Assembly: GCA_022606135.1 (NCBI GenBank)
Contig: JABYQN010000008.1
Location: 2,232,001 to 2,296,000 of the forward strand
DNA length: 64,000 nt
From: Fomes fomentarius
Lineage: Eukaryota; Basidiomycota; Agaricomycetes; Polyporales; Polyporaceae
Direction of reading: 5' to 3'
Under the pieces are notes generated by a model. It worked only from the letters and a program-made list of their open reading frames with translations. It made no database searches and had not been told where the DNA came from. This document shows positions 1 through 64,000 of this stretch, one piece after another. Both the position numbers and the translations under genes were made by a program. Within the stretch, counting starts at the first letter, position 1. Every line of letters begins with the position of its first letter.

Positions 1-968
1 TACAGACCCGGACTCGGAGTAGCCCTGACCCACCGGCTACACCCGCTGACTCACAATCGACTTTCTCCCTTCCTGCTACTGTGCTTCCAATCCACAGTAA
101 CCAATCCGGCCATCCGCTTGGCACAGGGGCGATAGTAGCCATTGCAGTAGCCTGTAACGGCACCGTGACCGTGACCTTCCTGTTTTGGACTCACCTAGTT
201 ACGCTCTACGCTACGTCTCGTTTCTCCAGACGAACCAACGCCAGTACACGGCGTTGGCACCCGAGCCCCGTCCCACCTCGTCCTCCGTACCCCTGTACTA
301 CGTCTCAGACCCTCGAATCAAGTCTTCGCACTCAGACCTCGCCGGGCTCGGGCTACAGCCCGTTACAAGTAGCCGCTCCCGTTCTTGGCACCGTCACGAG
401 CACATTGCTCTTCCTCTGGTTACTGCTCAAACGTTGCTCACACAAAAGGTATAATAAGGGTGTATCACTCAGTTGTACGTGGACAGCACGCCTATGAATG
501 TCCTTTAGATGCTGACGGCTTCTTCCCGACCTTGCAGCCGAGTACATTGATACACTCTCCGCTACGACCGAGCAAGTGAAAATGAGACCTACTTCCTCCG
601 CACGCTGCGCTACCATTGATGCAAATTTCAACTTGGATCCTAGTGTCCTCCCCAGTCCCTTCATGGCTACGTCTCCTCATAATACCCCTCAGTATCTGCA
701 TCCCAGAAAGGCTGTACACTGCGAAACCGGAGTATCGCGGTGTGCTCCCGACGGATGTGAAGGCGGAAACTTCTTCAACGGAGATGTCATCGACGTCTGC
801 ATGGACAGCCCCAGTGCTGGCGCCCAGCGGCAGGAGGTGGATGGAGATGTGCGTTTAGCAGGGGGTCGGCGGACATTAGAGGGAGTTCATCAGATCGAGT
901 TGAGCATGGACGGAGACTCGGCGTCTCATTCGACTCTTCCACCTCCGTACTCCCAACTGAGCGCGTGA
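1..968 (+). CDS. PYM1: PY-tail single-pass membrane protein, class A tail (5' end cut by window edge)
   Basis: Coding sequence enters from the left edge. A Ser/Thr/Pro-rich stretch is followed by a Gly/Ala-rich hydrophobic run (about 110-185). A second hydrophobic segment in the same frame (about 385-440) ends in Lys/Arg residues, the usual juxtamembrane pattern. A GT donor lies near 449; the acceptor is not certain because the best AG (536-537) does not restore phase. The tail exon (about 538-968) contains the box DGDVRLAGG and ends LPPPYSQLSA. Box and PPPY end place it in class A. Having two hydrophobic segments and an unresolved splice is odd, so the copy may be partly decayed. Function unknown; by family pattern a surface protein whose tail offers a WW-domain ligand. 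Confidence 0.5.
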
Positions 969-1820
969 ACTCGTGCAAGATTCACTGATAGACGATGTAG
1001 CCCCCGTGGTTTCTCTTCCTGCTTATGTTTGTGTTTGTTATGTACCCATTGCGCTTTCTTCCCTTCAGTTGCTTTGTACACATGGTCGCTGACTCGGAGG
1101 CTGATCCAGGATGACATTTGGAGTCTGTCTCTACTACTATGTCATCATACCCGTGTCTGTACACAGGGGCTCAATTCACGTGAAGCTGGTACCCTTGTAC
1201 CTAAACAAGAAAGAAAGAAAACCCATCATCAACGAAAAGTAACGAAGGTAAGCTCGCGTCCCCGCATCGTGAATAGAACCGTCCGGGGTGTTCGCACGTG
1301 ATCGACCGCCCAAGAAGCTACGAAGCATTTGAGAACTGATGGCTCCATAGGGTGAGTTCACACGATTTACAGCCTATTCCCATCCCATATCCGTACGTCC
1401 TACCGTCTACGATGCAGTAGGCTTGCTGGTTTGAAGTCGGACATATCAGTCGAGCGAGCATGGACTACTACTTCTCGGACTCGGAGACATGGCGAGCAAC
1501 ATGATATCAATTTTATCAGCATGATCCCTTCCCTCAGCAGCACGCCCTCAATTAGCAGACTGCCAAGATCAAGGTAGGGCTCGACTTGCATTTTGACATG
1601 ATCAATCCAAATTCAACTGCGATCAACCACAGACAATGTGATCCTCCACCCTCTGTAGGGGCGAGTCATAGACGCCTCATTCTCATATATCATAATGCGC
1701 CCCGTCGATCATACACAAGAAAGAGAGGTTGCTTCACACCGCTTCGAACGGTGCCTTTTCTAAAAAGTACAAAGTCCAGATGACGGCTCCGGGTGGCGAA
1801 GACTCATCGCTCCCCCTCCC
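969..1820. other. intergenic, no supported gene
   Basis: Only short open frames without family resemblance are seen. The stretch holds the 3' flank of PYM1 and the presumed promoter of PYM2. No repeat was recognised. Confidence 0.4.
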
Positions 1821-2830
1821 ATGGCGACCCCCTTGCCTTCCGCCGTGTCCGTTCTCACCGTCAAGAATGGCATAACGATCGTGTCATATCCACCCGTCAC
1901 AGATGAAGGCGTCACAGACGTTGGCTACACTGGCGGTGGTAACGACGGAAACACAAACCCCACCGATGGAACCACCAGACCAACTGAAATCAGCACGACG
2001 AGCACAACTCCCCTCCTGATCACCTCCGACTCGCACGACACAATCACTGCAATATCGACCGATATTGCTCAGGTTACAGAAGGAGTACAAACGTACTCAG
2101 CTCCTCCACTCGGTGTGGGTGCGATCGTCGGTATCACCGTCGCTGTTGTTCTGTTTGTGGCTGCGATGGGCACAGTGGTCATGTTCCGCTGCGTGCGTCG
2201 CGGGCGCAAACAAAGGCACTATCCTATGGGACGCCCTGAAGGTGCGGGTAAACATCTAGTATGGCCCGGTACGTTCCTTTGAGACAACTTTTTCCATATT
2301 CATTCATGCATATTATCTTGAAAGGACGACGCCGATCACACAACTCCCTCGGGCAGTCACCGTTCATGCAGCTACGGCCAAACGACTCCCTCCTTCGTAC
2401 ACAAATTCCAAGCGCTTCCGAATCCCAGAGTGCATCAAGAATAGACTCTCGCGAGAAGGCGCTGTCAACTACTCTCCGGTCGTCTGTCAATTCACGTGCC
2501 GACCTTGAACGTGCCGTGATTTCGGGTCACCCTCGCAGCCCCCGCTCGCCATACCACGCCACCACCACTATGCACACTCTTGACTCGGACGCTCCTCCCT
2601 CCTACCGGAGGTTCACGTACAATCTTCCTGCTTACGAGAAAGGGAATGCCTCACGCTCTGAAGAAGCTCCAATTGTTCGCTCGAAGAAGAAGAATCGCGT
2701 TGTCCGGCCCGGGTTGGCCGTGGTTGATGCACGGCCACTAGAATCCGTAGATCATGTCGAAGATGCACGGAGTGACACAGGATCTACTCCCTCAACCGTT
2801 CCGCCTCCATACTCGGAAGCGGGGGTATAG
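1821..2830 (+). CDS. PYM2: PY-tail single-pass membrane protein with several PY motifs
   Basis: Two exons, 1821-2241 and 2325-2830, joined in phase 1 across an 83-bp intron (2242-2324), give about 308 residues. An acidic, Gly/Thr-rich outer part precedes a TM helix at about residues 98-122 that starts GVGAIVGITV. Arg/Lys residues follow at once. The tail is long, Ser/Arg-rich and probably disordered. It carries APPSY, NLPAY and the C-terminal VPPPYSEAGV, three [L/P]PxY-type motifs. The DGGVRLAGG box of other class A tails is missing. No signal peptide is evident at the ATG chosen (1821), so an upstream exon or signal-anchor topology is possible. Role unknown; the motif number suggests multivalent WW binding. 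Confidence 0.72.
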
Positions 2831-2859
2831 TTGCGACAGTAGGACAAGACCGTCGTGGG

Positions 2860-4440
2860 CAATGATGCCAGGAGCGTTGTTCGACGTCTCAAATAGTGAG
2901 GTCTTCACGGTATGTGACCATCAGAATGCGCTGACATCTCTCTCATCAGGTTTCGGTGATACTGGTACTGTGAAGACGAGAGTCGCACCGTGCTTGTCGA
3001 AGATCAATCAGTCAATGCCGCCACCCGACCCGACCGACGTTGCAGCGCCCTTCATCGGCTTATCTCTGTATTACCCTTATTAATTGGACGCGGAGTACGC
3101 CCTCTCCCCTCCCATCTCCTGTCCTCCAGGAGCCGCGTTGCCCTGTATGACCGGGCTACCCACACTCCTTCATACACGCCTCCTCGCTCACAGAGCCCCA
3201 GATTTCAGCTTTGGATTCGGGTTCAGCGCCCCGTTCATCACAGGATTCGAAGGTGCTGGCAGAGCTACGGAGACATCAGATCAACGTGTAGGATCAGATT
3301 CGACTCCCCCTCCGACCGATGTCCACACCTCCACTCCTACGCTGCCTACCACTACAACCGTGCCTACGTCCTCCAGCTCCTCTGCCAGCTCCCGCGCTCC
3401 GTCTTTGCCGCCATCATCTGCGCCCCCCTTTCCTTCCGTGTCCAGCACTCGAACACAGATCCCCTCGAACACGTTACCGACCACTACTTCTCAACCCACT
3501 GCTCTTCAAGACTCGGCCGGGTCTACCAGCGAAGATTCCCAATCTTTGACGGCATCAGCCTTCACCCAGACGCAGACCGTCACGCAAGTGAATGATCCTA
3601 TCATCACTAGCGCGCCCCAAAAATCGTTGGGCGGGGGCGCGATTGCCGGAATTGCAGTAGGAACCACTCTACTTGCAGCGCTTCTCGTGGTCTTCCTCGT
3701 CTTGCTCTATCTTCGACGGAGACACCGACAGGAGGGCAGCGGAAAGCCGGAACATCTTTTTACGGGAGGCGGGAAATCCGGAGATGGAGATAAGTTTCCA
3801 AGTGGTATGTTCGAAACTTAATGGTGTTTATTGTCACTCATGTCTACAATCGTTTCAGATCCTTGGGATATACCGCCTTTGAATATCGAGGATACTTTTC
3901 CTTCACCCACGCTGAGTCCCTCTTCAGACGCCTCCGACCGTGCTACCATCGCCCACTCGATCATGATCAATCCCGCTAGTACGCTAGAGAAGCCCGAGTC
4001 CAGAGGTCACATCCGACCGCCACAGGAGCTCCCCATCGGTGCCGTGGGCGGAACGCAGAGAGCAAATGGCAGGCTGACGCACTCGCCTCTTCGTATACAC
4101 GAGACGGATGGAGGCGTGAGACTTGCAGGGGGACGACCAGGCTCTGAGACGGGTTTACTGTACGACGATGAGGACGCTCCAAGCGATGATGCTGGGGCGA
4201 CTCTTCCTCCTCCGTACTCGGAGGTACGATACTGATGCATGGAGTACTGTGATCGTGTTGATCTGAGCCAGTATTGTGATGCCGCAATGGAAAGAGCTGA
4301 AGTGAGCGAGGACGAGGCGGTGAAGTTGGACATTGAATTGGTACGCACTCTAATGGTAGAACGGCCATACAAGATTCGCCTCGTAGAGACACATTTTGTT
4401 CACTGAACGCGAAGGCCGGTCGATGGGGAAGACTCGAAGA
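2860..4440 (+). repeat. duplicated unit, left copy (contains PYM3)
   Basis: The PYM3 gene and both flanks match 8.91-10.44 kb in direct orientation. Recognisable shared stretches are the upstream part around the TCATCAGG segment (2945/8993), most of the coding region, the intron position, and the 3' flank after the stop codon. The unit is about 1.5 kb. It reflects a duplication across the GDSL relic that now lies between the copies. Confidence 0.75.
3147..4235 (+). CDS. PYM3: PY-tail single-pass membrane protein, class A
   Basis: Exons 3147-3804 and 3859-4235, with a 54-bp intron (3805-3858, GTATGT..CAG) in phase 1, give about 344 residues. The ATG at 3147 aligns with the start of paralogue PYM4; no ATG lies further upstream in frame. 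A Ser/Thr/Pro-rich outer region leads to a TM helix (about 162-188) starting GGGAIAGIAVG, then RRRHRQ. The tail has DGGVRLAGG and ends LPPPYSEVRY. The N-terminus is not a clear signal peptide, so extra 5' exons are possible. The stop codon inside the intron means retention would truncate the protein before the PY end. Best read as a surface protein with a WW-ligand tail. Confidence 0.75.
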
Positions 4441-5543
4441 TCGACTTGACAATATTAAATGAACCGAGATCGTGCTGGTATATTAGTCTCGCGAAGCACC
4501 TCTCAATTCATACCTTATTTTTGACGTACAATTGTTGTTGACGGCGTGTTGCATTGAAAGTTACTTAGAGAGAGTCCTTCGGTTCCATGCCCAAAGTAAA
4601 GTATTGCATTAGTTCTGCAAGCGCCACACTTGGCAGACATTGCCACATTCATAAAGGCGAGGACGACGACCATTGCTGTGGTCAATAACGTGATAGATAG
4701 CACCAGGCTGTGCCAGTGAGCCGCTGCCTTCCATACAGTGACTGCCAGTCAACCAAAGCTTGTATTACTGCACCTGGGCTGTCACGGTGTGATTGATGGC
4801 GGCCACACTAAATGGTCTAATGGTCCAAGAAACCTGGTACTGCCTGATATAGTGCTTACACAGTTGAAATATGTCAAACTCAAGGCCAGCATACTGACTC
4901 GGTTGTAACTGGCAGAAACAGACCTGCACTGCAAAGATCACATCCTTTGCGAGGTCAGGAAAGGGATGGGAATTGGAAAATGGAAATCATAAGTTCTGCA
5001 CGGTGAAATAAACCCCTTAGAGGTGCGAAAATAGGCCTCCAACGCCGTTCCTGGGCAGGTAAGTCAGGCTTAGCTATGTCTGTAAGCCTAACCCTACGAC
5101 CCTTGTGAAACTGAGCGAGCTCATCGTTTCTCCAAGATTTCTGGGAACGATGCGTCCGTTCCAGTGCTGGGTCGACATCTACCGCTTGAACTTCCTGATT
5201 CAGTCAAAGCGAGCTAGTTCACACGCCACATCTCAGGGCGCCAAAGAACACCGCCAAGATGATCGTCCTCACAACCTTCCCAACCTCACCCTGAAACCAT
5301 GAACGGTTCTCTATGCTGTACTCATGCTGAGCTACACGTTCTGATAATCCGCTCAGTCTGCGTGATTATATGTTGCTGGCGAAGACTATGGCCATACAGT
5401 TGTATCCTGCGTTCCAGCACTATGCACTCTCTGCCTGTATTCGAGTCCCCCTGCCCATGTTACGTCTGTATAGCTCTGCCATGCCGCACGTTCGATTTCC
5501 CCCATCAACTGCCTCCTGCGTCAGGGACTGCCTTACACCGAAG
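4236..5543. other. intergenic, no supported gene
   Basis: The first part is the 3' flank shared with PYM4. The rest is AT-richer with no frame that resembles a known family. It ends with a dispersed repeat copy (about 5166-5240). Confidence 0.4.
5166..5240 (+). repeat. dispersed repeat, copy 1
   Basis: About 70 bases starting GTCGACATCTACCGCTT match 15116-15188 (GTCGACATCCAGCGCTT) with scattered differences and share the end AGGGCGCC. No terminal repeats or coding capacity are visible. It is probably a fragment of an old element. Confidence 0.5.
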
Positions 5544-6760
5544 ATGAGGATCCTGTCTCTGATCTCCCTCGCGGCAGTGGTCTCTTCACTTCCAGGACTA
5601 GGGTATGCACTCCGACTATCCCAGGAAGTCTTTTCGCTCGCCCGGCAGGACAGGAACAATGGCATACACCTTGCGGTCTCTCCCATCTGCGGCTCTCTAT
5701 CTGGAAGTACAGCGGACGTGAATGCTGGTGTTGCGCTCAAGCGCATCAAGCCTACGATTGTCGCGTTTCGAGTAAGTGTCCCCTCTTCTTGACTGTGACT
5801 TATCACCCACTGAGGCCGAGCGCTGAACGTTGAATTGATAGGACTCGTATACTGATGGCGGGAGACAGGATGGAGGACCGCTTCTACTAGCTGTTATTGT
5901 ACCTCTAGACGTAGAGACCGGAGGACGGTCTACGGATGGGGAAGTCTGGGTTGAGGATCTAGCAGGTGCAAATGTCATGGATTACGCGGTACGTGCATCA
6001 ACGTATCAACTTCTCTGCCCTCTGCCCGTTGCTTCAATACCGAGATACGTGTTGTGTCCGTCAGCAATCTGGCGCATGTACGGATCTGAGGTTGTGGCCT
6101 AGTGCGATCAAGAAGGTGGATCTCGTCGGACAGGGTGCGTGGTCTCAGACTTGGTGGCTGTCCAGGATCGCTGAGGTCATGTCAGTGGCGACGTTTTTGA
6201 ACCAGTCCGACGAACTGGACCCTGAGAGCACCTTGCACGGTGTTGCTGGGGAGGAGCCTAGTATCCGGGGTACGCCGCATTTTGTAGTGAGCTCGCTGCA
6301 TAGGAAAAATATCACCTAAGATACTGAACACTGGGCTGTGTTTATATTGAATTTAACTTCCCGCCAGTGGTGTGTATTATGTAGTACTACGCGACTGGTT
6401 TCCGACCTAGTATTACTATACCTTGCGAGAGGGGTAATGGAAGCGCCCATCAACCAAGATATGATGGCTCGGAGCGCTCCCGCCACTTACGCAGCCTTAC
6501 TATTGACTTTCGTTCTCAGAGCAGTGTCTCACTCTTCTTAGCATGGCGAGGCGATCGCCGAAGTCGCGGCAAGCATTTTCCTTCAGCGCGAACTTCCAGT
6601 CGAACCGCATGGCTATGGGATACCCACTTGAAACGTCCGGCACTATGTCATCCATACCGACTTAGGCTGGCTCGGGATGAGTAATTTGAATCCTCGCGAC
6701 AGCGGAGCTTTTGAAGATATGGGATAGGGTGATATGGGAAGCAGAGGAAGAGCTGGACTG
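5544..6760 (+). pseudogene. decayed GDSL/SGNH-type esterase gene
   Basis: Starts with a convincing signal peptide (MRILSLISLAAVV). After an intron (about 5772-5841) comes RDSYTDGG, the block I Ser motif of fungal GDSL acylhydrolases, where the residue before Asp is usually Gly. Next come a SGACTDLRLWPS block and a FLNQSDELDP segment. The expected GIND-type block III is not found where it should be. Further on, a segment fitting the C-terminal part is interrupted by an in-frame TAG at 6539-6541 (HSS*HGEAIAE), and later sequence only faintly resembles the family end. Intact members are secreted carbohydrate or lipid esterases. This copy is most likely inactive; an unusual gene model could rescue part of it. 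Confidence 0.62.
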
Positions 6761-8500
6761 GTTGGTATGGATGCGACTGCACCTGTGTCGCATGGATTGT
6801 CTCTGTTGCACTCTTGGTGAGTAGTCTGATTCACGTATGTTGGAGTCCGGCGAGCAGGAAGGTGAGTGCAGGCCCGGCCATATACGCTTAACCCCCGGTG
6901 TAGGGGATGAAGATCATGGGGCACGATGTGGAGGTGTCTGAGGCGCTTCGCCATCACTACATACACTTGCTGCTGGTCGGATAAGGTAGAACGTCGTGTG
7001 GGTAGGGTCCGGATGTTGAATGAATTGTTGGGTATACCAAGGGCGAAATCAAACAGCATTGCATTGTTGAGCTACCCTTGCTCCTTCGCCGACCATCCAC
7101 CGTGACCTAGAGCTGGCATCACATCTGTCAAGGAGGTCGGAACACTGATCCCGGATTGTGCACAGTTACCGACTCATCTTGTATCAGGCACTGGCCTAGG
7201 TACAGAAAGCAGATTTCCGGTTCGCATGTAAAACAAGTCTGGTTGCGGGCTACAGCAATGCGTCAAGCCTAGTGCGGCACGTTCACAGATGTAGCGATCA
7301 CGAGCTACAACGCATCATGCATTAGAACACCCTCGTCGATCTGACTGGATCTTGGCGCGACGACCCAGCGTGAGGCCTTTAGAAGGACCTGATTCGAGAA
7401 CTTGGATCATGATAGTGGACACTCAACAACAGGATGTAATAGGAGAGAGGTGAGTACATGCAGACATTGATTGTGGACGGACGGGGTCCATGATTGCAGG
7501 GTAATCCCACCATCCAGGGAGATGGACTCAGACAGGATCCTCCTTGTGGCCGTGAAGGGGTGCGTGTTTCATCTAGCTCAAGTAGGACTCGTGGCTGATT
7601 CTACTTCTTGTTCTATCGGAGCAGTTCGATGGCATTGACCGGATTTTACGATCAGAATCGGACATTATAGCCATTTACCAATTGTTCCTATCTATCTTTG
7701 TGCGTCTCGGCCGCCCTTCAACTCAATCTCGCTCTCCATGCACAATGGAAGCGACGAATATGATGTCGTGTCAGGCATGTAGTGATGATCAGGCCACATT
7801 GTCGTGATTCGTGCTGGTGTATCTCTCAATCATCATGATGGTACTGACATAGCCTCAAACTCACTTCATGACTTGACAACTCCAACAATTACGACGCTTC
7901 TTCGTTCTCGCACTGGATTCGTACCTACCCGTTTCCTCTCCTCCTCCGGCACCATCTCGTCTAGCTCAAACCTCACACTATCATTCCTCAACCTCTAAAC
8001 CAGGCATCACCCTGCGGAATTCTGCTTGTCATTTCGTGTCACGACTACAACTACTCCCAAAGTTGACCTACTGCCTCCTCTTAGCGGTGCTGATCGCCCG
8101 TGCTCGGGCTGAAGATATCGCAATCAATGTGCGTCGGAAGTGATAACTTGAGAAGGCGGACAAGGCCAGTCCACTCTGTCGATCCTCTCAAACCGTCAAA
8201 TGGAACCGCCATCAGGCTGTATCTGGAGTTTAATGCAACGTCATTCTCTGGAATACCACCGTTGCTGCGGGAACCAGTATGTCGTTCTCCGTCGCCGACG
8301 GTGCGACCAACATGACCTCTTTTTGACATTAGATCATCGCACGGGCAAGGGAGGACAGTAGTCTTACCACGTCTATCATATCGACGGGAAAGAGTTCCGC
8401 ATCCGTTATAGGGACAGCAGGTGTACTTTCCTATCGTCCTTCTGGTCGCGCCATTGGGGAGCACCGTCCGAGCTAGAAGAGAGACATTATGCGACCGCTG
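6761..8500. other. intergenic, no supported gene
   Basis: No intact gene. A Ser/Thr-rich short frame at 7804-7998 could be remnant stalk sequence but nothing confirms it. Confidence 0.35.
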
Positions 8501-8511
8501 ACGATGAGCAG

Positions 8512-8690
8512 ATGGTAAGAGTAGAATGGTCTGAGGAGGACGGTTCGCGAAGACCACATAGTGGAGCTGATTGTCAGTGGGACGTTGATAGAGACTCTAT
8601 CCCATCGGCGCTGCGGCCTCCGTATTCACGGACTTCACTCAGGATCGTCTCGTTGTCGCTAATGCCCATGTTACGCCCGAATTGTGCTCT
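8512..8690 (+). pseudogene. possible relic of a PYM tail
   Basis: A short frame contains SALRPPYSRT, which looks like a worn LPPPYS end, about 500 bases upstream of the PYM4 unit. No TM segment or DGGVRLAGG box is attached, and the first Pro of PPxY is replaced by Arg. The call rests on this single motif and is weak. Confidence 0.25.
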
Positions 8691-8909
8691 GAGCATGACT
8701 CTAATGAAATATGTAGAGGTTCGGTGATTACCCGTGTAATATGTGGCATAGACTCTTTACGAAGGCCGTTGCCGTCAAAGGAAGTTAATATGATCGCCGC
8801 TGCGGCACAGACAGGCGGTGAGGTCGGCATTCAATTGCTCCCAACCCAATGCACGTCTTACTGATACTCTACGTGTGATATGAGGGAAATGTTGAGGGGG
8901 CGACGGTAC

Positions 8910-10440
8910 CTGAAATGTTGTTCGACATCTTCCGTCCACAGCATATGTCCCTTCACGTCGTAGTTTGCTGACATCTCTCATCAGGCTTCGTTGATACTGA
9001 GAAGACGAGGGGAACATCATACCCATCGAAGATGTGTTCGTTGCTGAACCGAAGCGCCCTCGGCCATCCGCGTCCGTCAAGTACAAATATCTCTGTATCA
9101 CCCACAATTCAAGGTTGCCCTCTCTTCCTATCCTCTCCAGAGACTCTAGACTGGAAGCCCTAGAAGCATGACTTGGCTAACCCCCGTTCTGCATACACGT
9201 CAACTCGTTCACAGAGTACCGGAATTCGCCGGCAGCACCGCATTCACCACAGAATTCATGATGTCCGTGACCATCGAGGGTCCTAGCAGAGCTACGGACT
9301 CTACTACGACGAGCCTCCCTGGGTTACTCCTTTCTTCATCGCTGTTTTCCTCCAGACCCATTTCTATCTCTTCTATCTCCTCCATCAGCTCTCACATATT
9401 TTCCACGCGCTCTCACACGCTTCCTTTGCCAACTGATGTCGTACGCACAACTGTAGATCCTTCACCTGAGACCCCAGTTCCTTCCGTGTCCAGCCCTCGA
9501 GCACAAACCCCCTCTGACGTGTTACCCATCCCTTCTCCTCCCCCCAAAGATTCCGCGGAGTCCATCGTTCAATATTCCCAATCTTTGACCGCATCAGCGT
9601 TTACTCAGACGCAGACCATCACGCAAGTGAATGATCCTATCATCACTAGCACGCCTCAACAATCGTTGAGCGGGGGCGCGATTGCCGGAATTGCAGTAGG
9701 AACCGCTCTGCTTGCAGCGCTTCTCGCGGTCTTCCTTGTCTTATTCTATCTTCGACGGAGACACCGACAGGAGGGTAGCGGAAAGCCGGAAAGTTTTTTC
9801 ACGGGAGGCGGGAAATCTGGAGATGGAGATAACGCCCCAAGTGGTATGTTCGAAACTGGACAGCCATGTTTACTATCACTAATATCTCCAGTCGTTTCAG
9901 ATTCTCTGGATATACCGCCTGATATCCCGGATACTGTTCCTTCACTCCTGCTTGATCCCTCTTCAGACGTCTCCGACCATGCGATCATTGCCGAATCGAA
10001 CGGAGTCAATCCCGCTAGTACGCTGGAGAAGCCCGACCCTATCGGTGCCGCGGGCTCGCCCCCTCGTTTACACGAGATAGATGGAGGCGTGAGACTTGCA
10101 GGGGGACGACCAGGCTCAGCCCTCCCGTACGACGATGAGGACGCTCTGAGCCGAAGGGATGATGATGGGTCGACTCTCCCTCCTCCGTACTCGGAGGTAC
10201 GATACTGATGCATGGAGCACTGTGATCGTGTTAATCTCAGCCAGTATTGTGATGCCGCAATGGCAAGAGCTGAAGTGGGCAAGGACGAGACGGATGTTGG
10301 ACATAGAGCTCACTGTACACACTCCAATGCTGGACGCTAGACAATCATACAAGTTCCGCCTTGTAGAGACACATTCTAATTGCTGAACACGAAGGCCGAT
10401 CAATGGGGCGGAGTCGGAGAGCGACTTGACAACTGTACGT
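8910..10440 (+). repeat. duplicated unit, right copy (contains PYM4)
   Basis: Direct repeat partner of 2860-4440, covering the 5' flank, coding region and 3' flank of PYM4. The 3' flanks after both stop codons are nearly identical for more than 50 bases, so the duplication is fairly recent. Confidence 0.75.
9168..10208 (+). CDS. PYM4: PY-tail single-pass membrane protein, class A (paralogue of PYM3)
   Basis: Open from ATG 9168 to the stop at 10208. The intron of PYM3 is conserved at 9844-9900 (GTATGT..TTTCAG), but here it is 57 bp, a multiple of three, and has no stop. The spliced form is about 327 residues; the retained form is 346. TM helix about 169-195 starts SGGAIAGIAVG and is followed by RRRHRQ. 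The tail has DGGVRLAGG and ends LPPPYSEVRY, identical to PYM3. The outer part is rich in Ser/Thr/Pro. Its 3' end converges on the GH92 gene. Function unknown; probable surface protein with a WW-ligand tail. Confidence 0.8.
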   Translation: MTWLTPVLHTRQLVHRVPEFAGSTAFTTEFMMSVTIEGPSRATDSTTTSLPGLLLSSSLFSSRPISISSISSISSHIFSTRSHTLPLPTDVVRTTVDPSPETPVPSVSSPRAQTPSDVLPIPSPPPKDSAESIVQYSQSLTASAFTQTQTITQVNDPIITSTPQQSLSGGAIAGIAVGTALLAALLAVFLVLFYLRRRHRQEGSGKPESFFTGGGKSGDGDNAPSGMFETGQPCLLSLISPVVSDSLDIPPDIPDTVPSLLLDPSSDVSDHAIIAESNGVNPASTLEKPDPIGAAGSPPRLHEIDGGVRLAGGRPGSALPYDDEDALSRRDDDGSTLPPPYSEVRY

Positions 10441-10614
10441 TGACGCTCTGAGCTAGAAATCATCTGGGAGATAGAGTAGGAAGTCGGTAAAAGTGAAATT
10501 TTTCCCGTTGTCCGGTTAAAAATCATACACAACGACGAACCCAATGAGCAGAAGTGGGGCAGGGATGATACTACGTGGCATAGAGACTCGGAATGCTCAA
10601 CCATCCTCCAGCCT
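10209..10614. other. convergent intergenic spacer
   Basis: Lies between the stop codons of PYM4 and the GH92 gene. The left half is 3' flank shared with PYM3. No other feature seen. Confidence 0.4.
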
Positions 10615-13600
10615 CTACACGTTGTCGAACCCCCCCGTTGACAACGACGGCGGCAGCGCACCCGTACCATTCCCGCTCCCGCCACAGGTCACATTGATAT
10701 CATCAGTCAATGTCAGCTCGATCGTCGCGCCGCGCTCGAACAGGTCCCACTCGAGGAAGCAGTTCGACTTGGCTGCCTCCCCGTCGATCGTGACGTTCTT
10801 CACAAACACCGTCCCGCCTATGCCGAGTGGCGGGTTGCCAGCAAAGTTGGTCGCGATGATTGTGGTGGTAGTGTTGAAGACGGGGTTGAAGAAAGAGACG
10901 GAAGGGAAGTATGGGGAGGAGAGGAGGAATTGCCGGGTAGCAGGCACGGGGTAGAGCCCTGCGAGGAAGAAGGCGACGTAGCTGCCCATGGCCCCGGAGT
11001 CTGGTGGTTGTGTCCATAAGTTTGGAAACAGTCGATGAGTAGATAGTGAACAGAGAGCGATCGTACCATCGTTGCCGGGCAGACCAGTAGTAGCGGTGCT
11101 GAAGAACTCTGAGATGACTTGGCGCGAGCGCTGGGTGCTGCGACCGGGGGCATTCGCATAGTGGTACATGTATGGAATCTGCTGTGAGGGCTCGTCGGTT
11201 GCGTCAAAGTAGCTCTACACGAGCGATTAGTCATAGATATAGATCTGAGTGAACAAGCTATGCACGCCATACCCTGTCGAAGATGTAGTCAAGGCGAGAG
11301 ATGAACTTCTCCGGCCCTCCTTGGAGCTCGATCAGCTTCGCAGTGTCTTGTGGGACGAACTGGGAGTACTGTAGTATAGTAGATGTCAGAGCGGGCGCGG
11401 ACTATGAATAGGAGCGGCGGTTGGGATACATACGACAATAGGTGACGACTCGTAGAAGCCATCAAAGTTCGTGTTGAATAGGAAGCAGTTGCCGCCAAGC
11501 GGCTCATTGATACTGCAATGGCCTGGATCTGTATATCCAAACGAACCGTTCAAGAAACGAGGCTATCAAACAGACACGGGTGAGCATTAACCTGGAATCT
11601 GATCAGGGGACGAAACACGCACCTGCATCATCCCAACAACCTCAAAGTTATCCGGCGCCACAACATTCGGGTTCCAGCTTTTCACAAAGTTACCTGCCCG
11701 CTCAACATATTTCTTCGCATCGTCGGTCTTGTTGAGTAGCTTTGCCACCTGCGAGATCGCGAAGTCACCGAACGCATACTCGAGCGCACGCGAGACCTGC
11801 TTCGTGTTCGCGCCGCCGGGCTCGATGATGTCTTGGGGGATGTAGCCAAGTTCCTTCCAGACGTTCACTTGTCGTCCCTGGAGATTGAAGTTTGGCGGCT
11901 GGACTTCGGCGTCTGCGAGCAGGGCTGCGTAGAGCGCTTCTGGGTCGACGTTGAGAGCCTGGGAGTGCTCTGCGTACCTGTAAGATGAGGCGAAGAAAGT
12001 CAGAGAACATCCCCGCGGTACTGGCAGAGACGCTGCACACACTTCACGAAGAACTCGCCGAGTATGGGGTCCGCGTCTGGTACATGAGAACCATCAGAAT
12101 ACTTGAATCGAATCACTGGGGGGAATCCGTACCACTACCGCCCTGGATAAACTGCTGCGCGGTGGCTCCTCGGCATTCGGGAAGCCATCCCTCGTGTTGC
12201 TGGATGTTGATCATGCCGCGGACGATGCGCGCGAAGTTTTGCGGGTCGTGCAGAGACATGAGTGGGTATAGTGTACGGAAGGTGTCCCACTACACCCCGA
12301 GTTCAACATACTGAGCATCTACCGGAATGCGAGAGCTAGACGTACATTGCAGTAGAACGAGTCGTAGTACGGCTCAGTGGAGTTCCATAGCGGATTCTCG
12401 CCAGAGTCTGCATTTGATCAATCACTCCGTTAGTTGAGTGACCCTTCGACCAAGAAGGGCGCGAAACTCACAATCAGCAGGAGAGATGTGCGTCCTGTAA
12501 AGCGAGCTATAGAATAGCTCGATCGTATCAGCGTCCACGCCCTTAGCGCCCACCTGGATCCGTCCTAGGAGCTCATTCCACTCATCCCTCGCAGCCTTCC
12601 TCACGCCCTCAAAATCGAAGCTCGGGATCTCCGCCTCGGAGTTCTGGCACGCTTGCGCGGTCGAAATAAACGACATGCCGACGCGCACCATGATCGTCGT
12701 CGTCCCATCGGCGCTCTTCGTGTTCTTGTTGAACCCGAGGAGCGCGCCGAGCTCGCTGCGGTAGCCCTTGTATTCCTGCAGGCCGTCGACGAAGCCCTTG
12801 ATGGGCGAGTTCCCCAGGTAAGTACCGAACTCTTTGGGCTTGCCGAGGTCGAACCCCACCCCCTTGAAATCCATGCATGTGAAGACGCGGAACGTCCCTG
12901 GGCCGAAGCTCGCAGCGAACGTGGAGCCGGCTGGACACGTTGGTCGTCAGTATCGAGAAGGCAAAGAGAAAGCTTAGGGAAGTTTGAAAGACCTCACCTG
13001 TTACGCGTGAGGTGTCAGGGTCGATGTGGACGATTGGGTTAGAGCTGCTCTGCTGGCCATCATTGGTAACGTCGATCACGAGGCGAGGGATCGCCGAATT
13101 GGAAGGGAAGGTGTATCTTGAGTCGCGGGTGGCAGTCAGACTTCGCGAAGGCAAAAAGGGGGTACAGGGAAGGGCGCATCACGAGCTCACCTATGCAGAG
13201 CCGCGCGCTTCGTTGCGGTGAGCTCGACGCGGATGTTCGTTGACTATCCCCGTAGCTTCGCATGAGACGTATGTTCATGACGTCTTTCAAAGATTTGCAC
13301 TCACCAGGTTGGATGCAAAGTATCCTGGCTCGGCTGCATCGTCCGGACGGCCTGTCGTACAACCGCCGTCGTTCTCAGCTACTACGACACTTTGGGTTAT
13401 GCAAGAAGAGGAGACCTACCGTCTAAGAGAAGCTTGCGCAAGACCTTGCGTGAGTTGATGTCCGTCGGACAGACTTCAAATCGATCGATGACGCCCAGAC
13501 CGCAGTTGAGGAGAGGGAAAATTTTGAAGACAGACAGTGGGACGGACTGGAGAGTGTGCCATGAGCTGATACACTTGGATGAAAGATGAGTGAAAACACA

Positions 13601-14013
13601 CTTACTCCTCCAGTTCCGTCATCATGGAGCTGAGAGAAGCCGGTAACAAGAGTGAGTGGGTTCGCATCGTAGCCTGCATGCTAATACAATTATGGGTACG
13701 CGATAATACGAGGGAACAGGACGAAGTCGCGCACACTATTGAACGAGTCGGTGTCCAAGCCGACCTTGACCATTCCATGCGGAAGCGTCGCACCTGTACC
13801 ATTGGCTCAGTCTTAGTGTACAGCAGATACGATTGAGCATGTATTATACTTGCCAGGGAAAACGTGGCCGAAGTTCGCGGTGCCGATGAAGAGGTTGACG
13901 TGACTAGCGGGGTCAGGGATGGGAACTTCTGCTCTCCTCCCGTGTGTGGTGGACGACGTCGAGAATGAGGCGAAGCCAACAAACGCCGCGAGCCAGGGTA
14001 GGGAGCGCAACAT
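10615..14013 (-). CDS. GH92-type alpha-mannosidase, secreted, multi-exon
   Basis: Reads right to left over many short introns. It starts MLRSLPWLAAFVGF (signal peptide), then NLFIGTANFGHVFPG. After an intron come GATLPHGMVKVG and AGYDANPLTLVTGFSQLH, typical N-terminal blocks of glycoside hydrolase family 92. Middle exons hold a long beta-rich segment (about 12480-12874) and a helical part (about 11600-12040, e.g. AEHSQALNVDPEAL). Near the end are YHYANAPG and GLPGNDG, matching the conserved catalytic-region HxANxPG and GND motifs. The C-terminal domain ends at 10615. Family members are calcium-dependent exo-mannosidases acting on N-glycan or cell-wall mannose. No frameshift was noticed, but I did not verify every junction. 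Confidence 0.88.
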
Positions 14014-14058
14014 CCCTTCAGCCCGTCGATAAAGTGCCGCTAAAGCATATCCGCACCG

Positions 14059-14067
14059 TTATATATG
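14059..14067 (-). promoter_or_regulatory. TATA-like box of the GH92 gene
   Basis: A CATATATAAC sequence on the minus strand sits about 45 bases before the start codon of the GH92 gene. Position and sequence fit a core promoter; not tested. Confidence 0.4.
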
Positions 14068-15877
14068 GACGAGGTGCGGACAGAGGCGGCATATCACCGC
14101 GCGAGGGGGCCTGGACACTGGACAGTTGCGTAGTTCATTCCTCGGTGTGAATGTGTGCGGATGCACCGAGGAATTAATCATGAGAAGGGCGAGCGCAGAA
14201 GGGAGAAGTCAAGCGTAGTAGGCTGAGAGGGGTGCCGCTGGTCGTGCCACCGTCAGCGGGGTCATGGAGTCTGATGCATGGACGGGACTTATATGGTCGT
14301 GTCTTCGCCTCCGCGAGCAGATCCATTAATTCTAGGGCCCTAGAGAGGTGTAAGCCACGGAGCGCAAGAAGGCAACACAGACTTGACGGAGGCTGTGGAC
14401 GCGTAGGAGATGAGAGTCGCGCATAGATATGAGCCCATTGCAACGAAAGCCTAGGGTCAAGGAATCGGGACACGTGAAGGGATCATTACGAGGACTACAG
14501 CGGCAACAGCACATGTGCTCTTAAAGGTAGAAAAATTGGTCGCACGAAGAGGAGGAAGTGTCAGAGACGACGGTGAGCTCGCCGGTGTCGGACGCACATT
14601 AGAAGTTGTAGTGCCATGCGTTCCCACCTCTTTTGAGTACCCGCGTCCAGTATATGTGCTGGCGTAGAATGTCTTTTAGGTTACGGTGGATAGAAGAAGC
14701 GGACGGTGAGAGACCGACCTTTGATGCATGGTATGCGTACCTAAATGTATCGAGCCGCATTGGCGTCATGAATGCACCTACTGCCGCCGGTGGAAGCACG
14801 TCTAGCTGCTCCCTTGTCAGTGCTGGTGTTCCATTTCAGAAGCCCGGCTAAGTGTACTTACGGTTAGCTACTTAGCCTTTGGCTTGAGAGCCAAACGTAA
14901 GTGGATGATTGTCCTACTTCAGTTATACGATGATGTATGTAAGCCAAGCTTCCCTTGCTGGGAATGGTGAGAGCGCTTCACACCAATCATTGTCTAACTC
15001 GTGTATTGTGCCTTCCATTTGTTGCAAAAGCTACCGAGTTGGTCGGGGTCTGAGGGTGCACAGACCGACTTCTTCGAAGCATCTGTACAGCGCCATGACT
15101 CCTCCTTGAAGCTTTCGGAGTCGACATCCAGCGCTTAAGATTCCTGATTTAGTCAAGGCAATATAGTTCGCACGCCACACCTAGGGCGCCTCACTTCGCT
15201 CGTTTTTGTGCTTGTTTCTGTACCATCCGCCGCTCATGTACTTCATCATCGCCTGTCCTTTTATCCGGGAGGCATCGTTACGTCTTCCATCATCCTCGGT
15301 CCCCGCTATTGCTGCTAGGGACTCTGTACATGGCTGGTTGTGTTCAGACAAGGCTCCTCCACAGGTCGTTTTCAACAGTCGACAGTGGACCGGGATGCAC
15401 CTGAGATTCAAGGTCTGAGAAGAGGAAAGCGTATGCGAAGGATCAAGCGAGCTGAGAAATACTGATACCATGGCAATCAGGGATGAGCGGTATCTGTAGA
15501 AGTTTCATGGTGCGTCGCCCGTGCTCCTCACACCCACGTACACACTGACACCCACACAAGGCACGTCTGCAGGATGCAGTCGCTACATCAACGCGTTCGT
15601 TCGTTGAGGGCCAACACATGGTTTCGCTCTGTTGCTGCTACCTCGTTGCTCTACGGTCCACCTCTGCACCATGCTTCATACTACTTGGTCTGTACTCGGA
15701 GATGGCCTTGTCCACGGGTCATCATGGTACATGGCAGATGTCTTCTTCCGTATAAGCCCCGTCGTTCATGATGGAGGGTCTCCTTCATATTCCAATATTC
15801 GCAGTAAGTGGCCTTTGTCTACAGTCCTCGTCTCTCTTCACACAAGCATATCGCTTGTCATAGCCACCACAGCCACT
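14068..15877. other. intergenic, no supported gene
   Basis: Several short frames on both strands, none recognisable. A small inverted pair (CTTACG..CGTAAG, about 14859-14900) and the second dispersed repeat copy lie here. The right part is the upstream region of PYM5; an open frame continues upstream of its ATG but without support for a longer protein. Confidence 0.4.
15116..15188 (+). repeat. dispersed repeat, copy 2
   Basis: Matches 5166-5240 (see there). It ends in AGGGCGCC like copy 1. Flanks are not shared. Confidence 0.5.
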
Positions 15878-17323
15878 ATGGCCCTCACCGCAAGAGGCCT
15901 TCTCCCTCTCGTTCTCGTGTACCTCTGCTTTCCGCTCGTCCTCGGACAGAGCATCAGAGCAGACGACCCCTTAGAGTTTATTTGGACAAGTACTCAGCCA
16001 ACCCAATGTGCGGAGTACGAGTTCTTCTGGGAAGGTGGTACGCCACCATTCGAGCTACAAATCGCCCCGGTCGATAACTCGGTGCAGCCTGATATCTGGG
16101 TCAACATACACAATCAGTCCCTCATCTGGACAACAGACTTCCCTGGTGGAATAGCACTGTCTCTCCTCTTGACCGATGCTGTCATGTCGGTGACAATGAA
16201 TACCGGACCAATAGTCGTCCAGCCCAGCGACAATGATACATGTTTGCCCGTACGAGGTACCAACCCAGTTACTACAGTCGGCACACCGCTATCCTCTTCG
16301 ACGAGCTCGTCTGTGGCCTCATCTTCGCCCTCTAGTACCTCGCTTACGACGTTAGCAAGTCACTCCGAAAGTTCCCCTGCTTTGACTACATCAGTGCCTA
16401 CATCAGTGCACTTCACGACTAGAACCTCAGCTGAGGGAAGAACGGCCTCATATCGTCCATCACCGCTAAACTCCCCTTCACCTTTATCCTCATTTGCCTC
16501 ATCTTCTGCTCCCTCAATTGTGACGACTCTGGCGAGCTCCTCCACCCCAAATGCTATTTCTTCCGTGGCGTTCAGTGACGTTCCCACTGTCGCCGGTGGC
16601 GTTGGGTCCAAGCGCGGGAATCGTTCTGGTGTGCTTGCAGGGATCTCTATCGGAGTAGTGACATTCCTACTACTCCTTGCCGCTCTCGTGGTTTACTCCG
16701 GACGGCGATGGCGTTCGCGCCGCTCGCAAACCCCACCTCTCGATGGTATGTAATATACATCCTGGTTTAACGATAGGGATGCTAACACGATCTCAGATGA
16801 TGACTCATTCGCGTACACACTAGCGCGGCCGCATACATCTGCAAGTGACTTTTCGGTAATGCGGGAACGCAGATACGAGACCCCATCGCCTTTCGCGCTC
16901 TCCTTACAGGCGTTCAGCGCGACGAGCTCAGCTGGGCGCGCGCAGCACCGCGAGGGCGAGGCCATGCCAGCGCTGCGTCCAGAGCTCACCAGCAGCAGAC
17001 GCACTGATGGTGCACTGACGCCCATACTGGACCCTCGCGCTTCGCTCGCCCTTGACGGCGCCTCTGCTAGCCACTCTCCGTCGCGCGCACCCACGAAGAC
17101 ATGGTGTGGAGAGTCCAGCGCGCGATCTGAAACGCCTGTGGACGCGCTCCTGCCGCAGTCGCCTGTGGTAGGACATGAGGGGTCTACGGACATGCTGAGC
17201 AGGGCGGGAACTCCCAGGACTGCTGTCGATGGCGGTGTTCGTCTGGCAGGCGGTCCTCTGGACGGGGCAGTTGATGACACGGACGACTCGGAGACACTTC
17301 CGCCGCCATATCAGCGCTATTGA
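15878..17323 (+). CDS. PYM5: PY-tail single-pass membrane protein, class A, with two-Cys ectodomain
   Basis: Exons 15878-16745 and 16797-17323 (51-bp intron, phase 1) give about 464 residues. Residues 1-24 form a clear signal peptide (MALTARGLLPLVLVYL). The ectodomain has QCAEYEFFWEGGTPPF, an aromatic-rich middle and DNDTCLPV, so its two cysteines probably pair. A long Ser/Thr stalk leads to the TM helix (about 250-274, GVLAGISIGVV) and RRWRSRRS. The tail carries DGGVRLAGG and ends LPPPYQRY. This is one of the clearest full-length class A members. The part from about 16,558 onward reappears at 40.93 kb in the chimeric gene PYM11. Likely a receptor-like surface protein; ligand unknown. Confidence 0.85.
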
Positions 17324-18200
17324 CGCACGATGGTATGATTGTTCCCTTCGCGGCGACTTCTTGATGCCTGCCGCTGTCTGCATGAACCTTGTCTGATCAC
17401 GAATTCATCCAGGAGAAAATGCCCACGCATGGGGGGGGGGGGGGCACGATCGTTCTGTAGCGGCGTTGCTCCGCGCGGGGTGATTTCGTGGCGGCCGAGT
17501 AGACTCGGTGAAGGAGGGTACCCTGCTTCATGGGGAGACACAGAACGATGTGAACGAGCAAGAAATGAAATGAATGGAAGACGAGCGTTGTCGGATTCGG
17601 TGTCCATTCTTTCATTACAGCTACCAGTTGATCTTCTACTCCCTTCCTCCACGTGTGCAGTCCCACAATCCCTATGCAGTGTCGAGCGTTCACTCATACG
17701 CACAGTGCATTGACGCGTAAGTTTGATATCAGGTTTCCCTTGTCATCTCGTATCATCCACGCGACTCACCCTCGAGCAACAGTCAACAGCGGGAGTCGCG
17801 TAACCAAGTACGCGATGCACATCTCTTGTTCCCGAAGCACCCACTGACAGCTACTAAGTAAACCTTATGCTTGGTGTATCATCTTCTCAAAACGGCGTGC
17901 TTTCCTCAACCCGCTTCTCGTCCTCGACCCTTCCGTTCCGTACTATCATATGACTGTCCTACAGGTAGCTGAGTCTCGAGGCTCTAACACATAAGAGTCT
18001 TCATGCGTATCGCGACAACGAGATCTTCGCCGTCAGGCTACGGTATAATCGCCCCCCGGCGCCATGTCAACAACCCTTGTGAGTGTGAGCCGCTTCAAGC
18101 ATTGGGCATCTGGTTGACGAGAGAATAGCTCGCTTCAACCTCTTCATATCTGTCTCCATACCAGCCCTAGCTCTATCCCTGTTCACTCGTTCAACCCACG
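16558..18200 (+). repeat. segmental duplication, source-like copy
   Basis: The 3' half of PYM5, the PYM5-PYM6 spacer and the 5' end of PYM6 match 40,931-42,567 in direct orientation. The spacer is recognisable throughout, for example near 17,650-17,880 and 41,990-42,240. The copy here keeps both genes whole, so it is probably the donor-like state. Confidence 0.72.
17324..18063. other. intergenic spacer between PYM5 and PYM6, with a 14-G tract
   Basis: No gene seen. Contains a run of 14 G at 17431-17444, a likely length-variable tract. The corresponding place in the 41.7 kb duplicate lacks this run. Confidence 0.5.
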
Positions 18201-19467
18201 CTCGCTCACTGCCTAGGGCAGACCAACTCACATTCGCTACGACCGACGGACTACCTTTACAATGCGCGAGCTATCAGTTTTCATGGACAGGAGGTACACC
18301 GCCGTACAGTGTCAGTGTCACTTCTGATCCCTCCCTCGACGCCTCTATCGACTTTGCGACCTCCGGTCAAGACGCGGCCTTGGTTCCACCCTTTCCAGCG
18401 GGATTCGACCTTTTGCTATCCCTCACCGATAGCACGGGCCTGACGCTGACTCGTACAGACCCGATACAACCGAGCTCGGATTCCAGCTGCCTGCCAGACG
18501 GCCTCACGATCAAGAACTCCTCATCGCCAGCGTCCGTCCAGTCCCCTATAGCTACTACCACTGATACGCCGCCACCTACGGAAAGTACGCCTGTGTCAAC
18601 AATACCTCACCGCGCCCCCCAACCGGGACCTTCCGAATTCCGCCCAACTTCGAATAACACCTCGACGACCTCTACATCTGATCCCTCTCCCCTCTTCTCA
18701 TCTGCTTCCCTGCCAGTTACTACTTCGTTCCCTGTATCAAGCGGAAGTAGCACCGAGGCCATGCCAACGATCAGTCCATCTGCCAGCGCGATATCTGCTT
18801 CACAGCAAGGCTCTCCTCTCCTGCCGCCTGACGGTATCGCGGGTGTCATAATCGGAGGTGCCGTGACTCTGCTAGTTGCGGGTGTCGCCCTGTGCTTTGC
18901 CGTGCGGCTGAGAAGAAGACAGCATGCATCGTCACGGGCTGAAGGTGAGCTATCTATACCTCCCCTCATTCTCTTCTCCATCGTACCCTTCGTAGCATGC
19001 TGATGATGCCTTGATACCTAGATGATGTCTATCACAAATCCTCAGACGCATCCAACATCGATACCCATTCGGACTACGCATACCCGGAGCTGGAGCCGAA
19101 GCTGGAGCCGAAGCCGGACTGGGAGTCACAGGCGCAGACAGCCCCATCCATGGTGGAGTCCGCGCCTTCCGTGTACTCATTGTCAATCACGTCGACCTCA
19201 CGAGATTCGTTCTACGTGCGCTCTGCTGGACTGTTCGGACGTCGCAGTTACATGTCCACGGCAAGTCAGTTGCCCTCAGCTGTGATGCAGCCGGACTTCC
19301 GATCCGGACACTGGCCACCGATTCCAGATGCCACCTCTGCGGTCCTAGCGCTGCAGGGCGCTGCCTCAGGAGAAAGCCGAGATGGCAGGATGAGAACTGT
19401 GTCGACAGCTTCCCCTCATCATGTATATTTCGCACACATCGAGGGCATCCCGATATCGCACAGTTAG
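18064..19467 (+). CDS. PYM6: family member with two-Cys ectodomain but a tail without PY motif
   Basis: A small first exon at 18064 and an intron ending at 18128 are inferred; the exact first donor is uncertain. Exon 2 (18129-18944) encodes a hydrophobic leader (FNLFISVSIPALALS), QCASYQFSWTGGTPPY, a second Cys (SSCLPD), a Ser/Thr/Pro stalk and a TM helix (GVIIGGAVTLLVAGVAL), then RLRRRQ. A 77-bp phase-1 intron (18945-19021) precedes the tail exon (19022-19467). The tail contains the repeat LEPKLEPKPDWE and ends GIPISHS; it has neither DGGVRLAGG nor PPxY. It may be a divergent or truncated tail. The ectodomain groups it with PYM5 and PYM7. Confidence 0.68.
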
Positions 19468-20163
19468 GACGCCGATACCCGAACAGTGCGATGATAGTGC
19501 GATGATGGGGAGAGGGGAGTTGCGAGAGGTGCGATGGTGCGATGGATCCGTGCACGTCTCGTCTCGGCACTCGAGAAGCAGCATTCCTCTGTGAGCGCTT
19601 TTGAGGGCGCTCTACATTCTTGCGAGCGGCGGTGTTGGAAGGCTGTGTACTTATATTTTGGACCCTCTTGTTGGACCTTTTCTGTAGCCTTCGAGTTCCT
19701 GTCATGGACTCTGCCTTCGTGTCTGCTCTCATTTCTAGTCGCGTCCGATATGGAAGCACACGCGCCCTAACACAAGGCTTGCGTGGGACGCTATATGTGG
19801 TTTCGATATCTTCATGATTTCGATGGCGGTTCGCATCTCCATCGTATGGTATGGTACCAATCGGATGATGTAGAAGCATTGACTGACGCCAAATTTCGAT
19901 AGATGTGCATTACGAAGTCACTGGTTGCTGAGTCGTACTCCCCACTTCACCCCCCTCCACGCATTGTCTACATCTCCGCAGACATCATTCGCTACACCTC
20001 TTCACCCACCCGGCTAGGCAACCGACGGAGTACTTGAGACGCAGTGTCAGTGACATGGGCTGGATTTCGAGTATTTATCATGCTGGTAAGCCACCATAAT
20101 GTCGTGTTCCGCTGGCATATCCATGCTCACAATACTCTAGATCGCCCATTGGTTAGAAGATTC
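19468..20163. other. intergenic, no supported gene
   Basis: Contains the PYM6 3' flank and PYM7 upstream region. Open frames here are short and lack family features. Confidence 0.35.
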
Positions 20164-21555
20164 ATGCTGAGCCGAGTCCCAGTCTTCGTTTTATCCTTGT
20201 GTTCGCTTATTCAAGCACGTTCTCTGCGCGCGAGGCAAGACGACTTCCAGTTTGTGTCGAGCAACGTGCAACCCGTACAATGCGCGCAGTATATGTCGTC
20301 ATGGACTGGGGGAGTACCGCCATTCAAATTCCAAGTCACAACCAGTCCATCTGCCTTCATCACAGTTGGCATGAATACCGACGACCGCGACCTCGTCTGG
20401 GCGGAGCCATTTCCGGCGGGATACACGCTGTTGCTGAGCGTGACCGATGACACGGGGACCACGATACGAAGTACCGACGACCTCGTGGTGCAGCCCGGTA
20501 CAGACAATAACTGCCTCGTAACCACCCGCTCACCTCCACCTCCGCATCTTGTAAGCAGCACCTTGTCACCTTCATCATCTTCGTCATCGACTCCGCCTGT
20601 CATACCTACGTTTGTACTTCATTCGAAGACGATCACCACAGTGGAGAAGAGCACATCGGTTGTGACTGTGACCACGATCCCACCGACAATCCTCCCATCC
20701 TCCACTCGACACACTTTGACATCTATCTCGTCCTCGGGTACCCACTCCTCCTCCAGCTCTTCCTCCCGCTCTCCCTCCAGCTCTAACACTTCCATCACGA
20801 CTTCCTCGCTGCATTCCTCGTCAAATAGAGGTTCGCTTATAATCACGTCAGCTTCCGTAACCTTCCAAACTATACAAGCCACATCTGAGTCACGAGATGC
20901 GCACACGAGGAATGTGGCCTCCGGGGTTATCAAGGGGCTGTCCATCGGGGCGGCCGTGGTACTCCTATTGGCCATCATTGCGCTATGTTACATCGTGCGT
21001 CTGAAGCGAAGGCAGCGTGCGAGACCTGATGTTCAAGGTAAGCACCACTCTCGGCTTTCGTCCCACCTTCTGCCGAGCTAACTTGGTACAGATGATCTTT
21101 GCAGGAACGATGCTCGACAAGTGGAGTGCAGCAGCCCTGAAGACAGATCTTTGGCATCGGCTATCTTGACTGGCCAGTACACTCCCACTTCACCTGGCGC
21201 AAGCAGCTCCACCGCGCTCATACCAGGAGACCAAGCTATGTTCGGATCCAGACCTGGAGACATCAACCGTAGATCCATTTTCCAGACCACTCTACTCCCC
21301 ACCACCCGTGGTCTCGAACCTACGCACAGAGTGTCAAACTACGTCGTCCCCGAAGACTCGTCTGCGACTTCACTATCACCAGACAGTCCACCACATCCTG
21401 TGCCTTCGTCCACTAATATGCGGACATCCGCTTCCGAGCCTTCTTACGACGACGACGAGTCGTGGAGAACAGCAAGAGATGGAGGTGTCCGAATTGCTGG
21501 GGGGCCACCAGAACAAGATGATAACGAGCTGCCTCCACCATATCAGCGTTTCTGA
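20164..21555 (+). CDS. PYM7: PY-tail single-pass membrane protein, class A, with two-Cys ectodomain
   Basis: Exons 20164-21037 and 21092-21555 (54-bp intron, phase 1) give about 445 residues. Signal peptide MLSRVPVFVLSLCSLIQA. Ectodomain from QCAQYMSSWTGGVPPF to DNNCLVT, the same two-Cys pattern as PYM5/6. A very long Ser-rich stalk follows. TM helix about 253-278 (GVIKGLSIGAAVVLLLA), then RLKRRQRAR. The tail contains DGGVRIAGGPP and ends LPPPYQRF. The terminal YQRF also fits a YxxPhi-type endocytic signal, though it overlaps the PPxY. Three genes in a row (PYM5-7) share strand and ectodomain, so they arose by local duplication. Confidence 0.85.
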
Positions 21556-22202
21556 GCGTACGCGGCTGTATCAATAGCCTAACACCGGAGTGGATCGGGA
21601 AATAGAACTGCGATTTAGATTATCCAATCCTCGTGTTTGAGCTTCATTTACGGCGAATCTCCCACAATGCACTGTTCCTGTCATCTCACACTAACGGTAG
21701 AAATATCGTCGTCCCATCACAATGGTGTCAACAAAGGCACAGGGGCGAGGAGGGAGTAGGATCAGTCGTTCGCATCGTGATAGGTGTGCGACCGTCTTGT
21801 CTCTAAGCTTCATTCTGACTGCGGTTCGCACTTATCCTCCTCGGTGTTAGCTCCGCGCAGCGTCGAAATTCTCAACTGCCCCTCCGTACTCGACACCATC
21901 GGGTTCCGTCTCCGCATCGGTGAGAAGGGTTCTATCAATAACCATTATCTATGATAATACAAGCCGACGCGCCAATTCTGTCAGAAGTGAGTTCATCGTA
22001 GCATGGGAACGCTCCACTGAAGCTCACATGCGAAGGCGTAGAAGTCATGTACGAAGCGAATTAACCAGACGGCAGAGGAGGGTGTTGGTCAGATGCTATA
22101 GCATGGTCGGGATTTGCGATATATATAAGTGGCCGTTATCACTCAAGCTGTCCGTCCTCATCCTATCCTTCCACCTCAGACCTTTCAACAACGGCCAGTG
22201 GA
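21556..22202. other. intergenic region upstream of MFS1
   Basis: No supported gene. The right end holds a TATA-like element. Confidence 0.4.
22122..22129 (+). promoter_or_regulatory. TATA-like box of MFS1
   Basis: TATATAAG sits about 75 bases upstream of the MFS1 start codon, a normal core-promoter distance. Confidence 0.45.
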
Positions 22203-24671
22203 ATGTCTAACTCCCGAGATCTTCACACTCAGACCATCGGGGAGGATCCAGAGAAGGAAGACGCTATTGAAGCATTGATCGAGGAGGCGCACTCTCCTGA
22301 AGACTCACTTCCACTACCACCGGTGTATACGGCCGAACAGGAAGCTCGACTCTGGCGGAAGATCGACATACGATTTATGCCAATTGTGACATTGATGTAT
22401 CTCTGCTCCTTCTTGGACAGAGGAAACATCGGTGAGATTACTCACTCACCCGAGATGCCGGACGGCTGATCATTAGAGGGTGAGATAGGGAACGCAAAGC
22501 TGCAGGGACTCGTAACGCAGCTCGACCTGACAGGGGATAAATTCAACATAGCATTGGTATGTTCTCTCCTCCAATGCAATGAGTGATAGAGAGCCTCCTG
22601 ACCTCGGTCTCATAGACCTTATATTTTGCGGTAGGTTCTTCATGGCGCCAGGTCTGATAGGGTTACGACCGCTTCGTAGTCATACTACGTCTTTGCAATT
22701 CCTGCCAAGTAAGCGCCCCCTTCTGTTCTCCACATACCGGCAACATCAACTCGACGCAACAGTCTCGTTCTGAAGAAATTCAAGCCATCAAGATGGCTTT
22801 CTGGAATCACCGTGAGTGTGATGTCTGTTGTCTCATCACACACTCCGAATTAAATGCCTCCGAATAGATGACTTGGGGACTGATCACGTAAGGAGAGCCT
22901 TGGATTCGCGGTGTTCCTCGTACTGATCTCTTGGAATAGTGCCCTCATGGGTCTCGTGAAGACGTGAGTCTTCGTCAATTTACCTCTTTGAATTACTGCA
23001 TATCTACAAATGACATTCTAGATACCCGCAGCTGGTTGGTGTCCGAGTTTGTCTAGGAATGGCGGAATGCGGGCTCGCATGCGGTGTATTTTACCAGTAC
23101 GCATCTGCAATGACAGCATCTGCCATCGTGCCCTAACCCCTCTACTTGGGACCTAGTTTCACCTTGTGGTACCCTCGACACATGCTCCAGACCCGCATAA
23201 GCATGTTCTGGGGTGGGGCTACCTTCGCAGGAGCCTTCTCCGGCTTGCTTGCGTTCGGAATCTCTTTCATGTCAGGCACTGCTGGCTTACTCGGATGGTC
23301 ATGGATCTTCGTAAGAAGTCTCCCACCTTTGAAGCTGAATCTAGACCTGACTGTGCTTGCAGATCATTGAAGGTCTTGTGACGATAGTTGTAGGCCTCAT
23401 TGCGCTCTTTGGTGAGTTCATCGTTTAGCAGTACTAATGATTCCCATGCCAATCGAGTCATGCAGTTCTCGTCGACTTCCCTGATACGGCCACGTTCCTT
23501 ACCCCTGAAGAGCGCTCCTATGTTATACATCGCAAGAGTATGTCTCCATTGCTCTGGTTTCAAGGACAAATAGACTAAAACTCGGAACAGAATACGACAA
23601 CTCTTCCGTGGGGGAAGAGGAACACTTCGAGATACGCCACTTGCGCGAAGCAATCCTCGACTGGCAGGTGTGGCTCCTGAGTATCGTTAATATGTTGAAC
23701 TCCTTGGCTGGTGAGCTCGTCAATCTCGCAGCTCCGTGATGTTTCACGTCTCAGATAGTTCCATCGATATAGTGTATGGCATTACGTTGTTCTTGCCGTA
23801 ATCTATTTCCTCGTATATCTTGACTGATACTCGAAAAGCTCATGTACGTGCTTAGGTCTATCATAAATGGGTACGCCTATCTCTACGACTTGTACTAGAC
23901 AGAGATAGCATGACCCATGAGGTAGCTTCGGCTATAACTCGACCATATCTCAGCTCCTAACAGTCCCGCCTTACATCGTCGCTAGTAGGTGATCTCACGA
24001 GCAGTCCCGAGGCTCCCTAGTGCCTACACGCTCATACTGAATCTCCACAGCGGTCATAGTAGTCGTATGGGGCGTATGGAGCGATCGGATAGGGAGACGC
24101 TCCCCCTTCATCATCGCAGGCCTCTCACTGTGCATGGTAGGGTTCGCCATCAACATCGCCGACCTGCCTATAGGCGCAAAATACTTTGGCACTTTCCTAA
24201 TTGTCACGGGCGGGTACGCGGGCTTCCCTGCCATCGCCGCGTGGTACGTCTCATCTCATCGAGGTGTTACTCGCTCATAACGAGTCATCAGGCTTCCAAA
24301 CAACCTGGTGGGACACTATAAGCGAGGCGTAGGCATTGCGATGCAGATCACCTTCTCCAACTTTGGAGGCGTAATTGTCAGCAACATATATCGAGCACAG
24401 GACGCACCCCGCTACACCCTCGGACGTATGTGACCTCCACTGAGCGCAACTGAAGGCTGCAACTGAAGTGATGTGCTTGTCAGACGCTCTCGAGCTGATG
24501 TTCATCGGCATCGCCCTCCTCCTTGTGCCTATCATCGTGTTCCTTTACGCTCGTATAAACAAACAACGAGATTATGCGCAGCAGGAAGCACACGAAAAGG
24601 GAGTCAGATACAATCCAGAAGACCTGAAACGACTTGGAGACCGTGCGCCTGATTTTAGGTATATGCTCTGA
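22203..24671 (+). CDS. MFS1: Dal5/Tna1-like permease of the anion:cation symporter family
   Basis: Around a dozen short exons. The N-terminus is cytoplasmic and acidic, then RLWRKIDIRFMPIV and a first TM ending CSFLDRGNIG. Next exons give GNAKLQGLVTQLDLTG, KKFKPSRWLSGIT, the long TM exon with FWGGATFAGAFSGLLAF and GLLGWSWIF, the loop EYDNSSVGEEEHFE, FGYNSTISQLLTVPPY, and the C-terminus GDRAPDFRYML. These blocks and their order are typical of fungal Dal5/Tna1 permeases (allantoate, nicotinate and similar organic anions); the substrate cannot be told. All expected parts seem present. Unusually, the N-terminal tail contains LPPVY, a PPxY match that MFS2 and MFS3 lack. Confidence 0.85.
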
Positions 24672-24889
24672 GGGATTGGGTATCAGGAGGGGTACATAAC
24701 AGTGGTCAGGAGCGTGTACGAATAGCGACGAGCTACATATCCCCCCTGCCAATCAAAGTGGCACAGATGTCATACGCGTAACATGACCAGATCTAAATGA
24801 AATACGTAGGATGTTAGTGGGAGGATTTTCCTTACCAGCAGAGAGAACTACATACCTCGCTTCTATTGATTTAAGATTCACCATTTAAG

Positions 24890-26090
24890 TTAATATCGCT
24901 GATATCGTGGAGGGAGGGTTCCCGTCTCCGACAGCTCTTCCTCCAATTCGATTCCCTCATCAGGTGGTCCTCCGCCTAGACGGATCCCTCCGTCTGTCTC
25001 GACTCTACGTCTTCCCACGTTCCTCCCTCCAATTCTCTCTGACCTAGTGCTTGCAGATATTGACTCTGGTGAGGCTGGAGGCTGAGGAACCTCCCTCGGG
25101 GAGCCTAAAGGTAGGTGAGGGGCGGAGGAGAGTACGATACCATGTGGTTTTGTCTCAGCACAAGATACGGGAGGACTGTTGCAGCTGTGGAAAACGGTAG
25201 GTGGATTGGCATCATCAGGGTTGACTGGTCGACTCGGCTCTACTACAGGTGGCAGCGCAGCACCAGTAGAGGGAATTCTGAGGACATCATTACTGCATGT
25301 GCACCTAAGATTGCTCGTGTTCAAGGAGTCCGGCGCGTTGATTGCATCAAGAGATGCATCATCGCTACCTGACTTGGTGCCTTCAACCATGGACCCGGCT
25401 CTCCGATTCGGCTCTGCGTCTATGTTGAATATCGAACGTAAGGTTGTGGGATGTCGTTAAATGAGTATTCAGGTGTGCAGGACGATGTATTGGTAAGAGC
25501 CCACCTTCCGGCCCGGGTGTTCTCTTTGGTGCACAATTCTGGGCGCACCGCTTCCGCAGAAAGACATAGTAAAGGAAAATGGTGAGAATGAGCACTGAGG
25601 CTATGAGGGACCCGAGGGCGACCCCAGCAATTGCGCTTGTGCTCCCGAGCGCAGCTCGTCTCGGACTAGAGCCAGAAGTATCGGTTGAAGGAGGTGCGTC
25701 GATGAATGTGGATAGTCCGTCCCCGATGGTGATTGTAGTCTCTATTGATATTTGAGGGGGGAGAGGGGCTGAAGAGCGTGAGTAGATGGATGTTGTTTCT
25801 TGCTCGGTGGTGATTGTACTGGTGGGTAGAGGAATTCCCGAATAAAGATAACTCTGCCGAAGCAGGTGTATCTATGAGCACGCCGTCCCAGCTACAGTAG
25901 GCTCGGAGTGGGTCTCACCGTGGTCATTCTGCTCTTGGGTTGGGAAGGTGAAGGAGGATGTTTATCAGCGGGAACAAAGAGGCCGGGTACCAGCCAGATC
26001 TTGAGTATTTATCTCCTTCGAGAGGCTCTCCCACAATCAACGCAGAAGAATACCACTCGGAGCAACTCGGACAACAGATTCATAGTAGAC
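24890..26090 (-). CDS. PYM8: PY-tail single-pass membrane protein, class A variant (PPRY end)
   Basis: Tail exon 24890-25419 and TM exon from 25505 upward are joined by an 85-bp phase-1 intron (25420-25504). The TM helix reads AIAGVALGSLIASVLIL with LRKRCAQ after it. A Thr/Ser-rich stalk continues upstream to about 25,860, where an acceptor is likely. Exons beyond that are unresolved, so the start is a guess. The tail ends GTLPPRYQRY: still PPxY, but with Arg for Pro at the variable position. The box is DGGIRLGGGPP. It lies tail-to-tail with MFS1. Role unknown. Confidence 0.6.
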
Positions 26091-26530
26091 TCCAAGTTAA
26101 TATTGACAGTTCCTCAAGACAGAACATCCCCAACACCAGCAAAAGATATCTGTCAGAGAGCGGGTATCGCCATGACGCGAATTGGTATCTCTACTGTCTA
26201 CTCTGTGGGCACTGGACAGATCGTAGTCGTTCGTGATATCACGAGAAGAGGACGGTGATGGTACGCGGACAATTAGTGGTAACCGGGTAGCTTGAGTCGG
26301 ACTAATGATACTAGTGACAAACACGCAAGAACAACTTCAAGCATTGACGCGTTCGCTTTAGAGTTATGATAAAAAGAACAGGTGAGACGTATAATACATA
26401 TGGTACGAAGGTCTGGTTCAAGTGCGACCACGAGAGACTCTCAACATGATAAACAATGTCATCAAGTACTATAATCATAATGCAATCTTGTGATGATCAC
26501 GCAACACCCGCACATGGCCTTGCCCCTACC
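26091..26530. other. unresolved 5' region of PYM8 and spacer to the sugar transporter
   Basis: May contain further PYM8 exons on the minus strand, but no frame shows a convincing signal peptide or the two-Cys pattern. Confidence 0.3.
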
Positions 26531-29083
26531 TCACGCAGCAGCGATGCCACCCGGGGCGTACGTCTTTTCCCCGATCGCGCCTTCGTGCTCGTAAAGCGGC
26601 GGCATATCACCGATCTTCTGGCGGAAAACGTATTTGCGGACGTTGTGGCCAAGTGCCTTGATCTGGTACGCTGCGTGCGTGTGCGTCGGTACGCTGAACA
26701 CTTGGTCGAGCTCTTCTAGCGAGAGCGCCTTCGTCTCAGGCACGAATAGCAGTGCGGCGAAGAACCCGAAGACGCTGAGGATTCAGACGTGAGCAGGGAG
26801 GGAGAATAGGAAGAGGAAAAGAGTGACTCACTTCCATGCGGCGAACCATCCAAACGTTCCTTGCGGTGTCCACGCTCCGAGTAATGCGGGTACTGTGAGC
26901 GCGACGACGAAGTTACTGCGCGCGGTGGTCAACCTCATGCGAAAGATCCCACTAGTTTCGAAGTACTCACAAGAACCAGAGCACTGCCGTTGCGTGCGAC
27001 ATCCCCATGTCACGAACATACAGAGGGAACGCCTCAGCCGAGTACTGTGCGACAGCCATGTCAGTGATCGCGTATAGGCAATATGAGAGTGCGTCCGTAC
27101 TGTGAATGGCACAGGCCCTTCTCCGGGCGAGTATGCAGCACAAAACAAGTAGATACCAAGCGCGATGATCCCAGTATGAGCGGGACTTGACTCCGGGATA
27201 TAGCTTGCGGATCATAACAAGTCAGCATCAATGAAGCCAGTCCAACATAAACGAAAAACACACAAGGCGAAACCAGTCATCAAGAGCATGAGGGCCATGA
27301 GAGGGAAGGAGACCAGCAGCAAGTTCCTCCGCCCGAAGGTGTCGATCGTCCAGATAGCAGGGCCGGCGAACACGAAGTTGACAGCGCCAAAACCAAATGA
27401 AGCGAGAAGCGCCGATGTCTGGCTGAACCCGCCCTGGACGAAGATGTTCGAGCTGTAGTACGCGATGGCGTTGATGCCACAGAACTGCTGCCTACATGAG
27501 AACAGAAGTCAGTGGAGTTAGAGCGAAAAGAAGCAACGTATCACGTACATGAACATGCAGATGGATGATGCGAGGGTGGCACGGCGGTTGCGCGGGACCG
27601 TGTAGAGCTCGAGGAACTTGTTCCGGTGCTGTGAGCTCACTGCCTTCTCCGCTTCGAGGAGGACGTGGATGTCTGCGACATGCGCGATCGTAGATGGATG
27701 TGAGTTACAAGAACAGAGGCAGAGCACAGGAAAAGAACGGACAGTAGAGGTCACGGGCGGCTTGGAGGTCCGTGTGGCGGAAGCGGCGGAGAGACTCGAA
27801 CGCCTTGGGGTAGCGCCCTTTCATCATGTACCAACGAGGGGACTCTGGACACAGGTATATTTGCGCGGCCACGATGAGTGCGGGGATACCAGCCTATTCG
27901 AGAAGAAAAAGGTTCATAACGGCGTAGAGGACTGTTTCAGTGAGAAGTGAACTCACACTCGCGAGCATCAGCCGCCAGTTGAGCCCAGTAACGCCAGGTG
28001 GGTCCCTAACATTTTGAAAGGCGAGATCCATAACGTATCCGAGCATGATACCGAACGCAGTCCAGGTCTGCCACATCATGACTAGTGCGCCGCGGATGAG
28101 TGGCGGTGCACACCTAGAGACATATTTGAGCCGCTGCGGCAGAATGCATGTACTCAGAAACGTACTCCGCAGCGTAGACAGGAACGGTTGCGCTCTTGGG
28201 ACCAACTCCGAAGCCAAGGAAGAAGCGGGCAATGAAGAGGTGCCACCATGTGTTCGTGAAGCCTTGCCAGATACAAGTGAGGAAGGATACCAACGCGGCG
28301 ACGAATATCGCGCCTCGACGACCGAGCCATTGATTTAGCTGTTGAAAGAGAGATGAGAAATTCTCGAGAAGGGGCTATGCATATGACTACGTACCGGATC
28401 TGTCACCCAGCACCCAACAATACCACAACACAGCTGAGGGATACGCATTGGACGGTGAGATAAGGGAGAGACGTAAACCGAAATTCAAGGACGTACATAG
28501 GGCGCCGAATTCACCAATCCCAATATCCACTGATTCTTGTTCGCTCCTGAGCCAAGGCCGGGATCGATGCCAAATTGACTGGGGAAGTAGAGATTTGCAC
28601 CATTGATCACCGATTCGTCCATCTGCATCGAGAGAGGTCAATACATTACAAACAGACGAATGAAGGCATAAGGAGACCTACACCCTGCACCGCCGCCGCG
28701 ACCGAACACATGATGACCATGTAATACAGCGTCTTTGGCTGGTCCCACTTGTGCGTAAACTCTCGTCGCAAGACAACACGGTCATGCTCAGTGAGCATCG
28801 GCAGTGTCTCGAACGCCGCGGGGTCCTGCGCGAGAATTGCGCCCTTCTGGATCGTCTCTACATGTTCGGAGAGACCATGGGTCTTTGCGAAGTCTTCCGC
28901 ATCGGCCAGGAGCTGTTCATGCGAGATACCAGCGAGGGGGTTCGCGAGCTTCGCATTGATGTTCTCCGTCCCCTTGCCCGTATCGCGTCGTTCGATGAAT
29001 GACTCCTCGCCAGAGAGTGACGTCTTCTCCTTCTCCGTCGTCGGCCTTTGCGGCTCGAGCTTCTCGATGTTGTCGCTGGACAT
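26531..29083 (-). CDS. MFS sugar/polyol transporter (SP family)
   Basis: Multi-exon gene starting at the ATG 29081-29083 ([10 protein letters not shown]). A long hydrophilic N-terminus precedes the first TM ([15 protein letters not shown]). Further blocks on the minus strand are [56 protein letters not shown], the TFGRRN-type loop, and the C-terminal [21 protein letters not shown] and PETK are signature elements of the sugar-porter family. The insert after TM1 and overall pattern fit fungal polyol/inositol or hexose carriers; the substrate is not determinable. Transcription diverges from no close neighbour; PYM8 lies downstream on the same strand. Confidence 0.87.
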
Positions 29084-29208
29084 CCTTCCCGTAGCGGCGG
29101 CAGTAATGAAGAGAGAGAGAGAGAGATGACCCGGGAAAGAAGAGGCAAGGAACCTGGGGAAAAATCTCACGAGAATCCACACTGTTATACCAATAGTTGG
29201 CTCACCCG

Positions 29209-29216
29209 GTATATAG
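29209..29216 (-). promoter_or_regulatory. TATA-like box of the sugar transporter
   Basis: CTATATAC on the minus strand lies about 127 bases before the start codon. Confidence 0.35.
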
Positions 29217-29957
29217 GGGCTGCGCCGTCGTCGGGACGCGCTTTTGTTGCGGCGGATCGCCGTCGCGGTATTGTGGGGCACAATTGGTGCAGGGTACGTC
29301 ACGCTGTGCTACCATTTTCTCTTTCCGCGCAAGCCGCATTCCCCGCCGGTTCATGTCGGAAGACAAAACCACGATTGACGCCTACAAACGCCTACAACCC
29401 CGGGCATCGCTTTCGTCTCTCTCGGCGTTGTTCTTGGTATCGAGCAGTATGCAAGGTAATCGAGGACAACTTGAGAGCTGGATGTTCACTTGGAATTGCT
29501 GGGAACCAACCTCACGAATGGAGGTACTGCTCGGCAAGCAGATGTCTGGGAACGGGTGGGCTCGCGAGAGGCGTCTCGCTCGTGGAGCCCCGCTGATATC
29601 AGCGTTCGGAAGGTCGGAATGGGTCGGCGGAGTACGTACTCATCATTCCTCTGCCGGCAGTGGTATCAGATTGAACATGCAAGAAGAACCCCAGAAAACA
29701 ACGATCAGCCAGGCAACTTAGGGAACCAGACATGGATGCTGGGATGTTCGTGGAAAGGAAAAAGAAAGTGGGTGTAGTGCGGTACTAACTGCGGTTGTCC
29801 AGATTGGGATCCTCAGACGCCGAAGATTTGCGATCGCGTGGCGGCACGCTAGCCTGGGTTTGAGGTCCGCGACTTGACGATGATCCTCTACCTCAGGCAC
29901 ACAGTGTGAAGCCAAGCATAGGTGGTTATCGTCTTCTACATCTAACAAACATGAATC
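29217..29957. other. intergenic, no supported gene
   Basis: Promoter region of the sugar transporter and 3' flank of MFS2. No repeats or genes recognised. Confidence 0.4.
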
Positions 29958-32647
29958 TCATAGAGTGTACTTGAAGTCCGGCGCACGGTCGCCCATCCGG
30001 CGCAGTTCTTCTGGCTGGTAATCAACTCCTGTTTCTTCCGCATCGCGTCGCCGAACCGCCTTCGCCGCATTCAAACGCCAGTAGGTGAAGACGGCGACGG
30101 GAAGAAGCACCATGCCGAGACCGACAAACATCACCTCGATACCGTCTATGTGGAATTTTTTGCAGGTTTCAGCGGATATAGAAGGTGAGTTCTTAGCAGT
30201 GACAGAGCAACGAGTATGACTCACGTCCAAGAATGTAACCGGGCGCATCCCGCACGCGATACACATTACTTGCGATCGCGCCTCCGGAGTTCCCAAAGAT
30301 GACCTGGATTGCAATCGCTACCGCGCGCTTGTATTGCCCTGCTACGTTGTTCGACATCCTACTCCATGGAGTCAGCCACATTGCCACCACGCGAGGAGAA
30401 GCCAGTGCGGTGTGGAGAAAGAAGACGCACCACGTGACCATAGCCGGATACGCACCATACGCCCCGGACACAACAAGGAAAGTCCCGAAATATTTCGCTC
30501 CCATGTTTTCAGACGTGATATTGATCACGAAGCCCGTCAAGCACAAGAGCTGCCCGCACAGGATGAACGGCGAGCGCCGGTTGACACGGTCGGACCACAC
30601 CGCCCATACGATGACCGTCGCAGCTGTCAAAGGCAATGCGCGCTGTTAGTGCTCAAGTATCAGACTCAGCCGCAGCCGAGGAGGGGAGGGGAAGGTTCGA
30701 GGGTACGTACTTCCAACGACGTAGGGTGGGACCGTCAGGAGCTGTGAGATCGTGGTATTGAATCCAAACCTGGTATGCGCTCCGTCAGCCTTTCCGCACA
30801 CCGAACATCGTTGCCACAAGAAGACTATGCGCGATACGTACCCGTTGATGATTGACCTGCGCACAACAATCCCACATTAGCTCTTCATCTCAACACTCGC
30901 AGCGATGCGGCTCAAGCTCGGCATACTTACGGCAAGAACAACGATATTCCGTAAACTACAATGATACGAGCGCAGCCCCAGTGAGACGGCGCCCGCAGAT
31001 ATAAGAAGTAAGTAGACGCACCGGGCGTAATCACGGACATGTTGATCAAGCTGAGACACCACACTTGCCAGTCCGTCACTGCCTCCCACACGTGCCGAGG
31101 TGCGAAGTGCTCCTCTTCTCCCACAGTAGAATTGTCGTACTCTTTTGCGCCCTTCTTAGTGATAACTCTAGCAAATTCCATCATGAAGTGTACGTACTCT
31201 TGCGATGCACGATGAACGCCCGCTCTTCTGGGGTCAGGAACCCAGCGGTGTTTGGAAAGTCGACGAGGACTATCCAAGGATGGGGTGAAGGGTACAGTGA
31301 TGGCGTCGTAAGTACGCTTCACACTCCCGAAGTACAATAGATGCCACTCACCATAGAACGCGACAATCCCTACTCCGACAGTGACAATGCCCTCAATGAT
31401 CTAGCATTCACACCGCTGTCACCACGTAGCCTCCAGAACAGTGATTTGTGACCCACGAAGATCCACGACCATCCCGCCAACCCCGCAACGCCGCTCATGA
31501 AGGAGATCACGAATGCGAGCAGGCCAGAGAACGCGCCAGCGAGGGTCGCGCCGCCCCAGAAGAGGCCCATGCGCGTTTGCAGCATGTGGCCCGGGTACCA
31601 CATCGACAGGCTGGCAACATGCGTGTTCAGTGAGTCATCGTAGGTACTGGTTGAGGACGGATGTGAGGAGGACTGACTAAAAGAATATCCCAGGCGCCAG
31701 CCCGGCTTCGGTTACACCTAGGCAGACGCGCGTGCCGACGAGTTGCGGATAGCTTGGCAATGGCATACAATGAAGTGAGTGGAAGGAGACGCGAGGTACA
31801 CTGTGGTATGCAGCTCACTTCTTTACGAGACCCATAAGAGCCCTGGTTGAGATGTGTCACCTCTTCCCTGGATGGTATACTAGCTGCAACGGATTGGTGA
31901 CGTACGTGTTGATACCCCAGAGCACCTGGTGGTGAGGAGGAAGCATTTTCAGCGTGCCGGTGCGTGCGTGAGTTGAATCGTACTCACTGTGATTCCAGGC
32001 AGCCACCGTGATGGTCTGAATTTCTTCAGGACGAGGCTACATGATTGTACAAGCATGGCTTTAAGGTTGCGGATTCCACCGAGGGACATGGGATGTACGT
32101 ACTTGCATGGGATTGTAACGACGTTATACGACTGAGTTGGAAGTTGAGCAGGCGGGAATATGATCACAGAAAGCGACAGCGACTGACTATGAACCACATC
32201 GTCTGCATCCGTCACAGGTAAGGAGTGCTTATCGCTGGGACTTTATCGAAGCGACTACTCACGAGCGCAACATTGTATCTATTTCCCGTCAAATTCAGCT
32301 GCGTCACCAGGCCTTGAAGCTTCGCATTCCCTGTCGATGGCCATATGTATATGAGTTTTATGACCACAACAAACACAAGCCTAGGACTCACCGATATTGC
32401 TCCGGTCCACAAACGAGCACAGATACATTACAGTGATCATCGGCATGATATGCCAGTCAACCTTCCTCCACAACCTCCTCTCCTCCTCCTCACTGAGGAC
32501 GGGAGGAGGAGGGAGCGCATCGTCGCCCCCGAAGGCCAGTTCACGCGGACCGATCGTTGGCGTGGAGGGCGAGTCTCGGTCCTCGATGGTCACTTCGACT
32601 CCATCTTTCTCCACTGTCGTGCTCTTTCTCGCTTGCGTTCCCGACAT
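29958..32647 (-). CDS. MFS2: Dal5/Tna1-like permease
   Basis: Starts at 32647 (MSGTQARKST). N-terminal exon has LPPPPVLSEEEERRLWRK and CSFVDRSNIG. Downstream exons contain KKFRPSRWLPGIT, FWGGATLAGAFSGLLAF, GLAGWSWIF, EYDNSSVGEEEHFA, FNTTISQLLTVPPYV and the C-terminus GDRAPDFKYTL. Exon boundaries correspond to those of MFS1, MFS3 and MFS4, so the four come from one ancestor. Transport of small organic anions across the plasma membrane is the family role; the substrate is unknown. No disabling change noticed. Confidence 0.83.
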
Positions 32648-33481
32648 TGCGTTGCGGCCTCCTGAACGCTATCGAGTCCCGAGGGTGTGGACGAGAGACG
32701 AAGAAGATAGGGGGCAACAGGTAGATGAGCCTGATGGCAAGTGCTTCCCTACAACTCCCCGCTCCGTCGGATACAGTGGGTGTAGTACTGTACTCGGCTG
32801 CTGGCATTTTAAGCACAGGCACGTTCATCTATCTATATATGCGGTCAAACGCGCGTGCACGATTCGACGCATATACAGAAGGCGCGCGTTCAGCTGACTG
32901 TACCGAGTCGTGGAGTGGTGGACTAGCGAGAGTTACGTCGAGCACGTCTTGTGCTTCTTTGGAGAGAACATGGAACGGATGCTTGACGCGTGAGACCGAA
33001 GACGCTCTTCATTCTCAGAGTTATTTCTCAACGGCGAACTTGCCACAACCTGGCGGCCGTGTTCTGTGGGGAAAGCGCGTGGCCTGGAGTTCAGTAGAAA
33101 TGGGGAGCTTCGATCACCTCATGATCAGGCTGAACATTATATTGTTAGCGTTGTTGGCGTTATCTTGGACAACAGTGGTGAGAGCGCCACAGTCTAAAGC
33201 AAGCAGGCAAGGAGAGTTATCGTACGGATTGCTTGAGCTGGTGCAGGTAGTGACAGAGATATGGTGGTGGAAGTACGGACGGCCGTTACTTTGAGAGTAA
33301 CTATCTCTGTCCTTCACGAGAGAATAGTCTAATGATACACTTGTTTCGCACGCGACGCTGCGGTACCTGGCGATTGCGGAACCGTCTCTTTACTTTACAA
33401 GGTCGGCGAGTATACGTAGAATGGAGACTCACACTGGCTACGTGTCATGGCTTCCTGGTTCTCGGCGAGTCCCAAAGGGTA
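32648..33481. other. intergenic spacer between MFS2 and MFS3
   Basis: Includes a TATATA stretch at about 32831-32840 upstream of MFS2. A frame at 32725-33294 on the plus strand has one hydrophobic segment but no family resemblance and overlaps the promoter; not called. Confidence 0.4.
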
Positions 33482-35982
33482 TCAAAGCGTATACCGGAAG
33501 TCGGGAGCACGGTCGCCCAAGCGCCGTATCTCCTTTGGGTCGTACTTGATACCCTTCTCGCTCGCCTCCTGTTGCAATACATCCCGTCGCGCATTGATAC
33601 GCATATAGACGAGAACCGTAATTGGAGTGAGCACCAGCCCGAGCGCGATGAAGAGCAGCTCAAGGCCGTCTGCAAACACGTTGTCTTTGAGCCTGTGCCT
33701 CGATTCAAGTGAACTGGAACTTACGTCCGAGCTTGTAATGGGGAGCGTCCTGCGCGCGGAAGACGTTGCTGGAGACGATACCACCAATATTGCCGAAGAT
33801 GACGTCGATGCTGATAGCGACTGCACGTTTGTAGTGCCCGGAGGTGTTGTTCGGCACCCTGCGAGTCATGATACCCTCAGCATGCGACATCGTTCTAAGC
33901 CGCTCTAACTCGCAGCGCAGAAGGGAGAAATATGGTGACGGTATAGACGGTAAGGGACATACCAGGAGCTGGTTGCGGGGAAGCCTGAGTATGCTCCGAT
34001 GACGACGAGGAACGTTCCAAAGTACTTGGCGCCGCTCCCGGCGTTGGAGATGTTGATACCATACCCGACTGCGGAGAGAGACAGGGACATCATGACGAAG
34101 GGCGAGCGCATCTGAATTCGATCGGACCATATCGAGCATACGACGACCATGATGGCTGGTTCAAAAACGGCATGAATTCATCGCGGGCATGTCAAGGTGA
34201 GAGGTTGACGTACTGGCGATGACGTAGGGAGGGATGGTCAAAAGCTGAGAGATCGTCGTATTGAAACCGAAACTGTAGGATTCATGTGAGACGAGCATAG
34301 CATACTCCAGAGGTGATATACCCATTGATGATAGACCTGATGTAGATCTTGATGAGCACTATTCATACGAGATGGACTTCCGACTCACGGAAGGAAGAGG
34401 GAGACGCCGTATACTGCACATGACAAGATGTCACCGTCAGCCTGTTTGCGAAGAGGAGGAGATACTAACTGGAAGTCAACACGGTCAGATTGATGAAGCT
34501 CAGCACCCAAACCTGCCAGTCGAGGAGTGCTTGCCAAAGATGGCGTATCTCGAAGTGTTCCTCTTCTCCGACGGAAGAGTTGTCATATTCTGTCACAAGA
34601 TAAGCGACGACCGCGATGTGGAATAACGCGATCATACTCTTTCTGTGAATGATATAGGAGCGTTCTTCTGGAGTAAGGTATGTGGTGGTTTCGGGAAGAT
34701 CGAGAAGCACTATATAGCTTGTGAGCGCGAGCGTTACAAGGGTGAGGGGCGGCGTATCAACTCACGGAAGTATGCCGCAACTCCGACTATGACGGTTGCG
34801 AGTCCCTCAATGATCTATTGAAGGAAGCATTGAACGTGTGACGACGAGGGAAGTTATTTGATCCCTACGAAGATCCAAGACCATCCGAGAAGCCCCGCTG
34901 TGCCCGACATGAACGAGATGCAGAAAGCGAGCAACCCAGAGAATGCACCAGAAAGGCCCGCTCCGGCCCAAAACATCGCGATGCGCGTCTGGAGCATATA
35001 CTTTGGATACCATAGGCTGTATCTATAGTCGCAGTGGGGATAGAATAAGTCAGGAGACACGACATGTGATTGAGATTTGAGTGCATACAGGTAGAATATG
35101 CCGCACACCAGTCCCGATTCTGCGACACCAAGGCATATGCGCACGCCGACAAGTTGAGGATAGCTGGTAATTCTATCATCAGAGGATATTCAACGTGACA
35201 TTTGGTGCACGTACGTCTTGACAAGACCCATAAGGGCTCTGATCGCGCGGGTCAGATATGCTACATGGGAGTTGGGGAGAGTGCGCACGTCGTTATGCCC
35301 CAGCAGACCTAGCCAGCAATAACCTGGGTCAGCCATCAATTGAACGCTCTGCTTCGAATGCGTACCGTCAGACTTGGAAGCCACCTTGAAGGTCGGAATT
35401 TCTTGATAACGAGACTGACATGCACGTCAATACTGTACATAGAGAACAGGGGTATATCGTACTTAGAAGGGACGCAGAACGTGGCGTAGGCCTTTCAAAT
35501 TGTCATGAGAACTTGCTCTACAGGGGTAAGCGAAGATATGAGACACCTACAATGAAGTAGATGGTCTATATGATATCTTGAGTTCAAGGGCACTTGCCTG
35601 CAACGCGATTGTTTGGGGAACTCACTAGAGCAATGTTGTACTGATGGCCCGTCAAGTCTAGCTGAGTAACGAGTCCTTCTAGTTTCGCATTACCTACATA
35701 TGCACGATGAGTAAGAACCCGAGAGCGAATGGAAGGCGGAAACTCACCGATGTTGGCCCTGTCGAGGAAAGAGCATAGATACAACAGAGTCACTATGGGC
35801 ATGAATCGCATATCGATCTTCCTCCACAGTCGCCTTTCCTCCTCCGGTGTGAGTATAGGAGGAGGAGGAAGTTCATCATCTCCCCCGTATGCGAACTCCT
35901 GAACGGGGGAGGGTACCTCAACATAACACTGGGTCGTGGGCTTCTCATCAGCAGCAAGAGTATGCGTTTCGAGGTGAGACAT
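33482..35982 (-). CDS. MFS3: Dal5/Tna1-like permease
   Basis: Starts at 35982 (MSHLETHTLA). N-terminal exon contains LPPPPILTPEEERRLWRK and CSFLDRANIG, then GNAKLEGLVTQLDLTG and YNIAL. Later exons contain FWAGAGLSGAFSGLLAF, GLLGWSWIF, EYDNSSVGEEEHFE, VGHYKRAVAI-like loop and GDRAPDFRYTL at the end. Head-to-tail with MFS2 on the same strand, a tandem duplication. An upstream in-frame extension exists, but the ATG before SHLETH matches the start of its relatives better. Confidence 0.83.
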
Positions 35983-37200
35983 GGTGCCGGCCAAACAGAC
36001 AGGAGAGCTCAGCAAGTATTTAGGATCCCTACCCAACAAGTAGATACCGACAGCCGAGGGTAGCAGCTGACCTGCACTGACGCCACAACGACATAGGGAT
36101 AGAGTTACGTCGGTGTCCTCCCTTATCGACGTCTTCTACTGTATTCATTGGGGACCCTGTTACGCCGGTCTAAGGATCTATCAAAGTTGTGTGAGTGAAA
36201 GGAAGGTCTATTGAGAGACATTGTGGGTAATACCGTGCGTCAACGAGGAGACGCACTAACCTCGTGCAGACCTTCCCATCTAATCCTAGACCAGTACCGT
36301 ACCTTAAATGGCCAGCACTGTATAGGGCGTTCATCAGGATGGCAGATGAGCCGGCAGGGACATTGAGGCTGACCATATCCTAGACAGAACTTTCTTCCTA
36401 GCCGTGAAGTTCATGTGGATAGTGCGAGCCATGAATGGACTCGTTCACCGCCGTCGCAAGTTCCATTTGCACGCGTTCGGAGCACAGAGGTAGCATGTAG
36501 CCCAGGTCCCAAAGGCTCAATATCGATATTCCAGTGCGATCGACCTCGAGGGAGTGGATGAGGAACGACAAGTACACACAGTACTTTCGCACGCTCATCA
36601 TCGAGGCGGTTTCCACGTGGATCTATCATCCTCCGCTGCAAGCAATTGAAACTCCGCGTCGTTCGGCGTGACCACACAAAACGACACACGGACCACCCTC
36701 ACCTGTTGATGATCATATAAATCCACTCTATTCAAGTGTCAAGCGCAAATATGCCACTTGTCAATTGCTCATCGCCGTGACTCTACTTAGTCCTGGAGTC
36801 CAATCAGTGGAATGCCAGCAGCAGCACCGTGACTCGGGGCATCTGGCGTACACCGCCTTTGTTGCCACGCTGAACAGGAAGCTTCCAATTGCTTTCTCAG
36901 TTCCTCATTCTCGTAATCGAAGATGTAGTGTTCTCTTCGGCTCATGCACTACAGCGGCTGAAAGATACGTCAAACGTCTTCTATCTCGTTCATCGTACCT
37001 AATGCACAGTTCTTTTCTCATAATGTACGATTGCTTGAAAGCTCTGATTTCAAGTATCGAGTCCTATACATGCTTTCAAGTTGCGCTCCTTTCACACATT
37101 GTGCCATATCCCCATTCTATCCGCATCTCCAATGCCATCGCTCGCAGCCCTCTCATGGAAGATATCAGACGTACTGAGAGCTGCTCAACAATATTCGTAA
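35983..37200. other. intergenic, no supported gene
   Basis: Upstream region of MFS3 and possible 5' part of PYM9. No signal peptide or two-Cys ectodomain could be recognised. Confidence 0.35.
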
Positions 37201-37245
37201 CTGACGACATCCCAAGGTATACCTCTTATCTCAGAGTCTACGCGA

Positions 37246-38268
37246 ATGGACCCTGCAACTATCCCTTCCACCAGTCTCTCCACGACCACAGTCATAACTA
37301 CCTCTACGCCTCCGCAGCCCAGTAAGTTGCCTAAGAAACTCGGTTGCCCAATGTTTGCTAACAGTCTACTGCTGAAGAATCGACTACGACTATTCCGCCA
37401 ATTACCACTCAGTAGTCTGAACAGACCTCTGCGCCCAAGCAGCCTATCCCCACCCCACAGAGCAGTCTGCCACACCCTCCTTACCAACCATACAAACCGC
37501 CGCTACCCCATTGACCTGCGGAAATGATGAAACGGGACTTCTATCAACTTCCTTCACACCGCCCTGCTCCTCGCCTCCGGTCCAGTCCCAGCATCACAGT
37601 ATCCGGCATCCGTCCACAGCTCGAGTGAATTGTTGCTTCACACAGCTGTTGCCGGACCAACAGCAACGCCTTCGAAACATCTCCATCACATTGCGCTCAC
37701 CGTCGGCATTGTGGCTGCCATCGTCCTCATCCTATCAACCATTGCTGCCGGTGCACTGTGCTTCGGACGCGGACGGAGAAGAATCGGTCGAGGTTGCCAC
37801 CGAAAAGATCAATGGTATGTCTCATTTTTAGCTATATCCATGTCCCGCAATATCCGTTCTGACCACGAGTAGGGATATGGTCAGCATCGTTCTCGGATCC
37901 ATGTACCGTCGCGGCGTCACCGCCGTCCATCTGTCGTCAGACCATCGCGGACGCTCCTGTGGCAAACGTACATACGACGTCGAGCATAGACATATCGGAG
38001 CCCTCTCGAAACTCTGATTTGCATGACCTCCCCTCACCATCTCTGACTGCGAACTTTGAGGGCCATACGGCGAATCGAGTGGGTCACTCACTCTACTGTA
38101 CAACGGGAGCTATGCAACGGTTGTGATTCGGTCGGGCAAGAGATACCGATAATATACGAGCTTGATGAAGGTGTTTCCTTTGAAGGAGGTCCGCCAAGCT
38201 GCGACAATCCGCATGGTCCATCCCGCTCTCCTAGGCAGATACACCTCACACTCCTGTCTCCCTATTGA
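37246..38268 (+). pseudogene. PYM9: decayed paralogue of PYM10
   Basis: Thr/Ser/Pro-rich stretches precede a good TM helix at about 37,690-37,760 (LTVGIVAAIVLILSTIAAG). In the next residues the frame that continues the TM (RGRRRIGRGC) differs by one from the frame resembling the PYM10 juxtamembrane (EESVEVATEKING), so a 1-base shift has occurred near 37,770. A GTATGT donor remains. The tail keeps YELDEGVSFEGGPP, a worn form of the class A box, but ends LTLLSPY with a stop where PYM10 has LPPPYQRF. Frameshift plus loss of the PY end argue for a pseudogene. Confidence 0.65.
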
Positions 38269-38716
38269 CGTTACTAGGGCCAACTATTTTTATCAAATTC
38301 TGTATGAGTTGCATTTACCATGGTCTTCAAGTTCTCCCGTGCATGCTGGACGCACCCCTGGTTCGCGGTTCTCCAACTTACCCCCGCCGGAGGAAGCACA
38401 TGTCACACAAATAGAGTATTTTTCTGATGATTTCAGTGGGTAGCATGCATACTAATGGACATTGGCAGTGATGGACAGTGCTCCTAACGTGCAGGATGTC
38501 CATCTTCGCGACCCTGTGACTGCAAAAAAAAGATTCACTCAAGATCTTTCGGGTTGATATTGGGAACCACTAGTACAGATCATTCGGTACTTTTAGTGCA
38601 CATCTTCAGCTACCGGTCTTATGTCAGTCTATGTTGCACCGCAGTGCCCATATCCTAATTTAAGTGCCCTCTTCTTGCTACTCTCATCTCTGCCACCCCC
38701 AACTCGTCGCATCCTC
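38269..38716. other. intergenic spacer
   Basis: Between PYM9 and PYM10. No feature recognised apart from a short A tract at about 38523. Confidence 0.35.
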
Positions 38717-39926
38717 ATGGCCAGAGTAACTGTCTGCTCAACACTTGCGTTCAGTAACAAACTTACGACCACTGCTACCGTCTTCTGCTATCCGGATATC
38801 GGAGATGGACCAACAACGGAATCGCTGCCTACTACGACCAATTCTACTATGCGCGCTCATGCTGGTACGTCAACACTATACCACTCTTTAGACGAAGACT
38901 GACATGACTGAGCATGAAGACTCAACTGCGGACATTCCTCCATCATCTACCCAGCAGGACCACCCGACTGGCACATCACAACCCACCCCACCTAGCGCTA
39001 CACAATCCCCTACTAGTTCAGCTCCTTCCTCACGTCCCACGTCTGCCACCCCTCCCCAACCAACCTCTGAGCACAGTGGAACACTGGGCTCTGTACGAAC
39101 CTCTTCCGGATCATTATCACTGGCACCGTCTCCCTCTACACCTTCCTCCCCTTCGCCCACAACAATAGCTGACAGTGCGAGTAATCTATCCCACACATGG
39201 CCAATCACGGCGTCTTCCGGATCCTCGCGCGCCACTGAACACTTCTCTAATGTTGGACTCATCGTCGGTATCATCGCCGCTCTTCTGGCTGTAACCGCTG
39301 TCGCTGCTGGCGCGCTCTATTGGCGATGCCGACGCAGGTGCAGGAGTTCCGAGGTCATTAAGCTTGAGAAGGCCAATGGTATGTGTTTAATGACAATTCA
39401 TCCATCGCGCACCATCAGTTCTTATGATTTGGTTCGACCAACTTATCACTCAGATACCCGGACAGCATCCATCTCAGAAACCCCTTCTCATTTCACGCCG
39501 TCAGCCATCTGTCAAACGGACATCTCGGGCGTATGTTCGCACCAGATACCTGCACGCTTCCTTACAGCCTTGGAAACCGACACAGCGCGGCTCTCACCTT
39601 CTGCGGATAAATCGTACGAGTCATCCGACTTGACCAGCTCAAGGGCCGTGAATCTGGAACCTTTGGCAGTGGTAACAACAACAAACCCGGGCCTGGGAGC
39701 GAGCGGCCCTGAGGATTCAGGAGTTCCATCAGCAAGATATGAGCTACGGAGGGACATTCACCCTTCAGACACTGAGAGGCATGTGGTGTACGAGCTTGAT
39801 GGTGGGGTACGTCTGGAAGGAGGTCCGCTGAGCTTGGACCACGATCATGGTCCCTCAGGCTCGAATTGTCATGGCCCGGTAGAGCGGATACCTCTGATCC
39901 TTCCTCCTCCATATCAACGCTTCTAG
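38717..39926 (+). CDS. PYM10: PY-tail single-pass membrane protein, class A
   Basis: Exons 38717-38864, 38920-39378 and 39454-39926 keep phase at each junction and give about 359 residues. A short N-terminal part with two Cys is followed by a Pro/Ser/Thr stalk. TM helix about 160-184 (GLIVGIIAALLAVTAVAAG), then RCRRRCR. The second intron (75 bp) is a multiple of three without stop, so retention would add 25 residues. The tail contains YELDGGVRLEGGP and ends LPPPYQRF. No strong signal peptide at this ATG; the frame is open upstream to 38621, so the start is provisional. Confidence 0.75.
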
Positions 39927-40094
39927 GTACTCTTTGTAACCCAGCTCTGCCTATTCTCGTAGGCTTACGTACCTGAAGAACAAGACTGATTCTGAACATC
40001 GACACTGAACATTGACATGGGGAACTACGAGCCTGCCAACGGTCTAGCAGACAGTCTACAGAGCTCATACCTGTGTCTGTGTCCTGTTTTCGAC

Positions 40095-40249
40095 CTCGAT
40101 CCAGTGCTTGACGCTATCCAATTGTCGGGTGCGCTTCCATCTGCCATGTGAGACGCCGGTTGTCAACTGTACTGGCACCTTCATACATCAATCCTACAAG
40201 TACTCTTTGCGGATGTCGTTAGCCCCGCTCTTCCCTTCACCAACACGCC
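40095..40249 (+). repeat. 5' flank shared by PYM11 and PYM12 (copy 1)
   Basis: The stretch before the PYM11 start matches 43,530-43,687 before PYM12, including TTCATACATCAATCCTA and CTTCCCTTCACCAACACG just before both ATGs. It marks a duplication that included the promoter, so the two genes may share expression. Confidence 0.6.
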
Positions 40250-41667
40250 ATGTCCGTCACTCTTGGGGGAACCTTGGGACAGGGGGGAACAGTCTGCGAC
40301 CCTTTCATTGACCAAGACGGTATTACTGAGTACCGGAACTGCCGTCTAGATCCAGGGGGCCAGACTAGCCCTAGCGGATACCAAAGCTCATCACCCCATG
40401 GTGCGTTGGCCTTTACATTTGCTTCACTCGGGCTGACCTGTATGGTGTAAAGGTAATGATCCACCGCCACCTGCAGCGCGCCCGGCACAAGATACAACAA
40501 CGACTAGCAGTTTTCTGACGACGTCGGAAAACGAGATATCGACGCATATAACCTCTTCCCACAAAACCCTTCCCGTGGTGACCTCTACGCATTCCTCTCC
40601 CGACGCACCCGCATCCCCGTCCACATCCCCGTCCCACCCACTTCCGCAGTCCATCCAGATCACTGGTACTTCTACTGTCACAGTGATGATTGCCTCCGAA
40701 TCACTGAATCCTCCTTCGACGGTCATACAGACCTCCACATCCATTGTGGAGTCAACTCAACGGCGAGGTGCAGGGCTCTCTGCGGGCGCCACTGCAGGCA
40801 TAATTGTGGCCGTTCTTGTACTCGCCCTCCTCGTTGCAGCAGGTCTTTGGTGGCGGCGCAGACACCACACAGCGATATCACATAACCCGGACTTTCCTAG
40901 CGGATCAAGCATCTCCACCCCAAGTGGTTTACCTTCTGTGGCGATGAGTGACGTTCCCACTGCTGTGGGGTCCAAGCGCGCTGTAAATCGTTCTGGAGTA
41001 CTTGCAGGGAACTCTCTCGGATCAGTAGCATCTTCACCCTCTCTCTTGGTATATTCTAGACAGCGCTGGCGTTCGCGCCGCTCACATCTCCCACCTCTCG
41101 AGGGTATGTACTATCCATCCCGGTTTAACGTCAGGCTTCAGGCTAACAGCGATCTCAGATGACGACCCATTCGCGTCTACACCAGCGCGGCCGCAGATAT
41201 CTGCAAGCGACCTTGTGGGAATGAGCGAACGCAGTTACTTGACCCCATCGCCCTTCACCCTCTCCGCGCAGGGACTCAGCGCGACGAGCTCAGCTGGGCG
41301 CGCGCGTTACCGCAAGGGCGAGGCCATGCCAACACTGCGTCCAGAGATCACCAGGAGCGCGCGCACTGATAGTGCACTACCGCCCAGACTCGATCCTCGC
41401 GCTTTGCCCACCCTTGACGGCACCTCTGCTGGTCGCTCTCCGTCACGCGCACCCACGAAGACATGGTTTAGAGAGTCCAGCGCGCGTTCTGCAACGCCTG
41501 CGGACGCACTCCTGCCCCACTTAGGACATGAGGGGTCCGCAGACACACTGTGTAGAGGGAGGACTGCCGTCGATGGCGGTGTCTGTCTGGCGGGCGGTCC
41601 TCTGGACGAGGCTGTTGATGACACGGACGACTCGGAGACACTTCCGCCGCCATATCAGCGCTATTGA
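40250..41667 (+). CDS. PYM11: chimeric PY-tail protein, class B head and TM joined to class A tail of PYM5
   Basis: Exons 40250-40439, 40492-41103 and 41159-41667 keep phase at both junctions and give about 436 residues. The N-terminal part and TM (about 156-182, GATAGIIVAVLVLALLVAA) match PYM12, down to NPPSTVIQTSTSIVES. From about 40,931 the sequence matches PYM5 instead, through its juxtamembrane, intron and tail, ending LPPPYQRY with the box DGGVCLAGGP. The copied PYM5 TM has lost its hydrophobic core (GNSLGSVASSPSLLVYS), leaving one functional TM. An open frame with all splice sites suggests a working fusion gene, not a pseudogene. Confidence 0.78.
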
Positions 41668-42567
41668 TGCAGGATGGTATGATTGTTCCCTCCGCGGCGA
41701 CTTCTTGATACTTGCCGCTGTCTGTATGCACCTCATCACGTATTCGTCCAGAAGAAAACGCCTACACACGTGGGCGGCACAATCGCTCTCTACCCGCTTT
41801 GCTCCGCGGGGGTGGCGGCGCATGAGGTAAAATTGGCGCCGGTGAAGGAGGAAGCCCTGCTTATGGGAAGACACTGCGATGATGTGATCGAGCAAGAGAA
41901 TTGAAGACGGGCGATATCTGACTCGGTGTCAATTATTTCACTGTATTTAGTGTACGGGTTCCTGGTATAGCTACAAGTTGATCTTCTTCCTCCTTCCTCC
42001 CCATGTACACGTCTTACAATCCCTAAATACAGCAGTGTCGAGTGTTAACTCACACGTATAATGCATTGACGCGACAAGTTCGATATCAGGCCGGTTGGTT
42101 TCCCGTGCCATCACGCATCATCCACGCGACTCACCCTCGAGCAACAGTCAACGACGAGAGTCACGCAACAAAGGTACGTGATACATATCTCTTGTTCCAG
42201 ATACACCCACTGACGTTTTCTGAGTTGATCGTACATGGTGTTTCATCTTCTCAAAACGACGTATACCTCAGTCTGCTTCCCCTCCTCCGAAACCGTTCCG
42301 TACTACAATGTATCATATAACCGTCTCTACAGGTAGCTGATTCTCGAGGCTCTAACATTGACAAGTTTTCGTGCATATGGCAGACAAGTCCCCTAGGACA
42401 ATGGGATTTTCACTAGCCGGTTAGGGTATATTCGACTGCTGGTGCCATGCAAACCATGGTTGTCAGTGTGAGCTGCCTTCGAAAGGTGAGCATCTGGTTG
42501 ACACGACAATAGCTCGATTCAACCTCGTCGTACCTGTTTCGATATCAGTCCTGGCTCTCTCCCTGTT
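40931..42567 (+). repeat. segmental duplication, copy 2
   Basis: Direct-repeat partner of 16,558-18,200. It carries the 3' half of a PYM5-like gene (now part of PYM11), the spacer and the 5' end of a PYM6-like gene. The junction with class B sequence lies at about 40,915-40,931. Confidence 0.72.
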
Positions 42568-43050
42568 GACTCGTTGAGAACATCTGGGGGGATAGAGAGC
42601 ATGAAGGAATCTGTCGGCTTGCGACATGGCGTGTTTCTGCATTCGGTAGCTCAAACAAGTACCTTACACACAGTGACACCAAATGCCCTGCTGACACTGA
42701 TTCTGGCTTTCGGCTCAGCGAAATTCTGCATTCAGTATCCCCATGTTACATGATGCCGATAGGTCAGTTGGCAGCAGAGAGCACGCGTCCACCATCATCC
42801 GGCGGGATCCGGCGGACTCGGTGCCATATTTCAGTTATTCAGGACTCGTTTTACCTACGATCACTCACTGCCTAGGGCAGACCAACTCAAATTCAGTACT
42901 ACCGACTGCCTGCCTTCGTAACAAGCATGATGTTATCTTTGATGGATAGGACGTACAAGTTACTGCCTCTCAGGTCAACTGTGCTTCGGAGTCCTCCTCC
43001 ATATTAACGATAGTCCCCATAATCACGGTCCGCCTGATCTTGTTAGCGTG
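42430..43050 (+). pseudogene. relic of a PYM6-like gene, split by an insertion
   Basis: 42,430-42,575 matches the PYM6 5' exon and first intron, but a stop (CGTTGA) cuts the leader. After an insert, 42,850-42,960 again follows PYM6 (CACTGCCTAGGGCAGACCAA) and then decays. A TCCTCCTCCATATTAA segment near 43,000 resembles a worn PPPY end. No continuous frame remains. Confidence 0.6.
42576..42842. mobile_element. 267-bp insertion flanked by GACTCGTT repeats
   Basis: Within the PYM6-like relic, GACTCGTT occurs at 42568-42575 and again at 42843-42850, where PYM6 has a single CACTCGTT. This looks like an 8-bp target-site duplication around a non-autonomous insert. The insert has no obvious terminal inverted repeats or coding capacity, so the element class is open. 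Confidence 0.45.
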
Positions 43051-43529
43051 AGTTCTCTAGTTGATGATGATCTTGCTCTTGATAGTATGGTCTGGTATGG
43101 TGTACACAGCGGATTCAAGTATCGTATGAGGCAGTGTGAGCGTAGCCGCTTACAGACAGATTACGTTACATGTTGTCACACACGTGCGCTAGCGCACGCA
43201 CGGTTGGCAGATGCCATCTCCAAGGTTTGCTCCCTTACTTTGCTGCTACGTTCACATATGCACCTTTGATACATTAATGCCTGATACGCTTCTAGTCTCC
43301 GTGATACTAGGACAATCAACAAGATTACACAAGATTCCATTCGATGATGGACTGTTCTTATCTCGGTTCGAAGCAAAAACAGATTGGATGCCGATAACTT
43401 GAATGTTCACCATATTTCAGTCCATGACGGCAAGATGGCGATAGCCAAGATTATATCTGCCGAGTACTTAGCATTGATATGCGGAATTGCGAGGCCATAG
43501 AGCTTAGTCATGTGTCGTCGTTCTTAAAC
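43051..43529. other. intergenic, no supported gene
   Basis: Spacer between the relic and the duplicated 5' flank of PYM12. Nothing recognised. Confidence 0.35.
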
Positions 43530-43687
43530 CCAATCCAATTCTTGAGGCTGTCCAAGTCTCGGGTACGCTTCAATGTATCACTGGTTCTTCAGCTATCAGC
43601 ACAACACTTTCATACATCAATCCTATGTGGGCACACAAATACCCTCGCCGATGTCGATAGCCCCTCTCTTCCCTTCACCAACACGTC
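43530..43687 (+). repeat. 5' flank shared by PYM11 and PYM12 (copy 2)
   Basis: Partner of 40095-40249; see there. Confidence 0.6.
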
Positions 43688-44688
43688 ATGACTGCTACTT
43701 TTTGGGGGCAGGTCTGCGACACTCGCATTGTCAGCAGTGTTATTGGGTACTTCAACTGCCGTCCAGATCAAGGGGGCCAGACTGGCCCTAGCGGATACCA
43801 GAGCTCACCACCCCATGGTATGTTGTCGTTTACATTCACTTCACTCAGGCTGACTTGTATGTGTAAAGGTAGTGATCCCACACCACTTACAACGGGTCCG
43901 GCACAAGATAGGACAACAACGAGGACTTTTCTGACGACAGCGGAAACCGAGATGGCGACGTATACTATACCCTCTTCCTCTACATCCCTCCACGGGACTT
44001 CTACGTATTCCTCTCCCGGGACCTCTACGCATTCCTCACCCGGGACCCATATGCATTTCCCGGACGTAGTACCCGCATCTCCGTCCCATATACCTCCGAA
44101 ATCTATCCAGAGCACTAGTGTTTCCACTGCCACTGCCACAGTCACGATTGCCTCCGATTCACTGAATCCTCCTTCGACAGTCACACAGACCTCCACCTCC
44201 ATTGTGGAGTCAACTCAACGGCGGGGTGCAGGACTCTCTGCGGGCGCCACTGCAGGCATAATTGTAGCCGTTCTTGTCTTCGTTCTCCTCGCTTCGGCAG
44301 TTTCTTGGTTGCTCTGGAAGCGCAGACGCCGTCTCACGACGGCGCTGTCACACAACTTACCTGGCGGTTCAACTTCCGGTCAGTCGTGATCAGATTCATT
44401 CATATATTCTCTATACGTTGCTGACGGCTTGTACCCATAGCGCTTTGGCAAACTTCGTACGGCGACGAAGCTTTGCCGCCTTATGTCCCTTCGCAATCAG
44501 TTGAAGGAGCAAAGAGACCTGTATCGGAGAAGACAAACCTCCCTGCTCTTCCTCAGTATGGGTACACGTTGGATGAGCCGCAGGTGCAATACGGGAGCGA
44601 GATTGCGTGTGACGATGGCACGTCGATATACGGTCCGGATGACATCAGTCGGCTTAGCCCATTAAGGCCGCTTCGTCGGGTGGAGTAG
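43688..44688 (+). CDS. PYM12: PY-tail single-pass membrane protein, class B
   Basis: Exons 43688-43856, 43908-44378 and 44441-44688 are in phase (about 295 residues). The short N-terminal part has Cys residues and the segment GGQTGPSGYQSSPPHG shared with PYM11. The stalk contains repeats of the type YSSPGTSTHSSPGT. TM helix about 163-190 (GATAGIIVAVLVFVLLASA), then WKRRRR. The tail is class B: DEALPPYVPSQ, then LPQYGYTLDEPQVQYG, ending PLRRVE. LPPY and LPQY both fit [L/P]PxY. No signal peptide is evident, a general feature of class B genes here except PYM19. Confidence 0.78.
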
Positions 44689-45759
44689 GTTGAGGTAGAC
44701 ATGTCTGGTGTGTATATATTCTTTCCTCTTCCCTCCCTCACAGGTACTGACACCGGCTTGTACCACAGGCGGAGGGCTGTCTAGAACTTGGACAGTGATG
44801 ATCAGTGGTGCATATCAGTACCGCAGCGATACCGAGCGCGTGATTTACGATGTACCAATGCGAGCATCGACATCAACAATATATATCCAACCTTACCTCC
44901 TCGCCGAACAAACGGTGTGCGACAACTCCGGACATCTCTCCTACTTGTTCATCCGCTCGGATTGTGATGTAGTCTCAGTGACTGCGTCGGACTGAACGCG
45001 GCGTCCTTGCGATGGGGCTCTTTGGGTTCCTATTGTTCTCTGAGATTCCCGCTGTGGCCGGAGGACGGCAGATACGGTCTTCAATCTATACACTCATCCG
45101 TTTGCTATGCTTACTCTGATCATCGATGTCGACACGTTTTCTAAACCTATCATGGTGACAGTCTCTTGGCCGTGATGACAGACTTGTGTACTGTCATCCG
45201 CTTGCGACACGGACCGGCGGTTGTACAACACGCAGTACGTCTCAACTCTCATAGTTCCGCAAGTGCTGACTTCCTCCTTTAGGTGAAATTTTACCTCCTC
45301 TTCGTCCGGTGCTACCTCTGACTTCAAGTTGACATAACGCCACACTGTTTCATATTATGGTATGTTTGTGTGCCTAATACTGATTACTAAAACGTCGAAG
45401 GCCAGACCCATGAGAAGGGCAGTACTGACGGCCAGAAATAGCGACTCATAGGAGGTCATAGTCTTGCTGCTCAGGGGAGATGTCGCATTGTAGGTTGATC
45501 GGTACGTAGTGTATCTTCACATGAATCGCAATTAGCTGAAGGCGATACGCACACAGTGTAAAACTCCTGCGGCGTACGCATGGCGGTGATATCCTCGAAA
45601 GGTTCGCCTCATCTCTTGACTCATTGGTTGCCGTGCCATTCGGATTAAGAAGTGATAATGCCAGATGTGTCGGACACACCTGGAATGGTGTCCTATATAA
45701 CTGTTCTCGTTCGTCCTAGTTTGTCTACACTTCACTCTTTCGGACTGGCTTTGTGTACG
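44689..45759. other. intergenic; weak remnant of a class A tail possible
   Basis: A frame at 44,815-44,995 contains SDTERVIYDVPM, faintly like SDTERHVVYELDGG of PYM10, but without box or PY end. Otherwise nothing recognised. Confidence 0.25.
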
Positions 45760-46651
45760 ATGACTGACTCCTTCCTCCATGACCCAGCCTCTTGTCAACA
45801 AAGTGCGCCTATCAGGGGCGGGTTCACTGTCTCTTTCCAATTCGGCATAGGAGATAATACGCCACCGCAACGTGAAAGCCAAGGGCAGACCTGCGGTGTG
45901 TTTCTAATGCAACAGTACTGGTCGTATCCTTCTCTAATACAGTGAAAGGTTCCACAATGCCCTTGTCTCCTCCACCAACTATCGATTCTGCCGTCAATAT
46001 CCAGCCTACATCTTCGCAAAATGGCATCCCTCCGTCCTCTTCCAACCTGTTGTCCCCTGTAACGTCTACATCGATCGTTACGATAGTCTCTGGAGAGACC
46101 ATCGTCATGACTGTGCACGACGACGACAAACCAACTCAGAGCAGTGGAGAATCCACGATAAAGTCAGACGACTCTGTGGGATCGATCTCGGTATCGACAG
46201 AGGTTGTGACGGTGACCTCAGTCCCGCAGCATCCCGGGAGAGTATCAAACGGCGGAGTAGCGGGCATAGCCATAGCTATATCCATCTTTCTTCTACTGGT
46301 GCTTGCCGGTGCTTGGCTCATCTGGAAACGCCGACACCACCGAAGGTCGTCGGGCGGCGTTTCGGGCATCTCACAATTCGGTACGTCACCGGTACTGTCA
46401 CATCGCCGGTTCCATCTGCATCTGTCTGACATTTACTGGTGTTCAATTCTTCCTAATTTCTGATATTCGCAGCGCCTTTGACACAGCAACCTGATCCTGA
46501 AATACGACCTGCGTACCCAAGCACGCCGCGAGACACGAAGCTACGCCCTGTCTCGGGAAAGACAGGCCTTCCTCCGCTCCCAGAGTATGGGTACACAGCC
46601 CCCGAGCCGCAGATACACAGCGAGAGTGAACTCAAAGCACATAGTCTGTAG
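45760..46651 (+). CDS. PYM13: PY-tail single-pass membrane protein, class B
   Basis: Exons 45760-45895, 45943-46380 and 46473-46651 join in phase (introns 47 and 92 bp), about 250 residues. The short outer part has two Cys (ASCQQ, QTCG). Ser/Thr stalk, then TM about 147-172 (GGVAGIAIAISIFLLLVLA) and WKRRHHRR. The class B tail reads EIRPAYPS and LPEYGYTAPEPQI. In the first motif the usual LPPY is RPAY, so only LPEY is a good [L/P]PxY match. The shortest intact member in the window. Confidence 0.75.
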
Positions 46652-47940
46652 AGTCTTTCCATGTTTTCCCTTTGGGCCTACTATAGTTGCTCCGAGTAGG
46701 TATACCATCAAAGTAGATCTACCTGTCCCTGTGTCACTTCAGTTCGCAGGCTTCATTCGAGCACAGACAGACCTCAAGAGCCAAGCCATGCACGTATCTA
46801 CGTTGTCCATATTGAAGTGCTCATGTATATGTAGTAATAGTATCTCACCCTACCATGATTGCTCTGAGCGCGTGGCATGATTGACCTTCAAGCAAGGACT
46901 CAAGGAGTGACTCACGTACTTGAACTCAATTGAAATGAGCATACTCGGCAGACCTAGAAGCAATAATACAACACTACTATCACTGCGGAGTGCCAGTACT
47001 ACTGGTCCATCCGACTCCGGCCGCGAAGGCACGCACACCTCACAGCACATATGTATCAGTCAATGTCATCAGACTCGCCGTCGTCCGCCGAGTTTGGAAC
47101 AGTGAGGCGTGACGTCACGCTGTCTGTGACTCAGACCAAACAAACCCAAAGAGCTTTTGCAAACGCTGTTGATGGCCGTGCACTTTCTCCTCACCTTCAC
47201 AAGGGCCTCCTCACTTAACTTGTCCCTACCTTCTTCAACCTTGCTTGATGTTTCGAGCTTGGTTCCACATGTCGCTCTCAATCTGGTATTGACAGCACAT
47301 CTAGTGGATCGATCGCTCAAACGACTCCCTCCTTACACAACCGACAGTTCAAACGTTCGTCGGGTGATCTGGAGTATCTGGAGTATGAACGTTGATTTGT
47401 GGGGGTCTCAGGATGAATCATATACTGGTATGTATCCATTAATTGGTACTTCAAGCACGACAAGGGGAGGGCGGCATGGAGCATCGAGACATCTCCACGC
47501 GACAACTTGGTGGGTATATCGTATAAATTCTGCTCGGACGCAATGTGTACATGTTGTCCGAGCTGTACTCATGTGCCAGAATACAACCAGGCTATTCAAA
47601 CTTTGACTTTGGGTCTCGGGATCATATCGCAGTTCATTACGCGTGGAGTGTAGTACACTGGCTTAAAGCGTCCCAGACACTAGATTCTCTTGTCCCAACT
47701 GGCCTGCTTACCACGTCCTCCAGCATCTGGATCTAGTCCAAGTCCGATCCTCCTCCCCACCCCTTGGCTGAGATAGCACTCGAATGCGCTTGCGAGGCCG
47801 TTCTCGGTGTCTTATATATCTATGATTGGCATGAGCTCTCTGGGTTCCCGTTGAAAGGTTCGCTATCATAGTTCTTTAGGTTTGCGCTGATCTACCCACG
47901 CCATAATATGGTTTCCCAGGTGAACGCACCCCTCACCCAC
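46652..47940. other. intergenic; unclear open frame at 47157-47606
   Basis: The frame at 47157-47606 begins with a moderately hydrophobic run and contains RLPPYTTD, but has no TM, box or stalk. It may be another worn PYM fragment. No other feature. Confidence 0.25.
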
Positions 47941-47953
47941 GAACACTTCCACT

Positions 47954-48597
47954 ATGGCGACAACGGTTTTCAGTGACATTGCAATGCTCAGAGGACTCTA
48001 CCCTTCCGATTACTCGGCGTTCTCTTGTGTTCTGATGTATAGAACGTCATCACTAGCATGGTGGGACCGCATTCAGAAGCCGATACAAAGTCGTTACCAT
48101 CTACATGAGCTACCCGAGACGATCGTGCAGACAGTGACAGTCCGCTTGACCCCGGACCATTGTGTGGAACAATCGAGGCGCGCGATCCCAGCCACATTTA
48201 TCATCGTCTTCATCGTCTTCATCGTCTTGCTCATCTTTGCGGGTGCTCGGTTGCCCTGGAGACGCTGACAGCCCGAGTGCTGTCGCAAGCCATCTCCTTC
48301 CTGCATTGGTTCTTCCTGATCGAGATTGAATTGACATCCATGCCTGATGTCTCAGTCATCATCATGGCGATACTTCCAGATCCCCTACATGACGGTGAAG
48401 ACCTGCCGCCTGGTCGCAGGATGGCTGTGTATCGGAGTGTCATGCTTTCCCCCTTCCACGGTATGGGTACCTAATGGATGAGCCGCAAGTTCACTACGGG
48501 GACTATAGTATATCCATGGATGGTGCGTCAGCCCGTAGTTTGCGTACTGTCCACTAGATGATCCTCCGCTGGTACCATTTCGCCGCTCCGAGTAGAC
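47954..48597 (+). pseudogene. PYM14: relic of a class B PYM gene
   Basis: A TM-like run (IIVFIVFIVLLIFAG, from a TCATCGTCT triplet repeat) ends in PWRR and a stop at 48268. Downstream, GEDLPPGRR matches the first class B tail motif but the Tyr is lost. A different frame then gives LPRYGYLMDEPQVHYG, the second class B box. The end PFRRSE before the stop at 48597 matches other class B termini. The parts lie in different frames, so the gene is dead unless the model is very unusual. Confidence 0.62.
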
Positions 48598-49138
48598 TGT
48601 CATGTGGTATGTTTATCTGCTCTCACGATCAACTTCCCTGCCTCATATGTTTCATCATATTCTAGCATTGGAAAGACGGCTCTCTTGGAACTTGGGCCAT
48701 GATGCATATGCTAGGACGCTTGACAAGCCGTCTGCGCTGATTATCGACAATGTGTCGCACGAGTATGCATGTAATCTCACATCGCATTGACATCGGATAC
48801 CGCTGACTTTGGATGCTTGAGGTAATGCAGAAGCATCACGTCATTGAGGATTTGTCGTGATCTTCTTCATCTGGACTGTTCCCGACTATGACATCCAGAA
48901 TGCTGATGATTGACGTGATCCTTGGGATCCACTGAGCTTAGCTCCTATCCATGTCTCGAGCTCGAGCCACGCGGATACCGGTCATCGCGTCCAACTGAAA
49001 CATGGAACGGTAGTCTCCCTTCAAAGTATATTGCGGTTGTGGTGGTATTTGGATGAACGGCATGCTCTTCCTCTCGCACTCTCGCCCACCGGCGTACCCT
49101 CACATTCGTTTCTTAACATCCGTCTCCACAGCCAAGGG
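48598..49138. other. intergenic, no supported gene
   Basis: Upstream region of PYM15. A longer N-terminus for PYM15 could extend into it (open from 49031), but no signal peptide is evident. Confidence 0.35.
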
Positions 49139-50462
49139 ATGTCGCTTTTAGGGATTTCGGAGCCCTGCCCGCTCGTTACGCGAGAGTCATTGTCTATCGT
49201 TACCTGTAACATCGACGGCGTGTTCAGCTCACTGGATACGCTCAATCCGATCAGCACAAGTTCTACCATAACGAACAAGAGGTTACCTCTGGGTATATTC
49301 CACTGACCGCCTTGCTCGTCACACGCTGAAGTTGACATATAGGTACAATGCCTGAAGCTACCGTCCTTCCGTCTACTACAACCCAGGATGAGTCACCTGG
49401 ATCTACCTCGCTCATCGTCGTGTCCTCTCCTATAACCAAGGACGAGTCGCCTAGGACTGCGGGACCCAATATTGACCCCACACCCATCCACGTGACAAAG
49501 ACGGCTACGGCTACTCAGACAGTCACTACTACGATGACGGCTACGGACGTCGCCCCATCTATCTACCAGGAGATCCCTGCATCTATCGTATTCTCAACAT
49601 CAGTATCAGTTTCGTCGGCTCAGTCGTTATACACCACCGTCACCACGACGTCGAGCGCGCTGACAACGACTGTCAACGTCTCCAATTCGCCCGCTTCATA
49701 TGCGGATCTGCACCCGGACAAGTCTAGCATAACTCCTGGTACTGTGGCTGGAGTCGTTCTCGCCAGTGTAGTGGGCGCCGTGGTCGTTCTGTGTGCATAC
49801 CGGAGGAGAAGGAAGCTCAGGACGTCTAGCGAGGCCTCGCAGTCTCAAGATAGTACGTCATCTCCGAGTTTCTCGGAGCTGTTGTAGGACGAAGGGTGCT
49901 GATGAGTTGTCTGGTGACAGGACTGCTCTCTACGAGCACTCACTTAGCTCGATACTCATCAACTCAGGGCTCTCGTATCAGTGACGAGGAAGCGGGCCTA
50001 GACTGTCCACACGAGGCCAGGAACAGACCATTTGATCACTACTGTCATGTACCCAACACGGTTCACGACGAGGAGGCGGTTGCTGCTACCCTCATACATC
50101 CTCTTGTGGCGGCCGAGCTCTCAGCGACAGGCTCTCCGACAAGCACCTCCCCAGGCCACTCTGTTTCTACGGAGAAAACCGGAGACCCATCACTCTTCGG
50201 AGAACGATCAGAGGAGGGAAGTCATAGAGCATACTCGCCAGTTCGTACCGAGCGCGTCGAGGAAGAGCACGACTTCCAGGAGATGGGTGCCTTGCAGGAG
50301 GGCCAGATTCTTTACGAGATGGATGGTGGTATATGTCTCGAAGGAGGTCCTCCAGGAACCTTGAATCGGACGGGGGCTTTGCGCTCGAGCCGGACTCCAT
50401 TGACTCTAACGCTTCCTCCACCATATCAACTCCACTCTGATCGACGCGGTAGTCAGCAATAG
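49139..50462 (+). CDS. PYM15: PY-tail single-pass membrane protein, class A with C-terminal extension
   Basis: Exons 49139-49292, 49343-49852 and 49948-50462 are in phase, about 392 residues. The short outer part has two Cys (EPCPLV, VTCNIDG), like class B heads. A Thr-rich stalk with TATATQTVTTT leads to the TM (about 183-203, GTVAGVVLASVVGAVVVL) and YRRRRK. The tail is class A: YEMDGGICLEGGPPG, then LTLPPPYQLHSDRRGSQQ. The eleven residues after PPPY are unusual; other members stop within five. A class B-like head with a class A tail may be another old exchange. The ATG is provisional. Confidence 0.74.
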
Positions 50463-51223
50463 AAGTTTGATTCCAATCAATCGCTCGCACTGTTTTGCTG
50501 AATCGGAAGACTACGTTGTGGTGACCATATTTGTATATCCTGTTATACCATAGCGATTAGAAATTCATAAATCCTCTCACATGTTTTCTTTCCTGCGTAG
50601 AGCTGGACAGCAAGCCAAGTAGTGGCGTTTTTCGTGGGTATTCTGGCGGCATAGCGTGGCGCGTGCAGTGAGTGATGGTTTGACGCGGTGCGCACAGCGT
50701 TCCGTGCCATCAAAATTCCACGTTCATTTCCATTCCGATAGCACGAGGTAACTCTTGTCAGGACTACTGCTGGACGTATACTTGACTTCTCGTCCTGCCT
50801 CCGCTTCAATCACTGATCGACATGTAGTGGATTGCCGCCACTTTCAAGCATTCATCCAGGAGGTAGATGAATGATTCGTCGGATCACCACATCGCCAAAG
50901 CGCAGTGTGTGTATAGGGAAAGGAGTGTCATACCCGTATGGGAGGTCTTGGGACAGGATACGCCTCAAGCTACGTGCCAGATTAGTGTTGCAGAATACTA
51001 CTATAGTAGTGGCGTGCAACAAAGTTCTCTGCATTGAAATATGACGGCATCAAGGAGACCACATGGGCCACATTGTGTAGTCCCGCACGAAGATGCAGGC
51101 GGTGCCCGACTGGAGTGGCAAGAATCTTATCTGTCACTGTTGCAGTCTGCCTTGTCATCACTACACTGTATCCTGCGCTGCGTTTTCATATATGTCCAAA
51201 ATCCTCTTCTCCCAGGTTCAAAT
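50463..51223. other. intergenic, no supported gene
   Basis: Spacer between PYM15 and PYM16. Nothing recognised on either strand. Confidence 0.35.
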
Positions 51224-52144
51224 ATGGCTCTTTCTCACCCCCAAGATACTACTGCATTGACGAGTATCAACATCCCCGAGGCTGGTGATGTACGCTTTCA
51301 CGATGAGCGTTCAAGAACACATGTCCCTTATAAAGTTAATCCGCATTCGATCCAGAAATCACCATGTACGCTATAGTCCCCTCCTTGTATGCCTTTCACT
51401 GTATACTGATGTGTGTTCAGCAGTCTCTTCGCCGGCAGTATCGACCACTTTCACGCCTCTAACAACTACTAGCCTTTCCTCGTCGGCAACCCCTTCTCTT
51501 TCCTCTTCAATCCTATCTTCACCCTCCACAAGCCCTACTACGTTGTTGCAAGAAAGTTCATATGGAACTTACTCATCGTTGTCGGCGCCGGAAGGCTCAC
51601 TAAGCACATTCACTTCCACCGCCGCCGTTAATACCTCCAACAGCAATTCGAGCTTCTTCATCGTTCAAAGCACAGTAACCTCAGCTTTGCTGGCGTCCGG
51701 AGCGTTGGTGTCTACTGTAGCACCAACGACCGCGAGCCCGTCAGTGTCAACTGTAGCACAACCGACCGCCAGCCCGTCGGTTGCTGCAGGCGGAGGGAAG
51801 GCCGGAGAACCGAGTGGCGCAATGATGGATATCGTGGTACTAGGGTCGATCCTCCTTAGTATTCTTGCAATCGGAGGAGCGTGGATGCTGTGGAGATGGA
51901 GAAGTGGCCGGCGCAAGAGAACAGCCCCGTACAGTCCGCAGTCGGTTGATGATAGTAGGCGACCTTCTTTCATCCTCATACTTTTCTCGATACTCACTAC
52001 CATGATTCTCAAACGCCAGACGATTATCCCCCGCCACCTTACGTCTTGTCTCAGCAGAAGAAGGGTCAAATAGACTTAAAGGGAAATGGCAAAGATTCGC
52101 TCCCGGAATATGGATATACGTGCTACGAACCCCAGATCCCCTGA
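51224..52144 (+). CDS. PYM16: PY-tail single-pass membrane protein, class B with PPPPY
   Basis: Exons 51224-51365, 51421-51954 and 52020-52144 are in phase, about 266 residues. After a short head, the stalk is Ser/Thr-rich with a repeated VAPTTASPSVST unit. TM about 180-205 (MDIVVLGSILLSILAIGGAW), then RWRSGRRKR. The short tail (about 42 residues) has DYPPPPYVLSQ and LPEYGYTCYEPQIP at the end. It combines a true PPxY with the class B box, linking the two tail types. No signal peptide; the frame is open upstream of the ATG to 51041. Confidence 0.75.
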
Positions 52145-52257
52145 CTACCACGAGCCGCCATGCGAGCACGATGTATCGTTGGGTGCGCATATGTTTTATC
52201 CACTTCGTCGCACTTGCGAGTCATTCTAAATACTTGGTAATCGTTATAGAGCATCTG

Positions 52258-53490
52258 TCATAGGGAGCTCCACGAGAGAGTTCTAGTACCGGTGTGGACT
52301 GCGTGCATCAGGCGATCAACCCTCTCCTGACGTGCCTTCTTGCTCGCTCTCCCATTCAACTTGAGGCTCGTGGGCAGTGTATCCATACGTAGGGAGAAAC
52401 TGCACGGTTTATCTGGGAAGGGAGGATACTTCTTGTTGGGTTCGACTGAGGGCGAGTACGCGGGGAGAACTACATGGCTGTCCGTAGAGCGGATAGGCGC
52501 TGCGAGAAGACGTCGTAAGTGATAGTTGAGATGAGGGTGCGAGTAAGACGCCACAGAAGAACTGTCAACGTGACTACGCACCGAAGGTGAATGGGCGACT
52601 CGCCATTGAACTTACGCCGACGTCGTCGACGTACGAAGAAGACCGGTATCGCCCCTGCTACCAGCACCAAGAGGAGTGGGATCCCGATAGCTAGGCCGAG
52701 CTTGGTGTCCCTATGCTCGTTCCCTCTTGAGGCAGGTGTGCTCGTACTGTACGGAACATACACAAAAACGGTTTGGTTGTTATACGCCGTCGTGGGCACC
52801 GTACCAGCAGTCACAGTCACAGTATTCCACCCTGTGGGAAGCACCGATATATTCGTAGCGAAGACGGAGGTCGGGGCATTTAGGCCTGGCCAGTTGGTAC
52901 TCGGTGAGGAGTAACCTGACGAAACATCACCGGTTGCTGAAGTTGAGTTTAGGCTGGGCTTGTTAGGGACCGAAGTAGGGGATTCTGAAGGCGGAGACGA
53001 AGAGCTACGAGGATCCGGAAGGGAGCTCATGCCAGTGGGTGTCTGGGTGGAAGGCGGTATCGTAAAAAACACATGAGCAGTGATCATGCTCTGTGTCGTT
53101 GAGCTAGATCCTGCATTTGCTGCGAGTACAATTAGCAGGCGATCGGTGTCGTCCAGAGCTACGTACACGCTGACGATGTCCCAGACGTACCGGTAGTTGT
53201 CGATGTCGATGTCCCAGCTGAGCTAGTATCGGCGGTCGTCGTGCTAGTATCACATGGGTGTGTGCCGCCACCTTGTTGAACATGCGTACACGATTTGCTT
53301 GGACTCATGGGCAGTGTGAAGCTGACGAGGGCACAGTGAGGAGCGCGCAGAGTCGAGGGTGAGTTGTATACACGCAGATGGCATATGATTGGCACGTACC
53401 AGAGGAACGATAATATTTAGCTACACCTGCTGAGAAGGCTATGGTAGAACTCAATGAAAGCAGGTGCCTCGCAACCAAGGGCTTTTTCAT
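52258..53490 (-). pseudogene. PYM17: broken copy of PYM19 in the left arm of the inverted repeat
   Basis: Reads from 53490 (MKKPLVARHLL signal peptide) through the same exons as PYM19. Two deletions are visible against PYM19. A 5-base loss lies just before the end of the TM exon (near 52,600), which changes the phase at the intron. A 4-base loss in the tail (near 52,400) abolishes the LPPYGYTIHEPQ box, leaving LRMDTLPTSL. The first tail motif LPAYSP is still readable in isolation. The ectodomain and TM remain nearly identical to PYM19. Probably a recent pseudogene, though a membrane protein without the distal motif could still be made. Confidence 0.7.
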
Positions 53491-53797
53491 TCAAGGAGCG
53501 GTTGAGCGCCATACTATGTACGACGACTGGGATCATTGCCTGCTGCGTTCCAGATCTAGAGCGATGCTTGTCACTCCATGAACGGCATAATACTTGCCTC
53601 CGTACACCTAATCTAACATCTCTGCGGAGTACAGTGCCCAATGCACCTACCATCATGACGAAGCCTGGCAGCGTCTAACTGTACTGATCGTCGGTCTGAA
53701 CTCGAATGAGAGCGCGACACGCCATCTTGTTGTATACCCAGAGTCTTTCTGTATCTGGAGACTGTACCCCTTCAGTCGCATCCCTGGGAAAGGTGTA
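52300..53797 (-). repeat. large inverted repeat, left arm (about 1.5 kb)
   Basis: Reverse complement of 56,602-58,110. Homology covers all of PYM17/PYM19 and about 300 bases upstream of the start codon. Differences are scattered substitutions and small indels. The spacer between arms is about 2.8 kb. Confidence 0.85.
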
Positions 53798-54374
53798 GAG
53801 AAGGAGCACGCGAAATGGATCCAGGCGGCATGTGTAGTTTTCTCGCGCTTCGCCCTTGACCCGACTGCCTGGACTCACGGATCAGAGACCGCAACGTACC
53901 GGCTAATCACTTATTGTGCTCAAAGGGCTCAATCTCCGCTCCTCCACATCTTTTGTGTCGCGGGCCTCGTGAAGGTTAGCACAGATAACAAAGTGTCGAT
54001 CAACAAGCGCAGCCTGCGAAAGGCGACAATCTCGCGCGAGGTGCTTGGACCTGCAAAGGATACGCGACTGGTTAATCTGTACCTTGAACCTCCGAGTATC
54101 TCTTACCTCCATGTGTGTCAACGCTCCATTCTCACACAGCCAATGTCGATTCCAAAGGATCGTACATACCGCAATCAAGGTCATGCGTGCGAAGGTCGTG
54201 TCCATCTGTGAGGCGGCGGAGGCTCTTCTTGCAGACTCTCCAGTCCTATCAGTTCCGCTCGCAGGTCCTCAGGAGCGGTGCGGTCGTGGTGGATGGGCCC
54301 GACGCAGATGAGGATGTCGAGATGGGCGGGGCGTGAGATGGTGGTCGGTTGGAGTCCCAGTCCATAGACTGTCA

Positions 54375-54744
54375 ATAGCCTCCCTCAATTCTCAGAACTT
54401 GTTCTCTGGCCAGCGCTACAGAGAGTCCTGCGGTGATAAGCGAAGGGAAGCGAAGGGACGCAATCACCAAAGTCCTACCTGTGCATTGACATCCTGTGGT
54501 CCTCAGCGAGGTCCCTCCAACACTATGTCTTGAGATGTGCACATGTCTTGAGATGTGCACACAAATGGTGGTGGGTGGTCGAGAGCTTCAAGATGAGAGG
54601 GCTCAAGGACTACTTCTACTAAGACACGAGTGAAAGAGAACAGATTGCAGGAGTGATCGTGGGCTTGGGGTGGTTCGCTAATCACCGCAGGACTTTCTGT
54701 AGCGCCGGGCAAGAAAAAAAGTTCTGAGAATTGAGGGAGGCTAA
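54375..54744. mobile_element. foldback/MITE-like element with about 70-bp terminal inverted repeats
   Basis: The left end TAGCCTCCCTCAATTCTCAG (54376) and right end CTGAGAATTGAGGGAGGCTA (to 54743) are inverted copies. The inverted similarity continues inward to 54444 and 54674, including CCTGCGGTGAT. The core is non-coding. A target duplication is not certain (possibly TA or AAT). Size and structure fit a non-autonomous DNA transposon. Confidence 0.65.
54525..54560 (+). repeat. 18-bp tandem duplication
   Basis: ATGTCTTGAGATGTGCAC occurs twice without gap inside the foldback element. Confidence 0.8.
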
Positions 54745-55339
54745 TAGGGTTCTCAGCCACAGACGCGTCGCGTCGTCCTATCCCTGTCCACGTGTACGAC
54801 TTTCTGACTTATCGACTTACGTAAGCTAACGCTGTGTATGAGTATTCTATCCCTTGGCAGGAGTCCGCTCAATAGACGATGCCTCTACCTAGTGCACTCA
54901 ATAACGACCTGATGCAACATGAACTGCAGTCCTACATGCTGCTAAATCGTTCTCATCCACCTTCTCGTTGTAGATCATCTCCAACAATGAGAGAGACGTG
55001 GATGCAGGTATGTCCTCAATTCCTTACATGAATGGACGTGTAAGTAGTAGTTTGCATTTCTACAGGGATATAGCGTTTCGTATGTAATTGATGCATATCG
55101 CTGTCTTTATACTTTAGTGACCGGTCTGCACCTGAAATATTCAGTGGCTGACGGAGAACAAGGTACAGGAGCGAATCCGGATCCTGAAACGTCAAGATCT
55201 GGCACTCAATTCAAGAAAAGATCGTAAATAATTGATGATTGATGAGCTTTCATTTGCAGTGTCACTTGGATTTTGAGTCTTAGGGGGGTCGAGTCGACGA
55301 CGCCGTAACCTACGTCCTCCTCCTCTACCTATACTCCAT

Positions 55340-56326
55340 ATGTCACTCACACCGCATCAAGGAGAGTTATGCACCGACTCTTTGAAGAGTGGGGAATCCT
55401 GCTATCACAGCGGGAGTGAAACGCGCAGAATCTTCTCAACTCCACCGCCCCCGCATGTTCCATGTATGTTCAGTTTCCTCATACCTTTCACAGTTGACAT
55501 CCTTACCCGGTATTAGCTATGGGATTGTTAACCTGGCCTTCCACTCTCTCAAGCACAACGAGCACACTCCCATCGTCTTCGACTTCACTCATACCGTCGA
55601 GCTCAAGTCAGGCTCAGATTCCGACATCTACAACTACAACAGCGATCACTACATCCACTGCACTCCGCACGAGTACCGCCGCCGCAGATACAGGCACACA
55701 TACCGCGACTACGGTCGTAGCAATAGCAAGCACTACCACACTTCCGACGACGGTTGTTGGACCCACCGTGACCTTGTCGGTATCGACTTCATATACCCCT
55801 GCTGTCATCTCAGGTGCCGCGGATGATGGCTACACAGCCCGGGCAAGACTGACGGGTACAGTCATAGGCGCTGCCACCGCAACATCCATCGTTTTCTTGC
55901 TAGTCATTGTAGGAACTCTGTTCTTCCTGCACCGCCGACGCCGTCGGGACTCCGAGCTTCGTGGTGTCCCAAGTCGGTTCTTCCGCTTCGGTGCGTGATC
56001 ATCTTGATACGAACGCTCATTTCTTCGCCCGGCTCACCGCTTTTTGTTGCATCTGCTGTAATCTGTCAATCTGCCGCATCCCATGCCACATCCGTGCGGG
56101 GTTTGCAGGGCCGCAGTATGGCGATGAGGACCTCCCTCCCTACTCTCCGCCGGAAGGGACAAAGAAGCAGGATAAGACGGGACTGGTACCTCTGCCTCAG
56201 TACGGATATACGGCTCCCGAGCCCCAGCTTGAGGATGATGCAGAGGTTGTTCTCGAAGGAGATGGCCGGTCAACCGGTGACTCGGATGATCTCCAGGCCG
56301 TGCCACTCCCTCGCTCAGAGAACTAG
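55340..56326 (+). CDS. PYM18: PY-tail single-pass membrane protein, class B
   Basis: Exons 55340-55463, 55517-55990 and 56109-56326 join in phase, about 271 residues. The head is short with two Cys (GELCTD, ESCYHS). A Thr-rich stalk, then TM about 151-178 (LTGTVIGAATATSIVFLLVI), followed by HRRRRR. The class B tail reads DEDLPPYSPPEG, LPQYGYTAPEPQL and ends PLPRSEN; LPPY and LPQY fit [L/P]PxY. It lies in the spacer of the large inverted repeat and is a distant relative of the arm genes, sharing their TM-exon ending (PSRFFRFG versus PSRPFTFG). Confidence 0.8.
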
Positions 56327-56601
56327 AACTTTATGTAGTGGTATATACGCATTTGCTCTATTTTGTAATACTCTCAGTTTGTTGTTGAATATTAAGCCTC
56401 TGCAACAGTAAGTGGCCTCCAACACTTTGTAGAACATCGTTTCGAGCATGCGAGCTCTGCGCGTCTGGTTAGACGCCCACTCTCAGAGGCGCCAGACCAT
56501 TCAAATATAGAAGGAATTACTGATGAAGCGAGAGAGGGGTTGAGAGTCTGTTTAAGAGGGCATACTGCCGTCTAGGGAAGTGTGCTGTATATTTCACAAT
56601 C

Positions 56602-58110
56602 CCAGGGAAGCGATTGAGGGGGTACGGTCTCCAGATACAGAAAGACTCCGGGTATACAACAAGATGGCGTGTCGCGCTCTCATTCGAGTTCAGACCGACG
56701 ATCAGTTACAGTTAGACGCTACCAGGCTTCGTCATGAAGATGGTAGGTGCATTGGGCACTGTACTCCGCACAGATGCTAGAATAGGTGTACGGAGGCAAG
56801 TATTGTGCCGTTCATGGAGTGACAAGCACCGCTCTAGATCTGGAACGCAGCAGGCAATGATCCCAGTCGTCGTACATAGTATGGCGCTCAACCGCTCCTT
56901 GAATGAAAAAGCCCTTGGTTGCGAGGCACCTGCTTTCATTGAGTTCTACCATAGCCTTCTCAGCAGGTGTAGCTAAATATTATTGCTCCTCTGGTACGTG
57001 CCAATCATATGCCGCCTGCGTGTATACAACTCACCCTCGACTCTGCGCGCTCCTCATTGTGCCCTCGTCAGCTTCACACTGCCCATGAATCCAAGCAAAT
57101 CGTGTACGCATGGTCAACAAGGTGGCGGTACACACCCATGTGATACTAGCACGACGACCGCCGATACTAGCTCAGCTGGGACATCGACATCGACAACTAC
57201 CGCTACGTCTGGGACATCGTCAACTTGTACGTAGCTCTGGACGACACCGATCGCCTGCTAATTGTACTCGCAGCAAATGCAGGATCTAGCTCAATGATAC
57301 AGATCACAAGCACTACCAGTGTCTCTTCTACAATACCGCCTTCCACCCAGACATCCACTGGCATGAGCTCCCTTCCGGATCCTCGTAGCTCTTCATCTCC
57401 GCCTCCAGAATCCCCTAATTCGGTCCCTAACAAGCCCAGCCTAAACTCAACTTCAGCAACCGGTGATGTTTCGTCAGGTTACTCCTCACCGAGTACCAAC
57501 TGGCCAGGCCTAAATGCCCCGACCTCCGTCTTCGCTACGAATATATCGGTGCTTCCCACAGGGTGGAATACTGTTACTGTGACTGCTGGTACGGTGCCCA
57601 CGACGGTGTATAACAACCAAACCGTTTTTGTGTATGTTCCGTACAGTACGAGCACACCTGCTTCAAGAGGGAACGAGCATAGGGATACGACGCTCGGCCT
57701 AGCTATCGGGATCCCACTCCTCTTGCTGCTAGTAGCAGGGGCGATATCGGTCTTCTTCGTACGTCGACGACGTCGGCGTGAGCTCAACGGCGCTCCGAGT
57801 CGCCCGTTCACCTTCGGTGCGTAGTCACGTTGACTGTTCTTCTGTGGCATCTTACTTGCACCCTCATCTCAACTGTCACTTACGAACGTCTTCTCGCAGC
57901 GCCTATCCGCTATACGGACAGCCATGAAGTTCTCCCCGCGTACTCGCCCCCAGTCGAACTCGACAAGGAGTATCATCTCTTCCCTGAGAAATTTGGGGCC
58001 CTTGCTCTCCCTCCGTATGGATACACTATCCACGAGCCTCAAGTTGAATGGGAGAGCGAGCAAGAAGGCACGTCAGGAGAGGGTGGCCGCCTGATGCACG
58101 GGGTCCACGC
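56602..58110 (+). repeat. large inverted repeat, right arm (about 1.5 kb)
   Basis: Partner of 52,300-53,797. This arm carries the intact gene. Confidence 0.85.
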
Positions 58111-58153
58111 TGATCCGAGAAGCGCGTTGGTGCCACTGCGTCGTTCCGAGTAA
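56903..58153 (+). CDS. PYM19: PY-tail single-pass membrane protein, class B, intact arm copy
   Basis: Exons 56903-56997, 57072-57226, 57274-57816 and 57900-58153 are in phase, about 348 residues. Signal peptide MKKPLVARHLLSLSSTIAFS. The outer part has Cys residues (KSCTHG, HPCDTS) and a Thr/Ser stalk, then NWPGLNAPTSVFATNIS and VTVTAGTVPTT. TM about 222-247 (LGLAIGIPLLLLLVAGAI), then RRRRRR. The class B tail has EVLPAYSPPVE, LPPYGYTIHEPQVEW and ends PLRRSE. LPAY and LPPY are both [L/P]PxY. The first donor was chosen for phase and could shift by a few bases. Confidence 0.8.
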
Positions 58154-58337
58154 TCCATGGTGCGTCTGTCTAGCTTGGAATGGAAGACGTCTTGTTCACG
58201 TCTCAGATATCTGTCCAGAGCACAGGAAGACATGACTTTCGAAGAACCCGGTCCGACACGGATCGTGCGAGTTGCACGAACAATTGTTTCTATTTGTCCA
58301 TCGATGATACCCATCACATAGCAATACATCCATCTTC

Positions 58338-59940
58338 CTAATAAACTTGATAAGGCGGGGGGAGCGTCAAGGCCATCGCGCGGGTATCGAACGTCTGCCG
58401 AGCATCACCTTCCCTTCCCGGAGGACCTCCGGCGACGCGCACGCCACCATCAAGTTCGTACACGACGTGCTCGCTGACCGCACTGATGGGCTCGGAGGGT
58501 GTTCGTGCCGCAGCGTCGGGTGTATCGTACGTTCGATAAGATTGTAGGCTTTGAACATCATACGCCTGTGAGCGATGAGAAAGAGCGTCGTTTAATGACC
58601 GTGTATTTTCTGGAGAGCGAGAACTTGCGACGTTGTTCTTTTCGCCCCCTTTAGATATAGGGAAGGACTCGGGCAGAATCCGGTGTGACTCTCGGTGTAA
58701 GGTTGGTGCGGTCGTGGTCGGACCTTGGCCGATGACGGATTCCAAAGCGTGTGGATGGATATCGAGAACAGAAGAGGCTGTGGACTCCGATGGGAGCTCC
58801 GAAAGTGTGCCTCGTCCGGACGATGCCGAAAGGAGGGACGAGCGGGAACTGTGCCACATACCCGCTTTCGAAGATGTGGGCAGCATTGCCATAGGGTGTG
58901 ATGAAGCAGCCTGTGGTCGATCTGCACCGTTCGTGTGTTCACGGACAGACAGATGATCAGCAACACACACATCAATCTATGCGGTGTGGAACTCGGACGT
59001 ACCTTCGAGGTCCTTCACTGCTGGGGCTGGGAACTGCTCAATCGCAAAACGAGCCGTCTTCCTCCGTTTGTATCTCCAATACAGCGCGCCGACCACAATG
59101 CAGATGATTGCAACCACAGCTGCGATTATTCCGGCAATGAGGGCGAGATGCGACGTGTGTCCAGGCGAAGCTTGAGACGTGGGCGTGACCGATGCTGATG
59201 CAGATGCAGATGCACTTGAGTCCGTCGCGCTTGTGCCTCTTGGAAGGTCGCCGGACGCTCCGGCTGTAGCATGTCCCGAGGATAACGAAGTGCCAGAACC
59301 GCCTGCGGAAGGATCCGAACCGCCCGATGCAGTAACGGACGAGCCAGGACTTCCGCCTGTTTGAGACGGCGATGGCACGTCTGTCGTAGCAGAACTGGTA
59401 TCATGATCTCCATCGGATGTCTGCTGGCCCGAGGTATTGGAAGGAGTTGAAGTGGGGGAAGGAACGTCAGGCGGCTGAGTGGATGCCGTCGTAGCATGTG
59501 GTGGCGTAGGATTTGGATTTGAAGGCGGAGTTTCGCTCGTGCTAGTCGCAGGGTCCGAGTTAGGTGTGGAAGTCGGTGTCGCGGTGCCTCCAATACATGT
59601 ATCATCATCGCTCTGCTCGACGGTGAGGAGCTGCGAGAGGACTCGCCGTTCGCTTGATAGCTCGAACTGGATCCTGGTTCCCGCAGCCACGTCCGTCAGC
59701 CAGCTCACAGGATTGCTCGACGCGGAGAAGCTCTCGACGGTCCCGCGGTATGTGCCTTGGGTAAGGATGTGCACTGAGATGTCGAACGGGGGCGCTTGGC
59801 CATCAATCTTCAGGGTCGTTGTCCCGCATTGTTGCGGAGAGTTGGCGGCTTCAATCGTGACCACCGCGGCAGTTGGAGAGACGAGGAGGGAAAGAAACAG
59901 GAAAGAGAGACAGATTTGAGAGCATGCCGTGTGCGATGCA
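58338..59940 (-). CDS. PYM20: PY-tail single-pass membrane protein, class A, with two-Cys ectodomain
   Basis: Tail exon 58338-58921 and main exon from 59003 upward, joined across an 81-bp phase-1 intron. The main exon gives QQCGTTTLKIDGQAPPF to DDTCIGG, the two-Cys pattern of PYM5-7. The stalk is Ser/Thr/Gly-rich with an (SA) repeat. The TM is LIAGIIAAVVAIICIVVGAL, then RYKRRK. The tail has YELDGGVRVAGGPPG and ends LTLPPPYQVY. A leader-like run (CLSFLFLSLLVSPTAA) lies directly upstream in frame, but no in-frame ATG is found in that exon, so the first exon is unresolved. Otherwise well preserved. Confidence 0.78.
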
Positions 59941-60923
59941 CGGCGAGAGAGCCAGGAGGATTGCCTTTTCGTGGTCGTCTATAAGTTCACGGGCGCTGTT
60001 GGGAGCATCGCGGAGTTGGCTGAAGTACTCACAGTGTGCGATGCCCGTCGAGCCTGCCAAACCTTCCCTCACCGTCAGATTGCAAACCCCCTTCAGTGTC
60101 GGCGTCGTTCAGGACCAGATCGAGGGAAAAGGACCTTTGATGCACCGTCCACGGCGAAGAGCCAGAGCAGCATTGCCGCATCATTTTCGTGGCCAAAGGA
60201 GGCTATCGTTAGCCCGGGCCAAAAATCCCGGCAGACAGTGTTAAGAGCAAGTATCGTCAGCATTCAGTTCGAGCGGCAGAAGAGAAGAGAGGGTCAGGAC
60301 ATACGTGAAGTGAAGTAGGACCAGCGCAGCTTGTCCTCGGGAATTGAGAGCGGAGAGAGCATATGTGGGGTGCGAGATACACATCACGGTACTACAGGAG
60401 AACAACGCATCGATCGAAGCGAACACGACCAAAAGGGCATCAGGGAAGCGAAGAGGTCATAAGCGAGGGTGATACCACAGGTCAAGGCAGCGCTTGCATT
60501 GCTGTTTGAGAGGCATGCGCCATGACAGCTGCCACAGCAGTACGCGATACTGCCAATAGAAAACAAGAAGAGCGGTTAGGGCACCTGCGTACGTGAGAGG
60601 AACGTACTACTTATGTCCACGATCGACAACCATGCAAATCGGGCCGAGTTCATGGGACATCGCAACGCCTGGGGCGATGACGTGACAGCAGTAAATGGAA
60701 GTCGCTTCAACAATCTGAACACAGGCCGCATGATATTGTAACGCAGATGAGCACACTACCCTATTCTCGCAACTGGGTAGAACACAGAGCATCTATCAGG
60801 TGTCAGTGCAAGCTACTCTGCACCCATGGGATGAAAATCAGAACTCGCGGATGCAAATGGGAAAGATTCGAGCGTTTGACCCAGCGTATTCGGGTCAAGG
60901 CAGACCCACTGTCAACCGCTGCT
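59941..60923. other. unresolved region, no confident gene
   Basis: The first exon of PYM20 may lie here. On the minus strand, hydrophobic pieces around 60,450-60,600 (for example YAGALTALLVFYWQ) could belong to a small membrane protein, but no exon chain with start and stop could be built. Confidence 0.25.
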
Positions 60924-63064
60924 TTATAGCGTGTACCTGAAGTCGGGCGCTCGATCACCTAACCGTCGGAGCTCTTCTGGAGAATACTTGATCCCTGATG
61001 TGTCGGCCTCGCGCTGCAGCTGGTCGCGGCGCGCATTGAGCCTCATATAGACATAGGTCGTCAACGGCGTAACGACTAAGCCAAGTCCAATGAACAGCAA
61101 CGCCATAGAGTCTACATTGTCGGGTAAGTACAAGGAGCGCCTTATGGGACAAAGCAGCAGCTCACGTCCAAATCTATACTCCGGTGCATCCCGAACGCGG
61201 TAAACGTTGCTCACGATGATGCCGCCGAAGTTACCGAAGGCGCATTGGAGTGCAATGGCTACAGCGCGCTTGTAGTGTCCTACTACGTTGTTTTGCATCC
61301 TGGACGACACATCGTAAATGTAGGATGAATATGGGAAGCAATGTGCGCACTCACCACGCGATTACAGCGGGGGCACTCGCGTATCCGCCGATAGCGATCA
61401 GGAATGTCGCAAAGTACTTGACCCCGATACTGGCATTAGATAGGCAGATTCCATAACCGATGGCGGAGAGCGACAGCCCCATGACGATGAAGGGCGAGCG
61501 CATCTTTCTGCGGTCCGCCCACACCGCCCACCATATAACCACTACAGCTGCAGCGACTGAGGGTTACCTTCATTATGGCGCAGACAGAGGGCCTACTTAC
61601 TGGCAACGAAGTATTGTGGGACTGTCATGAGCTGAGCTATCGCAGAGCCAAAGCCAAATCTACGGCGAAGCTTGTCATCCGACAATCCGAGATTTTGGTG
61701 ATCTCATGAGATGGAACGTACCCGTTGATGATGGAACTGCCACCCGAAACGTATCAGTCTGACTGGTGCAATGGGGTACATCCGGTGGTCTAATTACGCA
61801 CGGAAGGAACAGTGAAATCCCATAAACTAGGTTGAGAAGTCAGCTCAACTATGGGGAAACGTTGCACTCGTAGCACTCACTCGGCACGCATATCGTTACG
61901 TAGATGAAGCTCACCGACCATACTTGCCAATCAAGGAACGCGCTTCTAACGTGACGCCATTCAAAGCTTTCCTCCTCCCCAACGGAGGAATTATCGCGCT
62001 CTACAAACTGGTTGGTGAGCAACGAGTCGTGCAGTAGACAGATATGAGGGTAACCTACTCTTCCGATGTATAACATAAGCGCGCTCTTCCGGTGTCAGAA
62101 ACGTTGCTGTGTCAGGGAGATCGACAAGGACTGAAAATATGTCGCATCAGGCTCCTCGCACAGTATGAGCCAAATACAGACCGAAGAATGCTATGCAGCC
62201 AACCACGACCGTTGTCGATCCCTCTATGATCTATCGTAGATTTTTCCCCTCAATAGAGACGCAATGCTAGAAAGGGGAAAGATACGTACGAATATCCAAG
62301 ACCATCCTAGCAGCCCACCTCTACCTGATATGAACGAGATTGCGTAGGCGAGGATGCCGGAAAATGCACCGGCACAGGTGGCACCGGCAAGGAAGATCCC
62401 GACTCGGGCCTGTATCATGTTGCCAGGATACCAGAGACTGAACCTGGAGAGAATGTGAGCTTCAATCTGAACAAGGAACTTGGATACATACAAAAGGTAG
62501 GTCCCGCACGCAAGTCCGCATTCGGCGATACCGAGCAAAATGCGTACTGCGACTAGTTGATGATACCTGAAGGGACACCTTCAGCTGCAGCATTGGATGA
62601 CAGCGAGACACCTACGTCCTCACGAGACCAGTGAGAGCACTATCATTCCATAGTCAGAGATACAAATTCAGATATACCAACAGTTTGTTGAAGAAACATA
62701 CGTAATCAATCCCCAGACGACCTACACCCGTGTATGAGTGATAGGTTCATACTCACGGCTCAAATCAACGTACGGTGATACTAGATAACCATCGAGAAGG
62801 TCTCGCTTTCTTGGTAAGCAGGCTAGCATGGTGCTCATGAGCGGGATACCGAGAAGATATGACGCAGATCGGACTCGGGGACGCACTTCGCAAAAACCGC
62901 AAAGACGTCGAAGGACTGTCGACGTCATCAGTGGATGTGCGCAGATTCCACACAGAGACATACCACAAAGTATAATGTCTACGGATATTTGAGCAACTAG
63001 GTATGGATGACGTAGTTGGTGCGGCTCACCAGCGCTATGTTGTACTTATTGTTGAACTTCCGGA
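60924..63064 (-). pseudogene. MFS4: Dal5/Tna1-like permease lacking its N-terminal exon (LTR insertion)
   Basis: Reads leftward with the same exon plan as MFS1-3: YNIAL at about 63,040, GATCAGAFSGILAYAIS, GLLGWSWIF, VERDNSSVGEEESFE, the VGHYKRAVAIAL loop and the C-terminus GDRAPDFRYTL at 60924. Similarity stops just upstream of NNKYNIAL, at about 63,060. There the sequence changes to an LTR, and the expected N-terminal exon with RRLWRK and the first TM is absent from the remaining 900 bases. The gene is therefore truncated or split. A normal exon could lie beyond the element outside the window. Confidence 0.68.
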
Positions 63065-63369
63065 CTACCGGCTGTGCTCGGACCGGAGTTGTATACACTT
63101 GTTTATGGTCATATGATTAGATAGGCTGTGTTCCTACTTACCATTTATGGTTTCCTTTGTTTTTCTACTGTACTTTCCCATGACCATATGGTTACTGTGC
63201 ATTCCTGTGCGTACCAGTGCGTTCTACACTGCACCGGACTCTTCTAGACCTTATGTCTGACTCATGCTATGACTGTATCTGACTCATACGCCGATACGGA
63301 CTCTGACTCATCGTCTTATGGCTACATGTGACTGCTTTATTCGCTGACTCATGGACTCATCCCTCATGT

Positions 63370-63377
63370 ATATAAGC
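63370..63377 (+). promoter_or_regulatory. TATA box of the LTR
   Basis: TATATAAG in the middle of the LTR, placed as the retroelement promoter would be. Confidence 0.5.
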
Positions 63378-63400
63378 AGTCCCTTCTTCACCTCTGCTCT

Positions 63401-63585
63401 TCAGTCGTTCGCTCACTGACTGAAGAGTAAGTCTCTTACCTACATATGCTCTACTACTTCTTACTAACTTAGTACTTGTAGTCCCTCTCTGTTGTGACTT
63501 ACAGGTACTTCACTATGCAATATAGTCGTTCGCTCACTGACTGAAGATCCCTCTCTGTTGTGACTTACAGTCGCTCCTCGCCTTA
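63401..63585 (+). repeat. internal duplication within the LTR
   Basis: AGTCGTTCGCTCACTGACTG occurs at about 63403 and 63524, and CCCTCTCTGTTGTGACTTAC at about 63483 and 63548. The two blocks are repeated in the same order, an internal tandem duplication that could serve to tell LTR subfamilies apart. Confidence 0.75.
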
Positions 63586-64000
63586 CAGGTTCAGAGTTCA
63601 TCAGGTTATGAGCCCTGCGCTCTAATCAGTTGCTTCTCTGTCGACACTCTGCGCGCAAACTCTGTTCGTCGACTCTCTGCCCGTGCACTCTCCTCCACTT
63701 TCCCTATCTCTTGACTGTGCCCTCCGACACTGCTGCCAGGGGGACTTTACTGCGCTCGTGACGCAGCCCTGAGCGCTTTTTAGTAGTCGCTATCTAGTAT
63801 CTCTGTACAACCTTTGGTGCTTTCGCGGCACACGGGTTTTTCAAGTATCCTCAGCCAGGCCACGCACTTGCGCCCGCCAGCTGTTGTAGCCGGGGTGGTT
63901 ATCACCTTTGGACCGGAGGACAACCGTTCGGACCCTCCTTACTATACTCTTTTTGATACCTAGACTCGTATAGCTTTTCTTGGGCACAGTTGGCGACTTC

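Follow-up and report, generated by a model that had tools for sequence, protein, structure and literature searches.

A dense cluster of single-pass PY-tail membrane proteins in Fomes fomentarius and its possible connection to Rsp5

Introduction

What kind of protein is encoded many times over in a short stretch of a mushroom genome, with a variable outside, a single membrane passage and a PY motif kept on the inside? The question is raised by 64,000 nucleotides of Fomes fomentarius DNA (the whole stretch analyzed, hereafter the window). To our knowledge, descriptions of basidiomycete single-pass receptors in which the ectodomain is folded are few. One short intracellular code shared across a family of hundreds of database members would provide a handle on how mushrooms sense their surroundings, and Rsp5, the family's single candidate partner, makes the idea directly testable.

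The window contains 18 PY-tail loci of two classes

We identified the stalk, Gly-rich transmembrane (TM) segment and basic juxtamembrane stretch from the translations of the window loci. Between positions 3 and 59978, 18 loci (11 class A and seven class B) combine these three elements with a PY-motif tail. An extra relative, g6, has an ectodomain and a TM segment without PPxY. The sequence-only reading had described about twenty loci in 60 kb sharing one architecture; the number holds for 18 PY-tail loci plus one relative, but two tail families had been mixed. Reanalysis of the window confirms a dense cluster of single-pass PY-tail membrane proteins. Hydropathy located the TM segment in most loci and homologues, with basic residues following it. 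Downstream of the juxtamembrane stretch, most modeled loci have a small intron (junction uncertain in g8, g14 and g16), and two NCBI proteins from the same contig, P0001 and P0003, have junctions matching our models of g10 and g7, respectively. A recognizable folded ectodomain is present in four of the 19 loci (g5, g6, g7 and g18), whereas the other 15 show just a Ser/Thr-rich stalk or could not be traced back to a first exon.

The class A tail is bipartite, consisting of DGG[VI]R[LI]AGG, ~20 residues and PPxY. The fuller signature reads R-x-[ES]-[TV]-D-G-G-V-R-L-A-G-G-[PR], followed by [ST]-[LFM]-P-P-x-Y shortly before the C-terminus. Ten of the 11 class A tails contain the first half, or DGG element, and none of the class B tails does. 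PPxY ends all 11 class A loci, with at most five residues after the Tyr in 10 (three residues in six loci, five in four, and 11 in one), which bears out the proposal of a C-terminal PPPY in most class A members.

At the left edge, g1 (3–965, + strand) has a TM exon that begins before the window start, a reading frame open at the window edge, and a tail exon with DGDVRLAGG and a terminal PPPYSQLSA. The class A-like g2 (1764–2827, +) has a stalk, a TM segment and a tail with PPSY, LPAY and a terminal PPPYSEAGV; its DGG element was not recognized, and the tail HMM reached only E = 0.09. Two direct copies (88% over 300 nt) follow, both with a DGG-PPPYSEVRY tail: g3 (3084–4232, +) with a long Ser/Thr stalk, a TM segment and an intron at 3805–3858, and g4 (9150–10205, +) with its stalk, TM segment and tail in a single open frame. 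In g5 (15878–17320, +), a signal peptide precedes an ectodomain of the first type described below (15965–16246; HMM E = 1.5e-28), a stalk, a TM segment, an intron (16746–16796) and a DGG-PPPYQRY tail (E = 1.1e-15). The exception to the tail rule is g6 (18089–19464, +), with the same ectodomain at 18221–18493 (E = 5.6e-23), a stalk, a TM segment and a tail lacking both PPxY and DGG. That ectodomain recurs in g7 (20164–21552, +; ectodomain 20239–20517, intron 21038–21091), where a stalk and TM segment lead to a DGG-PPPYQRF tail; g7 corresponds to NCBI C8Q74DRAFT_981623 (P0003), whose start lies further upstream. It is also found in g18 (58341–59978, − strand; ectodomain 59592–59870, intron 58922–59002), which has a stalk, a TM segment, a DGG-PPPYQVY tail and no in-frame ATG that we could find. 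Stalk and TM segment are followed by a DGG-PPRYQRY tail in g8 (24893–25871, −), by a DGG-PPPYQRF tail in g9 (38892–39923, +), which is read in one frame and for which no upstream exons were found in the window, and by DGGICLEGG and PPPY plus 11 residues in g13 (49336–50459, +). Finally, g10 (40437–41664, +; NCBI C8Q74DRAFT_981648, P0001) is a chimera with a DGG-PPPYQRY tail: its front and TM segment resemble class B g11, and its back, a second TM remnant plus the tail, resembles class A g5.

The seven class B loci carry a separate tail, LPxYGYTxxEPQ. A stalk and TM segment precede LPPY and LPQYGYTLDEPQV in g11 (43661–44685, +), LPEYGYTAPEPQI in g12 (45876–46648, +), PPPPY and LPEYGYTCYEPQI in g14 (51261–52141, +), and LPPY and LPQYGYTAPEPQL in g16 (55498–56323, +). 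A tail exon at 48399–48554 (+) is known by its second half only, LPRYGYLMDEPQV, with no TM exon in the model. The copy g15 (52319–53222, −), whose tail is interrupted by stops, forms an inverted duplication with g17 (57171–58150, +), which has a TM segment and a tail with LPAY and LPPYGYTIHEPQV. Within the Fomes fomentarius genome, class B was found in this cluster alone; its signature was absent from the homologues returned by searches of other species with queries from outside class B.

The class A tail is conserved beyond chance

In six-frame translation, the window has 12 open reading frames of at least 60 open codons in which PPxY is followed by no more than 16 residues before the end, versus a mean of 0.53 and a maximum of 3 in 60 dinucleotide shuffles. 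One of the 12, at 51238, is probably non-coding. A DNA pattern for the first tail half alone hits 41 genomic sites versus 5 for the reversed control; 24 of these DGG sites, defined by that half only, lie inside 181 kb spanning the window and beyond. The cluster continues past position 59940, with 14 DGG sites at 2306–2413 kb of the 2509-kb contig. Among 30 DGG-defined Fomes loci read, 24 have a near-stop PPxY (0.81 expected); LPxY occurs in two of the six that lack it. The tails are ~31% Ser/Thr/Pro, a composition in which PY motifs could arise by chance as they might in any proline-rich, low-complexity sequence, but the shuffles, the 24 of 30 loci and the annotated relatives in other species already contradict this explanation, to which we attach a negligible probability.

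PPxY is also kept outside Fomes, in homologues (P0005, P0016 and P0019) from other genera and from one further order. Across species, it was counted in 122 of 122 sequences, a figure that leans on the presence of PPxY in the query itself. The earlier proposal of a family with a kept inside motif and a varying outside is supported, and loss of PPxY among orthologues, the observation named as speaking against it, does not apply to class A. DGGVRLAGG is kept about as strictly as PPxY, which predicts a second partner.

The tails contain 0.88–1.22% Lys, versus 3.5–4.1% in two sets of five baseline reading frames. We rejected Lys depletion as a mark of adaptors because Lys is just as scarce (0.97%) in five relatives that lack the DGG tail, so the depletion is not tail-specific. 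With the same reservation about these relatives, the shortage of Lys speaks against the tails being rich acceptors of ubiquitin.

One tail is joined to two unrelated predicted ectodomains

Structure prediction places the same tail on two unrelated folds. The first, for which the fold was predicted with g7, is a putative two-Cys FN3/Ig-like sandwich; Foldseek gave no significant match for it, and no named family stood out clearly from generic sandwiches in the fold searches. The second is a CBM6/CBM35-like β-sandwich; no CBM profile row was returned by Pfam for P0019, P0022, P0029, P0038, P0087 or P0101. Unlike CBM6 and CBM35 modules of enzymes, this sandwich sits on a predicted membrane receptor, with a TM helix at residues 265–293 in the model of P0022. 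Sequence searches of solved structures yielded no convincing relative, the best stretches of the CBM-like set falling in the stalk and TM segment. Neither ectodomain is found in 19 of 40 long tail proteins, and a candidate ectodomain relic at 42830–43060 has no recognizable domain.

Clustered, duplicating outsides might read other mycelia or microbes, making these proteins allorecognition or non-self receptors, a role already raised in the sequence-only reading. The 24 sites arrayed in 181 kb, recent duplications, the chimera and the exchangeable outsides are consistent with such a role, but dN/dS of 0.27–0.88 over eight comparisons of close copies (simple method; 0.88 for the ectodomain and 0.70 for the tail of L044/L046) gives no sign of diversifying selection and no evidence for positive selection on the outside. 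A literature search found no paper tying such genes to incompatibility, and in the available portion of a Heterobasidion incompatibility mapping study, matches fell only in reference entries (PMC3489678). We regard this role as unlikely.

Database searches return an unnamed family

A first homologue search with three stalk-less proteins, whose scoring was limited to the 8000 candidates sharing most words, gave two matches; a second, with seven rows, gave 19, among which P0021 looks unrelated and P0009 bears a precomputed PF03302 label. The third returned 442 relatives, 120 of which are listed and supply the details given here. Pfam was scanned with 10 window reading frames (E ≤ 1), 10 homologues (E ≤ 0.01) and five further family proteins, and among these, no tail-bearing protein matched any model above its cut-off. 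No sequence relation to the Comm/PRRG4/Rcr group emerged from these scans, which gave no row for RCR, presumably the profile of the yeast Rcr family, in any of the three sets. Rfam gave no match, NCBIfam only matches far below cut-off, and the family is unnamed in the open-license PMC papers searched.

The Ser/Thr-rich stalk and single TM segment are shared with Mid2/WSC cell-wall integrity sensors. The proteins could be such sensors or wall anchors, with the PY motif acting as a turnover signal for removal from the membrane by Rsp5. UniRef labels P0005, P0012 and P0053 'Mid2 domain-containing', which favors a wall sensor over a receptor that engages Rsp5, and P0008, which has the FN3/Ig-like ectodomain and no PY tail, scores 20.2 bits against Pfam Mid2 (cut-off 23.2). 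However, the tail-bearing proteins scanned have no Mid2 or WSC match, and the DGG element is left unexplained. The folded ectodomain and PY tail set the Fomes family apart, and wall sensors do not usually show folded, exchangeable ectodomains and dozens of copies. A wall-sensor identity seems less likely than not.

Rsp5 is the candidate partner

The Fomes fomentarius genome encodes an Rsp5 orthologue with a C2 domain, three class-I-like WW domains and a HECT domain. Of seven proteins with WW matches, Rsp5 alone has the class-I His, although intron-split WW domains could have escaped this count. Docking of the predicted surface receptors or adaptors on Rsp5, through putative WW binding, is the best reading of these motifs. 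The sequence-only proposal of a receptor or adaptor family that recruits a WW partner, perhaps for sensing, sorting or non-self recognition, is supported in part. The PPxY could instead bind a non-ligase WW protein or another partner and link the wall structurally to the cortex, as in the dystroglycan–dystrophin pair. Dystroglycan has a mucin-like stalk, a single TM segment and a C-terminal PPPY, all of which resemble the Fomes proteins, and the stalk and PPPY speak for such a partner; its ectodomain differs, and the restriction of the class-I His to Rsp5 speaks against one. The sequence-only reading had offered dystroglycan as a structural analogue, which found no backing in Pfam, where no dystroglycan row appeared among 10 window reading frames and 10 homologues. 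A non-ligase partner seems very unlikely.

Discussion

The family, its architecture, the conservation of its tail, the predicted folds and a suitable Rsp5 come directly from computation. The shared inside tail and differing outsides suggest an undescribed fungal surface receptor family, and we consider it about an even call that class A belongs to a lineage-expanded Agaricomycetes family whose members are type-I single-pass receptors or adaptors at the cell surface and engage Rsp5. Six of 30 DGG loci and g6 without PPxY, and the long tail proteins without either ectodomain, count against this reading.

In the proposed receptor–Rsp5 mechanism, the outside would be an exchangeable module (FN3/Ig-like sandwich, CBM6/35-like sandwich or mucin-like stalk alone), and the inside a disordered tail in which a single bipartite signature is kept. 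The outside may bind a ligand (in CBM-like members, probably a glycan), and binding would gather receptors in the membrane. The resulting array of PPxY tails could then engage the Rsp5 WW domains, leading to ubiquitylation and vacuolar sorting of the receptor complex or of neighboring cargo, with the DGG element as a putative second docking site for another partner. More broadly, a mushroom receptor superfamily might couple lectin-like and Ig-like ectodomains via the DGG-PPxY tail to Rsp5 and read self, substrate or competitor glycans. It would parallel the lectin receptor kinases of plants, with ubiquitylation instead of phosphorylation as output; this extension is doubtful.

Comparison with known systems

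Several membrane protein families invite comparison. Snowball (snb1), an Agaricomycetes membrane protein family, was set aside, as the available text describes seven TM helices (PMC10949477). In fungi, the PY-motif membrane proteins Bsd2, Tre1 and Tre2 recruit Rsp5 for ligase-dependent sorting; Tre1/2 resemble the transferrin receptor, unlike the Fomes family, in the portion of the source available (PMC8050425). The wtf antidotes, also PY-motif membrane proteins with ligase-dependent sorting, are described in the accessible sections as multi-pass with N-terminal PY motifs, in contrast to the single-pass Fomes proteins with C-terminal tails (PMC10721834). The DGG-PPxY signature is found in none of them, as described in these excerpts (PMC8050425, PMC10721834). 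In layout, PY adaptors of the Comm/PRRG4/Rcr1 type are closer than dystroglycan: Comm, PRRG4 and the yeast Rcr1 and Rcr2 have a single TM segment with PPxY and LPxY in the cytosolic tail, and Rcr1 binds Rsp5, according to the parts of the source at hand (PMC5578492). The same parts report that Rcr1 in yeast (chitin) and Comm in the fly (midline) carry out key jobs without the ligase, which counts against an Rsp5-centered explanation (PMC5578492). The Fomes proteins likewise combine one TM segment with a PPxY/LPxY tail on the predicted cytosolic side. Whereas the Comm/PRRG4/Rcr proteins, as described there, are few and short, the Fomes family is large and adds folded exchangeable ectodomains, a Ser/Thr stalk and the DGG element.

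A cluster of PY-tail membrane proteins that reaches past the window

The assembly of the polypore Fomes fomentarius comprises 40.9 Mb in 24 contigs, and the window spans C8:2232001-2296000 of contig C8 (2,509,152 bases). A six-frame reading revealed a common layout per locus, in which a stalk, a transmembrane segment (TM) and a basic stretch are followed by a tail exon, usually past one small intron. Eleven class A loci have a terminal PPxY and seven class B loci carry LPxYGYTxxEPQ tails, bearing out the sequence-only reading of about twenty single-pass PY-tail proteins at 1-59940; locus g6 has an ectodomain and TM, with the PY motif absent. ORFs with at least 60 open codons and PPxY no more than 16 residues from the end number 12 in the window versus a mean of 0.53 and a maximum of 3 in 60 dinucleotide shuffles, although one of the 12, at 51238, is probably non-coding. 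The splice sites of our models of loci g10 and g7 match NCBI models P0001 (hypothetical protein C8Q74DRAFT_981648 [Fomes fomentarius]) and P0003, respectively.

Alignment of class A tails revealed a conserved element, DGG[VI]R[LI]xGG, whose Asp lies a median of 30 residues (range 7-39) ahead of the first Pro of PPxY. With this element as the query, PPxY can be tested without being part of the search. Only DGGVRLAGG was encoded in the degenerate DNA pattern used (≤2 mismatches), which found 41 sites genome-wide versus 5 when reversed. The region C8:2232.8-2413.3 kb holds 24 of them, 10 inside the window and 14 further along C8; the cluster first placed at 1-59940 is real but not confined to that extent. 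Loci were read at 30 of the 41 sites, and PPxY stands within 16 residues of the stop in 24 of these 30, versus 0.81 expected from residue shuffles. Among the other six, L025 and L037 have LPxY in its place, L038 is truncated ahead of the Tyr, L041 is apparently out of frame, and L024 and L047 have no motif. Locus g13, in the window, is one of the 11 sites outside the 30-locus set and has PPxY.

Four sites (L044-L047), all with the predicted FN3/Ig-like ectodomain (i), form a second small group at C15:417-442 kb, where L047 has lost PPxY. Separately, L026, L036, L039, P0024, P0037 and P0078 share DGGIRL[DG]GG-RPPSY tails with additional PPSY motifs upstream, and their protein models have a hydrophobic segment near the N-terminus only.

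Class B is a family separate from class A and was located in this cluster alone: one class B tail query against the genome gave eight matches at seven places, all within C8:2276-2366 kb and two outside the window. The cluster of PY tails as a whole is real and extends past the window.

Relatives in other fungi

Nineteen proteins matched a combined ectodomain-TM-tail profile at E≤1; Lentinus (P0005), Epithele (P0016) and Suillus (P0019, Boletales) are among the genera with relatives that carry the tail. A profile of the tail alone matched 442 proteins at E≤10. Among the 120 listed, the minority that bear a name come from Fomes, Lentinus, Ganoderma, Dichomitus, Lenzites, Trametes, Earliella, Cubamyces, Cerioporus, Pilatotrama, Polyporus, Epithele, Obba and Hermanssonia, all Polyporales. 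A DGG-like element occurs in 122 of 136 proteins compared, with PPxY downstream in 122/122, a figure that leans on a PPxY-containing query; the Tyr has at most 16 residues after it in 115 of the 122. Rescoring with the DGG half alone gave 121 proteins at ≥20 bits and PPxY in 121/121, within a set itself picked with the full tail. The commonest tail residues read R-[YRH]-[ES]-[TV]-D-G-G-V-R-L-A-G-G-[PR] ... S-T-L-P-P-P-Y-x-x-Y.

Across P0001-P0136, R-R-x-[ES]-[TV] is frequent ahead of the DGG element. The pattern R[RH] then Ser/Thr in the last residues before the element fits 46 of 122 proteins and may mark a kinase site. P0010 (Trametes), P0012 (Lentinus) and P0014 (Lenzites) have two tandem copies of ectodomain (i) and a different long tail bearing ELPPQY, perhaps a third PY tail type.

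No Pfam family was found for the PY-tail proteins scanned, nor a description of the family in the literature searched.

Duplication and exchange

The cluster has grown by duplication. Duplicated pairs include g3/g4, g5/g10, the fronts of g10/g11, and g15/g17, the last being class B loci carried by an inverted duplication (52601-53661 and 56732-57792; 1061 nt, 95% complementary, 3070 nt apart) in which the tail of g15 is broken and g17 is the partner copy. Locus g10 is a chimera whose front is of class B and whose back is of class A, a case of exchange of the outside. Eight comparisons gave dN/dS of 0.27-0.88, with no sign of diversifying selection.

At 8234-8323 (+), a short open stretch aligns with the central part of ectodomain (i) (E 2.2e-4) and is perhaps a relic.

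Other genes in the window include one for a family 92 glycoside hydrolase, with exons at 11590-13178 (-), of which 12425-12946 matches Pfam Glyco_hydro_92 (E 2.4e-16), and transporter-like pieces at 27897-34160 and 60927-61361 (-). Two ORFs of the latter have Pfam matches, Sugar_tr at 27897-28334 (E 4.5e-9) and a weak, sub-cut-off MFS_1 at 30196-30645; three further ORFs have no Pfam match. A 160-nt stretch at 33975 is repeated at 61367 with 71% identity.

A candidate Rsp5 partner

A WW profile gave nine matches in seven proteins of the genome, a count that may miss intron-split domains. Class-I (PPxY-binding) WW domains use a His residue. An Rsp5 orthologue at C1:1072410 (C2-WW-WW-WW-HECT) has three suitable WW domains reading Y[YF]VDHNT..TTW, with the class-I His, which is absent at that place in the six other WW proteins. 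The PY tails are likely WW ligands, in line with the WW-recruiting receptors proposed in the sequence-only reading; the proteins might also serve in non-self recognition.

Published work describes WW-HECT ligases as strongly activated by membrane-tethered or polymerised PY substrates, not by soluble ones (PMC5892558), and Rsp5-type ligases as recruited for sorting via PY motifs of fungal membrane proteins (PMC10721834, PMC8050425). Yeast Rcr1 recruits such a ligase via its PY motif, and its layout is similar to that of the Fomes proteins (PMC5578492). On these grounds we propose that ligand would induce clustering of the putative receptors, that their PY tails would then engage Rsp5, and that ubiquitin-dependent sorting would follow. 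According to the same paper, Comm and Rcr1 have key jobs independent of the ligase (PMC5578492). As a type, the PY-tail family represents a modular version of the PY-motif membrane adaptors, built like receptors.
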